The notes beneath the pieces are model-generated. The model was not told where the DNA came from. It saw only the letters and a list, made by a program, of their open reading frames with translations, and did not search any database. From Phycomyces nitens (lineage: Eukaryota; Mucoromycota; Mucoromycetes; Mucorales; Phycomycetaceae): a stretch of 64,000 bases of DNA. Positions within the stretch are counted from its first letter, which is position 1, and each line of letters begins with the position of its first letter. The stretch covers positions 7,874,001 through 7,938,000 of the forward strand of contig JAHRBC010000001.1 in assembly GCA_022702545.1 (NCBI GenBank), read 5' to 3'. Shown here piece by piece: positions 1-64,000 of this stretch. The translations under genes and the position numbers were made by a program.

Positions 1-660
1 TTTATCTTATAGCCTTCCGCCACTCACACAGTCTATTATATTGGTATTGTTATCAGTGTCATGGTAAAAAAGAACCTTTTGGTATCAAACTTTTTTTTTC
101 TCTAACGTTGTTTATTCTACTTGGGTCACCCCCATCACACCCTGTCCGTCTCTTCCATCATCTACAACTGGTTATCATAATGGTAATGCCATTTCTTGGT
201 CTATACTTTTCTATAATATTATTGTTATTCTCTCTTTTTATTTTATAGACATATTCCATTCACACGCCTATTATATGGTATGGTCATCAGTGGCATGGTA
301 AAAAATCGTGTCAAATAATTTTCCCCTTTAACGTTTCTTATTCTACTATAGACCGCCGCCATCAATCACCCCATCTGGCTCCCCCATCATCCTCAACTGT
401 TATCATAATGGTAATGCTGTCTCTTAGTCTTTCTACTTTCCACAACACTATTCTGATTCTCTCTTTTTATCTTATAGACCTCCTCTACTCAAACGGTCTA
501 TTATATGGTATCATCATTGGTGGCTTGGTAAAAACTCTTCGTGTCAAACTATTTTCTCCTTTAACGTTTCTTATTCTACTATAGACCGCCGCCATCACTG
601 TCCACCCCATCTGGTCCCTTCATCATCTACGACTGGTTATCAAAATGGTAATGCCTTTTC
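1..660 (+). repeat. Triplicated exon-intron module, about 230 bp period
   Basis: Three tandem units each contain exon a (about 50 bp, centred on CTATTATATGGT), an intron, exon b (about 60 bp, ending GGTTATCATAATG or close to it) and a second intron starting GTAATGCC. Exon a lies near 13-62, 247-297 and 480-530. Exon b lies near 127-181, 353-408 and 583-645. E1 has one such unit, at about 15590-15760. Confidence 0.75.
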
Positions 661-1098
661 TTGGTCTTTATCTCTTTCCATAATATTATTCTGGCTATTT
701 ACTAATATTGTTCTATACTCTTAATAAGAATCTATTGTTGGTCATCACGTAACATCCCTCTACTTAATTGTCAACTCTGTTTCTGGTATGTAAATCGATT
801 ATTCTATTACCCAATTCACCCATACTAATTTACGTTACCCCATCTCTAGTCAATCTAATCATACAAGATGCCATGCCATGCCGCACAACTCAGCCCCACT
901 TTGTCTGTTCTTATCCATCCCTTACAATGTAAGTACAAAATATCTCGCATCTTGAACAACACCCGCACTCTTGAATATATGTCACTAATATAACTTTTAT
1001 TGTATTAGAATACTGCCGCAACCACCCAAATTGCCGTCGGTCCCTATTTTCAGGTATTGTTCAGTAGTAAAGCACCCGATCCAAGTAGTATCAAGTAG
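1..1098 (+). CDS. Third-gene micro-exon locus of E0 (3' part)
   Basis: This is a partial gene of unknown function made of very short exons bounded by TAG/CAG acceptors and GTAA/GTATG donors. The last exon (1009-1098) is open and ends in TAG. Its 29-residue peptide (NTAATTQIA... to ...DPSSIK) closely matches the last exon of E1 (NTTATTQIA... to ...DPSNIK) and more loosely that of E2. Upstream, an exon ending at an AAT|GTAAGT donor (about 865-928) also matches E1. Before that, a two-exon module is repeated three times (1-660). One copy of the first exon reads DL..S.GLLYGIII, matching DL....SLLYGAII in E1. Conservation of peptides between copies argues for coding. Some repeat copies carry indels, so the full reading frame is unresolved and this copy may be decayed. 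Confidence 0.45.
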
Positions 1099-1622
1099 GC
1101 CGGTAGAAGCGGCAAGGATAAACAGTAATAGTATTAGAGCTTGTGTACAGAGCCATTCTATTCTTTCCAATAAACACAAATATAAACCATAAACCTAATA
1201 AGTACGGGGTATAAAACAATGGGGGGATCATTCTATGCTTGATTGCACAGTAATAGTATTTGATGATTGGTTAATTGCTTGAGGATATCCTTGATACCAT
1301 GGAGAAAGCCAGCTTCTCCCCAACTTTATTTGCTGTGTGTAATCGTCTTTTCAATTTATAAACACATAATCTATTACACTAAAAACATAGTTTTAAGCAC
1401 AAAAATCTGGTAAACACCAAAAATCTATATGCAGAAAAAGCTAACGAACCCTACTCTCCCAAAAGTTTTCAACTTTGCACCTGTATGAGATTCGACTTTG
1501 AGCCCAGGAGAAACCTTGCTTACTCCCATACTCGTAGTATTCTGTTCTCCCCTGAAAACCTAAACTTTTCCCCTATTTATTTCTGGTTATATACATGGTT
1601 TTACCCCACAGTTTTTGCAGTG

Positions 1623-3528
1623 CAATATCTGCAGGTATTAACACAGTGCCTGCTGCCCATTCGCTATTGCTGACCTCAATCTTATTTAGCTCTACTAATT
1701 GCTCTATTGCTATTCTCAACCACTGTTTAGAATCCTGAGGCACCCCATAAGCTGGACAGCTTTGGGGTCTCGCATTAGGCTTGAGACGAATTTCATATGG
1801 GGGGCAACTCAATTTATTAACTTCTGCCAACTTGGTGGCAAATACTCTAGGATGTTGTCCTAGCACCTCCACTATAGCCTGTCTTTGCACTTGAGGCAAG
1901 GCTGGATTTACATCAAATCCATTTGTGTCTACTTCTTTGGCCCCCTCCTTATTGATCTCTGTTTGTACCATGTACAGAGTGGCCTGAGAGCTCCCTTTAC
2001 TGGCTGGTAGAAATATTGGCCCAGACGTCACTGCGGGTACGGGGTGTGTGTTGGGGTACTCTACCACCTCCTCCAAGTACCTGATTACCTCGTCCATCTC
2101 TTCGGTCACCCCTCTCCTCGTCTTGATCTCCTCCAGCAATGATCCTGTTGGAGTTATCATTCCCACTGTAGTTCCCTCTTCCAGGACCAACTTGGTACCT
2201 CGGCCATTAGCCACAACTACTTGGGCTTTTCTGCTTGGGTGGAACACTGTTGGACACAATATCAAGCCTTGATACGAGTGGAACACTCCTGGTTCCAACA
2301 GACTTGTGGCCCCTACCATTGTGAACTGGTTTGTTCCGCACTGTACGGTCACACACTCTACCTGGTAAGGGCCCAACCTCAATTCCTCCGCCAACCTTAC
2401 TGCTGCTATGTTCTCTCCCACTGGTTGGACTCTTACTTGCAGTACTCTCTCCTGTTCTTCTTGCTCATTGTCGGCGTGCAGCCCTGTACCGTCATGGGTT
2501 GGGATTGTCACATATTCCGGTCCAGACCCATCCTTTCCTTCTTCAATCTCAAACTTCAATTGCTCGTTATATGGTTCCACGACCACCTTGGCCCCCTTGA
2601 GGAAATCTCTTCCTAGGATGAATGGCGATTCCGGGTGATTGCACACTAAAAAGTTGTGGATGACTTGCAGCCTTCTGGAGAACACCAACTCCACACCCTG
2701 TATCCATCCTTTGGCGTGCTCCACATGGCGTCCGCCAAAGTTCAGCTTTACATTGCTGTCTTCCATGCACAATTCCCATTTCAAAGATTGTATCAACAAG
2801 TATGGAATTAAGCTCACTGACGCTCCAGAATCGACCATTGCCTCACACAACTCGTCCCCAAGGACAATATGTATGGCCTGCAAAGATCCATGTTCCAGGT
2901 TGGCTTTCGATAAGTTGATAGTTGTTCCCTTTTCCACCAAGTTCACCATTCCTGTGGAGACTCTTGCCGTAGTAGCTCCAAACCCTAGACCTTCTTTCAG
3001 TTTCAACCGCAAGTCTGGCGAATGGTACATGAGTTGAGGTACAGAGATGGAGACTTCCATCTTCTTCAAAGCGCCTAGGATATCATACTCCTCTACAGAG
3101 CCATCTGCTCCTATTAACATTGGATGATGTTTACGAGCTTTCTCCAGGATTGATGGTTTTGGTAGCCCTAACTTGGCCGCTTCCTTGTCCAGCTCCTTTT
3201 TAACTTTTTTAGTTTTGCGGGCCTTTTCCAATTGGAGATGCCTCTTCTCCAGTTTTTCCTTCTCCAGTCTGAGCATCACTCTCTCTTCGGCTTCCTTTGC
3301 TACTTGGGTTTTTCTCGTGGCCATTTTGGTGTCCTCTTCCACTGTGGTGTAAACCGCTCTGATGGCATTTACCGGGTTATGATTAGTGTGGGCACCAGTC
3401 CCCGTTACTGGCGCCCTTGGTGAAAATCCTGGCGGTTTTCTTGGCGGTTTTCTTGACGCCCTCCTCCAGAGCTTCCTTCCGATCGACAACCATTGCGGGT
3501 GTGCCCTCCTTGTCCACACTGTCCGCAC
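1623..3528 (-). CDS. pol: Ty3/gypsy-type pol, protease plus start of RT, interrupted
   Basis: This is the polyprotein of a Ty3-type LTR retrotransposon. Residues about 65-130 are highly charged and probably coiled-coil. The aspartic protease follows, with a VDSGAS active site and a later FILGRDFL flap/hydrophobic motif. A linker leads to the beginning of reverse transcriptase (PPYEIRLKPNARP, then EWAAGTVLIPAD). The frame overlaps the end of gag by about 124 nt and lies in the -1 frame relative to it, so expression probably needs -1 frameshifting. At 1623 the RT is cut by element E0. The ORF runs on by chance to 1573 inside E0. The catalytic RT motif, RNase H and integrase are not in the window, so this copy cannot be autonomous as it stands. 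Confidence 0.85.
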
Positions 3529-4532
3529 ACATTGGGGCAGTACTTTGCTATGTGCCTAGGATCTTGACAATTATAGCACCCCTTTGGTTCTTTGCTCTGT
3601 CCTTGAGGTCTTCTCGGCTTAGGCTCTAAATGTTTTGGTTTCTCGTCAATGACCGAGGTCAATATTTTGACCAATCTTTCCTCTTGAGCTCGCCCTTGTT
3701 CCTCATTGAGAGATATCCTTGCTGCACTAGTGTTGGCTAATCCGTTCATGGCCCCAATGGCATAGATGGAAGGAGAGATGCCTGGGGCCCAACTGGAACC
3801 ATAGGGTTGGCTCGCATTCGCCATTCCCATGTTGCCCATACCGTTGTGGCTACCTACAAGGGGTTGGTCCATGGTAGCCCCAAGTTGCGCTTGATAATCC
3901 AATCTTTGCACTACCTCTTGCAGCTCGGCCAACTCCTTGATGGGGATCATGGCAATCATTGCCTGGTAGTGGGGAATGAGCCCATTGATTATCCATCCTA
4001 TGGCTTCGAGTTTGGCTTTGGTGGTCTTAGGCTGGAATCTTCTTAAGAGCCGAATCTTATCTGTCATGTAGGCTCCTGCCGTCTCTTGCTGACCTTGAGT
4101 ACGACGTTGGTATGCTTGGGCCAACGTGATGTATTTTGCGGGGGACAAGAACCGGGCCACTAATTTACTTGTGAAACTCTGGGGTTTGATTCCCTCGAAC
4201 GGGGTGTCCTTCCAGTCTTGCTCTTGGTACCATTCTTGAGCGGTTCCTACTAGTACGACTGCGGCAGCCTTGATCTTTGATTTGTCGTTCTTGGCCATTT
4301 GAAATAAAGGCATTTGACGCAACACTGTGAGGAACTTGTATACGTTTTCATCGTATGCGTTGTCTGAGAACAGTGTTCCTTGACCTCCACTTGGGTGCCA
4401 GAAGGGTCCAGGTCCTTGGCCATATACGCCTTGCATGGGATATTGAGGAGGATATCCAAACTGTGCAACGCTGTTCCAGTACACTTGCATAGGGTTTTGG
4501 CCCGATTGCTTTTGCTTTCCATCGAACGACAT
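3405..4532 (-). CDS. gag: Ty3/gypsy-type gag with CCHC zinc knuckles
   Basis: This 375-residue Gag forms the retrotransposon particle and binds RNA. The middle carries a retrotransposon-gag capsid region (around AAAVVLVGTAQEWY, then SFTSKLVARFLSPAKY). The C-terminal third has a CCHC knuckle (CYNCQDPRHIAKYC) followed by a second cysteine/histidine cluster (CGQCGQGGHTRNGC). The tail is rich in Gln, Arg and Gly. The start at 4532 follows a leader of 157 bp (4533-4689) after the LTR. The reading frame is intact even though pol is interrupted, which suggests a recent element. Confidence 0.88.
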   Translation of the reverse strand: MSFDGKQKQSGQNPMQVYWNSVAQFGYPPQYPMQGVYGQGPGPFWHPSGGQGTLFSDNAYDENVYKFLTVLRQMPLFQMAKNDKSKIKAAAVVLVGTAQEWYQEQDWKDTPFEGIKPQSFTSKLVARFLSPAKYITLAQAYQRRTQGQQETAGAYMTDKIRLLRRFQPKTTKAKLEAIGWIINGLIPHYQAMIAMIPIKELAELQEVVQRLDYQAQLGATMDQPLVGSHNGMGNMGMANASQPYGSSWAPGISPSIYAIGAMNGLANTSAARISLNEEQGRAQEERLVKILTSVIDEKPKHLEPKPRRPQGQSKEPKGCYNCQDPRHIAKYCPNVCGQCGQGGHTRNGCRSEGSSGGGRQENRQENRQDFHQGRQ

Positions 4533-4689
4533 GGTTTTAATACTTAGGGGCTTTGTAGGTTATTTGGATGTATTTTAATAATGGGGTTGTTTGTAATTGC
4601 CCAGCTTCTCCACCATGTGATATTGGGATGTTTGGCTGATCTTTTATTACGGTGCGATGTGAACGATGGGTTCTTCGAAGTAGAAGAGA

Positions 4690-5548
4690 TGTTACACGCA
4701 CGGATTTGAGAGGGGAGTGAGAGAGAGGCAACAGGTGATAGTTATTGATAAAGAATAGAAGATTGTAGACAAAGAGGGTCTCTAAACAACACAGACAATA
4801 CTAGATGACCAGAGCGACCTATGTCCTCTGCAACAAATACAGACTTATTGAGGGAAGAGAGTTGTTTTATTCATTTTGCTTGTGTGAGGTTAATAAGATC
4901 AGGGCCTCAGTAGTACTACTAACTACTGCTTGTACCCAATTTACACTCCAAACCCAGCCTCTCCACGCCAGACCGAGCTGTCTGTTGATCCAACCCGGAC
5001 AACATCACAAATGAGTCATTTGTTAGGAAAAACGAGAGGATAGTAAAATAATAATATGAATTTGAAATAAGGAGAATAAAGAAGAAAGGAAAATAGTAAA
5101 ACAAGAGATGAATAGTACGGATCTGCGAATCAGAGAGAAAGAAACGAGATATTGGTTGGCAATCTCCAATGAATGGCAAAAGAGAAAATATAAAGAAGTG
5201 GTTGTTTAAATGTTATAGATGTGAACAGAAGGTTGAGGTGAGAAAGGTAAATGCAAGTTTGTACAGAGAATGAGGTAGAAACATTACTTGCAACTTTTCA
5301 TGCATGGGCATACACAAATAAAGTTTGGCAAGAAAATGTGAAAGGCTTACCGACCTCACCAACTGCCCAAGGCATTAATTTCCAATGTTACGTGCTCCGT
5401 GACTTAGGCTAGGCTTTCCATGCCAGCCTCCCACCTTCCGACCACGTGGACCAGACCAAGCTCCTGGACCCTTAGGCCGGACTGGCCAGACTGGCCAGAC
5501 CAAGGCAAGATTTGGGGCTCTGGTGATCACTTCACCACAACTGTGTCA
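4690..5548 (-). mobile_element. 5' LTR of the Ty3-type element (about 859 bp)
   Basis: On the minus strand this LTR starts TGACACAGTTGTGG at 5548 and ends ...GTGCGTGTAACA at 4690, just before the gag leader. Its outer end is of the same type as the solo LTRs that follow (CGTGTCA-type end, then a 4-bp spacer caca at 5549-5552), which links the solo LTR arrays to a Ty3-type gag-pol element. The inner boundary is judged from the TG...CA rule and from the position of gag. No clear tRNA-complementary primer site was seen. Confidence 0.65.
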
Positions 5549-5552
5549 CACA

Positions 5553-5909
5553 TGACGCGTGATGTGTGTATACGGTTGTATATAGTGACAAACAATGGCA
5601 AATAATAAAATGATAATAAAATAATGAAGAATGACTAACGAAACTCAACAGTATAATCCCAAAATGTAACCAGGAAAAATATCACTGCTCTTCAGAGATT
5701 GAAAAGTACAAATACAATAAAATAGCACCGGTATTAAACCCAACAAAATATCCCTTTTATTGATTGAAAACTGAATGTCTTTTATAGACATTCAGAATCG
5801 AAAAAGAATAACCAAAAATAATAAAATAAATGGATATAATTGTGCCATTGCAGTCAAGGTAAAACAAAGAATAAAGAAATAAATGGATAAAATGATGCAA
5901 TTCTAGACA
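5553..5909 (-). mobile_element. LTR type X, left fragment
   Basis: It begins TGACGCGTGATGTGTGTATA like the complete X LTRs at 24575, 39502-40253 and 53961, but stops after TTCTAGACA where CACTAC element A begins. The missing remainder is not found on the far side of element A. Confidence 0.75.
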
Positions 5910-7726
5910 CACTACGGCAGAAAAAACGGTAGCTAACTACCGTTTTGGTAGCATTACTACTGTTTTTTCCCACCAAAAAAAAAACGGTAGTAAAGACTCT
6001 GTATAAGGCGATTTTGGTAGCTGTTACCATTTTTTTAGTGCGAAAAAAAAGGGTAGTTATGAGGCAGGAATAGGCACAGCTACCGTTTTTTTTATCCAAC
6101 CAAAATTGTTTCTTTATATACTATAGCCTCTCTTTTATATTACTTTATATACTAGCACCCATTCTTTTTTTACTGTCATTTATTTGAAATAATGGTTTAT
6201 TTTTTATTATAATTTCGATTTATTTCAAATAATATTAAAATATATATAATAATAATATAGAAACATATCAAAAGCAAATACTATTTAATATTATAAAACG
6301 TATATGGTACAAACCTTTTACTCAAGCTATACACGATGCCAACAACATGTTGTTATGACTTGGATGGCCTTTGGTTTTCACTGATTGCTATAAAAATATT
6401 GTGGTCAGACAATGAAGCAATCAAATAAACCGAGCTTATTATTTTGGATAGCATACCAGTATACATTGTGCTTGTCAATCAGCGTGCCAAGCATCTTGTT
6501 ATGGATCACTGTCATGACTTGGATAGCACCTTTGGTCTTCATCGATTGCTATAAAAATATTGTGGTCAGAGAATGAAGCAATCAAATAAACCGAATATAT
6601 TGTTTTGGGTAGCATACCAGTATATATTGTGCTTGTTAATCAGCGTGTTGAGCATCTTGTTGTGAATCACTGTCATGACTTGGAAGGCCTTTGGTCTTCA
6701 TCAATTGCTATAAAGATATCGTGGTCAGAGAATGAAGCAATCAAATAAACCGAGCATATTGTTTTGGATAGCATACCAGTATATATTGTGCTTGTTAATC
6801 GGTATACCAAGCATCTCTTGAATTAATGCCACTATATGAAACGTACAGATGTAAATACTAGATGCAGTAGAAGGAGAATAGAGAATGCGCAATATGATTA
6901 ATTAAAGAGTGTAAACATATTATAATATTCTTACCATAGAAAATATATTGCTGTAAAGTCAGCTCATAAGATTTAAAACTAATTCGAATATAATGGTAGT
7001 TGGCAGAATGAGTACATCATTAAGAAAACAATATGCATATTCTACAGAGATTCCCAGGTGGGGAGGTGGGGAACAACAAACTTTGGTGTAATATAGCTGT
7101 AAAAAATTTTCACCTTTTTTTAGTATCTGAAAAATTATGAGATGAGTGTTTCATTCCTTGATTAAAGATAGCAGACTTGAAGATGTGGTATACAAGATTC
7201 CAATCGGATGTTTATGCCATTGACAACCTTACATAAGGGAGGGTCATTTAGTTTTACTTCAAAAAAGTAGAGCAAAGCAAAGAAAAGAAATACAAACTAA
7301 CCTCGGCATAATACAGCTATAAAAAAAATTTCATTTTTTTTTGGTGTTTGAAAAAGGGCGAGATGTGTGTTTCATTCCTAGATTAAAAACAACAGAGCTG
7401 AAGATGTGGTATACAAGATGCCAATCGGGCATTTATTAAGGTGGCAATCTTACGTGATGGAGAGTTATTTGATTTTATTTCAAAGGAGAGGACCAAAGCA
7501 AAGATAAAACAGCTAAAGGAAAAGAGGAAAAGAAAAAGTGCGCTAAAACATATACTAAAAATATGAGAGAACCAATAAGAGCAGCCTAAAGAATATTAAA
7601 GACTTAGTCTGTTTCTCTTAGATGAAGGCTCATTGCTCATTCCTAGTGGTGTAAACCTATATCAAACAGTAGAAATATTATATTAATATTAAATTGAGAA
7701 TAGATGAGCAACAAAAAAGCTCTAAC
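5910..7726. other. Non-coding left part of CACTAC element A
   Basis: There is no ORF of note. It contains sub-terminal GGTAG/CTACC repeats (to about 6100), a triplicated 159-bp unit (6337-6815) and AT-rich DNA with A-tracts. It may hold decayed 5' exons of the minus-strand gene whose last exons lie at 7727-8030. Confidence 0.5.
6337..6815. repeat. Tandem 159-bp repeat, three units
   Basis: Three units begin near the phrase ATGACTTGGA (about 6356, 6514, 6674). Each contains GCTATAAA.ATAT.GTGGTCAGA and GGATAGCATACCAGTATA. Elements B and C carry a single unit at the matching place (21255-21400 and 50440-50590), so copy number differs between otherwise near-identical elements. Confidence 0.75.
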
Positions 7727-8030
7727 TTATAGTACATCTGTCATGATTGGGGATTCAGCCTCGTCATCTGTTTGAAATACCTCATCTTCTGAAAGAAAAG
7801 AACTGCTTGCTCTTTCCTGCTATAACATAATAAAAATATTGTATTAATTATAATGTATATTCAAATGTTTGTTAATTAATAAACTTGCCTGGCTGTTCTC
7901 TGCTATTTTTCTCTTATGAGTCTGGTTTGCACTCTTAAAGGTGTCTTGAAGAAGATTCTTGGCACACCACATTCTTTTGCACTTGTAAATGTGGAGTGTT
8001 ATTGTCCTAGCCGTGCCTCACTGGCCACAA
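7727..8030 (-). pseudogene. Last two exons of a minus-strand gene in CACTAC element A
   Basis: The last exon (7819-7727, 31 codons including stop) encodes an acidic tail (SSSFLSEDEVFQTDDEAES). It joins in frame, across a 69-nt intron with a GCAAGT donor and TATAG acceptor, to an upstream basic segment (KSANQTHKRKIAENSQ, ending at 7889). The upstream limit near 8030 is uncertain. The same exons occur in B (last exon about 22311-22403) and C (about 51495-51587). By position it could be the equivalent of the accessory gene of the CACTG elements, but there is no clear sequence match. Confidence 0.4.
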
Positions 8031-8124
8031 TCATTGATGACAGGTACGTTGATTTTGTCATCATTGACCAAGAAGTGTCTTTGCTGCTGTTGCTATTATT
8101 AGTCAAATAATCTCTTACCTACCC

Positions 8125-9002
8125 ATGGAAAAAGTAATTAGAGTATACTCCAAGCTTATCACGTCAAACTTGAAGGGTGGTAGAAATGCCAGTTTGCTTG
8201 TTGAGCGCTTTGCTGTTCATAGCTTTGTCAGTTCAGCAAACAGCTCTCAGAATTATCCCAGTACAAGTCAGCCGTCCACATATAATGAAGCAAGTTTCTT
8301 GGATCTTCCAGATGGTGTAAGTGCTGCCCAGCTATGGGAGCCATTCAACTGACATGCCAGCTTGAATGATGATGACTTGGAAGGTGTTAGCAGCCCTGTT
8401 GTCAAGAATATTTTGGCAAAGTACTATGTGCGAAACAGTGGTATGAACAGTATTGAACTTGATGACCCGACAATTGTTGTTGCTTCTCGTCTTTGGAAAA
8501 ATTCAACCATACATTCTTCATGTATGTACCGAAGAATAAAAAACGAGACCAGACGTGGCAATCATCATGTGATGTTCACCTGTCCATACAGAAAGTGAGT
8601 ATTGGTATTAGTCAAAATACAAAATAGAGATCACTCACATTTTTTATATTTTTATCTAGCCGTCGCAATATAACTATTCAAAGCTGGTTTGTTGGCACTG
8701 TGGAATTTTATTTTGAGCATAAAGAGGTTGATGGCACACCGCACTTTCTGGAGTTCGTTGAAGTGATGAAAGAGCATGGTACAGCAGCCCATGACTCATC
8801 TGTGCCAATCGTAATATGGCGGTCACACAGCTCAACTGGACAAACAACCCAGCAAAAATATGCTGTTAATGTGGATGACATTCAGCATCAAGTTGGGCTC
8901 ATCCAGTACCCTCCGAGTAGTAATCAGTTCTTTATCATTGCACCATATTACATGTTTAATGACAATCTGCGTGTGACTGTGGGGAACCTTGCCACTTTAT
9001 AA
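8125..9002 (+). pseudogene. C-terminal part of a tnp2-like CACTA transposase (element A)
   Basis: There are two exons, 8125-8594 and 8660-9002, joined by a 65-nt GTGAGT...CTAG intron (phase 2). The first includes a TGA at 8350-8352 that all three element copies share. The product ends with a small domain (WFVGTVEFYFEHKEVDGT..., then VDDIQHQVGLIQYP...). Its layout resembles the C-terminus of the CACTG transposases (G.IQYLF.H, then a FAFV.W block, then a hydrophobic end), so I infer a remnant of a related transposase. The DDE core is absent. The shared stop means either a common defective ancestor or an unrecognised intron. Confidence 0.5.
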
Positions 9003-9417
9003 AAATTTTCTTTTTCTTTTTTCTTTCCTTATAAATATCAATACCAAATAAAATAAAATAAAATAAAATGGCTAATAATGTCAAAAATAAAAAAATTGTT
9101 TCAAAAAAACGGTAGCATAACTACCGTTTTGTTCACACAGGCGAAAAATTATTTTTCTCAAAAATGCGCAACATCTTTAACACCAAATAAAATGCTCATT
9201 TCAATAAACAACGTTGCCTAAAAACTTACAAGCCCTTTATATGGTGCTACAACTACCTCATTGCCAGATGAAAAGACATTTCATGCAACTTTTATGAATC
9301 GGGATCAATGACATTACCTTTCAACCACAATCTGCGGAGATAAAGTGCTCTAAAATCATAAAAAATGGTAGTTATGCTACCGTTTTTGGCACAGCTACTG
9401 GTCCTTCCGCCGTAGTG

Positions 9418-9961
9418 AAAATGGGATATACAGTGAAGGTGATAATATAAAAATGGAGAATAAATATGATAAGAAAAAATGAAATATGAAAATGTGCAAA
9501 GATAATGTAGATATGAAGTATGAAGATATGGATAACAGTAATATGATAAAGTGAGCAGTGTGAGAGAAAGATAGAGATATGAAGGGGTATGAATAAAATG
9601 AAGTGCAGATGTGCGAGAGGGTGTAAAGAGGTAGATAACATGAAGATAAAGATAAGTGCACACAGACAGCAATGTGGGGAGAAAGGAAGGGAAGATAGAT
9701 GACAAAAATAGTGTACAATGGATAAATATGGAAATGGATAAGAGGGGTTTGAAATGAGAGTGAGGGTGACAAATATGGAAAATCAAAGAAGTGTGGAAAA
9801 AGGGGAGATATGAGAAATAAGGTGACTTGCAAATGGAGAAAGGTGATGTTGCCAAGTTGATCAGGATGCTACGTCACACTTTCTAGCAGAGAAAGCCTTG
9901 GAAAAGTCACGTGAAATGGAGAGAAGTGGGCGAAGCTAGAAACCCTACAACACCCGTGTCA
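9418..9961 (-). mobile_element. LTR type Y, right fragment
   Basis: It matches the tRNA-proximal 540 bp of the complete Y LTR at 25260-26451 (starting within the AAAATGGGATATACAGTG phrase) and ends ...CTACAACACCCGTGTCA. It follows CACTAC element A directly. Long minus-strand ORFs here are low-complexity readings of the repetitive LTR. Confidence 0.75.
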
Positions 9962-10718
9962 CACATGACGCGTGTTGAGTTTGGTTGTGTAGCATAAACT
10001 GGTCAAGAAGGTTTACAGACAGTTAAAGGCTAGTTGATTTCACTCGGGACAATCAACGGACAGAAATCGGTATAAGAACAGACAGAAAAACGGACAGCAA
10101 CGGACCAAAAATATGAACAATGGACAATGGAACCAACAGTGAGACAGAGATCTTATAACTTTAATGGAAAACAGCCTTGTATTTCACTCAGGACAATACA
10201 AGCTTGAATTGGGTTCAAAAGAAAATAATCGGAAAACTGAATGAATTTTTATTGATAGAGATATTGCTCTTCTTTTATACAAAACTATTGAATAATTCTT
10301 CTTACTAATTATGTTATTCAAATGTCATTCCAATTGTAGCTAAAGATAAAAGAGATTATATGAACAAATCAGGAAAGGTATCAATGAACAAGAAGTATAA
10401 AATATGGGGGGTAAGCTGGAAAGAATTATTGAAGTGTAAACAATAGAATGAGTAAAGGTAAAAATGTCAGGGTAAACACTGGGAAAACGGTCCTGAAGTA
10501 CAATGATAAGAAGTAACCTTTTAACCTATGCAAAACTGGAGTGATTTTGTATCTCAGAAAGTTTTTCATATTCAGGTTAAAGATAAAGCTTTACTCTATC
10601 TTATTGGCTTAGACACAATAGACATATGAATATCAATTTGTAAGATTATAAAGTTGTTGAGAATAAAGTAAATGTAACACTTGTTTCCTTATTATCTTAA
10701 TATTCAAAAGCATACAAT

Positions 10719-13700
10719 ATGTCTTCTATTACTCAACTTCGCAACGAGGTCTGTTATTGCACTAAATGCAATGGTAACGCCCAAGGTTACAGTCTGGTAA
10801 CAAAGAGAACCTCTCAGCGTCATAATAAGAGAGCAAGAATTGACGAACTTGAAAGAATTGTGATGGGTATGATGATTTTGGTATTGTTTTTTGGCCCTTG
10901 TATAATAACACGGTTTTTTATTAAACACAGAAAGACAAAGAGAAATGGTGGAGATTGATATTGAACGTAAGGAATATTTATTTGAAGAGCAGCAGATAGT
11001 AACAAGCTATTGTATTCTATATGTAGCTATCACAACCCATCAATCCAGTTCTATGGAAAGACAGAATGATTTTTCCCACTCACCCGTTGTGGAATCTGAG
11101 CTGATGCTGGATGGCGATGATTCAGCTGCCAATGAGGTGAATGGCAATGACAGCAACAATGAAGAGGAGAGCAATGCCAAAGACAGTGATGGTGACGACG
11201 TCGAGGAGATTGAAGTCGAGGATCTTAGCAGTGAAGGCGAGTGTTGAATAAAGAAAAAAGAACCTGAAAAAATTGAGTGTTAATAATTATCATTTTAAAA
11301 TAGACCCCTTTTCCTCCCCCGAGATGCCAGAGAATCCAGTGCACAGGTCCATTGCCATATTCGTGGTCCTGTTTGCATCCCGATACGTGGTCAACAAGGG
11401 TGCTGTTGTCTTGATCGAGTTCATCAACGAGCTCTTGAAGATCTACGAGCAGGATTTCCAATTGCCCTCTAGCCTTCCTGGTCTCCAAAAGATGACGGGT
11501 TTCTCAGCCTTGACCAAAGGAATAAAGAAATCTGTTGTGTGCCAGGATTGCCACAAGGTGTACGAGGAAGCTGGGTCTGTTCCTGAGTTCTGTAACTCAT
11601 CCAAGGTTGGTTCCCGCTCTTCCTGTGGGTGCAAGTTGATGAAGGCGTCCTCTTCTGGTACTTTGGTTCCAAGACGCCAATTCCACTATCAGTCCGTCAA
11701 GCAGGCGTTGAGTGTCCTTTTCCTCCGCCCGGATTTTGAGGCCAATATCCGCCATTGGAACAAAGAGCTTAAGGTCATGGACACCATGTGCGATGTGTAC
11801 GATGGTGCCATGTGGAAGGACCTGAAGGATAAGGATGGTGTCTCCTTTGTCGCTGACCCACGTTCATTGATGCTGACATTGAACATCGATTGGTTTCAGC
11901 CATTCGATGGGGTGACTTATTCCTGTGGAGCAATCTACTTGGCAATAAACAATCTTCCTAGGGCTGAGCGGTTCAAGCCCGAGAATATCATCCTTGTTGG
12001 CCTGATGCCTGGGCCAAAGGAGCCAAAATCAGACGAGATAAACAGCTACCTGGAGCCGCTGGTCAATGACCTGAACCAGCTGTACGTTGGTGTTTCCATT
12101 CCAACGTTTGAGTGCCCTTCTTCTGTGGTTGTCCGTGCTGCCTTGATGATGGTTGCCTGCGACATCCCTGCTGCCAGGAAGACTAGTGGCTTCACAGCCC
12201 ATAACAGCACTCGGGCATGCTATAAGTGCAGTCGCAGTTTCTCCCATCTGGAAGGCACGAGCCATGTGGACTTTCGTGGGTTCGAGTTTGTCAAGTGGAG
12301 GCTTGCCAATGGTGAAGAAAACCGGGTGCATGCTGAGGAGTGGAAGAGTGCAAGTACGCCCTCAGAAAGGCACCAGCTGGAGGTCGAAAATGGTGTTCGA
12401 TGGTCGCAGCTGCACCACCTTGGATACTTTGATCTAGTACGTGGAACGATCATTGATCCCATGCACAACCTATTCCTGGGTACGGCCAAGAGGATGGTTG
12501 AGACATGGACCGCCAGTGGTCTGATCACAGACCGGGATCTTTGTCAGATGCAAAAGGTGGCAGAGACAATGGTGTTGCCTGTGGGATATACCATGTTGAA
12601 GACGAAGATCGGAAAGGGGTTTCCCCGAATGAAAGCCGACGAGTGGAAGTCCTGGGTGTTGATTTACTCTCCTGTTCTGCTGCGGCCTGTTCTTTCTGGA
12701 ACAAAGTTCAAGAATTGGATCAGCTTTGTTGATGCCTGCCGTCTCCTCACCAAGCCTACCATCACTTTTGACGAACTTGATGAGGCCCATAGTCACCTGG
12801 AGAAGTTCGGTCGGGAGTGTGAACAACAATACCCTAGTACCATCCTCACCTGCAACATGCACCTACACCTCCATCTTCGCGACACTGTTCGTGATTTTGG
12901 ACCAGTGTATGGTTATTGGCTCTTTGGGTTCGAGCGATATAATGGGTTGTTGAAGAATGTTGATACAAACAGGAGAGATGGGTTTGAATCAACATACATA
13001 AAAAGTTTTACTGAAAATATGTATAAGGGTGATCTTGTGCAAAGACTTACATGTCAGAGCCAAGTCCCCTTCAAAGTACTATTGAAAAACTCACCTCCTT
13101 GTCCAATACTTTTATAGTAGCCCCAGCCCCAGCACCAGCACCTCAACGCCGTTTCCGTCTTGACGCATTCCTGCAAGCCTCGTTGGATGTCAGTCTTACG
13201 ATTAAGGGTAACGAAGCTCTCCCTCCGTCAGCATTACCTTTACCAACAGCAACAGCAACAACACAGATGGGTGATATCGACTATCCCCATCTCCTAGAAT
13301 ATTACAAGAGAGCATATGACAATGAGCACCTTGTTGACTACCTCCATGCATCTTCATCACCATTCTTTGTCAATGACCGAATCACAAAGATCAAGGCCAT
13401 TGATCTTCTTGGTCAGACATACAAGGGCAAAGGTGGATCTGGCAGTCGCGGGTCATATATCCAAGCTCTTTTTCTGGATTTCGAGGGTAGAAAGACAAAC
13501 GCGTACACAGGAGAAATCCAATACCTGTTCGCCCACAACTTCGTTCCTCCTCCCAGCCCCTCCAACAGCCGCCCTCATTTCCACCACAAGCAACATGTGT
13601 TTGCATTCGTCCACTGGCTTGTTCCAGATCCTGACAATCTCAGACCAGTTGAGCAAGTTGACGTCTGCCTCCCTGGTTTTGTGCCAAACACGTTCGACAG

Positions 13701-13845
13701 CATCTTGCCAGTGCACAGGATTCTCTTGGAAGTGGCTACGGCCGAATTAAAAATTGAAAACAACGCAAGGATGCTGGTCATTCCACTGCCAAAAAATATA
13801 TGCATAAATACAAATAAAACTTTTCTCTCTCTCTCTCCCTTTTAA
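10719..13845 (+). pseudogene. tnp2-type CACTA transposase of E1, one frameshift
   Basis: Four exons are inferred: 10719-10866, 10931-10966, 11027-11236 and 11304-13845. Exons 1 and 2 (148 and 36 nt) match E2 and E5 exactly in length. Exon 1 encodes a small C-x-C-x2-C...RH motif (CYCTKC, then TSQRHNKRAR), a likely zinc/DNA-binding head. Exon 3 encodes an acidic linker. Exon 4 holds the tnp2-like core: VCQDCHKVY zinc pair, LNIDWFQPF and ACDIPAARK with candidate catalytic Asp residues, CYKCSRSF, IIDPMHNLFLGT. A one-base shift near 13050 moves the C-terminal domain (KGNEALPPSALP to RMLVIPLP) into another frame. The intron after exon 3 appears to use a GC donor (GAAG|GCGAGT) where E2 and E5 have GT. 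Confidence 0.85.
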
Positions 13846-13941
13846 AGAAGCAAAAACAAAACAAAGCCAAGTAAAATATACATATAGTCCAAATAGCGCA
13901 TATGTGAAACAGGGTGAAAATTAAGAGAAAAAGAAAACGTT

Positions 13942-15128
13942 TTATTGTCTCAGTGACCATTGAGGAAGGGAGGAAGAAAGCCCCTCAGGGACTGCTAAAT
14001 CTGCAACGCGGCCAAATACTCTTGGGAGCATTTGGCGCACGTTGACACCCAAGCCAAGGAGCGAGTACGAGTCCAACAACTCAATCAACTGATTGAACTA
14101 ATATACATTCATTAGAATATTATTTTATGATTCAAAAGCAATAAAAAAATTTATTTAAATAATATGTTACCTCATCGCTCCTCCAGCCTGGGCGTACTGT
14201 GCGGATCATCCGCCGGCCAGGAACTCCAGGAAACTCATCCTCAGACTCACCCTCAGACATTGCTGCCTTTTGGATGAGTGCTGAGCAATCATTGCCTATC
14301 GCATTGTCAATTGCATCCTTGTTGGAGAGGTATGCCATTCGACGGCGATGGAAATGCTAATCAAACATATGTTTAATATTGTTTTTCAATCTCAAGTCTT
14401 TTAGATGCTATACTATTACATACATCAGCTTCCCGGCCGGCTTTTCTGGCACGAGCATTTGCGGCTACCCGTGCCTCAGGAGACGCCCTCTCCTGGCGAC
14501 GCCTTCCGCAAAAGTTCCGGTAGACACTGTCCCGAAGATCCCTTTGGCGCAAGCCAGTGTTGATGAACGTTGGGCCCAGGTAGGCAAGGAGTTCAAGAAC
14601 CAACTCCTTGTTGGGAGATTCATTGAAATGAACCTCCGTTCTCCACCTGGGCCTGTTGTTGTTGGCTTGCACCATAGCCGGGTTGTTTGACCTGAAATTG
14701 GGCCTCCACAGATAGTCTCGTATATGTCGCTATTAAATTTTTATAAGCCAATGAATTGGTAAGCTATTGAGAATATTAATACTTACAAACGCTTCTGTGG
14801 CGGCACCAGGGTTATACTCCACCACAGCCGGGATGATGGGAGCTGGGCCAGTGGCAGGGATGGCAACAGGACCAGGAGCAGGGCCAACAATGGTGAATAG
14901 CTCCTCACCAAAGGCAGAAGCAAGCTCGGCGGCAGGAACTGCACTGTTGTTGGCAGCCACCAACTCAGCCAAACTGTCAATAGCCTCGACAGTACTGGCG
15001 TTGCCTTCGATGCTGGTGCCAATGCGAGAATCTACCCTGACAAGGATGTTTTGAATATCCCGCAAGGTCTCCAACAATTGGAGTTGCTCATCGGTTGAGC
15101 GAGAAGTGGGAGTGGATCTTGGTGCCAT
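13942..15128 (-). CDS. Accessory protein of E1 (329 aa, four exons)
   Basis: The exons are 15128-14787, 14729-14424, 14356-14171 and 14097-13942 (342, 306, 186 and 156 nt), all joined in phase 0 by GT-AG introns. The N-terminal exon has a helical, Gln/Leu-rich start followed by an Ala/Pro-rich stretch. Exon 2 holds a conserved block (RPRWRTEVHFN.SPNKEL, then LRQRDLRDSVYRNF and a basic segment). Exon 3 ends with an acidic MSEGESEDE run and the motif RPGWRSDE. Exon 4 contains FNQLIELLDSYS and LPRVFGRVADLAVP. I do not recognise the family. By its place beside the transposase it is a candidate TNPA-like DNA-binding partner (inference). It lies 96 bp from, and tail to tail with, the transposase. 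Confidence 0.8.
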
Positions 15129-15360
15129 AGTCTATAGAATATCATATGTTTTCAAAATTAGCTTTATATTCTCTTTATAAATTATAGACTCTACTCTTTA
15201 CATACAAAATACTTGGTTTGCGAGTGCAGGAGGGTCGATTCAATTGTAAATAGATGGTCTTTATATACACAGATGAGTTTAATAAACAGATTCCTAATTA
15301 CCCTTTGTATACTCTGTATAAATTAATAAAAAAATAATTTTGGATCTCTGCTTGAAATTA

Positions 15361-16207
15361 AATATCATTTCTTTCTTTCTTTTTGTTCTATCTTCTTATC
15401 TCTGTTGTTTTATCTCTACGTGGGTTTCTAATAAGACATTCTTTATACTAACAAATTAATGGCTTCTTTATAAATGTATACTCATCCCAATACATTCTCT
15501 CTACATTGCCCATCTAGACTAATCATGGTCAGTTACATGTGCCGGTGCCATCTTGCAAGTTATTCTGATTGTCTCTTTCTATCCTGTAGACCTCTTCCAC
15601 TTGTACAGCCTATTATATGGTGCCATCATCAGTGCCAGGGTAAATAAAATCTTTTCGTGTCCAATTTCTTTTTTTCTCAACGTTTGTTATTCTACAATAG
15701 GCCGCCGCCATCACTGTCTACCCCATCTGCCTCCTTCATCATCTACAACTGGTTATCATAATGGTAATGCCGTTTCTTGGTCTTTGTGCTTTTCCCTAAT
15801 ATTATTCTGGCTATTTACTAATACTTTTCTATATTCTTAAAAAGTTATTGTTGGCTGCCATATACCATCCCTCTACTATAATCGCCAACTCTGTTTTTGG
15901 TATGTAAATCGATTTTTCTATCACTCAATTCACCCATATTAATTTATTTTATCCCATCTCTAGTCAATCTAATCATACAAGATGCCATGCCACACAACTC
16001 TGCCCCTCTTTGCCCATTCTTATCCAATCCTTGCAATGTAAGTATAATATCCCTTGCATCTTGAATAGCACCCGCACTTTTGAATATATGTCACTAATAT
16101 AACTTTTATTATATCAGAATACTACTGCAACCACCCAAATTGCTGCCGGACCCTATTTTCAGGTATTGTTCAGTAGAGAAGTATCCGATCCAAGTAATAT
16201 CAAATAG
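15361..16207 (+). CDS. Third micro-exon locus of E1
   Basis: It is divergent from the accessory gene, starting about 230 bp from its ATG. A hydrophobic stretch (IFLSLLFYLY, about 15380-15420) is followed by short exons. One encodes DLFHLYSLLYGAIISA (about 15590-15639), another ends GYHN (about 15697-15759), and another ends at the AAT|GTAAGT donor (about 16039). The last exon is 16118-16207 and ends in TAG. Matching pieces are found in E0 and E2. The donor after the hydrophobic exon reads AATAAG where E2 has GGTAAG, so this copy may be decayed. Function unknown. Confidence 0.45.
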
Positions 16208-16731
16208 GCTGGTAGAAGCGGCAAGGATAGACAGTAATAGTATTAGAGCTTGTGTATAGAACCATTCTATTCTTTCCAATAAACACAAATATAAACCATA
16301 AACCTTTTAAGTACGGGGTATAAAATGATGGAAAGAGTAATTATTGCTTGATTATACAATAATGAGTTTCAAAGAGTGGTCAATACTGGCAGTTTGAATG
16401 GGTAAACAATAATAAACCCTCACTATTAGCGTATGAAAAACAACAATAAGATCGCCCTTTCAAGATGTAAACACAATACCTGTACACCAAAAACATAATG
16501 TCGGATGTAACAATTGAGTATATCAAGTCAGTTAAGCATGTCAAAAATGCTAACAAACCTTTGTTCCGTTCACTGTCACAACTTTTACCATGTTTATTTC
16601 GAGTCTTACAACCTGATAGGAACCTAGGTTCTCCTATCTGTCATATCTGTGTTTTACCATAGAAAATTCGCGACTTTTCACATATTTATTTACAGTTTTA
16701 CACATGATCTACTTTTACCGTTTTCCCAGTG
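16208..16731. other. Right terminal non-coding part of E1
   Basis: No ORF is seen. It includes a stretch (AAGTACGGGGTATAAAA, 16309) that is also present in E0 at about 1201, and ends in the inverted repeat at 16717-16731. Confidence 0.6.
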
Positions 16732-17830
16732 AAATCGAAGTGAGGGGAAATAATCTTTAAAGATAAAAAGGGAAAAAAGAATTGAGACAATATTCTGGAC
16801 AAGAAATCCGGAAATTTGGGATAACTTCAGGTCCTGCTGAAGTTCTGACGATAGTAATGACGGTTAGTTGTGATGTAGCACTCTTTCTTGGTGGGGCCCT
16901 TAGTGACGTCACGGAATTTCTGCTAGTTTTGTGGTATAGCTGGCAAATCTACAACACCTGTGTCACACTGATGCGTGTGGTACTTTGTTGTGTGTAGGAG
17001 GTGGACGAGAAAAGAAAGGTACGGGTAGTAGTATGGATCAAAATCCGGAATGGAGGAAGAATAGGTTTGAAAAGAGGGAAACGGGTACAAATAAGATAGT
17101 CGCTTTGTTACCAAAGTGACTACAAGAACAGGAATAAGAAATGCTTTCACAAAAGTGAGAGCAAAGGGGATACAAATAGGATGGATACAAATATATGATA
17201 TTAACTTCACCTCAGGTGAATCAATAACAAAATACAGCACAGGGATACAAATGAGAATAAAAATAATAAAATAAAAAAGAGGGGTAGTCAATCTTCCAAG
17301 AAGACTGGTCTAATACAAATAAAAATATAAAGAACAACCAATCTTCCATGAAGACTTGGTAAGAAACAAAATATAACGGAAGAAATTCACAAGAAAGAAT
17401 AAGGGTTCAGACAACTTTGTCAGAGAAGAAACTTGTATCAGAATTCGACATTGTTTATTGAGTGTTTGATTTTGAGATATTTATACTAATTGTTGGATAA
17501 AATAATATACAATAAAATAATAGAAAGATGTTGTATGAAATCATAAAATAACATACGGAAGAGTTGACAGAAGATTGGATAGAATAGAATAAATAAAAAT
17601 AAAAATAATAATAAAACTAAATAAATGAGAAAATTGTTGGAAGATTTGTAGACTTGACTAACGAGAGATTCTTTACCAAAATTGTTAAAGAAGTGTACAA
17701 CAAAACACAACACTAAATTTTAGTGTGAGTGGAAATCGAAAGAAAGGGGAAAAGGTTTTGTTAAGGAAAAATTAGAAAAATTGAGAGGCAAGAAAAAATG
17801 TCAAAGGGAAAAGATGCAAAGGTCCTCGCC

Positions 17831-20271
17831 GCATCTCCTTATTTTCTATCGTCTGATGTTTAAATTTGGAGGAATAACAGGAACTTGTGACAGCTTTTAC
17901 TTTTACAAATTCTTGTAGTGTGATCTATTTACATTTTTTAAATACTTTTTGTTACAAAACCTATTATGAAAAAGATTGATTTTTATTAACGTTGAGTATT
18001 TATATTTTGGAAATGAAGAGAGTTTTCATTCTTCAAGTCATCAACATGCTTTAATGCATCAAACAGTAACCTGTCTACCATCTCTAACTTAGAAATATCC
18101 ACACCTGGAATGCTCCTCAATCTCTCCAAATCTTCTCTCTGATGATACAATGTTGTTGCATTAGCCATAATACTTTGGATTACTAAGCTAGGATCTTGCA
18201 ATCCATTTCTTTGCTCAACATTGTTATCTACTAAAGCTTCATTTCTGACACTCTGGGCTGATTGTTGCAACTGCATGTGTGCATGGTCTTGCTGCTCATG
18301 ATATACCAAATTTGCTTTACTGTATCGCTTGAGCAGGTACATATGGTTACATGACAGTTGGCGATGGTGGAAACTGGGGCAAGAACACTTTTGGATCAAC
18401 CCATGTTCAATCATGACAGTATACCATTGATTTTCTGTTGAAAAAGACTTGATTTGCCACTCACCATGAGAGTCATCCATACTATTACTAATCTCACCCA
18501 AAAGGTTAATGATCATAGAAGGGAGTATGTCATCTTAGATTTGGGAGGCAGCAAAGGAGTTTCTTGAAAGCTCATTTTCAACAGGACCCATTCTTCTATT
18601 GCTGAAATTAAGTCTTTCAACCTCTTGTTCATAGTAGAACTCAACATCGTTGGTTAGGATAAAGACAAGACGGTCCAATCTTCTGATTCTTGCGCGATTG
18701 AAATAAATGACTTTCAGTTGGTTGTGCCATGATTCAATGTAGTTGTTTGTCAAGTATCTTTGGTGGTGCTGCTGAACAAAAGGACGTCCCCATCTTCTCA
18801 ATATATTTTTGCTTCCTGTCCATTTTCTCTCGAAATATCTTAGAAATTCAGGTTGATCTTGGATCATTCTTTTAAACTCTCCAATTTTTGTTATGAAGAT
18901 TGCTTCATTTGACTCAACAAGAATACTTTTCAAACTGTTCTTCAGGCTTTGCTTATACTCTGCCAGCTGTTGCGTTGTAAATGATCCATCTAGCTTGACT
19001 TTACTGTCAAGGTTATGTTGCCAAGCACAAAGGACATGAAATTCACAGTAGTAAATCGATGTTTGTGGTAATGCAGAGGTGATTGCATTGGCTTCGGCAA
19101 TACAACAGTCAATCGTGATTGCCAATGGATTGAAGGAGTTGGTTTGGCGAAGATATACAAGCCATTGGTTGATGGGACCAACACTTTGATCATTTGTGAT
19201 CATAAATGCAACAGGATAACCTTTTCCGGTTTCAGGGTGTTTGGTAACCAAGGAGTACATAACCTCTGTACTTCTACAGGAAACTCCATGGGTGGCATCC
19301 AAGCAAAATGATTGAGATAAACTCATGATTTGTACTTGTGTTGGCGACTGGAATCCAAATGCAAAGAGATCTTGGTTGTTTGAGTATGCCAAGAGATTTC
19401 CAATAAAGATTGAATAATTCTGGGATGCCAGCTTTTTGTTCAACCAGATTGACAAAGATGTCTTCTCATTTGAGTTAAACATATATAACAATGTTTCCAT
19501 CTATATTTTGTATCATATTATTAAATTCAATCTCTTTTTCTTTACATCACTGCCAACAAACCTTCTTCATTCTATTGTAAATCTCTTCATAATTGGGCTT
19601 TCTGATACCCACACCCCAGTTTTCAATTTGTCTAAGAGTAGATATCCTTGTGTTTCTACAGCTGCTTCCACTTCTCAGCTGATCCTCAATGATCTTGATT
19701 GCCTCAGAGGGCAAAGGCAAAGTTCTGATTTCCTGGCGCTCTCCAGGAACATGATTGATATGATCTTTTGTCATGCAAAAGGTAACAATTGAGGTGCCAT
19801 TATACTGCTTGATTTTCAAAGCAGCAGTACACCCACATCTCTTTGAGTCCTTTTGTGCAAGATGGATTTGATGCTTAGGCTGATATTTTCCAGAACGATG
19901 ACATTGTCTAGTCTCTCCAAAGACTAAACTTTGATCCTGAAGTTTTCTATTTACTGTCCACTTTGTTGAGCAGAGTGCATTCATGCGGCCAAGGCACTGC
20001 TCCCATTCACTGGCTTTTACTGAGATTGTTATATTCAAAGGAAGCATTTTAATGCCTTCAATTGATGAGTTGATCAAAGCATTTTTGATGTTCGAAATGT
20101 TATAGATAATAGTGTTGTTGGACATTTTTGAATATTTTTAATAAAGAATTTGAGAAAGAAAAAAATAAAAAGAAATCGAGAGAAAATAACTAGTAACTCA
20201 GCCAAGCCTTCACTGAAAAAGCCACTATTCCTCCAAATTTAAACATCAGACGATAGAAAATAAGGAGATGC
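17831..20271 (-). mobile_element. Mutator-like element (MULE), complete, 2441 bp
   Basis: Terminal inverted repeats are identical over 46 bp (starting GCATCTCCTTATTTTC). They are flanked by an 8-bp direct duplication TCCTCGCC at 17823-17830 and 20272-20279. The size, the long inverted repeats, the 8-bp duplication and the encoded MULE transposase agree. Confidence 0.93.
17986..20125 (-). pseudogene. MULE transposase with WRKY/FLYWCH-like and SWIM zinc fingers, one nonsense codon
   Basis: The exons are 20125-19562 and 19500-17986, joined in phase 0 by a 61-nt GTTTGT...TATAG intron. The N-terminal part (residues about 60-130) is a C/H-rich DNA-binding region of the WRKY-GCM1/FLYWCH type (CSTKW, CHRSGKYQ, CGCTAALK, then H.NH). 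The MULE core follows: DATHGV at about residue 255, TIDCC at about 318, CEFH at about 340, and NNYIESWHNQLK containing the probable catalytic Glu. The C-terminus carries a SWIM finger (CSCPSFHHRQLSCNH). An in-frame TAA at 18535-18537 separates the core from the SWIM domain. Apart from that codon the gene looks intact, so inactivation is recent, or the stop is suppressed. Confidence 0.88.
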
Positions 20272-20820
20272 TCCTCGCCCGCCGTCGGCAAATGAAATAA
20301 ATTGAGGACCACGTCACGACTACCTGCACCGTCAGTGACCTTGGCTACCCAAAACGGCCCAAAAATCGGGTTGCGACTGGGGCCAACAACACCACAACAC
20401 ACCGTGTCAACTGACGCGTGTGGTGCTTGGCGATGTGGTAGATGTCGATAAAGAAGAAATTGAATAAAACGAATATAGAAATATAAAAAAATGAATAAAA
20501 GATATTGCCGGGTTTGAGGGTAATGGGTTCAAAATAGGGTAAAAAGTGAGTGTCTATTCCACAAGAACACTCTAAATACAAATAACAAGGGGGTGAAGTT
20601 CTCTATTCTACAAGAGAGACTTAATAAAATGATATAAGAAAATAACTGAACTCAAGTGAGAACAATTAAGATACAACGATCAAAATACAAAGAGGGGTAC
20701 AAATAATATAATCAAAACCAATCCACTGCAGGGACTTGATTAAAACGAAAAGATAATAAACGGAAAATCGACAAGAGAAATAGCAACCGCGTGCCTCGAA
20801 AACTTGTAGTCAGAATATAA

Positions 20821-23800
20821 CACTACGGTGGAAAAAACAGTAGCTAACTACCGTTTTGGTAGCATTACTACCATTTTTTCCCACCAAAAAAAACGGTAGT
20901 AAAGACTCTGTATAAGGCGATTTTGGTAGCTGTTACCGTTTTTTTAGTGCGAAAAAAAGGGTAGTTATGAGGCAGGAATAGGCACAGCTACCATTTTTTT
21001 TATCCAACCAAAATCGTTTCTTTATATACTACAGCCTCTCTTTTATATTACTTTATATACTAGCACCCATTCTTTTTTTACTGCCATTTATTTGAAATAA
21101 TGGTTTATTTTTTATTATAATTTCGATTTATTTCAAATAATATTAAAATATATATAATAATAATATAGAAACATACCAAAAGCAAATACTATTTAATATT
21201 ATAAAACGTATATGGTACAAACCTTTTACTCAATCTATACACGATGCCAACAACATGTTGTTATGACTTGGAAGGCCTTTGGTCTTTATCAATTGCTATA
21301 AAGATATCGTGGTCAGAGAATGAAACGATCAAATAAACTGAGCATATTGTTTTGGATAGCATACCAGTATATATTGTGCTTGTTAATCGGTATACCAAGC
21401 ATCTCTTGAATTAATGCCACTATATGAAACGTACAGATGTAAATACTAGATGCAGTAGAAGGAGAATAGAGAATGCGTAATATGATTAATTAAAGAGTGT
21501 AAACATATTATAATATTCTTACCATAGAAAATATATTGCTGTAAAGTCAGCTCATAAGATTTAAAACTAATTTGAATATAATGGTAGTTGGCAGAATAAG
21601 TACATCATTAAGAAAACAATATGCATATTCTACAGAGATTTCCAGGTGGGGAGGTGGGGAACAACAAACTTTAGTGTAATATAGCTGTAAAAAATTTTCA
21701 CCTTTTTTTAGTGTCTGAAAAATTATGAGATGAGTGTTTCATTCCTTGATTAAAGATAGCAGAGCTGAAGATGTGGTATACAAGATTCCAATTGGATGTT
21801 TATGTCATTGACAACCTTACATAAGGGAGGGTCATTTAGTTTTACTTCAAAAAAGTAGAGCAAAGAAAAGAAAAGAAATATAAACTAACCTTGGCGTAAT
21901 ACAGCTATAAAAAATTCATTTTTTTTGGTGCTTGAAAAAGGGCAAGATGTGTGTTTCATTCCTAGATTAAAAACAACAGAGCTGAAGATGTGGTATACAA
22001 GATGCCAATCGGGCATTTATTAAGGTGGCAATCTTACGTGATGGAGAGTTATTCGATTTTATTTCAAAGGAGAGGACCAAAGCAAAGATAAAACAGCTAA
22101 AGGAAAAGAGGAAAAGAAAAAGTGTGCTAAAACATATACTAAAAATATGAGAGAACCAATAAGAGCAGCCTAAAGAATATTAAAGACTTAGTCTGTTTCT
22201 CTTAGATGAAGGCTCATTGCTCATTCCTAGTGGTGTAAACCTATATCAAACAGTAGAAATATTATATTAATATTAAATTGAGAATAGATGAGCAACAAAA
22301 AAGCTCTAACTTATAGTACATCTGTCATGATTGGGGATTCAGCCTTGTCATCCGTTTGAAATACCTCATCTTCCGAAAGAAAAGAACTGCTTGCTCTTTC
22401 CTGCTATAACATAATAAAAATATTGTATTAATTATAATGTATATTCAAATGTTTGTTAATTAATAAACTTGCCTGGCTGTTCTCTGCTATTTTTCTCTTA
22501 CGAGTCTGGTTTGCACTCTTAAAGGTGTCTTGAAGAAGATTCTTGGCACACCACATTCTTTTACACTTGTAAATGTGGAGTGCTATTGTTCTAGCTGTGC
22601 CTCACTGGCCACAATCATTGATGACAGGTACGTTGATTTTGTCATCATTGACCAAGAAGTGTCTTTGCTGCTATTGCTATTATTAGTCAAATAATCTCTT
22701 ACCTACCCATGGAAAAAGTAATTAGAGTATACTCCAAGCTTATCACATCAAACTTGAAGGGCGGTAGAAATGCCAGTTTGCTTGTTGAGCGCTTTGCTGT
22801 TCATAGCTTTGTCAGTTCAGCAAACAGCTCTCAGAATTATCCTAGTACAAGTCAGCCGTCCACATATAATGAAGCAAGTTTCTTAGATCTTCCAGATGGT
22901 GTAAGTGCTGCCCAGCTATGGGAGCCATTCAACTGACATGCCAGCTTGAATGATGATGACTTGGAAGGTGTCAGCAGCCCTGTTGTCAAGAATACTTTGG
23001 CAAAGTACTATGTGTGAAACAGTATTATGAACAATATTGAACTTGATGACCCAATAATTGTTGTTGCTTCTTGTCTTTGGAAAAATTCAACTGTACATTC
23101 TTCATGTATGTACTGAAGAATAAAAAATGAGACCAGACGTGGCAATCATCATGTGATGTTCACCTGTCCATACAGAAAGTGAGTATTGGTATTAGTCAAA
23201 ATACAAAATAGAGATCACTCGCATTTTTTATATTTTTATCTAGCCGTCGCAATATAACTATTCAAAGCTGGTTTGTTGGCACCGTGGAATTTTATTTTGA
23301 GCATAAAGAGGTTGATGACACACCGCACTTTCTGGCATTCATTGAAGTGATGAAAGAGCATGGTACAGCAGCCCATGACTCATCTGTGCCAATCGTAATA
23401 CGGCAGTCACACAGCTCAACTGGACAAACAACCCAGCCAAAATATGCTGTTAATGTGGATGACATTCAGCATCAAGTTGGGCTCATCCAGTACCCTCCGA
23501 GTAGTAATCAGTTCTTTATCATTGCACCATATTACGTGTTTAATGACAATCTGCGTGTGACCATGGGGAATCTTGCCACTTTATAAAAATTTTCTTTTTC
23601 TTTTTTCTTTTCTTATAAATATCAATACCAAATAAAATAAAATAAAATGGCTAATAATGTCAAAAACAAAAAAATTGTTTCAAAAAAATGGTAGCATAAC
23701 TACCGTTTTGTTCACACAGGAGAAAAATTATTTTTCTCAAAAATGTGCAACATCTTTAACACCAAATAAAATGCTCATTTCAATAAACAACGTTGCCTAA

Positions 23801-23996
23801 AAACTTACGAGCCCTTTCTATGGTACTACAACTACCTCATTGCCTGATGAAAAGACATTCCATGCAACTTTTATGATTCGGGATCGATGACATTACCTTT
23901 CAACCACAATCTGCGGAGATAAAGTGCTCTAAAATCATAAAAAACAGTAGTTATGCTACCGTTTTTGGCACAGCTACCGGTCCTTCTGCCGTAGTG
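20821..23996 (+). mobile_element. CACTAC-ended element B (3176 bp)
   Basis: The ends are CACTACGGTGGAAAAAAC and ...CCTTCTGCCGTAGTG, flanked by a 3-bp duplication taa (20818-20820, 23997-23999). This gives the family a CACTA-type target duplication. The interior is nearly identical to A but has one copy of the 159-bp unit instead of three. Confidence 0.9.
22709..23586 (+). pseudogene. C-terminal CACTA transposase remnant (element B)
   Basis: It is colinear with 8125-9002 of element A, with the same intron. Extra stop codons (for example TGTGTGAAACAG and TACTGAAGAA regions, about 23013 and 23114) show this copy has decayed further than A and C. The last 100 residues remain open. Confidence 0.6.
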
Positions 23997-24574
23997 TAAG
24001 ATAGATGATAATCCTCATTTATTGAAAGAATTCAGAAGGGGTATTTATACTACTTTGTGGATAAACAATATTGAACAATTCTACTTAGATGATGTAAATT
24101 GTTATAAGAAAATGGGCTAAGAGACATCAGTGACTATCGTATAATGCTCGGTTAAAAGAAAATAAGAAGTGTCTTTAACAATTTTGGTAAAGGACAACCT
24201 TCAAGCAAAACTAAAGAGAAAAATGAAATAATGTAAAAAGGATTTTTAAACTAAATTGATGTTCTTTACTGAAAGTGTTAAGAACAGAGCAACAGAAAAA
24301 TGTAATAAAATAATTGACTAATTTTTAGTCGAAGAAAATAGTACTTGAGAAATTTGACTAAGTCAACATCCTCTTTAACAAAAATGGGATAGACAAGAAA
24401 ACAGGAGAAAAGGAAAAAGGGGTGAAATCATCACAATTGTTGGGCCGCCGTCGGAGTTACAATTACATTCCTGCCGGAAAGACCTCGAGTTCGGTACACG
24501 TCATGGGCCGGGAAGGGGTTCGGTCCGGGCAAGTGCAAAGAGCCGACAAAACCACAACGCAACGTGTCACACGA

Positions 24575-25255
24575 TGATGCGTGATGTGTTTGTATGGTTG
24601 TGTATGGTAACCGAACGGGCGACAAATAAAATATATAAAAGAAACAATGAAAGAACCAGTAAAAGACTAACGAAACTCAACAGAAATATCCCCAAAATGA
24701 CCGGGCAAAATATAACTGCTCTTCAGAGATCGAGAGCTTAAACTCAAAAGAATAAAATAACCGTAAAATTGATCATAAAACTCACTGATGATCTTTATTT
24801 CATTAGAAAAGAATGTCTTTTATAGACAAAGAAAATAACTAAAAGAATAACCGAAAAATGAAATAATAAAATAATAAAATGATGCCATCAAGGCCAAAGA
24901 AAAAATATAATAAAAAAAAATACTATAACATAGTAAAGAAAAGGGTAAGACAAAGAAGTAGGGGAAATAAACTAAAGAAGTACAGAATGGTGCAATCCTG
25001 CAAGAAAGTGAGAAAGGATTCACAAAGGAAATATAAAAGGAAAGAGTATAAAAAAGGAAATAATAAAATGTGATAAAATAAAAATAAAGAAAAATTGAAA
25101 AGAAAGAGAAATAAAGAAACTCGGGGATCGGCCATCCTTACTCGGCTCGGACTTCTTCTTTGGACTGGTCTGGCCTCCGACCCCTCCTAGGCCTGTTCCG
25201 GGCCCTTGGTCCGGCTTCATGGTCGAAACCGAACCTGCCCACAACACACGTGTCA
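24575..25255 (-). mobile_element. Solo LTR type X copy 2 (681 bp)
   Basis: It is complete from TGATGCGTGATGTG to CCACAACACACGTGTCA, with no internal gene. It is shorter and more diverged than the 752-bp X copies at 39502-40253 and 53961-61241. The minus strand carries TATAAAAGACATTC (about 24820). Confidence 0.82.
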
Positions 25256-25259
25256 ATGA

Positions 25260-26451
25260 TGACGCATGTTGAGTTTGTTGTGATGTGAAAACGAGTCAGA
25301 AAATATAATAAATTAAATACCACTCGTTGACAATAACGATGGTGTGATAGAGATAGACAATAATGGGGGTAGAAACCAAAATTTGACAGCAAGAAATGGA
25401 CAAGAGAAAGAAAAGGTGAAAATATGGATAGAGATATATAACTTCGCTCGGGACAGTTGAATATATTCTTGACAGCAATGGAAACAGGGAGGAAGAGATA
25501 TAATAGGAGAGGGGAACTAGATAATTTCACTCAGGACAATTACTAAAGTTGACAGCAAGGTACTGGGAAGATACAGATTTGGACGGAAAAGGGAATTGGA
25601 TGAAAAGAAAAATCAATCTTGGCACAGGTATGACTAGGAATTTCTATACAAGACAATTCACTAGTTCAGGGATGGAAATTAAGAGAGAGGTAACTGATAA
25701 TGTTTATTGATTGAAATTTTGGTCTCTTATATAGACTTCGTAAAATGTTACTTAGTGATAAATGGTGAATTGATTAATAATAAAATATAGGAATTGGGTG
25801 TGTGAATGAAAAATAGAACAGTATATGAGATAATGGATAAGGATAATAATGACTTTGGGGGGAGAGGTATGAGATGATAAGACAAAATAAGATATGATAG
25901 TATGAGAAAATGGGATATACAGTGAAGGTGATAATATAAAAATGGAGGACAAATATGATAAGACAAAATGAGATATGAAAATGTGCGAAGACAATGTAAA
26001 TATGAAGTATGAAGATATGGATAACAGTAATATGATAAAGTGAGCAGTGTGAGAGAAGGGACAGAGATATGAAGGGGTATGAATAAAATGAAGTGCCGAT
26101 GTGTGAGAGGGTGTAAAGAGGTAGATAACATGAAGAGAAAGATAAGTGCGCACAGACAGCAACGTGGGGAGAAGGGAAGGGAAGATAGATGACAAAAATA
26201 GTGTACAATGGATAAATATGGAAATGGATAAGAGGGGTTTGAAATGAGAGCGAGGGTGACAAATATGGAAAATCAAAGAAGTGCGGAGAAAAGGGAGATA
26301 TGAGAAATAAGGTGACTTGCAAATGGAGAAAGGTGACGTTGCCAAGTTGATCAGGATGCTACGTCACGCTTTCTAGCAGGGAAGACCTTGGAAAAGTCAC
26401 GTGAAATGGAGAGAAGTTGGCAAAGCTGGAAACTCTACAACACCCGTGTCA
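25260..26451 (-). mobile_element. Solo LTR type Y copy 2 (1192 bp)
   Basis: It is complete from TGACGCATGTTGAG to CTACAACACCCGTGTCA, and its length equals that of the reconstructed Y copy at 40257-48900. It holds the empty sites for E3 and for the right flank of CACTAC element A. It ends 10 bp before the tRNA-Ser 5' fragment. Long minus-strand ORFs (Ser/Phe/Tyr/His-rich) are low-complexity readings. Confidence 0.85.
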
Positions 26452-26460
26452 ACGACGTGA

Positions 26461-26476
26461 TGTCGCTTTGGCGGAG
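26461..26476 (+). repeat. tRNA-Ser 5' fragment, left target duplication of the LINE
   Basis: The 16-bp sequence TGTCGCTTTGGCGGAG is identical to 31202-31217, that is, one upstream base plus the first 15 nt of tRNA-Ser. It marks where the original tRNA gene began before the LINE inserted. Confidence 0.88.
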
Positions 26477-26770
26477 GTTAAAGATTATGTTTTATTGAGA
26501 GATATAGTGCTGGCAGTCTATAGACCATATAGCATCTCGAGAACTACTGGAAGGGAAGCAAAAAAGTCTCTTGGGCACAAGGAAGACAAAAAAAGTAGAG
26601 AAAAATGGAGTGAGCTAACAGTACTAAGATGAAAGCTGAGCCCTACTCTCCACTTCGCAGCTGTGAAATAGTTGTAACAGTGGAAGGGAGGAGATAGGAG
26701 AACAGACAGACAACTTTTCCTGCGCGAAAAGAACTAGAAAAAGATAAAATAAAATAAAATAAAAAAAATG

Positions 26771-29700
26771 CTAAGCAGCATGCCACAAAGCACCATGGTT
26801 CTTCTCGTGGGAGTACTCCCCATCAGGGTTGCACAATTGATCGATGTGCCAGAGAATGGTGAGCAATGGCACCCAGTATGGCGGACATGGGGCCGAGGAA
26901 GAGGAAGGGAGGGAGGAGATGGCAAAATCAATGGGATGATTCGCAGGAGAGGGAGGGATTGGGAGGGAAGCAAGGAGTTCTGATGGGATCCTAGGGCAGA
27001 TGGCGAGATGACGGCGAGAGGTGTGGTCTGTCTCACATGCACATGAACGAGGGTTTCCGGGTAGCCAACCCATTCGCCAACGAACAAGGCGACCACGTTC
27101 TACTCGGGAAGCAGGGAGGAACAGGATTGGGTCAACCCCAAGGTCAGGGCGACATGCTTGGATCAAGACTTGGGTGGTGTTGGAGAGGAAGGTGGCGAAA
27201 AGGGACACTCGACGGGAGTCAAGGTATTTTTGTACGGCGTTGATGCTACGTACGTTGAGGGAAACTGGCATATTGAGAAGGAATGGATGGTTGCTCAGCG
27301 GGACAAGGGAGGAATGGGAACGGTGGTGTTGGTGGAGGAGAGAAAGGAGACAGCGGGAAGGAAGGGTACGGGCCCGAAGGCAGAACTTGGTAACAAGGAT
27401 ATCCTTGCGGAATCTCATGCTGGGTATATTACAGATGTGCTTCAACACAATAGTGGAGGACGTGGCATGCCCCCCAACTATCATGCGAAGACACTTATCT
27501 TGTATCAGTTCCAAGGCCTTGAAATCCTTTTCTAGGAGTGGGGCAATGGCCAGGCCATACTCGAACTTGGGACGGATGAACGTTCGGTATAACCGAGAGC
27601 TCAAGAGCAGAGAGAAACCAGAACGGCAGGCACCAACGGCGTGCATTGTGGCCATGGCAGCAAGGGTACCAGCTCGACGATGGGTTACAATGGAGGGGGA
27701 ATGAATTCCCTTACTCCGGAACGGCATGCCAAGGTAGATAAACTCATCCACTGCAGGGAGTAACTCACCATACAGGGAGAGGGAGGGAGGAGAGTGGGAG
27801 CGGGAGTTTTGGTACACAAATGCACATTTGGATGGACTCCAACGGTAACCGAGTTCCAGAGAGTGGGCTGCGGCCAGATCCAACATTTTCTGAACGTCAG
27901 GAACGGAACCAAAAATGGCAACGTCGTCAGCAAAGAGAAGAGAGTTAATCGGCGTGGGAGAGGTGGAATCGCCAAAGTCATCCACACCTGAAGGATCCAA
28001 AAGGGCGCGATAGGAATCCAACGAGGAGGGAGAGGACGATGGGACATGGGCGGCGGATGTAGACAGAGCAACTGTGCGAAGGAGAGGCGGCAGGGAGTTG
28101 ATGTAGATAGAGTATAAGTGGGGACTGAGGACTGAGCCTTGCAGTACACCTGTGGAAGGAGAGAAGGAATGGGAGGAGAAGTTGCCAAGAAGGACAGAGA
28201 TGGAGACATCGTCAAACATGTTGACAAGGAGGCCAACGAGGGCAGGGGGAGTTTGACGGCGGACAAGAGCATCCCAAATGACACGTCGGTCTACGGTGTC
28301 ATAAGCTGCCTTGATGTCAAGGAAGGCGACTACAGGGTAGCGGTTGTGGCGGCGGTAGTGGGCTTTGACAAGGTCATGCAAGCAGAGGGCCTGGTCCAGT
28401 GCTCCACGTCGGGGGCGAAATCCACCTTGTGCTACGTCCAAGGGAGGAGAGAACTTGGTGAGATCAGGCGCAATACACATCTCAAGTAATTTCCGAAGAA
28501 CAGAAGTGAGAGAGATTGGCCGATAATTGGCAGCGTCGTTTGGGTTACCCTTCTTGAAGATTGGGAAAACTTGGGCTTGGCGCCAGAGAGAGGGGACATA
28601 AGACCACTGCCAACACAGAGTGAAGAGCAGGGCAAGGAGAGGAGAGAGTTTGGACCGAACGGGCTTAAGCATTTCTGCACGGATATGGTCAGGGACCCGG
28701 CGCCTTGCGGCTAGGCATAAATCGCATGTATTCTTCCACCACTGACGAATCAAATGGGGAGTCAACAGCGGCGAAAGGCAGGTGAGGAGAGGTTGATGGA
28801 GGAGGAGGAGGGCGGGAGGAAGGAAGGATGTGGCCACTATACACCGAAGCAAGGTGGTTGCACATGATGGTTGCTGCAGCAGCTGGGCCATCGTCATGTT
28901 AGAAGACATGTTTGGGTTGTCGACGCCTTTTGATCTGTTTGATCTTGGAAGTGGCCTTGGCAAAGTCACGTTCCAGAGACCTACAGAAGGCGTGCCAGGA
29001 TTGACGTTTTGCTGTCTGGACTTGTTGACGGAACTCCTGATGTGCATGTTGGTGCCGGCTCCACCAATTGATCTTGTCAATGCCACAAGCACGACGCCAT
29101 TGCTTGTAACAACCATCACGATGGTCGGCTGCCGCTTGAAGGGCAGGGGTCCAGAATTTCTTCCATTTGGATGGGCGGTGAGGGCGGGTACCTATTGAAC
29201 TACTAAGAGAATCATAAATGAGTGTGTTGAAATCGTTAGTAAGGGCATCAATGGGGGGAGGAGAGGAGGGCGGGTTTTGTACAATGTCTTGCAAGGTGTT
29301 GAGGAGGGGTGTGGCGTTGAGGATGAGGGAATCGGTGTAGAGTTGAAGGACGTCTGGTTCCTTGAGGCGTGAGAGGTTCCAGAGTCGGCGGAGAGGGGGT
29401 GGAGATGGAGGGGAAGGGTCAAGGTCATAGGTGAAGGAAAGTGAAAGAAGTCGGTGGTCAGAGCCTAGGGAGAGTTCGGTTTGAATGTGGAGAGAGAGAT
29501 TGGCGAAATTGGTGTTGGTGATGAATAGGTCAATGATACTGCTAATTTCGACTTCACGGCGAAAGGAAATGTAGGTGGGGGTGCAAGGAGAGAGTGAGCC
29601 ATTAAGGACAGTGAGGGATCTTTCTTCTAGCCATGCACTAAGTGCTAGGCCGCGAGAATTTGTGGCATAATCTCCAGTGATGGAACCCAAACGGGCATTG

Positions 29701-30099
29701 AAGTCCCCACAAAGGAGGGTGTCTTCAGTCAAAGGAATGTCAGAGAGAACAGAAAGGGCATCGGCAGTGGACATAGAGGGGGAGGTAAACACAAACCAAT
29801 CGAAGGGTGCCAATCTTGACGGCGAGGGCATAGTTGTTGGGCATAGGGATTTGGGTGACGGTGTAAGGACAGGAAGGGGAGACTAACAATGAAACTCCCA
29901 TTGACCCACGGTATGTCCCAGCAACAGGGGGTCCGTACAAATGAAATTGGGACCATGATGTGAGAATACGCGCAGGTGACAGGAGCCATGTTTCTGTGAT
30001 GAAGAGCATATGGAGGGACTGACAGTGGTTGAGCACGTCGTTTATGGCACGGGGTTGAAGCCCATTGGCGTTCCATAATCCTATAGAAAGCTCACTCAT
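26771..30099 (-). pseudogene. LINE ORF2: AP-type endonuclease, reverse transcriptase, C-terminal zinc motif
   Basis: The start ATG at 30099 overlaps the ORF1 stop as ATGA. The endonuclease domain (SIGLWNANGLQ, ITETWL, GDFNARLG, SDHRLLSLSF) is followed by the reverse transcriptase (FPIFKKGNPNDAANYRPISL, LDIKAAYDTVDRR, QGSVLSPHL, FADDVAIFG) and a C-terminal C-x-C...H...C motif (CACETDHTSRRHLAICP). Three lesions are visible: a frame change in a C-tract near 29785, an in-frame TAA at 28899-28901, and an extra base near 28691 (within KAPGPDHIRAEML). The catalytic motifs themselves are intact. The domain order fits APE-type LINEs; I cannot place the clade by eye. Confidence 0.85.
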
Positions 30100-30977
30100 T
30101 CTTCCATGAGGCTGCTTGGATCGAGAGTGCGCTTTCTCTTAAACAGTTGTTCAGCATCCCCACCAAGAGCAGAACGGGGAGGCACCTCATCAGAGCTAAT
30201 CCACCCTTCTTCAACAAAGAAGTGGGCAACTGGGAGGGCAACATGGGGGCGGAGGAACTTGAGGGTCTGGAGACAACGCGCATTCTGTACTTGAATGGCA
30301 GTATTTGCCCGCTCGTCCAGAGGGAGATCGTGGTACTTGGGGTCTGCCAAGTGTTGTGGGTCAACGGGATCAAAGTCACCAATGATCTCCACCTTGGCTC
30401 TATTGAGTTGTGCCTCAAATTCGTCAACGAACTGGAGGTGGACCAGTATGCCAACAACTCCACGAGCAGGGAAATTAATGTCCAACAGACGAGCAGTGTC
30501 AATACCAAGGGTGCGGAGGGAGCTACGCACTTCCCTGTGGGTAAGGCGACGGGAGCGAGGAATATAAACGTATTTATATCCAAGGGGGCCAGAGGCCGCA
30601 GTGAAAATACGCTGAGAAGCAGCAACTCGGCGTGGGGAAGGACCCTTACGGGCAGGAGGGGGGCGGTTGACGCTGGCCTTGGCAGCCCAAGTGGAGGCTT
30701 CCAATCCTGGTTCCTGGGAACTGGGATTTGGGGCGGGGTCGGAGGTTGAAACATTTGGGCTATTGCCCAGGGGAAGGGAGGTTTGAGAGGTCGTAGCCTG
30801 CTCAAGACGTTTTCGGGTGTCCGCCAATTCTGCTTGGAGGCGGTTGTTCTCGGCTTCAAGAGCCTTCACTTGGACAGCAAGCTTCTCAGTGTTGTCAAGG
30901 CGGGTCAACATGGAGGCCAAAAAAGACATGAGCTCATTTGATGCGCCTGGGATTGGGGGCATCATTGAAGATGACAT
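30096..30977 (-). CDS. LINE ORF1 protein (293 aa)
   Basis: It has an N-terminal coiled coil (MLTRLDNTEKLAVQVKALEA and beyond) followed by a Pro/Ser-rich linker, then a conserved globular C-terminal half (YVYIPRSRRLTHREVRSSL, GVVGILVHLQ, VALPVAHFFVEEGW). It is probably the RNA-binding ORF1 chaperone of the LINE. The frame is intact, unlike ORF2. Its TGA (30098-30096) overlaps the ORF2 ATG by ATGA. A second, broken copy is at 48981-50001. Confidence 0.82.
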   Translation of the reverse strand: MSSSMMPPIPGASNELMSFLASMLTRLDNTEKLAVQVKALEAENNRLQAELADTRKRLEQATTSQTSLPLGNSPNVSTSDPAPNPSSQEPGLEASTWAAKASVNRPPPARKGPSPRRVAASQRIFTAASGPLGYKYVYIPRSRRLTHREVRSSLRTLGIDTARLLDINFPARGVVGILVHLQFVDEFEAQLNRAKVEIIGDFDPVDPQHLADPKYHDLPLDERANTAIQVQNARCLQTLKFLRPHVALPVAHFFVEEGWISSDEVPPRSALGGDAEQLFKRKRTLDPSSLMEE

Positions 30978-31202
30978 CGGGAATCGGGAAAAATAAATGT
31001 CGTTCGTTTGGGCTGAAACTTGGACAGTGGGTGCTTGGACTGGTAAGCTTAATGGAAAACTTGCTACGGAGGCGGGATGGGGCGTGGTAGGCGATGGATG
31101 CGTAGTTGTTGGCAGTGTTGGTTAGGATGGATGGAAAGTTCGGTAAAATTACTATAAAAGGAAATTTTTTGGAGTAAAAAAATCCTTAAGCGAAAGAGCC
31201 GT

Positions 31203-31283
31203 GTCGCTTTGGCGGAGTGGTTAACGCGGTGCCCTGCTAAGGCATTGTCCTTTGGACGCGCAGGTTCGAATCCTGCAGGCGAC
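31203..31283 (+). tRNA. tRNA-Ser(GCT)
   Basis: This 81-nt gene has a GTCGCTT/AGGCGAC acceptor stem, anticodon loop CTGCTAA (anticodon GCT), a long variable arm and a B box GGTTCGAATCC, followed by a T-run terminator (31285). Its first 15 nt are the right copy of the LINE target duplication. The gene is therefore complete, but its upstream flank is now LINE sequence. Confidence 0.95.
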
Positions 31284-31303
31284 GTTTTTGACAATTATTT
31301 TTT

Positions 31304-31621
31304 TGTCGTTCCTGATCTAGGCTATCTTCCAATTCACTGTAAATGTAGTCAAATTGGTCAAGCTTTAATACACAGGAGTATTCAAAATAAGAGAGAGGAT
31401 AAAAGATAATTTTTATTGTTTTGAATTTGGATATCTTATATAGTTTTCTAAATGATTATTCATCTTTGACTACACTGAAGAGGTGTCTAATGTTCTTACA
31501 AAATTATTATAAATGGATTACAAATTTCTGTAATTACAAACAAATGAATAATCATTTCAAATCATGCCTCATTTGTAAAGACAAGTCACTAGAGCTTGTT
31601 TCACCAAAATTAGGCACGACA
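31304..31621 (-). mobile_element. Small LTR, type O copy 1 (about 318 bp)
   Basis: It begins TGTCGTTCCTGATC 20 bp after tRNA-Ser and ends ...TTAGGCACGACA. The minus strand has a TATATAAG-type box (about 31435) and an AATAAAAATTA stretch (about 31411). There is no internal gene, so it is probably a solo LTR. Confidence 0.7.
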
Positions 31622-32152
31622 TTGTCGTTTTGGATCTGGGTTGTTCTTCCAATGCTATAATGCAGCCAATATTGTGTCAAGTCTTGACTGGGTGTATCTT
31701 GCTAATGCTTGACTTAGATAAGTTTTGCAATAGATCACCACCAACTAGGACGTTTAGGATAAATAGGAATATAGAGAATTGAATGCTTTTTATTGTTATA
31801 AATCGTTGTAGTATTTATACAGATTTTATAAGTGAAACTATCTAAACTAATTACTCTTTACTCAAGACACATTGGTTATCTCTTTATGAGAGGTGATGAG
31901 AATATGTCTTGGTTTTACAAAAAGGGGAACCAATCAGTATAACATTGAGGACATATGTTAAAAGCATTACCGATTGGGTACGCACTGGAAAAACTCCTAA
32001 ATTTAGCATTGTATCAATGTGGCAAAAGGGTAGTGGAAATATAGAGCTTTTTTTCATCTCAGATATTTTTTTTACTTCAAATAAAAAGTGTAATTCTAAT
32101 CCATCCTATTGGTTCGGGCAAAAGATTAAAAAACAATAGCTTTTTTTTCATC

Positions 32153-32224
32153 TATAAAATGACAGCAAATTAAAATATGTAGCACTTGTTTCCTTTTTTA
32201 TCTCACAATCGAATCATATAAACA
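32153..32224 (+). promoter_or_regulatory. Transposase core promoter, E2
   Basis: TATAAAATGA at 32153 lies 72 bp before the ATG. It is followed by the conserved GTAGCACTTGTTTCC motif. Spacing and sequence are the same in E5 (63021), and the ACACTTGTTTCC motif recurs in E1 at about 10678. Confidence 0.6.
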
Positions 32225-35200
32225 ATGTCTTCTATTTCCACTCTTAACAACACTGCCTGTTACTGCAACAAATGCAACAACAACCAGCAAGGATTCTCTA
32301 TTGTATCCAAGCGCACTTCCCAGCGTCATGCCAAGAGAGCAAGATTTGAAGAAGTCTTGGATTTTGAAAACAGTATGTTATTTTCAATATTAATTTTATC
32401 TTTGCTGCGCAATAATAACCATTAGCCTTTAATTGAACTCAGGCACACAAAGTGCCGTGATGGACGTTGATGTTGAGGGTAAAAAATATTTATTTGAACA
32501 CCAGTACAGGGCAATAAACTAATGTATTCTATATTTGTAGCAATCCCGACCTCTCAATCCAAATCCATGGAAACGGATGGTCAGGTCGGCCTACCATTTT
32601 TGGATTCCGTCCCGATGTCTGACAATGATTCAGTTGACAATGAGGTCAATGGCGATGACGCTGAAATCACCGATGACTCTGACAATGACAGTGATGATGA
32701 ACCCAATGTTGAAGAGATCAAGGTCGAGGAGTTTGATAGTGAAGGTCAGTATTGAATATCTACAATACAAAAGCAAGCAAAGATTGAGTATTAATAATTT
32801 TCCTTTTTAAATAATAGACCCTTTTGCTACTCCTGGTATGCCCGAAAACCCAGTGCACAGGGCAATTGCCATTTTCGTTGTTCTGTTTGCATCCCGTTAT
32901 GTGGTCGATAAGGGTGCTGTTGTCTTGATTGAGTTCATCAACAAACTCTTGATGATTTATGGACAGGACTTCCAATTGCCTTCAAGCCTTTCTGGTCTCC
33001 AAAGCATGACAGGTTTCACTGCCTTGACCAAGGGTGTAAAGAGATTCGTTGTGTGCCAGGATTGCCACATGGTTTATGAGGAAGCTGGGTCTGCTCCCCT
33101 TCAGTGCAGTTCCGCCAAGCTCAGTTCCGTTTCTCCATGTGGTTGACAATTGATGAAGCAATCATCATCTGGTGCTTTAGTCCCCAAACGTCAATACAGC
33201 TACCAGTCCGTCAAGCAGGCGTTGAGAGTCCTTTTCCTCCGCCCGGATTTCGAAAGCAAGATCAGACAATGGAACCAGGAGTTGAAGATTGTTGATACCA
33301 TGTGCGACGTTTACGATGGTGCAATGTGGAAGGGGTTGAAGGACAAGAACAGCGTTCCCTTTGTTGAAGACTCTCGATCACTCATGTTGACTCTCAACAT
33401 TGATTGGTTTCAGCCATTCAATGGTATCAGTCATTCCTCTGGAGCCATTTACCTGGCAATCAACAATTTGCCTCGAGAGGATAGGTTCAAGGCAGAAAAC
33501 GTGATTCTTGTTGGTCTGATGCCTGGGCCAAAGGAACCAAGATCAGAGGAGATTAACAACTACCTCAAGCCTTTGGTCGACGAGTTGGAGCAGCTGTATG
33601 TTGGAATGTCTATTCCAAGTTATGAACACCCCACTGGAGTAACTGTCCATGCTGCGCTCTTAATGGTTGCATGTGATATCCCTGCCGCCAGAAAAACCAG
33701 TAGATTCACGTCCCACAACAGTACGCATGCATGCTACAAATGCAGCCGTAGTTTCTCTCGCTTGGAAGGCACAAGCCATGTAGACTTTCATGGGTTCGAG
33801 TTTGCCAAGTGGAGGCTTGCAAATGGTGCTGAAAACCGGGTGCATGCTGAGGAGTGGAAGAGTGCAAGTACGCTCTCAGAAAGGCATCAGCTGGAGGTCG
33901 AAAATGGTGTTCAATGGTCGCAGTTGCATTGCCTTGGATACTTTGATCTAGTACGTGGAACGATCATTGATCCCATGCACAACATATTCCTGGGAACGGC
34001 AAAGAGGATGGTCGAGACGTTGACTGCCAGTGGTCTGATCACAGACAACAATATTCGTGAGATGCAGATGGTGGCAGAGACCATGGTGTTGCCTGCAGAT
34101 TACGCAGTGTTGAAGACGAAGATTGGGAAGGGATTTCCCCATATGAAGGCCGACGAGTGGAAATCCTGGGTGCTCATTTACTCCCCTGCTCTGTTGAAGA
34201 CTGTTCTCCCTGCTGCCAAGTTCCAGAATTGGATCAGCTTTGTCGACGCCTGCCGGCTCCTTACCAAGCCAACCATCACTTTTGACGAACTTGATGAAGC
34301 CCATAGTCACCTGGAAAAATTTGGTCAAGCCTGCGAACAACAATACCCACACACTGTCCTCACCTGCAATATGCACCTACACCTCCATCTTCGCAAGACC
34401 ATTCGTGATTTTGGACCAGTGTACGGCTATTGGCTCTTTGGGTTTGAGAGATACAATGGGTTGTTGAAGAATATCGAGACAAACAGAAGAGACGGGTTCG
34501 AGTCAACGTTTATGAAAACATTTGTCCAGAATTTGTACAAGGAGGACTATACAAATGCCATCCTCAAGTCTTCGATATCAGCTCCTTTCCTCCCACTCAT
34601 TGCCAAGCTCTCTTCGTCCTTTGCCACCTTGTCTCCACCTGCACCTGCACCTGCACCTGCACCAACACGACGCCCATTCCGAATTCAAAATTTTGTGGAT
34701 GCATCCCAAGATTCCGAATTCCCGATCAAGGGTAATGAGCCTCTTCCACCCTCTGCGTTTCCTCTGTTGCAAAAGTCTGCCACAAAAATGAGTGATGTTG
34801 ACTATCCTCAATTGTTGGCTTACTATGTGGATACGTATGACATTGACACCCTCCAGCATTATCAACATGCCACTTCTTCTTCGTTGTTTGTTGACAATCA
34901 GATCATAAAGCTAAAATCGATAAATCTCCTTGGCCAAGTATATCGTGGGCACAATGGCTCTGGAAATAGTGGATCTCATGTCCAAGCTTTGTTTGGCAAC
35001 AGCACTGGTGAGAACCAGACCGCATATACTGGCGAAATACAGTATATTTTTGTCCACCAGTTCACGCCACCTCTCTCTGCCTCTGTTCATCTAAATCGCC
35101 ATGCTCATCAAAGCCAGCATGTTTTTGCCTTTGTCAGATGGTATGATGTGTCCTATGATCGTTCGCGTGAGGATGAAGGTGTTGACATCTGTTTGCCCAG

Positions 35201-35336
35201 CTTTTCTCCTGCTACCCATGAGTGCATCTTGCCAGTCCATCGCCTTCTCTTGGAAGTTGTGACTGCCACGCACACAAGCCGAAATGGTATAAAGAGGATG
35301 CTGGTCATCCCTTTGCCAAAGAAACTTTACATATAA
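32225..35336 (+). pseudogene. tnp2-type CACTA transposase of E2, one nonsense codon
   Basis: The exons are 32225-32372, 32443-32478, 32541-32744 and 32818-35336, giving about 968 codons. Exon 1 encodes the CYCNKC...SQRHAKRAR head. Exon 3 is an Asp/Glu-rich linker. Exon 4 is the tnp2-like core (VCQDCHMVY, LNIDWFQPF, ACDIPAARK, CYKCSRSF, IIDPMHNIFLGT), an (Ala-Pro)n hinge near 34640, and the C-terminal domain ending RMLVIPLPKKLYI. A single TGA at 33144-33146 replaces a cysteine that E1 and E5 keep (CGC.LMK) and that probably belongs to the zinc site. Everything else is open, so loss of function is recent. Confidence 0.87.
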
Positions 35337-35462
35337 TAAATAAATAAATATCTTTTCTCTTTCATAAAAAAAACAAACAGAAATAGCATTGTCTTTATAA
35401 ATGTTGTCAAAACGTAACGCGTGTCAAAAAAAATAGATGGATAGATAAAAAAAAATATTTTA

Positions 35463-36937
35463 TTAAAGCCCATGTCTAAGAGCCCACTGAGGAAGACTGG
35501 GATTAAAATTAGTCGGGACTGCCACGTCCACAGTTCTGGCATAAACCCTTGACAACATTTGATGAGCATTTGCTCCAAGTTGGAGATCAACGAATCTGTC
35601 AACGACTTGGATGAATCGGTTAAACTATCAATTGTGCATCAGTAATCTACTGTCAGGAACCGATCTAGGCAAAGGCAAGAACAGAGAAAACAGGCAGGGA
35701 GTTTGAAGATAGATTCTTTTAATAAAGATATTGTTCGCTTGATCCTTCTATGATCAAGCTCTAGGGGTATTTATATGAATATTTCTAGCTAATGTCTACT
35801 AAGATAATTATAATGATTGGTTCTATGGAGTGTCTTTACAAGGAAAGCAAGGGAAGAATACTATTGGTCTTAGAGGTGCGATGTCCAGATCTGGTTATGA
35901 TTGGTCAATTGATTTTACCAATAGGATGTTTCTTACATCTACAGTCATTCAATATACTATTTATAATCAGCTCAACAACTCACTTCATTGCTTCTCCAAC
36001 TTGGGCGAATTGTGCGAACCACACGTCTTCTTCCTGCTTCAGAGACTTCGTCATCTGATTCTCCCTCGGACATTGCTCTCTTTTGGAGTGCACCTATGCA
36101 GTTCCAACCCATCTCCTGGTTGATCTCAGCCCTGTTATTGTCATATGCTGCCAAACAACGAGCATAGTTCTACAAATATTATTATTAATATGCATTTAAT
36201 GGATTTTTAATATATTGCAAACAACTTACTTCGTTTGCATGACCAGATCTTTGTGAACGTCTGTTCAACGCAGCCCTCATAGCAGGAGACTCTCTCACTT
36301 TTCGGCATCTACTAATGAAATTCTTGTGGAGCCTCTCACGAAGATCCTTTTGCCTCATTCCGTCGCCAGCAAACTTACGCCCCAGGTAGACGAGCATTTG
36401 ATCAACCAACTCCTTGTTGGGAGTCACGTTGAAGTGAACATCGGTGTTCCACCTGGGCTTATCGTTGTTGGCCTCTACTTCTGCTGGGACAGTTGACCAA
36501 AACTTTGGATTCCACATGAATTTGCGGATCACAGCCTAATAATATATAAAAGTTAACAAACTGATAGTATAGTCTTTACTCTTTAGTATAATACTTACAT
36601 AGACCTCTGTGGAAACTCTCTTGCTGGGGTTTGACAAAGCAATGGGATCCGCCACAACAACATTGCTAGTTGCACTGGTGGAGGCAGCAGGAGCAACAGG
36701 AGCAGCAGGAGCAGCAGGAGCAGCCTCAACGAAATTATCAATGGCAGTGATAGTCTCACGGTTTCCTACAATAATGACACCAAGTCTGGAATCCATCGTT
36801 ACAAGTCTGGCATTTGATGTCACCATCTAGCTTTCCATAATGGTCATCTTGTTTTCCATGGCAACAAGCTTTTCCAATATCAGATCCATGTCAGCAGTAG
36901 CAGGACGAGGAGCAATCGATCTTCTTTGGTTAACCAT
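35463..36937 (-). pseudogene. Accessory gene of E2, early stop codon and LTR in intron 3
   Basis: The exons are 36937-36599, 36535-36230, 36169-35984 and 35624-35463 (339, 306, 186 and 162 nt). Exons 2 and 3 are the same length as in E1. Conserved blocks are KPRWNTDVHFN.TPNKEL, a basic segment, MSEGESDDE, RPSWRSNE, NRFIQVVDRF and DVAVP. An in-frame TAG at 36829-36827 follows residue 36; translation could restart at the ATG at 36826. Intron 3 is 359 nt because a 287-bp solo LTR plus a 5-bp duplication was inserted, leaving an original 67-nt intron. Confidence 0.78.
35651..35937. mobile_element. Solo LTR type Q (287 bp) in intron 3
   Basis: It runs TGTCAGGAACC...GTTTCTTACA, flanked by the 5-bp duplication tctac (35646-35650, 35938-35942). 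It lies wholly within an intron of the E2 accessory gene. Confidence 0.85.
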
Positions 36938-37169
36938 TTTCTAGAATATGGTAAAGTATATTTCGATTATAATTATTAGTTTTTGTTCAATTGAAATAAA
37001 AATAAATATAATATACATACAAAAACTGTTTGGGTGAGTGAGTAAGTAAGTGTGTGTGTGTGTGGGTTGGTGTAAAGGTAAGAGAGGTTGAATACTATCA
37101 AAAAGGCCTTTATATATAGGCATTTTGAATGACTATAAAGATGTTCATCCATTGTCTTGAAGCACTGAG

Positions 37170-38497
37170 ATGCAAATCGGCCTTGATATTGTTTTTGGGC
37201 TCAATCCATCACACCTTCCGCAGCATGTTTCAAAGGTGAAAAAATTTTCAGACTCTCTCCTTTTTCTTTGGTTCCCTTTATTTTTCCTTTTGTTTGCTTT
37301 TTTAATATCGGCGACTTTCTCTGGTAAGACATTTTTTATACCTCTTTATACACACAAATTAACCTCTTTTTCATAGATGTGCGCTCCCATTCCAACTCAT
37401 CCTTTCCACAATGGCCATCTAGACAAATACTCACTGGCCGCATTCACTGGTCCCGTCATCATGATAAAAATTATTTTCACTTTCTCTCTTAGATTGGCCA
37501 AACAACTTATGTAAGGATGTCATCGGCACCAGGTAAAATTTTTTCTTTCAATCATACTTGTTCCCTCTCTGACTCTATTCCATTGTAGACTGCCCTTTCT
37601 ATTCACGCCATTGGCCTCCTCCATCATTCGTGATTGTAATCATAAAGGTAATATTCTTTATAAATCTCTTTTTACTTATCTAAAATATTATTCAGACTAT
37701 TTATTAATAATTATTATTATGTGTTTTATAGACTCACTTGGGCTTCCTTTGCACACCATGCCCCCTACTTTGATAACCCATTTGACTCCTGGTATGTAAA
37801 TTAAATATGTCATTACTCTGTTCACCCATATTAATTTTTATTCCCTTTTTTATAGTAAAACCCGCCACACTGTTAAATCAGAGGAAAATAAAGCACGGAC
37901 AAGAGTACGGTGAGACTTTGTTTATTGAGAGAGAAAGAATTTGTGAATCAGATGAAGACTATTGCTATTCGTATTGTGCGTTTATATAGACATTGAGATG
38001 AGTACTAGTGATGATATGATGATATCATGTAATGTCTGTTCTCTCTACCAACTATTAGATATGACTTGTTATTTTACTTAGTACTATTAACCAGTGTGTT
38101 AGCACTGGTTGTTAGTGTGTCTTTACGTATGAATAATGTATTTGGAAAGGTACACTCTTTAGTGCACTTCCAGTAGGTCGGTTATTCAATATGTTTCAAT
38201 ATTGGTAATTTGTGTTAATGTTTCAATCTACGATTATGTTGGATACAACACACACAGCCCATCCAGCCTTACAATTCAAGTCCCCTTTGCCCACTCTTGC
38301 CCATCTCTTGCAATGTAAGTATCTTTTGTCACACAAAAATTTCCTCTTTGTACCCCACATCATTAACACTTCTTTATCTTTTACAGAACACTCCCGCAGC
38401 CCAAAAAATCACTGGATATTCATATTTTTGCAGGTATTTTTTATGTAGAAAAATATTCCATCCAAATAGCAGCAAGCAACCGGGTAGAAACGGCTAG
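37170..38497 (+). CDS. Third micro-exon locus of E2, split by a solo LTR
   Basis: It is divergent from the accessory gene, 233 bp from its ATG. A hydrophobic exon (SLLFLWFPLFFLLFAFLISA) ends at a CTCTG|GTAAGA donor (about 37323). There follow an exon starting ATGTGCGCTCCC (37378), exons near 37494-37532 and 37589-37648, an exon (37731-37791) ending at CTG|GTATGT, an exon interrupted by LTR P1, and a last exon 38387-38497 (NTPAAQKITGYSYF onward). The last exons match E0 and E1. The hydrophobic start suggests a membrane or secreted product, but function is unknown and exon phases are only partly resolved. Confidence 0.45.
37871..38250. mobile_element. Solo LTR type P copy 1 (380 bp)
   Basis: It runs TGTTAAATCAGAGG...GGATACAACA with the 5-bp duplication cacac (37866-37870, 38251-38255). 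The minus strand carries TATATAAACGC. It is nearly identical to P copy 2 at 40882-41261, which suggests recent insertion of both. Confidence 0.92.
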
Positions 38498-39018
38498 GCA
38501 TAGGAATAGGCGTAATAGTAGACCCTAAACCTAGAAACATTCTATTCTTTCTAATAAAAATAAAAACGTAAAACATTACCAATCAATTATAAACAGGAAA
38601 TCAAATAATGGGTGATATATTACTGGTGAAGAAGAATAAAGAAGCTTTCAATCCATTCATTTAATTGGCTTTCATGAAGAGTATGCTCAATATTTTTGAC
38701 AAATACACAACCATGTATTTTCATGAATATATGATTCTCCCAATATTTCCAGGTCCATAAATACGGCACCAAAATAGAACCGTACTTTTAAATATTTCTT
38801 TTTGTTTTTCCAGATCAGATCAGTACACCGAAAGTGCTAACAGCCCTCACCTGCGGCACATTATTTCAAAAATCCACTACTAGATAGCACGTCAACGAGA
38901 TAGCTGACAAGGTAGCTTGTCTCATAGTCGGAAAAAAAACCACCCTATGTTAAAACATTGCTTTATAGTACAGTATTGCCACTTTTACGTTATTGGAATT
39001 TCTTTATTTTTTGCAGTG
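38498..39018. other. Right terminal non-coding part of E2
   Basis: No ORF. It ends in the CAGTG terminus. A few A/T tracts are the only notable content. Confidence 0.55.
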
Positions 39019-39329
39019 TACCTGATTATCTGGGTTATTATTCACTATGTCAACTCTGACAATTGGTCAAACCCACTGGGAATTGTAAAAGAGTAAAAAG
39101 AGGATAGAAGATAGATACTTTTTATTCAATGAAATATTGTCCTCTTTTATATCTTTTCTAAACCTACTCAGCCATCATAAATGTCTGTTTCGGTTTCTAA
39201 TCTACTTTTGTTATAACTAATGTCTTCTAGGTCTTCAGAGAGCAAAAGGGAATCAATTCGGTTGTCGTTCTCAAAAGAGAACTCTGTGTAATTGTCATCC
39301 TGATTGGCTGACATTAATTCAGGCACGAC

Positions 39330-39357
39330 ACTTGTTTCACCAAAATTAGGCACGACA
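39330..39357. repeat. 28-bp remnant of LTR O, direct repeat of 31595-31622
   Basis: The stretch CTTGTTTCACCAAAATTAGG plus CACGACAT is identical to the end of O copy 1 and lies on the other side of N copy 1. It ends about 60 bp from the 3' end of tRNA-Ala. Confidence 0.75.
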
Positions 39358-39417
39358 TGACACAAAAATAAATAACCATATCCTCTACTATAGAGGGAAG
39401 ATAAACACTATAGATAT

Positions 39418-39490
39418 TGGAGAAGCTGGGCGTCGATCCCAGTGCCTCTCGCATGCTAAGCGAGCGCTCTACCATTTGAGCTACATCCCC
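39418..39490 (-). tRNA. tRNA-Ala(AGC)
   Basis: On the minus strand the gene starts GGGGATGTAGCTCAAATGG, has anticodon loop TTAGCAT (anticodon AGC) and a GGGATCGACGCCC T-arm, and ends CTTCTCC plus discriminator A. The acceptor stem has one T-T mismatch and one G-T pair. LTR X begins 11 bp upstream of its 5' end. Confidence 0.9.
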
Positions 39491-39501
39491 ATACTCTTTC
39501 T

Positions 39502-40253
39502 TGACACGTGTGTTGTGGACAGGTTCGGTTTCGACCATGAAGCCGGACCAAGGGCCCGGACATAGACGTAGGAGGGGTCGGTGGCCGGACAAGTCCGAGT
39601 AAGAAGTCCGAGCCGAGTGAGTTGGGCGGGTTTCCGGTGAGGTGACGTTGGCTGGGCGATCCCCGAGTTTCTATATTTTTCTTTCTTCCCAGTCTTTTCC
39701 CGTTTTTATTTTATCACATTTATTTATTTCCTTTTTTATATTATTTCCTTTCCTATTTCTTTTGTGAATCCTTGACACCTTCTTGCAGGATTGCACCATT
39801 TTACACCTCTTTAAACAATTGTCTTTGTACAATGTACTTCTTCCATTTTTACCTTTATTATTTTTACAATATTTTTATACTATACTTTATCACACTTGTC
39901 TAGAATTACATCATTTTATTCACTTATTTCTTTATTCTTTGTTTTACCTTGACTGCGATGGCACAATTCCATCCATTTATTTTATTATTTTCAGTTATTC
40001 TTTTTCGATTCTGAATGTCTATAAAAGACATTCAGTTTTCAATCAATAAAAGATATCTTTCGTTGGGTTTAATACCGGTTCTATTTTATTTTATTTGTAC
40101 TTTTCGATCTCTGAAGAGCAGTGATATTTTGCCCGGTTACATTTTGGGAATATACTGTTGAGTTTCGTTAGTCATTTTCTTTATCTTTATTATCGTTTTA
40201 TTATTTGCCGTCGTTCGTCACTATACACAACCGTATACACACATCACGCGTCA
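39502..40253 (+). mobile_element. Solo LTR type X copy 3 (752 bp)
   Basis: It runs from TGACACGTGTGTTGTGG to CACATCACGCGTCA, in reverse orientation compared with the left array because tRNA-Ala is on the minus strand. TATAAAAGACATTC at about 40019 and AATAAAAGAT at about 40045 mark a likely promoter/poly(A) region. Its length equals that of X copy 4. A ttc spacer separates it from LTR Y. Confidence 0.88.
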
Positions 40254-40881
40254 TTCTGACACGGGTGTTGTAGGGTTTCCAGCTTCGCCCACTTCTCTCC
40301 ATTTCACGTGACTTTTCCAAGGTCTTCCCTGCTAGAAAGCGTGACGTAGCATCCTGATCAACTTGGCAACATCACCTTTCTCCATTTGCAAGTCACCTTA
40401 TTTCTCATATCTCCCTTTTCTCCGCACTTCTTTGATTTTCCATATTTGTCACCCTCGCTCTCATTTCAAACCCCTCCTATCCATTTCCATATTTATCCAT
40501 TGTACACTATTTTTGTCATCTATCTTCCCTTCCCTTCTCCCCACGTTGCTGTCTGTGCGCACTTATCTTTCTCTTCATGTTATCTACCTCTTTACACCCT
40601 CTCACACATCGGCACTTCATTTTATTCATACCCCTTCATATCTCTGTCCCTTCTCTCACACTGCTCACTTTATCATATTTCTGTTATCCATACCTTCATA
40701 CTTCATACACTGCAAAAGAAGGGCCATTTTAGTATACTGATATTTATAAAATTCTTGACTGAATGATAAAGATTTGATATAATATTTGCCAAATTTTTCA
40801 ATATTAAATTTTTAGGATTCGTTGTCTGAATGATTCCAATCAGTATACTGAAACGTCAAAGTGCAAAAAGCAAAAGGTGGG

Positions 40882-41261
40882 TGTTAAATCAGAGGAAAAC
40901 AAAGCACGGACAAGAGTACGGTGAGACTTTGTTTATTAAGAGAGAAAGAATTTGTGAATAAGATGAAGACTATTGCTATTCGTATTGTGCGTTTATATAG
41001 ACATTGAGATGAGTGCTAGTGATGATATGATGATATCATGTAATGTCTGTTCTCTCTACCAACTATTAGATATGACTTGTTATTTTACTTAGTACTATTA
41101 ACCAGTGTGTTAGTACTAGTTGTTAGTGTGTCTTTACGTATGAATAATGTATTTGGAAAGGTACACTCTTTAGTGCACTTCCAGTAGGTCGGTTATTCAA
41201 TATGTTTCAATATTGGTAATTTGTGTTAATGTTTCAATCTATGATTATGTTGGATACAACA
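40882..41261. mobile_element. Solo LTR type P copy 2 (380 bp)
   Basis: It runs TGTTAAATCAGAGG...GGATACAACA with the 5-bp duplication gtggg (40877-40881, 41262-41266). It is the same length as P copy 1 in E2. Confidence 0.92.
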
Positions 41262-41879
41262 GTGGGTTATTTTTTTTGTGCTTTTTTTTGTCACGAAAAT
41301 TGGGGGGTTTCTTTTTTTTTCGTCCCATATTTTCTAGCCCCGAAGGATTCAGTTCTTTAAATTACTTGATATAGGTTGCTCTTTTCAATATTAAAGCAGT
41401 GTCCTCATAGGATTCAGTATGAATTCGGTATGAATTCATGGCAGATACAGGCCAAAGATGTAGTTTATAATAGTTTTTATTGGATAAAAAAAGTTTTCCT
41501 AATGATTTCTATTCGTTCTCATCTCTACTCACTCCTACTTTTATTGCCTAATATGCTAGCCTTGCCCTTTTCTCAATTGGATGGGTATTCTTTTACTCAC
41601 CCGGAGAATATATGGGTTACCCTGGTCTACTAGACCCCCTACCTTCCTTTGTTACTTGCTGCAGCACTGCTTACGTGGGTGTTTGTTTTCTTTTGAAAAA
41701 AGAGGGTGGCTAGATAATTTTCATGGGTTTATTTTAGCAGACTGTAAAATAATTTGAATAAAACAACAATACTTACATTGGTATTTATATCGAGAAAACT
41801 TGAATACTTTGATAAATGATATAGAAAATTTCGGTAATATCTATTAAGAATATGTCAGGAAAATAATATAAATGTTGAG
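41262..41879. other. Left non-coding part of E3 after LTR P2
   Basis: It is largely AT-rich with T-tracts. A short plus-strand ORF (41376-41633) reads hydrophobic at its end but lacks a partner in other copies. The 3' exons of the third locus may lie here but were not identified. Confidence 0.4.
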
Positions 41880-42437
41880 TGGTTATATACTTACTTGGTA
41901 ATCAGTGTAATGGGCGCAATGGCCGACCAGATGAAGAATATTTTGATTACATCTATTACATAATAGATTAGTAAAGTGATATAAGGGCTGAAAGGTTGTA
42001 TACTTACTTGGTAATGGGTATAATGGACACAATTACTGACCAGATGACATGGAATTGGCACATACCAGATGACCGAAAAAATTCTAATGAATGGAACGAA
42101 TGTTAATAAAGCATGCCTAGTATATAAAAGAGTGTCATCATACCATAATATACAGCAAAGTGCTCCTCTGTATTTGTTTGTAATGGGAGGCCGTGAATTA
42201 CTAAGCAGAGCAATGAGCTTGTGGAAACTGAATGAGATAATAAAAAGAACATTACCAGTATACCAGAGTTATTGACATAAACCAGCAGCCCTTGTATGGA
42301 TATAGAAAAGAATATCTGGACAAATATAAGGTCATGATGAGTAAAAAAAAATTTAAAAGAGAATGATGCTTACCATGCCGAAAAGTAAAGGAAAGGAAAA
42401 GAAAAGAAACGAACAAAGGTTGAAAGCAAAAATCCAA
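41880..42437 (-). CDS. Third micro-exon locus of E3 (5' part)
   Basis: It begins ATG at 42437 with a signal-like exon (MDFCFQPLFVSFLFLSFTF), ending at a GCATG|GTAAGC donor (42374). The next exon ends ...MSITLVYW at a GTAATG donor (about 42255). Two tandemly repeated exons then both end ITK at an AA|GTAAGT donor: one with FHVIWSVIVSIIPITK (about 42018-42070), one with FFIWSAIAPITLITK (about 41898-41955). These hydrophobic micro-exons and the exon duplication parallel E0. The locus is divergent from the accessory gene (350 bp between start codons). Function unknown; possibly membrane-associated. Confidence 0.45.
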
Positions 42438-42885
42438 TAGAGATCAACGGCAATATTGAGTGTCCCGAACGTGACGTGGAACTAATAAGCCCACTTAATA
42501 AAACGATTTGTATTTTTGAAACAGAGCCCAAATATTACAAATGGATTAGTCAGTGCAAGCAAATTAAATGGATTAGCCAGTTGAAGCAGATTACTAAGTA
42601 TACCTGACAGCATAATGTAAGCAAAGATCAAAATACTATAAAACCTCTTTAGAAAGAAGTATATTTTTTAATTACTTTTAATTACTTTCTCATGTATGTA
42701 TTATTTACGGAATATTTCAAAATCTATTGGAAAATAGATATTCATAATCAATGAACCTCACACTTTAATATATTTTTCTAGTATTCAATGTCTCAATTTA
42801 TATCATCAAGCTCTAAAAGACCTACAAGTCGACTACCAAGAAGTCGATTGGTAAGACTAGTGGCACTAGACCAGCAGGAACCGTG

Positions 42886-43887
42886 ATGCAGACGATCCTT
42901 CCTGCTCCAAGCAACAACACTGAACAGGACGGCGCAGTGTTGTCAAACCTGTCGGCTCTTCAGACAAGACTGAATGAGTCGCATGTCCTGTTGCAGCAGG
43001 TCCATCAAGGGATGGAATCCCTCAAGAACTCGAATGGCAACAGTAGCCAAGTTTCCCCCCATCAAGCTCCACCACCACAGATGTATATGAAGTATCAACT
43101 TCCATCGGTCTCGGTAGGATATCTATATATAAATATTAATTTTATATTGATGAATTACTTACCCTATGTCATATAGCGTCTCATACGATCAGAGACAAGG
43201 AATGTCTTGGTGTCTACACCATTGACAATGAATGAGGGGGCACTCTCTTCATCCAACCGGCCTATTGCAGACAAGGTCCGGATGTACATTCACCAGCAGC
43301 CTGAAGGACAGCCTCTTGCGTCTGCAGTCATAGAGGAAAAAACAAGACGGCACATCTCATACAAGCTAAACAGAGCTAACACCTCACCAGAAAAGTTAGC
43401 TAAGCGAAACCAGTCTTCTCGTAGACGTACGAGAAAAACAAGAGTTAGTATAATATAATATTTGTTTTCATACTTCTAATACTTGATTTTGAAATAGATC
43501 CTCAAAGCCTACAAGAGGCTGCATTTGGCAGACAAGACAAACTTGGAGTCCAAGTATGGAGAGACCGTCGAGGATCTCTTGGACAAAGAGATGTTGTCCG
43601 ACATTGAGTCTGATGATGAGCAACGGGAGTATACCGTTTATACTCCCAGTAACAGACATCCTTTGGTAAGATATTGTTCGGGCAAATTTGATGTGCTTCA
43701 TATAATTAATTAATTCGATTATGATATATAGGTCGAGGAGTACTTGGGCGAGTTGAAAGCCCAGAGGAGCAAGGAAAAGAAGATGAAGGTCATTGACTTT
43801 TCTTCTTGTCCTGTTGAAAGTAGACACATTGAATTGTCAAAAGAGCAGAAGGCGCGTGTTGCCAAGTGGATTGCAACACGGCAATAA
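42886..43887 (+). CDS. Accessory protein of E3 (about 272 aa, four exons)
   Basis: The exons are 42886-43113, 43177-43443, 43498-43665 and 43732-43887, all phase 0, with exon 4 again 156 nt. Exon 1 is Gln/Ser/Asn-rich with a helical middle (LSALQTRLNESHVLLQQVH). Exon 2 includes RPIADKVRMYI and ends in a basic tract (SSRRRTRKTR). Exon 3 has an acidic MLSDIESDDE run. Exon 4 has VEEYLGEL and ends AKWIATRQ. It lacks the clear RP.WRS.E motif, so it is the most diverged copy. The start is uncertain: an ATG at 42788 opens MSQFISSSSKRPTSR in another frame and would need a frameshift to join. Confidence 0.68.
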
Positions 43888-44417
43888 AAAATTTGTATTT
43901 GGTTGTCTTGATATAATGGTCTTTATTGAATAAGTTGAAACAAGTTGTTGGGCTGGAAGATGATGGTGGTAGGGTTGGCATTACTCGTTTTTGTATTGTT
44001 GTTGCAATAAAAAATAAAGAAAGACAAGATGGTGAGAAACAATATTATTTTTAATGGTTATTTTATTTTAGTCGTAATTATTGCAAAACAAATATTTAAT
44101 AGCAAAATAAAATATTTTCATCGGCTTTATAAACTTGGAATTTAAATGAAAATTTTTAGTATATTATGTAGTATAAACTTTAAAATATAGCTGATCATCG
44201 GGTATTAAATAAACAACTACTTGGCTTATCGCATAATGAGCTGGAGAAAATAAATATTTGTTTTGAGATCTGTTTTAAAGGACGTAACTTGTATATATCA
44301 ATCTAATATTTTAATCAATCTTAAAAATGTATTGATAAAAGAACAGATAGTAAAGTAAAACAAGAAAAATAAGCATTACGTGGCTGATGTTTGTGGTCAA
44401 AAACGCAATTTTTTTTA
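43888..44417. other. Intergenic stretch between convergent genes in E3
   Basis: This is AT-rich with no ORF or repeat recognised. It presumably carries the 3' ends of both convergent transcripts. The equivalent gap is only 85-126 bp in E1, E2 and E4. Confidence 0.5.
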
Positions 44418-47400
44418 TTAAGTGACGACTTTTCTAGGTAATGGAATAATTAGGCGTTTTTGAGACCCTTGTTGGAGATTGTGAGTTGTCAATGCAAAGC
44501 AAGAATGCAGACGATGTACTGGAATAATACACTCAACAGTCTCCTCTAAAAACCCCTTCTCCCACAGCTCCAGACCTTGGTTTATCAACGGTTGATATCT
44601 GCCAGCATTATATGTCGGAAACCATTTGACGAAAGCAAAAGTAGAAACTCTTTCGATTCCACCAATCTTGATAACATGAGTAAATAAATACTCAATCTGG
44701 CCGGGAAATGCAACAAATTTACTTGTCAAATTGTCCAGAAACAAGACTTGTACAAAAGAACCGCGCTTTTTCTTTTCACCACTCCAATACTCTTGTCCTA
44801 GCAACGAAATCTTCTTCATCTTGCGAATCCGGTCATTGATATAGACATGCCCTCCAAGTGGGATGCTATCCGTGGCACAGAAGGAAATGCCAGTGTCTTG
44901 GTAAGCCTTGTTATAAAATTCGACCAAGTACTTATAATGATTGCCAGTCATTATAGATAAAGGCGACAATTTCAATGGCAACGAGGTCAATGGCAGGGCT
45001 TCACTTCCAGTGACATTAAACCATGGATTGGTGGCAGCTTGGAGGAACATGTTGAGGTTGAATTGAAGATGTGGAGGGTGGCCGTACTCAGAGTTCACCA
45101 AGGATCTGACAGGCGTCGGTGCTATTTGAGCAACTTCTTGGAGAAATTCTACCATGGGTGGTGAAAGTTTGGCAGAATAGAACTGAAGAAAGTTGCTGAT
45201 GAATCCCTTTTCCAAGAAGACCTTCATGAAAGTGACCTCGAATCCATTGCGGCGATTTGTCTTGATGTTCTTGAGCTTGCCATTGTATCGTTCAAAGCTA
45301 TACAACCAGAATGCATAGACAGGGCCAAAGTCAAGCATGGACTCACGTAAGTGCATATGCAGATGCATGTTTGGCATGATACTGACAGTTCCATACAATA
45401 TCTCACACTTTTCGCTAAAATCACCAAGGAGCTGGTGTGCTTCGTCTATACTCTGGGTCGTGACAGATGGTCCTGTCAATAGGCGACATGCATCAACGAA
45501 TACTACCCAGTTATTGTAGTCTGTTTCTGGCAAAGCATTCTCCAGGACAACCAGCGAATACACAAGACACCACGATTGCCACTCGTCTGCCTTCATATAT
45601 GGGAACCCAGAAGCAATTTTGTTGGACAATACAGCATATCCAGGAGGAACAAGAATGGAATCTGCCAGATGTTGCATGCGGGCAAGAGTAGTGCTGGGAA
45701 AATAACCGAGGTCTCTCCAAATGTTGACCATCCGTTTGGCTGTGCCAAGAAACAAGTTGTGCATAGGATCCACAATTGTACACCGAACAGGATCAAAGTA
45801 ATGTAGGCGGTGCAATTCTGAATACCGGGTACCATTGTGCTTCTCCAACTCTGCTCGCTCGACGTCTGATTCTGCATTGAACCACATTTCGGCATGCACA
45901 GCATTGGTTGCCTTTTCTCTTGGTGTCCAATTATCAACGTCAAATCCAGAGTAATCGATCTTGCTTGATCCATTGATCACCGAAAATTGACGTGCACACT
46001 TGTGACAGGCGTTGGTGCTTGCATGCCCTGTAAATCCCGCGGTTTTTCTTGCAGCTGGTATATCGCAGGCAACACACATGAGAGCAGCACGAACACAAAC
46101 ACCACCAGGGAACATGGCCGTCTTGATTGTCATTCCACTGTAGAAGTCAACCAACTCGTCAACAAGAGGTTCAAGAAAGTTGTTCATCTGATCAGTCTTT
46201 GCTTCCTTTGGCCCTGGCATGACACCAACAAGAATGATATTTTCTGGCTTCATCCTTTCTTCCCTGGGCAAGTTGTTGATTGACAGATACAACGCACCAC
46301 TGGCATGAGTGCGCCCATCGAATGGCTGAAACCAATCCACGTTCAATGTCAACATGAGAGAATAGTTATCATCAACAAATGGCATATCGTTATCATCGAG
46401 CAACTCATTCCACATTGCACCATCATATATGTCAAGGAAGGTGTTCTCAACGGTCTCTCTTGATCTCCATTGCAACATCTTGTCCTCAAATCCAGGCTTA
46501 CAGAGATACTGTGTCAAAGTGTTCTTGAGCAAATTGTATGGGAACACCATGAATGGAATAGGATCTCTGGCTGATGAATTGTGGAAAAGAGGATTGTTGC
46601 AAATTTGGGCTTGTGTGGTGGAATACTTCTTGAACATGCATGTTGGCTGATGATTGTCTGGCGAGTAGATTGCAAAGCACTTGTTGCAAACGGTGTACTT
46701 TACAATGCCTTTGGTCATTACGTCAAATCCGGTCATTGCTTTCAAGGCGTTGACAGTAAGAGGCAGGTCAGCATCCTTCTCAAATGCAACAAGAAGATGG
46801 CGGAAGAATTTGAGCATGGCCGATCCTCCCGTTTGCACCAAGTAGAATGCTTGGAAGATAACGCCAAAGATGGCCATGAACTGGCTGGTTTGGGACATGT
46901 CATGAATTTTCAGGGATCCAACTACAAAGGAAAGTATATGATAAATAACTTGTATACAATTAAATATGTTTGTATTTTATGTATACATACTTGAAGCCAT
47001 CATTTGTTCAAAACCATTGCCGCCATCAATCTCAGTCTCATCTTCATTGCTAGATTCATCATTTGAATTGGAATCCTCATTGTCAGCTGCAATGAGTGAT
47101 GACTCAACATCTGATTCCTCCTCAACGTCAAAAACATCGTCTTCTCTCAAGAAAGGTATCTGTTGTCCAGTAGTTTCGACTGACATGATAGAAAAGTTGT
47201 CTTCATCTATAATAAAATAAAAGTTAGTACCTGTAATTGATAACCAAAATATATCGCACTTACAATCAATAAACTCATTAGAAACATCAGGCATTATGAT
47301 ATCTGACTCTTCTTCAACTGTGCTTCTGACATTGGCTGTAATAATTAACAACAAACATTATTAGATTATGAATAACGATATACAATTTCACTTACAATCA

Positions 47401-47552
47401 TCTCTATCCTTGGGACCAATGCTTGACACATTATCAGAATTCTTATGGCGCATGAATGTCTGTGCATTCTGCAATATTCCATCGGCTGTATATTTGGTAC
47501 AGGCCAAACATTTGCACAGGAGGTTGTATGTTTCGTTTTTAATGTTATTCAT
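44418..47552 (-). CDS. tnp2-type CACTA transposase of E3 (about 982 aa, intact)
   Basis: The exons are 47552-47396, 47335-47264, 47206-46991 and 46921-44418. All introns are GT-AG, and every junction keeps phase 1. Exon 1 encodes a C-x-C-x2-C...RH head (CKCLAC, TFMRHKNS). Exons 2-3 form an acidic linker (DVEEESDVESS, then SSNEDETEID). Exon 4 has a zinc pair CNKC at about residues 227-230, candidate catalytic Asp in LNVDWFQPF (about 344) and ACDIPAARK (about 435), CHKC (about 454-457), VDPMHNLFLGT (about 533), and the C-terminal domain (GQIEYLFTHV, STFAFVKWF, CIIPVHRL, RLIIPLP). It is the only transposase in the window with no visible lesion. Confidence 0.88.
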
Positions 47553-48156
47553 AATAAAGATTATATGAGCAAGAGGTATTATATTTGGCTCTTTTTTATA
47601 TGAATCATATTTCAGAGCAAGACGATATATATTATTAATCCTACCATCAAACACACCATTTATTCATCATCGTCTTTTGATATCTGGGCTTTGAATCAAT
47701 CTCCCTTAATATTTATAAGCATTACAAACCCAATCTCTGTTAAATTCAAAAAAAATTGGTGGATTACTAATGGTGCCGAAATTATTAATTATCCTTGAAT
47801 ATTATTTTTTTATTTTAAAATATTGGTCATTATTATTATGTACACATCAATTCATCTTAAATATATTGAATGTTTTGTCTATAAAATCAATAAAAAAGCA
47901 AGAATCGTAAAAATTGATATAGTTTATAAAAATGAAAAAAATAGTACCAATTTTATTTATTTGTTTTGCAAAGTCATTTAAAATGTGTGCTATTTTGCGT
48001 CAAATCTGCGATTTAGAGCTCATATATGAAATAAAATGCGAAATTAGGTCTCATCATTAAAAAATCATCAAAATGATGGAGTTAGAATTCATTTTTAAAA
48101 ATTCGTAATAATTCAAAATCTCTAATTCTGGCTAATACAACCCTTCTTTTGCAGTG
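47553..48156. other. Transposase-side terminal non-coding part of E3
   Basis: This promoter-bearing terminal region is AT-rich. The transposase promoter should lie just right of 47552, but no clear TATA matching the E2/E5 motif was recognised. Confidence 0.45.
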
Positions 48157-48900
48157 ATATTTACATTGTCTTAGCACATTTTCATATCTCATTTTGTCTT
48201 ATCATATTTGTCCTCCATTTTTATATTATCACCTTCACTGTATATCCCATTTTCTCATACTATCATATCTTATTTTGTCTTATCATCTCATACCTCTCCC
48301 CCCAAAGTCATTATTATCCTTATCCATTATCTCATATACTGTTCTATTTTTCATTCACACACCCAATTCCTATATTTTATTATTAATCAATTCACCATTT
48401 ATCACTAAGTAACATTTTACGAAGTCTATATAAGAGACCAAAATTTCAATCTATAAACATTATCAGTTACCTCTCTCTTAATTTCCGTCCCTGAACTAGT
48501 GAATTGTCTTGTATAGAAAGTCCTAGTCATACCTGTGCCAAGATTGATTTTTCTTTTCATCCAATTCCCTTTTCCGTCCAAATCTGTATCTTCCCAGTAC
48601 CTTGCTGTCAACTTTAGTAATTGTCCTGAGTGAAATTATCTAGTTCCCCTCTCCTATTATATCTCTTCCTCCCTGTTTCCATTGCTGTCAAGAATATATT
48701 CAACTGTCCCAAGCAAAGTTATATATCTCTATCCATATTTTCACCTTTTCTTTCTCTTGTCCGTTTCTTGCTGTCCAATTTCGGTTTCTACCCCTGTTAT
48801 TGTCTATCTCTATCGCACCATCGTTATTGTCAACGAGTGGTATTTAATTTATTATATTTTCTGACTCGTTTTCACATCACAACAAACTCAACACGCGTCA

Positions 48901-50001
48901 TTTCGCTTATAGGATATTTTTCCCCAAAAAATTTCCTTTTTTAGTAATTTTTTGCCGATACCTATCTACCCATAGCAACATTGAACATCCCCAAGCATCC
49001 ATCGTCTAAGACGTCGCATCCAACAGCCATAACACCATCCTCAACATGCTTACCCATCATAGCACCCACTGACCAAGTCTCAGAACGATCGAACAACTTT
49101 TTTCCGTTGAGATTACTGATGTCAACATCATTGCCCCCATCTCTCATGCAGGGAATGCCAAGTGATCTCATGGCATACCTTGCTGATCTTGCCAAGAAGG
49201 TCGATGCCCTCACTGCTGCCAGTGCCCACTGGGAAGCCGTTGTGGCCAAAAACATCCGGTTGACAGAAGAACTTGCTGAGACCAAGTTGCAGCTTGCCAA
49301 AGTTTTGGGCAAACAAAACTCTTCCCCCCAGGGTCCAGCCCCTGTTGTTTCACTCTCCGCCCCTGTCCCCACACCCAGTTCCCAGGAACCAGGGTTAGAA
49401 GCCTCCACCTGGGCTGTAAAGGCCAGCGTCCACCGCCCTCCCCCCACCCGCAAGAGTCTCTCTCCTCGTCGAGTTGCCGCCTCCCAGTGAGTATTCACTG
49501 CCCCCTCTGGCCCCAACGGATATGAATACGTTTATATCCCACGTTCCCGCCGCCTCACCCATAGGGAAGTGCGCAGTTCCCTCAGAACCCTTGGCGTTGA
49601 CACAGCTTGTCTTCTGGACATCAACTTCCCTGCTCGCGGTGTTGTGGGTATCCTTGTCCACCTCCAGTTCGCCTCTGACTTCAAGACACAGCTTGAAAAA
49701 GCTGGTGTCGAACTCATCTTGGATTTCGATCCTTTGGACCCCCAGCACTTGGCTGACCCTAAGTTTAGGGATATGTCAATTGACGACCGTGCTGACAAGG
49801 CCATGGAAATCCAGCACGATAGGTGCATCCAAGCCCTTAAGTTCCTGTGCCCCCATGTTGCCATACCTGTGGCCCATTACTTTGTTGAAGCAGGCTGGAT
49901 CTGTAACGACGAAGTGCCCACTCATACAGCTTTGGAGGGTGATGCTGAATCAGCCTTCAAAAGAAAACGTAGCCTTGCTCCCAGCGACCATATGGAAGAA
50001 T
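48901..50001 (+). mobile_element. Second LINE copy, 5' part only
   Basis: It starts TTTCGCTTATAGG directly after LTR Y and shares the 5' leader (CCAAAAAATTTCCTTTT) with the LINE at 26477-31201. It runs through ORF1 and stops at the last codons of ORF1, where CACTAC element C begins. ORF2 is absent. Confidence 0.82.
48981..50001 (+). pseudogene. LINE ORF1, second copy, nonsense codon
   Basis: The frame is open from 48981 (the homologous start may be the ATG near 49146) and contains the coiled coil (DLMAYLADLAKKVDALTAAS), a Pro/Ser linker (SSQEPGLEASTWAVKASV) and the C-terminal block (YVYIPRSRRLTHREVRSSL, GVVGILVHLQ). It is cut by a TGA at 49488-49490 where the other copy has Arg. A CGA-to-TGA change would explain it. 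The ORF ends at HMEE, where the CACTAC element follows. Confidence 0.8.
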
Positions 50002-53000
50002 CACTACGGCGGAAAAAACGGTAGCTAACTACCGTTTTGGTAGCATTACTACCGTTTTTTCCCACCAAAAAAAACGGTAGTAAAGACTCTGTATAAGGCG
50101 ATTTTGGTAGCTGTTACCGTTTTTTTAGTGCGAAAAAAAAGGGTAGTTATGAGGCAGGAATAGGCACAGCTACCGTTTTTTTTATCCAACCAAAATCGTT
50201 TCTTTATATACTATAGCCTCTCTTTTATATTACTTTATATACTAGCACCCATTCTTTTTTTACTGCCATTTATTTGAAATAATAGTTTATTTTTTATTAT
50301 AATTTCGATTTATTTCAAATAATATTAAAATATATATAATAATAATATAGAAACATACCAAAAGCAAATACTATTTAATATTATAAAACGTATATGGTAC
50401 AAACCTTTTACTCAATCTATACACGATGCCAACAACATGTTGTTATAACTTGGATGGCCTTTGGTCTTCACCGATTGCTATAAAAATATTGTGGTCAGAG
50501 AATGAAGCAATCAAATAAACCGAGCTTATTATTTTGGATAGCATACCAGTATACGTTGTGCTTGTTAATCGGTATACCAAGCATCTCTTGAATTAATGCC
50601 ACTATATGAAACATACAGATGTAAATACTAGATGCAGTAGAAGGAGAATAGAGAATGCGCAATATGATTAATTAAAGAGTGTAAACATATTATAATATTC
50701 TTACCATAGAAAATATATTGCTGTAAAGTCAGCTCATAAGATTTAAAACTAATTCGAATATAATGGTAGTTGGCAGAATGAGTACATCATTAAGAAAACA
50801 ATATGCATATTCTACAGAGATTCCCAGGTGGGGAGGTGGGGAACAACAAACTTTAGTGTAATATAGCTGTAAAAAATTTTCACCTTTTTTTAGTGTCTGA
50901 AAAATTATGAGATGAGTGTTTCATTCCTTGATTAAAGATAGCAGACTTGAAGATGTAGTATACAAGATTCCAATCGGATGTTTATGTCATTGACAACCTT
51001 ACATAAGGGAGGGTCATTTAGTTTTACTTCAAAAAAGTAGAGCAAAGAAAAGAAAAGAAATATAAACTAACCTCGGCGTAATACAGCTATAAAAAAATTT
51101 CATTTTTTTTGGTGCTTGAAAAAGGGCGAGATGTGTGTTTCATTCCTAGATTAAAAACAACAGAGCTGAAGATGTGGTATACAAGATGCCAATCGGGCAT
51201 TTATTAAGGTGGCAATCTTACGTGATGGAGAGTTATTCGATTTTATTTCAAAGGAGAGGACCAAAGCAAAGATAAAACAGCTAAAGGAAAAGAGGAAAAG
51301 AAAAAGTGCACTAAAACATATACTAAAAATATGAGAGAACCAATAAGAGCAGCCTAAAGAATATTAAAGACTTAGTCTGTTTCTCTTAGATGAAGGCTCA
51401 TTGCTCATTCCTAGTGGTGTAAACCTATATCAAACAGTAGAAATATTATATTAATATTAAATTGAGAATAGATGAGCAACAAAAAAGCTTTAACTTATAG
51501 TACATCTGTCATGATTGGGGATTCAGCCTCATCATCTATTTGAAATACCTCATCTTCCAAAAGAAAAGAACTGCTTGCTCTTTCCTGCTATAACATAATA
51601 AAAATATTGTATTAATTATAATGTATATTCAAATGTTTGTTAATTAATAAACTTGCCTGGCTGTTCTCTGCTATTTTTCTCTTACGAGTCTGGTTTGCAC
51701 TCTTAAAGGTGTCTTGAAGAAGATTCTTGGCACACCACATTCTTTTGCACTTGTAAATGTGGAGTGCTATTGTCCTAGCCGTGCCTCACTGGCCACAATC
51801 ATTGATGACAGGTACGTTGATTTTGTCATCATTGACCAAGAAGTGTCTTTGCTGCCGTTGCTATTATTAGTCAAATAATTTCTTACCTACCCATGGAAAA
51901 AGTAATTAGAGTATACTCCAAGCTTATCACATCAAACTTGAAGGGCAGTAGAAATGCCAGTTTGCTTGTTGAGCGCTTTGCTGTTCATAGCTTTGTCAGT
52001 TCAGCAAACAGCTCTCAGAATTATCCTAGTACAAGTCAGTTGTCCACATATAATGAAGCAAGTTTCTTAGATCTTCCAGATGGTGTAAGTGCTGCCCAGC
52101 TATGGGAGCCATTCAACTGACATGCCAGCTTGAATGATGATGACTTGGAAGGTGTCAGCAGCCCTGTTGTCAAGAATACTTTGGCAAAGCACTATGTGCG
52201 AAACAGTGGTATGAACAGTATTGAACTTGATGACCCGACAATTGTTGTTGCTTCTCGTCTTTGGAAAAATTCAACCGTACATTCTTCATGTATGTACCAA
52301 AGAATAAAAAACAAGACCAGACGTGGCAATCATCATGTGATGTTCACCTGTCCATACAGAAAGTGAGTATTGGTATTAGTCAAAATACAAAATAGAGATC
52401 ACTCACATTTTTTATATTTTTATCTAGCCATCGCAATATAACTATTCAAAGCTGGTTTGTTGGCACTGTGGAATTTTATTTTGAGCATAAAGAGGTTGAT
52501 AGCACACCGCACTTTCTGGCATTCGTTGAAGTGATGAAAGAGCATGGTACAGCAGCCCATGACTCATCTGTGCCAATCGTAATACGGCGGTCACACAGCT
52601 CAACTGGACAAACAACCCAGCCAAAATATGCTGTTAATGTAGATGACATTCAGCATCAAGTTGGGCTCATCCAGTACCCTCCGAGTAGTAATCAGTTCTT
52701 TATCATTGCATCATATTACGTGTTTAATGACAATCTGCGTGTGACCATGGGGAATCTTGCCACTTTATAAAAATTTTCTTTTTCTTTTTTCTTTCCTTAT
52801 AAATATCAATACCAAATAAAATAAAATAAAATGGCTAATAATGTCAAAAACAAAAAAATTGTTTCAAAAAAACGGTAGCATAACTACTGTTTTGTTCACA
52901 CAGGCGAAAAATTATTTTTCTCAAAAATGCGCAACATCTTTAACACCAAATAAAATGCTCATTTCAATAAACAAGGTTGTCTAAAAACTTACGAGCCCTT

Positions 53001-53180
53001 TCTATGGTACTACAACTACCTCATTGCCTGATGAAAAGACATTCCATGCAACTTTTATGATTCGAGATCGATGACATTACCTTTCAACTACAATCTGCGG
53101 AGATAAAGTGCTCTAAAATCATAAAAAACGGTAGTTATGCTACCGTTTTTGGCACAGATACCAGTCCTTCTGCCGTAGTG
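50002..53180 (+). mobile_element. CACTAC-ended element C (3179 bp)
   Basis: The ends are CACTACGGCGGAAAAAACGG and ...CCTTCTGCCGTAGTG. It is nearly identical to A and B. The left flank is LINE ORF1 (GAAGAAT) and the right flank is the terminus of an LTR (TTGCTGGAAC), with no target duplication, so the locus has been rearranged. It has one copy of the 159-bp unit and no gene in 50002-51490. Confidence 0.85.
51893..52770 (+). pseudogene. C-terminal CACTA transposase remnant (element C)
   Basis: It is colinear with 8125-9002 of element A. Apart from the shared TGA (52118-52120) the frame is open across both exons (51893-52362 and 52428-52770). Together with A it represents the best-preserved version. 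Confidence 0.55.
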
Positions 53181-53210
53181 TTGCTGGAACATTCTACAAC
53201 ACTTGTGTCA
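53181..53210 (-). mobile_element. Terminal 30 bp of an LTR
   Basis: It ends CTACAACACTTGTGTCA, like the other array LTRs. The rest was lost, with CACTAC element C now at its edge. Confidence 0.6.
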
Positions 53211-53214
53211 AAAA

Positions 53215-53956
53215 TGACGCGTGTTGAGTTTGGTTGTGTAGCGTAAACTGGTCAAGAAGGTTTACGGACAGTTAAAGGCTAGTTGATTTCACTCGGGACA
53301 ATCAACGGACAGAAATCGGGATAAGAACGGACAGAAAAACGGACAGCAACAGACAGAAAATACAAACAACGGACAATGGAACCAACAGTGAGACAGAGAT
53401 CTTATAACTTTAACAGAAAACAGCCTTGTATTTCACTCAGGACAATACAAGCTCGAATTAGGTTCAAAAGAAAATAATCGGAAAACTGAATAAATTTTTA
53501 TTGATAGAGATATTGCTCTTCTTTTATACAAAACTATTGAATAGTTCTTCTTACTAATTATGTTATTCAAATGTCATTCCAATCGTAGCTAAAGATAAAA
53601 GAGATTATATGAACAAATCCGGAAAAGTGTCAATGAACAAGAAGTATAAAATATGGGGGGTAAGCTGGAAAGAATTATTGAAGTGTGAACAATGGAATGG
53701 GTAAAGGTAAAAATGTCAGGGTAAATCAAAGTGAGGGGAAATAATCTTTAAAGATAAAAAGGGAAAAAAGAATTGAGACAATATTCTGGACAAGAAATCC
53801 GGAAATTTGGGATAACTTCAGGTCCCGCTGAAGTTCTGACAATGGTAATGACGGTTAGTTGTGATGTAGCACTCTTTCTTGGTGGGGCCCTTAGTGACAT
53901 CATGGAATTTCTGCTAGTTTTGTAGTGCAGCTGGGAAATCTACAACACCTGTGTCA
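53215..53956 (-). mobile_element. Solo LTR type Z copy 2 (742 bp)
   Basis: It is complete from TGACGCGTGTTGAG to ACACCTGTGTCA and flanked by aaaa on both sides (53211-53214, 53957-53960), which could be a target duplication. It provides the empty site of E1 (GGGTAAATCAAAG). Confidence 0.88.
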
Positions 53957-54248
53957 AAAATGATGCGTGATGTGTGTATACGGTTGTGTATAGTGACAAA
54001 CGACGGCAAATAATAAAACGATAATAAAGATAAAGAAAATGACTAACGAAACTCAACAGTATATTCCCAAAATGTAACCGGGCAAAATATCACTGCTCTT
54101 CAGAGATCAAAAAGTACAAATAAAATAAAATAGAACTGGTATTAAACCCAACAAAAGATATGTTTTATTGATTGAAAACTGAATGTCTTTTATAGACATT
54201 CAGAATCAAAAAAGAATAACCAAAAATAATAAAATAACTGGATGGAAT

Positions 54249-54949
54249 CACTGGAAAAAGTATACGATTTTATGGTGGAGAAATATCTGTAGTATTAAAG
54301 TACCATCATCGATTTATTGTTATTTCAATCTATATTTCTCCACCATACAAATATGAATGATACTATAGGGAATGACGCCTGGTCTATCAGAGAAATAGGT
54401 CTTTAGTTCCGCTTGAAAAACCTTTGATACCCCCCAACTTTTCTGTTATTAAAGAGGTCTAGTTTATTTTATATTTCGTGTCGAGTAAGCCTATTATTTA
54501 TTGTATTTTGTGCCATATAAAGCTAATCGCAATATCGCGATTTACAATCTATTCATATCCTTTACTTTTAACCTCAGTAACTCATCTCTTTAGGCTGAAA
54601 AGCAAAGGGAAATAGTGTCTTTAGACTGAAAATCAAAGGGAAATAATGTCTTTAGACTGAAAAGCAAAGGGAAATAATGTCTTTTAGACTGAAAAGCACC
54701 GTATCATACGTTTACATACAAGCCTCATTTGTTGATTTTTAAAAAATAAATTGTTTTTTATTTATTTTTTATTTATTTAATATATATATTTCTAGATGAA
54801 TGCTCTAATCATATAATAATAATATATATGCTATTTCTAGAGTATTGTTTGATATTTTGCATCTAGCAAGACCAACAAGTTCCTACCTGATAGATATTGG
54901 GTACTGTCTTGGAGAAGAATGGTGCTATTTAATAGTAATAGGAGCAAAG
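54249..54949. other. Left terminal part of E4
   Basis: It is AT-rich and has a 31-bp tandem repeat (54588-54698). It may hold unrecognised 3' exons of the third locus. Confidence 0.45.
54588..54698. repeat. 31-bp tandem repeat, about 3.6 units
   Basis: The unit CTTTAGACTGAAAAGCAAAG plus GGAAATAATGT is repeated at 54588, 54619, 54650 and, partially, 54681. On the minus strand each unit reads as a pyrimidine tract ending CTTTTCAG, like a splice acceptor. Confidence 0.8.
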
Positions 54950-55590
54950 ATTAATTAAATAATCGTAGTGGATCAAATTATTTGCTGTTGTACTTACAAT
55001 GTTGATATCGTGAGTAGATGGACTACTTGATAGATTCATGAGAATATCTCAGCATATTAGCTGCCAGTTGAGATTGTCTAAGAATTGTAAAGTTATTAGT
55101 ATTCTAGATATTCATATATACTATATTATCAGCGGTTTTCTTACCTGTGTGATTGTTTGTTCAGGCATGCGGATGAGATTCTTAATATATCTAATAGAGA
55201 ATAGAACATAGTTATATATGTATAAGTAAAGAGATATATATAATTTGTAATAATATAATAGCTTACCATGATGTTTGATTACAAGATTGAGTGACATGCA
55301 AAGCCGTGATGACTGGAGGCATCAAGTCATTAGTAAAGAGAAGCTTTGAGCAAATATTATTTTATGTTATTAAACCATGTAAAATGACCAAAGAGAAGAA
55401 GCTTGTTGATGATCTGTAAAGATAATGGCAAAATTATTAAGTAATTACATAAAATAATAAGAATAAAATAATTACCAGTATGTGTATAAGAGCAAGAGGC
55501 AAAAGAGAAAGAACAAAAAATAATTTGAGTTCCAAGGTGGTTTACCCCTAAAAAAAGTGCGGTCTCTAAAATCAATAATCCCAAAAACAT
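54950..55590 (-). CDS. Third micro-exon locus of E4 (5' part)
   Basis: It begins ATG at 55590 with a hydrophobic exon (MFLGLLILETALFLGV onward) ending at CATACTG|GTAATT (55477). Candidate exons follow, ending at ATG|GTAAGC (about 55266), CACACAG|GTAAGA (about 55144) and AACATT|GTAAGT (about 55000). It is divergent from the accessory gene (215 bp between start codons), the same position as in E1-E3. The later part is unresolved. Function unknown. Confidence 0.42.
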
Positions 55591-55804
55591 AATATAATCG
55601 TCATTTTCATTTTACAGTTAGACGCTTTATTTAATCAATAAAAGACACTAATTAGTTTTAAGCAAGTCATTGTAAAATATGATTATATATTGTAGAATAA
55701 ACATCAGTAACAGTTCATTATACTTCTTTACTTGTAAGAAACATTATAATATCATAAAGATAAAATATTAATAATTGTCATTTAAACATTTATTCATATA
55801 GAAA

Positions 55805-57044
55805 ATGAACAACTTTGACATCTCCAAAATCTCTACCAGTAGTCCTATCTATGCATCTATTATGCGTAGTGCTATGGCTAATGTCCAGAACAGTGAACTT
55901 ACCACTGCATCTACTTCGGCCACTGTAACAGCAGAAGAGACATCCAATTACCAGGATGATAATGAAATCCGTAGCTTGCTAAACTCGGCAAATATCAAGA
56001 TGGATTCTCTTGAAAATCAAAACAAGACAATTGCAAGTGAAGTGGGTGATTGCAAGACGTCAATTTCGCAGCTTGAGAAGGTCATTGATAGACTTGTCAC
56101 TGGCCAAATCAGCATCAAGGATATTTTGTCTGGTGGAAATACTCCTGCAAGAACGATTGCAGTGGCCAGTTTGGTACCTCGGGGTGAGGAACCCTATGTT
56201 GTTGGAAAGAGATATCCAAAGATCTCAGTAAGTCTTGACTAGACATAAAATCAATAAGAAGAGTATCTAAAACCAATTTATAGAAATTAATCAATGGCTA
56301 TATCAAGCACCCAAACTTCACCAGTGACAACCCTGTCAAGATAATGGAGAATGATGCCAAGCAAGGGTGGTCCTTGACTAGCTACTACAACAGTAGCTAT
56401 AACAATGCACTGGCCATAAGGCTGATCACCTACTTGGGAAGACAAGAGGCAGGAAAGGCGATCCCTTTGAATGATCTTGCCAAAATGGTAAAAAACCATT
56501 TTGTCAACCAGGTGCGCCAGCGCCAGCGAACCCCAGAGGCTGCAGACAGAAAAAGACTTGCATGCAGAAGACGACAGCGAACTGTTACGGTAAGTTTATA
56601 TTTTAATCAATATAAAACTGTTATTTTCTTACACACTTAATATACAGATTCTTCGTCGCCGAATCAAGGCATACAACAAGTACAGAGACCAGATTGACAG
56701 AGAGATGGGCAGAAAAAATTGCGACCATGCCCTCCAAAAGGAAACCATGTCTGAAGATGAGACTGATGGAGAAGATAAGGTAAAGGCCTTTCGCCCTAGC
56801 TGGAGAAGTGACGAGGTAATTATTTTAGCATAGTTTTTCATATTAAAATTCTATATCTTTTATTAATACACCTTATTATATTCAATAGCTCCAGACTTTT
56901 ATAGATCTTGTTGATGATTTTGCTTCCCAGTCACTAAAGAAAAAGGGAAGCTCCATTTTGAAACGCGTCCGAGTAGTTCGTCAAAAGGATGTACCAAAGG
57001 ATTTAGCAGTCCCATTGGCCGCGTGGACAATAAATAATGAATAA
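55805..57044 (+). CDS. Accessory protein of E4 (350 aa, four exons)
   Basis: The exons are 55805-56227, 56284-56589, 56648-56815 and 56889-57044 (423, 306, 168 and 156 nt), all phase 0 and free of stops. Exon 1 is Ser/Thr-rich with a predicted coiled coil (IRSLLNSANIKMDSLENQNK and beyond). Exon 2 carries the conserved block (LAIRLITYLGRQ, LNDLAKMVKNHFVNQVRQRQR, a basic end). Exon 3 has MSEDETDGED and RPSWRSDE. Exon 4 has LQTFIDLVDDF and KDLAVPLAAW. Acidic and basic segments and the pairing with a CACTA transposase suggest a TNPA-like DNA-binding partner (inference). It ends 85 bp from the convergent transposase. Confidence 0.82.
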
Positions 57045-57129
57045 ACTATCTATTTTATGTTTTATATTTTTTGGCTATCTTTTGCTGCAGATACTTTTGT
57101 GAGATAAGGATAGGTAAAGATATTTATTT

Positions 57130-60100
57130 TTAAGCATATATTTTTCTAAGAACAGGAGCAACAATCATCTTAACATTTCCTGTCTCAGTTGTATGCTCAC
57201 CAATGGCAACCGACAGCAAGATTCGGTGCACTGGCAAGATATTTTGATAATCCCCTCGGGCAAAGGCAAACTCATTCAACTCTATCCCTTCATCACTTCT
57301 TGTGTTCAGACCAGATGACCTATACCATTTGACATAAGCAAAGGTATGATTGTCAGGTTGAAGAGTCTGGGGATTCACAAGCGAGTTGACAAACAAATAC
57401 TGAATCTGACCAGTAAAGGCACTTATACCACGGTCATTGTTCTCTTGGAAGATTGCCTGTATATATGACCCGGCGAACTGCACCATTGCTCCCTTTGTAT
57501 ATCTGGCCAAGCAAGTTGATCGATGGGAACTTCTGGATCATATTGTTGACAAAGACATTGCCGAACGAAGCTTGCTGGTAACTGCGAAGAGAATCATCGT
57601 CATAGGAGTCTCTGTAGAACTCAAGAAGATGCTCATACTCTTCTTCTACCATTCGTTCATATTGCCCTAGGGAAAGTGGGAAGGCCGACGAAGGAAGAGG
57701 TTCATTGCCTTTGATGTTGACAGTACTGAACTGCGCGGAATCAAGAAAGACTTTTAGGTCAAACCTAGGAGAAGCAACTTGGAAATATGGGGCGGTGGTG
57801 ACAGTGGTGGTTGCAGTGGACGCATGGACAATTGGAGCAGGAGGAGGAGTAAACTCGACGAGTTCAGAAAGCAATGCAATATACGATGCATTTCCAATTA
57901 CGGCCATCATTCTACAAGCAATATCAACCTTGCAAGAGTCCTCAAGATATTTTCGCATGAACGTGGCCTCAAAGCCGTCTCTCTTGTTTGTCGTGTAATT
58001 CTTCAGTACACCATTGTACCTCTCGAAGCTGAAAAGCCAATAGCCGTATACTGGCCCAAAGTTGACGATCGTCTCATGAAGATGCAGATGTAGATGCATG
58101 TTAGGTGAGATAAAATCTGCACCATACAAGTTCTGACATCCTTGTCCAAACAACTCCAAACAGAAATGGGCTTCGGCTAACTCGTCTTCTGATATGCTGG
58201 GCTTGGACAAGTATCGGCAGGCGTTGACGAAGCACATCCAATTGTCAAGATTGTCCCTTGGCAACCGGTCTTTCAAGAGGACAGGCGAGTATACCAGGCA
58301 CCAGGACTTCCATTCGTCGGCCTTCATGAACGGGAAGTCCTTGCCAATCTTCTTCTTGAGGGTGCTCATATCTGGGGGAAGGACCATATTGTCAGCCTCT
58401 TGTTGCATATCGGCCAAGTCTCTGTTGGTGATCAGACCAGCTGATCTCCACTTCTCCATCACTCGCTTCGAGGTTCCCAAGAAGAGGTTATGCATCGGGT
58501 CAATGATGGTGCACTCGACTACATTAAAGTACTCAAGATTGTGGAGTTCCGACCAGCGGACTCCATTCTCCTTTTCCATCCTCTTTTGGTCTGCCTCACT
58601 CGATGCACGCTTCCAGGCCAGGGCATCACGACGATTATCTGCTTCGGTTCGAGGCACCCACTCGGAAAAGACAAAACCAGAATAATCAACACCGCCATTC
58701 CCTGGGAGATGGGAGAACTGGCGATTGCACTTGTGGCAGGCATTGGTGCTCATGTGGGACGTGAATCCGCATGTCTTGCGAGCAGCAGGAATGTCGCAGG
58801 CAACAAGGAAAAGAGCAGCACGGACAAGAGCACCAGAAGGACAGCGCACAGTAGGGATCACCACACCCACATACAAGGATTGGAGCTCGGCAACAAGAGG
58901 ACGGAGGTAGTGATTGATCTCACTGGTCTTGGCTTCTTTTGGGCCAGGCATGAGGCCAACAAGAATGGTGTTCTCCTTCTTGTATCGTTCGTCTCGTGGC
59001 AAGTTGTTTATGGACATGTAGATTGCCCCACAAGAGTAAGTAACCCCATCAAAAGGTTGAAACCAATCGATGTTTAGAGTCAACATGATTGATCGTTCAT
59101 GAGCCACGAATTGCTGACCATTGCTGTCTTCCAGATTGCTCCACTTGGCACCATCATAGACATCAAACATCATGCCTGCAACTTGCTGTCTATGTCTCCA
59201 GTGATTGATACTGCTTTCGAATCCAGGGCGACAGAAGAGAACGGACAAGGCAGAAATCAAGGAGTTGTACATATACACCTTCTTTGGCAGTGCTACGTTT
59301 CTCGAAGGCTTGAAGAGATCGGCGCCACATATACCGCCAGAAAGTCTTCTGAAGTTGCAGCACTGGGGAACACCGTCAAACTCCATGTATGTCTTGTGGC
59401 ACTCGCCACACACCACGTAGCGCTGGACACCTTTGCAGACTTGGTTGAATCCTGTCATGGAGGAAAGACCACTCAAACTCAATGGCAGACGGAATGATTC
59501 GCCAAAGTGCGCCAAAACCTCATTGAGGAACTTGATCAAAATTGCTCCTCCAGAGTTTACAACATATTTTGATATGAAAAAGGTGGCAAAGGCAGCAATG
59601 AAAGCATGGGTGTTATCCGCTGGCATGTTGGAGGATGAGAATTGTTCTATTTGGGTTTTGTATATTAATATATGATATCTATGTTTTTCTTGTACTTTTA
59701 CTAACCTTCAAATTCTTCAGCTTCATATTCAGAGCCTTCCATTGTATCAAGCTCAATGATATCCTCATCTTCATTTTCAGCTATAAACAAAAATTGGTAA
59801 CAGACACAGGTAAGTTTTCCATTGTTTTTTTTTGGAGCAAAAAGTAAATATTCAAGTGGCTGCAATTTATTATGCAATTTGAATAAAATTTTATACTTAC
59901 ATTCAACATGAGCATCAACATCATGGACCTCGGCATCAATCTCCATGTTATTGTCATTCTCCATCTGAATTGCTTCAGCTGACAATGCTATATTTTTTAA
60001 AATGTTTAATTACACTTTGAAATGCGAACAAATTATATATATATTACTTACAAGAAGCTGTCTGCATAAAATGTCTGACAAGATCGTTATCAGCATGTCT

Positions 60101-60196
60101 TCGTGCTGTTTGGGCAGATACTGCTACAAATCCTTGGACATCGAGAGAGCAGACTGAGCACTGGCATTGAACTTCGTTATTGAAAGTGTTGTACAT
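57130..60196 (-). pseudogene. tnp2-type CACTA transposase of E4, one frameshift
   Basis: The exons are 60196-60052, 59987-59901, 59780-59706 and 59646-57130, with phase 1 at each junction. Exon 1 encodes a C-x-C-x2-C...H head (CQCSVC, TARRHADND). Exons 2-3 are acidic. Exon 4 has VCGECHKTY, LNIDWFQPF, ACDIPAARK, CHKCNRQF, IIDPMHNLFLGT and the C-terminal domain (GQIQYLFVNS, TFAYVKWY, ILPVHRILL). One extra base near 57485, within LLGQIYKGSNGAV, shifts the last 120 residues into another frame. Otherwise the gene (about 940 codons) looks intact. Confidence 0.87.
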
Positions 60197-60774
60197 ATTG
60201 TTTAAAGAGGTTATAGGATTGATATAAAGAAAAGTGGTTCAGGAACATAGTTTATTTTGCTTGTTTTATAGTTCAGGAACCATTTACATTACGTACATGC
60301 CGTTATTATAAATATTAACAAATTCACTTAATGATTGTATTTGGAAATTGACATTATTTCATTTTAAATATATGACTATATACCAAGTAGTTGTTTTGTA
60401 TATACATCTTTTAATAATATGATATCATGTCTATTTCTCCAACTCTTCATTAACCAAAGTACATCGTCATTAAAATATACTTTAACTAAATATATATTTC
60501 AAGTAGTCTCAGCTGCGCACTCTTGCCCATATTTGATAATTTATTTTCAACATCCCCAAGAATATTAATTTCGCGACCTTCAAAAGACAGAGAAAATATC
60601 GTAGTTGAATAATCAACAAAAATAAAGACATATTCTAATGTCCATCCAATAGAACTACCAAATATTCTTAACGCCGTCTAAAGTGAGCAATCAAGAAAAG
60701 GGCTAATCCAAGACCTATACTCCCCTCGTTTCAATTGATGTATTCAGAGTTGAAATCGGGTATTTTTTGCAGTG
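60197..60774. other. Transposase-side terminal non-coding part of E4
   Basis: AT-rich; upstream region of the transposase. No ORF and no clear repeat. It ends in the CAGTG terminus. Confidence 0.5.
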
Positions 60775-61253
60775 AATTGTGCCATCGCAGTCAATGTAAA
60801 ACAAAGAATAAAGAAATAAGTGAATAAAATGATGCAATTCTAGACAAGTGTGATAAAGTATAGTATAAAAATATTGTAAAAATAATAAAGATAAAAATGA
60901 AAGAAGTACATTGTACAAAGATAATTGTTTAAAGACGTGTAAAATGGTGCAATCCTGCAAGAAGGTGTCAAGGATTCACAAAAGAAATAGGAAAGGAAAT
61001 AATATAAAAAAGGAAATAAATAAATGTGATAAAATAAAAACGGGAAAAGACTGGGAAGAAAGAAAAATATAGAAACTCGGGGATCGCCCAGCCAACGTCA
61101 CCTCACCGGAAACCCGCCCAACTCACTCGGCTCGGACTTCTTACTCGGACTTGTCCGGCCACCGACCCCTCCTACGTCTATGTCCGGGCCCTTGGTCCGG
61201 CTTCATGGTCAAAACCAAATCTGCCCACAACACACGTGTCACAGAAAACCATT

Positions 61254-61325
61254 GGCTTCTTGGTTTAGTGGTATAATTCTCGCTTAGGGTGCGAGAGGTC
61301 CCGGGTTCGATTCCCGGAGAAGCCC
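61254..61325 (+). tRNA. tRNA-Pro(AGG)
   Basis: It has a GGCTTCT/AGAAGCC acceptor stem with discriminator C, anticodon loop TTAGGGT (anticodon AGG), and T-arm CCGGGTTCGATTCCCGG, with T-runs downstream (61334). It sits 12 bp after LTR X and 35 bp before an O-like LTR. Confidence 0.95.
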
Positions 61326-61360
61326 GTGAAATGTTTTGTACTTTTGTCATTTGTTGTGCC

Positions 61361-61671
61361 TGTCGTTCCTGATCTGGGATGGTCTTCCTTTTACTATAAC
61401 AAAGCCAAAAGGTCAATCCCACTGGGGAAACAGGAGTATACGTAAAATCAAAGAGAGGATAAAAGATGCTTTTTATTATTATGACTTTGGTTATCTTATA
61501 TAGTTCTCTAACTAATACTGCGCATTATCCGCAGTAGTTATTATATGATATTTTCATAAAAGAAGAGACATTGTACTGCGGTTAATGCTCAGGAAGATGT
61601 TACTGCGCATAAAGAAGTACTGCGGTTAATCATCTTCAGATTTTACGGATTCATCAAAATAATGTCCGACA
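61361..61671 (-). mobile_element. Small O-like LTR downstream of tRNA-Pro (about 311 bp)
   Basis: It starts TGTCGTTCCTGATCTGGG like O copy 1 and ends AATGTCCGACA. A TATATAAG box lies on the minus strand near 61495. The interior differs from O copy 1, so it is a distinct subtype. Confidence 0.65.
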
Positions 61672-61693
61672 TGCCTAATTTTGGTGAAACAAG

Positions 61694-62393
61694 TGTCAAG
61701 TCTCGACTGGGTGTATCTTGCTAATGCTTGACTTAGATGTGTCAGAGTTGACATAGCGAATAATAACCCAGATAATCAGGTACCCAATCGGTAATGCTTT
61801 TAACATATGTCTTCAAGGTTATACCGATTGGTTCCCCTTTTTGTAAAACCAAGACATATTCTCATCGCCTCTCATAAAGAGATAACCAATGTGTCTTGAG
61901 TAAAAAGTAATTAGTTTAGATAGTTTCACTTATAAAATCTGTATAAATACTACAACGATTTGTATCAATAAAAGGGGATTCAATTCTCTATATTCCTATT
62001 TATCCTAAACGTCCTAGTTGGTGGTGATCTATTGCAAAACTCATCTAAGTCAAGCATTAGCAAGATACACCCAGTCGAGACTTGACAGATGAGTTTTGCA
62101 ATAGATCACCACCAACTAGGACGTTTAGGATAAATAGGAATATAGAGAATTGAATCCCCTTTTATTGATACAAATCGTTGTAGTATTTATACAGATTTTA
62201 TAAGTGAAACTATCTAAACTAATTACTTTTTACTCAAGACACATTGGTTATCTCTTTATGAGAGGCGATGAGAATATGTCTTGGTTTTACAAAAAGGGGA
62301 ACCAATCGGTATAACCTTGAAGACATATGTTAAAAGCATTACCAATTGGGTACCTGATTATCTGGGTTATTATTCACTATGTCAACTCTGACA
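61694..62393 (+). mobile_element. LTR M copy 2 (348 bp net) with a nested inverted copy
   Basis: The outer copy starts TGTCAAGTCTCGAC and ends GTCAACTCTGACA, with the duplication caag (61690-61693, 62394-62397). Its interior is split after position 61739 by an inverted copy of the same LTR. The right part is the empty site for E2. Confidence 0.9.
61740..62087 (-). mobile_element. LTR M copy 3 (348 bp), inverted inside copy 2
   Basis: It is an exact-length inverted copy, TGTCAGAGTTGAC...GAGACTTGACA, with the 4-bp duplication gatg (61736-61739, 62088-62091). Together with the outer copy it forms a near-perfect long inverted repeat. Confidence 0.92.
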
Positions 62394-62397
62394 CAAG

Positions 62398-62724
62398 TGT
62401 CGTTTTGGATCTGGGTTGTTCTTCCAATGCTATAACACAGCCAATATTGGTCAAACCCACTGGGAATCGTAAACGAGGATAAAAGAGTAAAAAGAGGATA
62501 GAAGATAGATACTTTTTATTCAATGAAATATTGTCCTCTTTTATATCTTTTCTAAACCCACTCAGCCATCATAAATGTCTGTTTCAGTTTCTAATCTACT
62601 TTTGTTATAACTAATGTCTTCTAGGTCTTCAGAGAGCAAAAGGGAATCAATTCGGTCGTCGTTCTCAAAAGAGAACTCTGTGTAATTGTCATCCTGATTG
62701 GCTGACATTAATTCAGGCACGACA
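62398..62724 (-). mobile_element. Solo LTR type N copy 2 (327 bp)
   Basis: It runs TGTCGTTTTGGATC...TTCAGGCACGACA with the duplication caag (62394-62397, 62725-62728). It contains the uninterrupted CCAATATTGGTC site used by M in N copy 1. Confidence 0.88.
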
Positions 62725-63020
62725 CAAGCTCTAGTGACTTGTCTTTACAAATGAGGCATGATTTGAAATGATTATTCATCTGTTTGTAATTATAGAAATT
62801 TGTAATCCGTTTATAATAATTTTGTAAGAACATTAGATATCTCTTTGTTACACTGGAAAAACCCCTCAATTTCACCTAGTATAAATGGTGCAGATGGGTA
62901 CTAGAAACATAGAGCTTTTTTTCATCTCAGACATTATTTTTTTTAAAAATAAAAAGTATAATTTTGATGCATCCTATTGGTTCAGGCAAAGGATCAAAGA
63001 ACAATAGCCTTTTTCTTGTC

Positions 63021-63092
63021 TATAAAATGACAGCAAATAAAAATATGTAGCACTTGTTTCCTTTTTTATCTCACAATCAAATAATATAAACT
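63021..63092 (+). promoter_or_regulatory. Transposase core promoter, E5
   Basis: TATAAAATGA at 63021 lies 72 bp before the ATG, with GTAGCACTTGTTTCC between, exactly as in E2. Confidence 0.6.
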
Positions 63093-64000
63093 ATGTCTTC
63101 TATTTCCGCACAAAACACTACTGCCTGTTACTGCAACAAATGCAACAATAACCAGCAAGGATTCACTATTGTATCTAAGCGCACTTACCAACGCCATAGT
63201 AAGAGAGCAAGAACTGAAGAAACTGGCAAATTTGAGAGCAGTATGTATACTAGTGTTAATTTTCATTTACTGCGCAATAATAACTTGTATTTTTCAATTG
63301 AACTCAGGCACACAAAGTGATATGATGGATTTGGACGTTGAGGGTAAAATATATTTATTTGAAAACCAGTGCAGAGTAATAAACTAATCTAACCCATATT
63401 TGCAGCAATGCCGATTATTGAATCCGAATCCATGGGAGTTGACAGTCAGCCCAGCTTACCTTTTGGGGATTATGACCAAATGGTTGATGCCGATCAACTT
63501 GACAATGAGGTCAATGGTGATGGTGCCGAAATCACCAACGACTCTGACAATGACAGTGATGATGAAGCCGATGTCGAGGAGATTGAGGTCAAGGAGTTTG
63601 ATAGTGAAGGTCAGTATTGAATAGCTATAATACAAAAGCAAGCAAAAATTGAGTGTTAATAATTTTCCTTTTTAAATAATAGACCCTTTTGCTACTCCTG
63701 GTATGCCCAAAAACCCAGTGCACAGAGCAATTGCCCTCAAGCCTTTCTGGTCTCCAAAGCATGACAGGTTTCACTGCCTTGACCAAGGGTGTAAAGAGAT
63801 TTGTTGTGTGCCAGGATTGCCACACGGTGTATGAGGAAGCTGGGTCTGCTCCACTTCGGTGTGATTCTGCTAAGCTCGGTTCCCAATCTGTATGTGGTTG
63901 TCAATTGATGAAGCAATTGTTATCTGGTGCTTTGGTTGCCAAGAGATCATACGTCTATCAGTCCGTCAAGCAGGCATTGAGAGTCCTTTTCCTCCGCCCG
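63093..64000 (+). pseudogene. tnp2-type CACTA transposase of E5, partial, 110-bp deletion
   Basis: The exons are 63093-63240, 63308-63343, 63406-63609 and 63683 onward. The first three have the same lengths as in E2 (148, 36 and 204 nt). Exon 1 encodes CYCNKC...TYQRHSKRAR, and exon 3 the acidic linker. In exon 4, 110 bp present in E2 (between two ATTGCC repeats, E2 32871-32980) are missing after 63736, which shifts the frame. The cysteine lost in E2 is kept here (GTTGTC, about 63897). The gene continues past the window. Confidence 0.82.

Follow-up and report, generated by a model that had tools for sequence, protein, structure and literature searches.

The 64,000 nt stretch of Phycomyces nitens DNA analysed here (the window; C1 7874001-7938000) contains several long elements that begin with CACTG. 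This raises the question of whether they belong to one transposon family with three genes, as proposed in an earlier note made from the sequence, and what the third of these genes is. The proposal included a transposase gene (tnp), a convergent accessory gene (acc), and a divergent third locus of many very short exons. The window was compared with the 48,981,352 bases of the genome, in 11 contigs, and the features identified are listed in Table 1. One FKBP domain has as its closest PDB match a chain named FPR4, a yeast protein, which, like the style of the introns, fits a fungal host.

Table 1. Features of the CACTG-ended elements, in positions of the window. Domain scores are for PF02992.
Feature	Position	Strand	Basis
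E0, third cassette of family F	1..1276 (end approximate)	+	profile match; runs on upstream of window
E1, full element	10477..16731	+	CACTG..CAGTG ends, duplication AAA/AAA, empty-site paralogue
E1 tnp	10719..13845 (approximate)	+	72.3 bits
E1 acc	13942..15128	-	exons 15128-14787, 14729-14424, 14356-14171, 14097-13942
E1 third cassette	15440..16384	+	alignments, closing motif
E1 cassette, predicted exons	15590-15639, 15701-15763, 15845-15899, 15964-16037, from 16118	+	alignments
E1 poly(A)-like motif	16263-16283	+	motif search
E2, family B element	31983..39018	+	CACTG ends, flanks ACG/TAC
E2 tnp core	33147..35336	+	68 bits
E2 acc exon 2 (306 nt)	36230..36535	-	sequence comparison
E2 third cassette, interrupted by 380 bp insertion	37564..38584	+	nhmmer matches 37564-37872, 38251-38584
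E3, full element	40708..48156	-	CACTG..CAGTG ends, duplication ATA/ATA, empty-site paralogue
E3 acc exon 2 (267 nt)	43177..43443	+	sequence comparison
E3 tnp core, 852 aa open frame	44418..46976	-	54.7 bits
E4, full element	54249..60774	-	CACTG..CAGTG ends, duplication AAT/AAT, empty-site paralogue
E4 acc exon 2 (306 nt)	56284..56589	+	sequence comparison
E4 tnp core	57434..59707	-	57.2 bits
E5, 5′ part of E2-like element	62851..64000	+	cut by window end

The CACTG..CAGTG ends of E1, E3, and E4 were confirmed, and CACTG ends are also present in E2. The two ends of an element, compared along their first 16 nt, differ at one position in E1, at none in E3, and at four in E4. The earlier note described clean 3 bp duplications for E1, E3, and E4 and an imperfect one for E2; those of E1, E3, and E4 are exact, but the flanks of E2 are ACG and TAC and it is therefore without a matching duplication. 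Paralogues of the empty sites are present within the window at 53723-53725 (E1), 26001-26003 (E3), and 39966-39969 (E4), where the flank alignments overlap by 3 bp, 3 bp, and 4 bp, respectively.

Beyond the four elements previously listed, the window also contains E0 and E5, as well as extra insertions inside E2 (281 extra bases at 35656-35936 and 380 bp at 37871-38250) and E3 (380 bp at 40882-41261). E0 has approximately four tandem cassette units. A tnp piece in reversed orientation lies by E0, however a rearranged element was rejected as the explanation; the related copy L065, in which the order was read without its 5′ end, has the usual gene order, therefore the reversed piece is taken to be a neighbour.

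The tnp genes of all four elements match the tnp2 domain (Transposase_21, PF02992; cut-off 28.6 bits). In E1, there are four conserved coding blocks up to and including the core, with a short intron close to the 3′ end. Among E1 and families B, C, and F, tnp dN/dS is 0.08-0.16, while pairs involving E3 or E4 are saturated at silent sites. The motifs DWFQPF, ACDIPAARK, CxxC, NMHLHxHL, and FERYNG are conserved in tnp of E1-E4 and fit the CMC group as described in the consulted part of PMC12730594; the putative catalytic residues were assigned by analogy, from likeness to this published description. The Plavaka transposase domain had no match over its cut-off in these elements, the single match being in E4 at 13.7 against 26.3 bits. 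The convergent order of tnp and acc was borne out in E1, E2, E3, and E4. Taken together with their ends, this shows that E1-E4 are CACTA/EnSpm-type elements with a tnp2 transposase.

Elements of this type, with tnp2, 3 bp duplications, and a conserved acc between CACTG ends, recur at unrelated positions in the genome, as had been anticipated. For five families (E1, B, C, E3, and E4), exact 3 bp duplications are present in at least one copy outside the window. Thirteen of 20 further E1-family copies align along the whole of E1, two of these in two pieces, and identical 3 bp flanks are present in eight of the 12 copies in which both ends were found. These copies are 98.5-99.5 % identical to E1, with the exceptions of L038 and L039 (94-97 %); they were picked by their acc matches, hence the rate of acc loss is not readable from them. 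In family B, L041 (6349 bp) is flanked by TAT/TAT and has an empty-site paralogue in the window at 7729-7731. Family C is represented by L042 (6502 bp; TAA/TAA), with perfect 32 bp ends and an empty-site paralogue in the window at 40181-40183, the E3 family by L069 (7066 bp; TTA/TTA), and the E4 family by L070 (6558 bp; ATA/ATA). At least 53 genome matches to E3 tnp were found, including the window copy. Since a limited number of candidates was scored, copy counts are lower bounds, except for the motif count given below, and alignments took in subsets of the fetched copies.

The second gene, acc, is a protein gene inside the element that is kept by selection in E1-E4 and in families B, C, and F. 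In E1, the gene model, read by eye, has exons of 342, 306, 186, and 156 nt and encodes 329 residues. Exon 2 is 306 nt in E2 and E4, as in E1, and 267 nt in E3, with identities to E1 of 48, 28, and 18 %; the E2 copy has a stop within the exon 1 model, as well as 281 extra bases. Purifying selection on acc, by which the earlier note proposed to judge this gene, was found, with exon 2 dN/dS of 0.10-0.25 among E1, B, C, and F, and acc is thereby shown to encode a protein maintained by selection. Exons 3 and 4 have higher values (0.23-0.60) where these are computable, silent sites being saturated elsewhere, and the within-family pair E2-B has an exon 2 dN/dS of 1.08 on few changes.

No known protein resembling acc was recognised. 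Three acc models scanned against Pfam had no match over cut-off, the best being Maelstrom (E 0.033; 14.3 against 22 bits), and a PDB sequence search with E1 acc had no match. The structure predicted for exon 2, from the four exon 2 peptides of the window, is helical (mean pLDDT 69); Foldseek returned three matches at E up to 10, none of them at or below 0.001. By analogy with plant elements, it is plausible, and most likely, that the acc protein has a TNPA/ORF2-like role, aiding the transposase at the ends of the element.

The third locus is a block of approximately 0.9 kb or longer between acc and the 3′ end that is common to E1, B, C, and F, and to which cassette copies D and L061 also belong. 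Across these families there are donors and acceptors at matching positions, with pyrimidine tracts, and then a terminal AATAAA-type motif. The alignment of E1 with B, counted by eye, has identical letters at 30 of 32 splice-site positions, against a background of about 65 % (P 1.7e-4). The closing motif, allowing up to two mismatches, is present at 406 places genome-wide and its reversed control at none. Of the 406 places, 20 were sampled, all on C1 and none of them previously placed in a family; each could be aligned to the cassette, L045 and L052 only over part of it. Exon a is 49-50 nt and exon b 59-66 nt; there is one a+b pair in E1, about two in C and D, four in E0, and six in F, the first being degenerate in E0 and F.

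The earlier note placed this third locus in all four elements, which was confirmed for E1 and E2 but not for E3 and E4. The cassette profile (nhmmer) matched E1, E2, and E0, with nothing significant in E3 or E4. At the corresponding place in E3 and E4, there are donor- and acceptor-like sites without sequence similarity to the cassette, with splice-like signals of 31-113 nt. The sense strand of E3 has four strong donors, whereas the shuffle mean is 0.85 and four were reached in none of 200 shuffles; two of the four belong to a unit of about 113 nt that is repeated in tandem. E4 has two, as do E1, C, and F, and two were reached in 14, 47, 30, and 79 of 200 shuffles, respectively, therefore donor count alone is no proof of a spliced unit. 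A candidate 80 nt exon in E4 has stops in all three frames. From these signals, E3 and E4 may carry a similar unit, one that is not demonstrably the same as the cassette.

Whether the cassette is a fast-evolving protein gene of many micro-exons, as first proposed, was assessed from its open frames, and this is considered rather unlikely, although a real possibility. The longest spliced open frame of E1, C, F, and D was reached in none of 15 whole-region shuffles, and that of E1 (169) and F (403) in none of 60 local ones, as was also the case for the acc control regions; however, it is reached in two of 15 whole-region shuffles in B, and in local shuffles in nine of 60 for C, 20 of 60 for D, and 19 of 60 for B. 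When exons b and 5 are read in one consistent frame, the replacement/silent ratios are 0.67 and 0.53, in each exon lower than in either of the alternative frames, but with a Fisher P of 0.10, and multi-exon readings have ratios of 0.47-0.89. Single-exon frames range from 0.53 to 1.85. One E-group reading has a P of 0.015, uncorrected for the frames tried, and is stopped in D; the other two readings tested have P of 0.10 and 0.69, and a B-group reading has a stop in five of eight copies. Column-shuffle coding scores are weak, with a largest z of 2.02.

Sequence conservation and length also bear against a protein gene. Exons are not more conserved than introns, either between E1 and C (identity 0.88-0.95 for exons and 0.85-0.98 for introns) or between E1 and B (0.53-0.70 and 0.54-0.72). 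The high-copy families also differ by indels: L061 and the F group lack 1 nt of exon 5, and in the F group exon 6 is 5 or 15 nt longer. The tandem a+b exon pairs total 108, 109, 113, or 116 nt, of which only 108 is a multiple of three, and for this reason a plain repeat protein, which was also considered, is doubtful. With an alternative splice choice, 52-codon units remain in frame in family F. Frames differ from family to family, and no reading frame was found in the cassette that stays open and is also conserved across families. A third protein gene in all four elements is therefore not upheld, the locus being undetectable in E3 and E4 and no open frame being conserved. Selection on this locus, as looked for in the earlier note, is in doubt; the long spliced frames of E1 and F, and the E-group reading with a P of 0.015, speak for a protein.

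If not a protein gene, the block could instead be a cis-acting DNA array, for example of sites for acc or the transposase, with no transcription unit. The tandem repetition in C, D, E0, and F, with a unit length of about 235-250 bp, is in keeping with this, as are the repeated subterminal binding motifs of plant CACTA elements reported in the consulted part of PMC2613891. However, the donors, acceptors, and pyrimidine tracts are conserved together with a terminal AATAAA-type motif, and the final 350 bp by the element end, where such sites would be expected, are not common to E1 and C; such an array is considered improbable. A spliced, mostly non-coding transcript that is shared by rival families and acts in trans, for example by blunting host silencing, is a speculative reading and probably not the correct one. 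If it were true, DNA transposons would encode a shared helper RNA whose closing motif recurs about 400 times within a single genome. A structured RNA is not claimed, given that folding of the alignment in eight windows on both strands gave z of -2.2 to +1.4 and that Rfam over 10477-60774 identified two tRNAs and nothing else above gathering score.

The cassette and the transposase have different histories. Identity between E1 and C is 0.38-0.66 over acc, rises to 0.84-0.93 in E1 5001-5800, and beyond this is 0.61 and then 0.39. At third positions of tnp, E1 differs from B by 0.375 and from C by 0.464, whereas in the cassette the differences are 0.413 and 0.160. In the tnp tree, E1 is joined to B (0.951). 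In the cassette tree, E1 is near C, D, and F and is joined to D (0.886), with B on a long branch next to F and L061 (0.745). This conflict, built on few representatives per family, indicates exchange of the cassette between families, for which recombination or gap repair between families would fit best as the mechanism. The cassettes of E1, C, D, and F could also be alike without any exchange, if the entire block were under strong constraint, and the inferred introns are indeed conserved as well as the exons between E1 and C. Under constraint alone, however, the cassette difference of 0.41 between E1 and B would be unexpected, their transposases being the closest pair, and this explanation has a low likelihood.

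The best explanation, held with slightly better than even confidence, is that there are coexisting CACTA/EnSpm families with a tnp2 transposase, a selected partner in acc, and an exchanged spliced cassette. The tnp2 transposase acts at the CACTG ends and leaves a 3 bp duplication, as shown by the ends, duplications, empty sites, and domain, and the acc protein would assist it. In E1, B/E2, C, and F, and in the D and L061 copies, the stretch beyond acc holds a divergent short-exon unit closed by the poly(A)-like motif; its splice sites are conserved, from which splicing is predicted, and no common frame was found. Swapped between families, as the conflicting histories suggest, the cassette would most likely be a family-independent helper, acting either as a spliced RNA or through a small protein that changes fast.

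Parts of this arrangement are already known. The mobile CACTA element CNIRT6 of Cryptococcus neoformans is, like E1-E4, a fungal CACTA element, of about 7.5 kb, with CACTG-starting TIRs and a CMC-group DDE transposase; in contrast, it has one gene annotation of about 6.9 kb, and neither an acc-like gene nor a spliced cassette is mentioned in the consulted part of that description (PMC12810828). Plant CACTA/EnSpm (En/Spm) elements share tnp2, the 3 bp duplication, and a TNPA/ORF2 protein aiding excision, and an ancestral transposase gene of at least four exons has been proposed for them. They differ in having CACTA rather than CACTG ends, and in that maize TNPA arises by alternative splicing of one gene, whereas acc is separate; no exchanged third cassette is reported in the consulted portions of these plant descriptions (PMC4158355, PMC2613891). 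A further difference from plant TNPA/ORF2 is that no known protein was detected to which acc is similar. CACTG-ended fungal CACTA elements (PMC12810828) and two-gene CACTA elements (PMC4158355) are therefore already known, as far as the consulted parts of these papers describe them, and the unusual part is the exchanged spliced cassette.

Other fungal elements have some of these features. Rust EnSpm elements have CAC..GTG ends, 3 bp duplications, and extra genes, and PHISTA and other TET-carrying fungal transposons have added genes and passage of genes between transposon lineages, although the gene gained by those elements encodes a TET/JBP dioxygenase (PMC12730594, consulted in part). No Pfam match to a TET/JBP dioxygenase was found in the three acc models scanned. 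In the part of PMC1636069 consulted, SmTRC1 and fungal TRC elements are presented as having Transposase_21 outside plants, with matches reported in Rhizopus oryzae, and a fast-evolving TNPA-like second protein is proposed; unlike the elements here, they have CCC ends, 2 bp repeats, and a second protein made through alternative splicing. In the literature, covered mostly as titles and the starts of abstracts, no account was recognised of this acc protein or of a spliced cassette passed between families, which is weak evidence that there is none.

The accessory genes of CACTG-ended fungal CACTA elements are little described in the literature consulted. Here, several recent, many-copy families have in common one conserved partner protein of unrecognised type, and passage of the cassette from one coexisting family to another would suggest that it has a helper function separable from the transposase.

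The tandem motif in E4, one of the CACTG-ended, CACTA/EnSpm-type elements, is similar in kind to the subterminal repeats of CACTA elements. The insertion carried by two further elements of this type, E2 and E3, is 98% identical between them. It is missing in the related copies elsewhere in the genome with which E2 and E3 were compared (L041 and L069, respectively), and is probably a small non-autonomous element whose ends show an overlap of 5-6 bp.

Features in and around the CACTG elements
Feature	Position	Details
31-bp motif	54579-54698	4 tandem copies, close to E4 3′ end
380-bp insertion	37871-38250 (E2); 40882-41261 (E3)	opposite orientations
Repeat family copies	5534-10476; 20821-26463; 39428-40707; 50002-54248; 60774-61315	
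Inverted repeat, 309 bp	61738-62395	arms 99% complementary, spacer 40 bp
LINE-like element	26771-31121	one or more frames each for reverse transcriptase (PF00078) and for endonuclease (PF14529)
tRNA-Ser gene	31202-31285	adjoins LINE-like element

Part of the inverted repeat is also present at 31675-31981. The frames at 1573-4559 and 18535-19500 include some that match aspartyl protease and Ty3 capsid weakly and one that likewise matches MULE transposase, all of these matches being under or close to the curated cut-offs.

The tested open frames of the repeat family have no Pfam match. Copies of this family contain the insertion sites of E1, E3, and E4, as well as those of L041 (E2 family, B) and L042 (a family C copy elsewhere in the genome), and therefore CACTG elements frequently insert into repeats.
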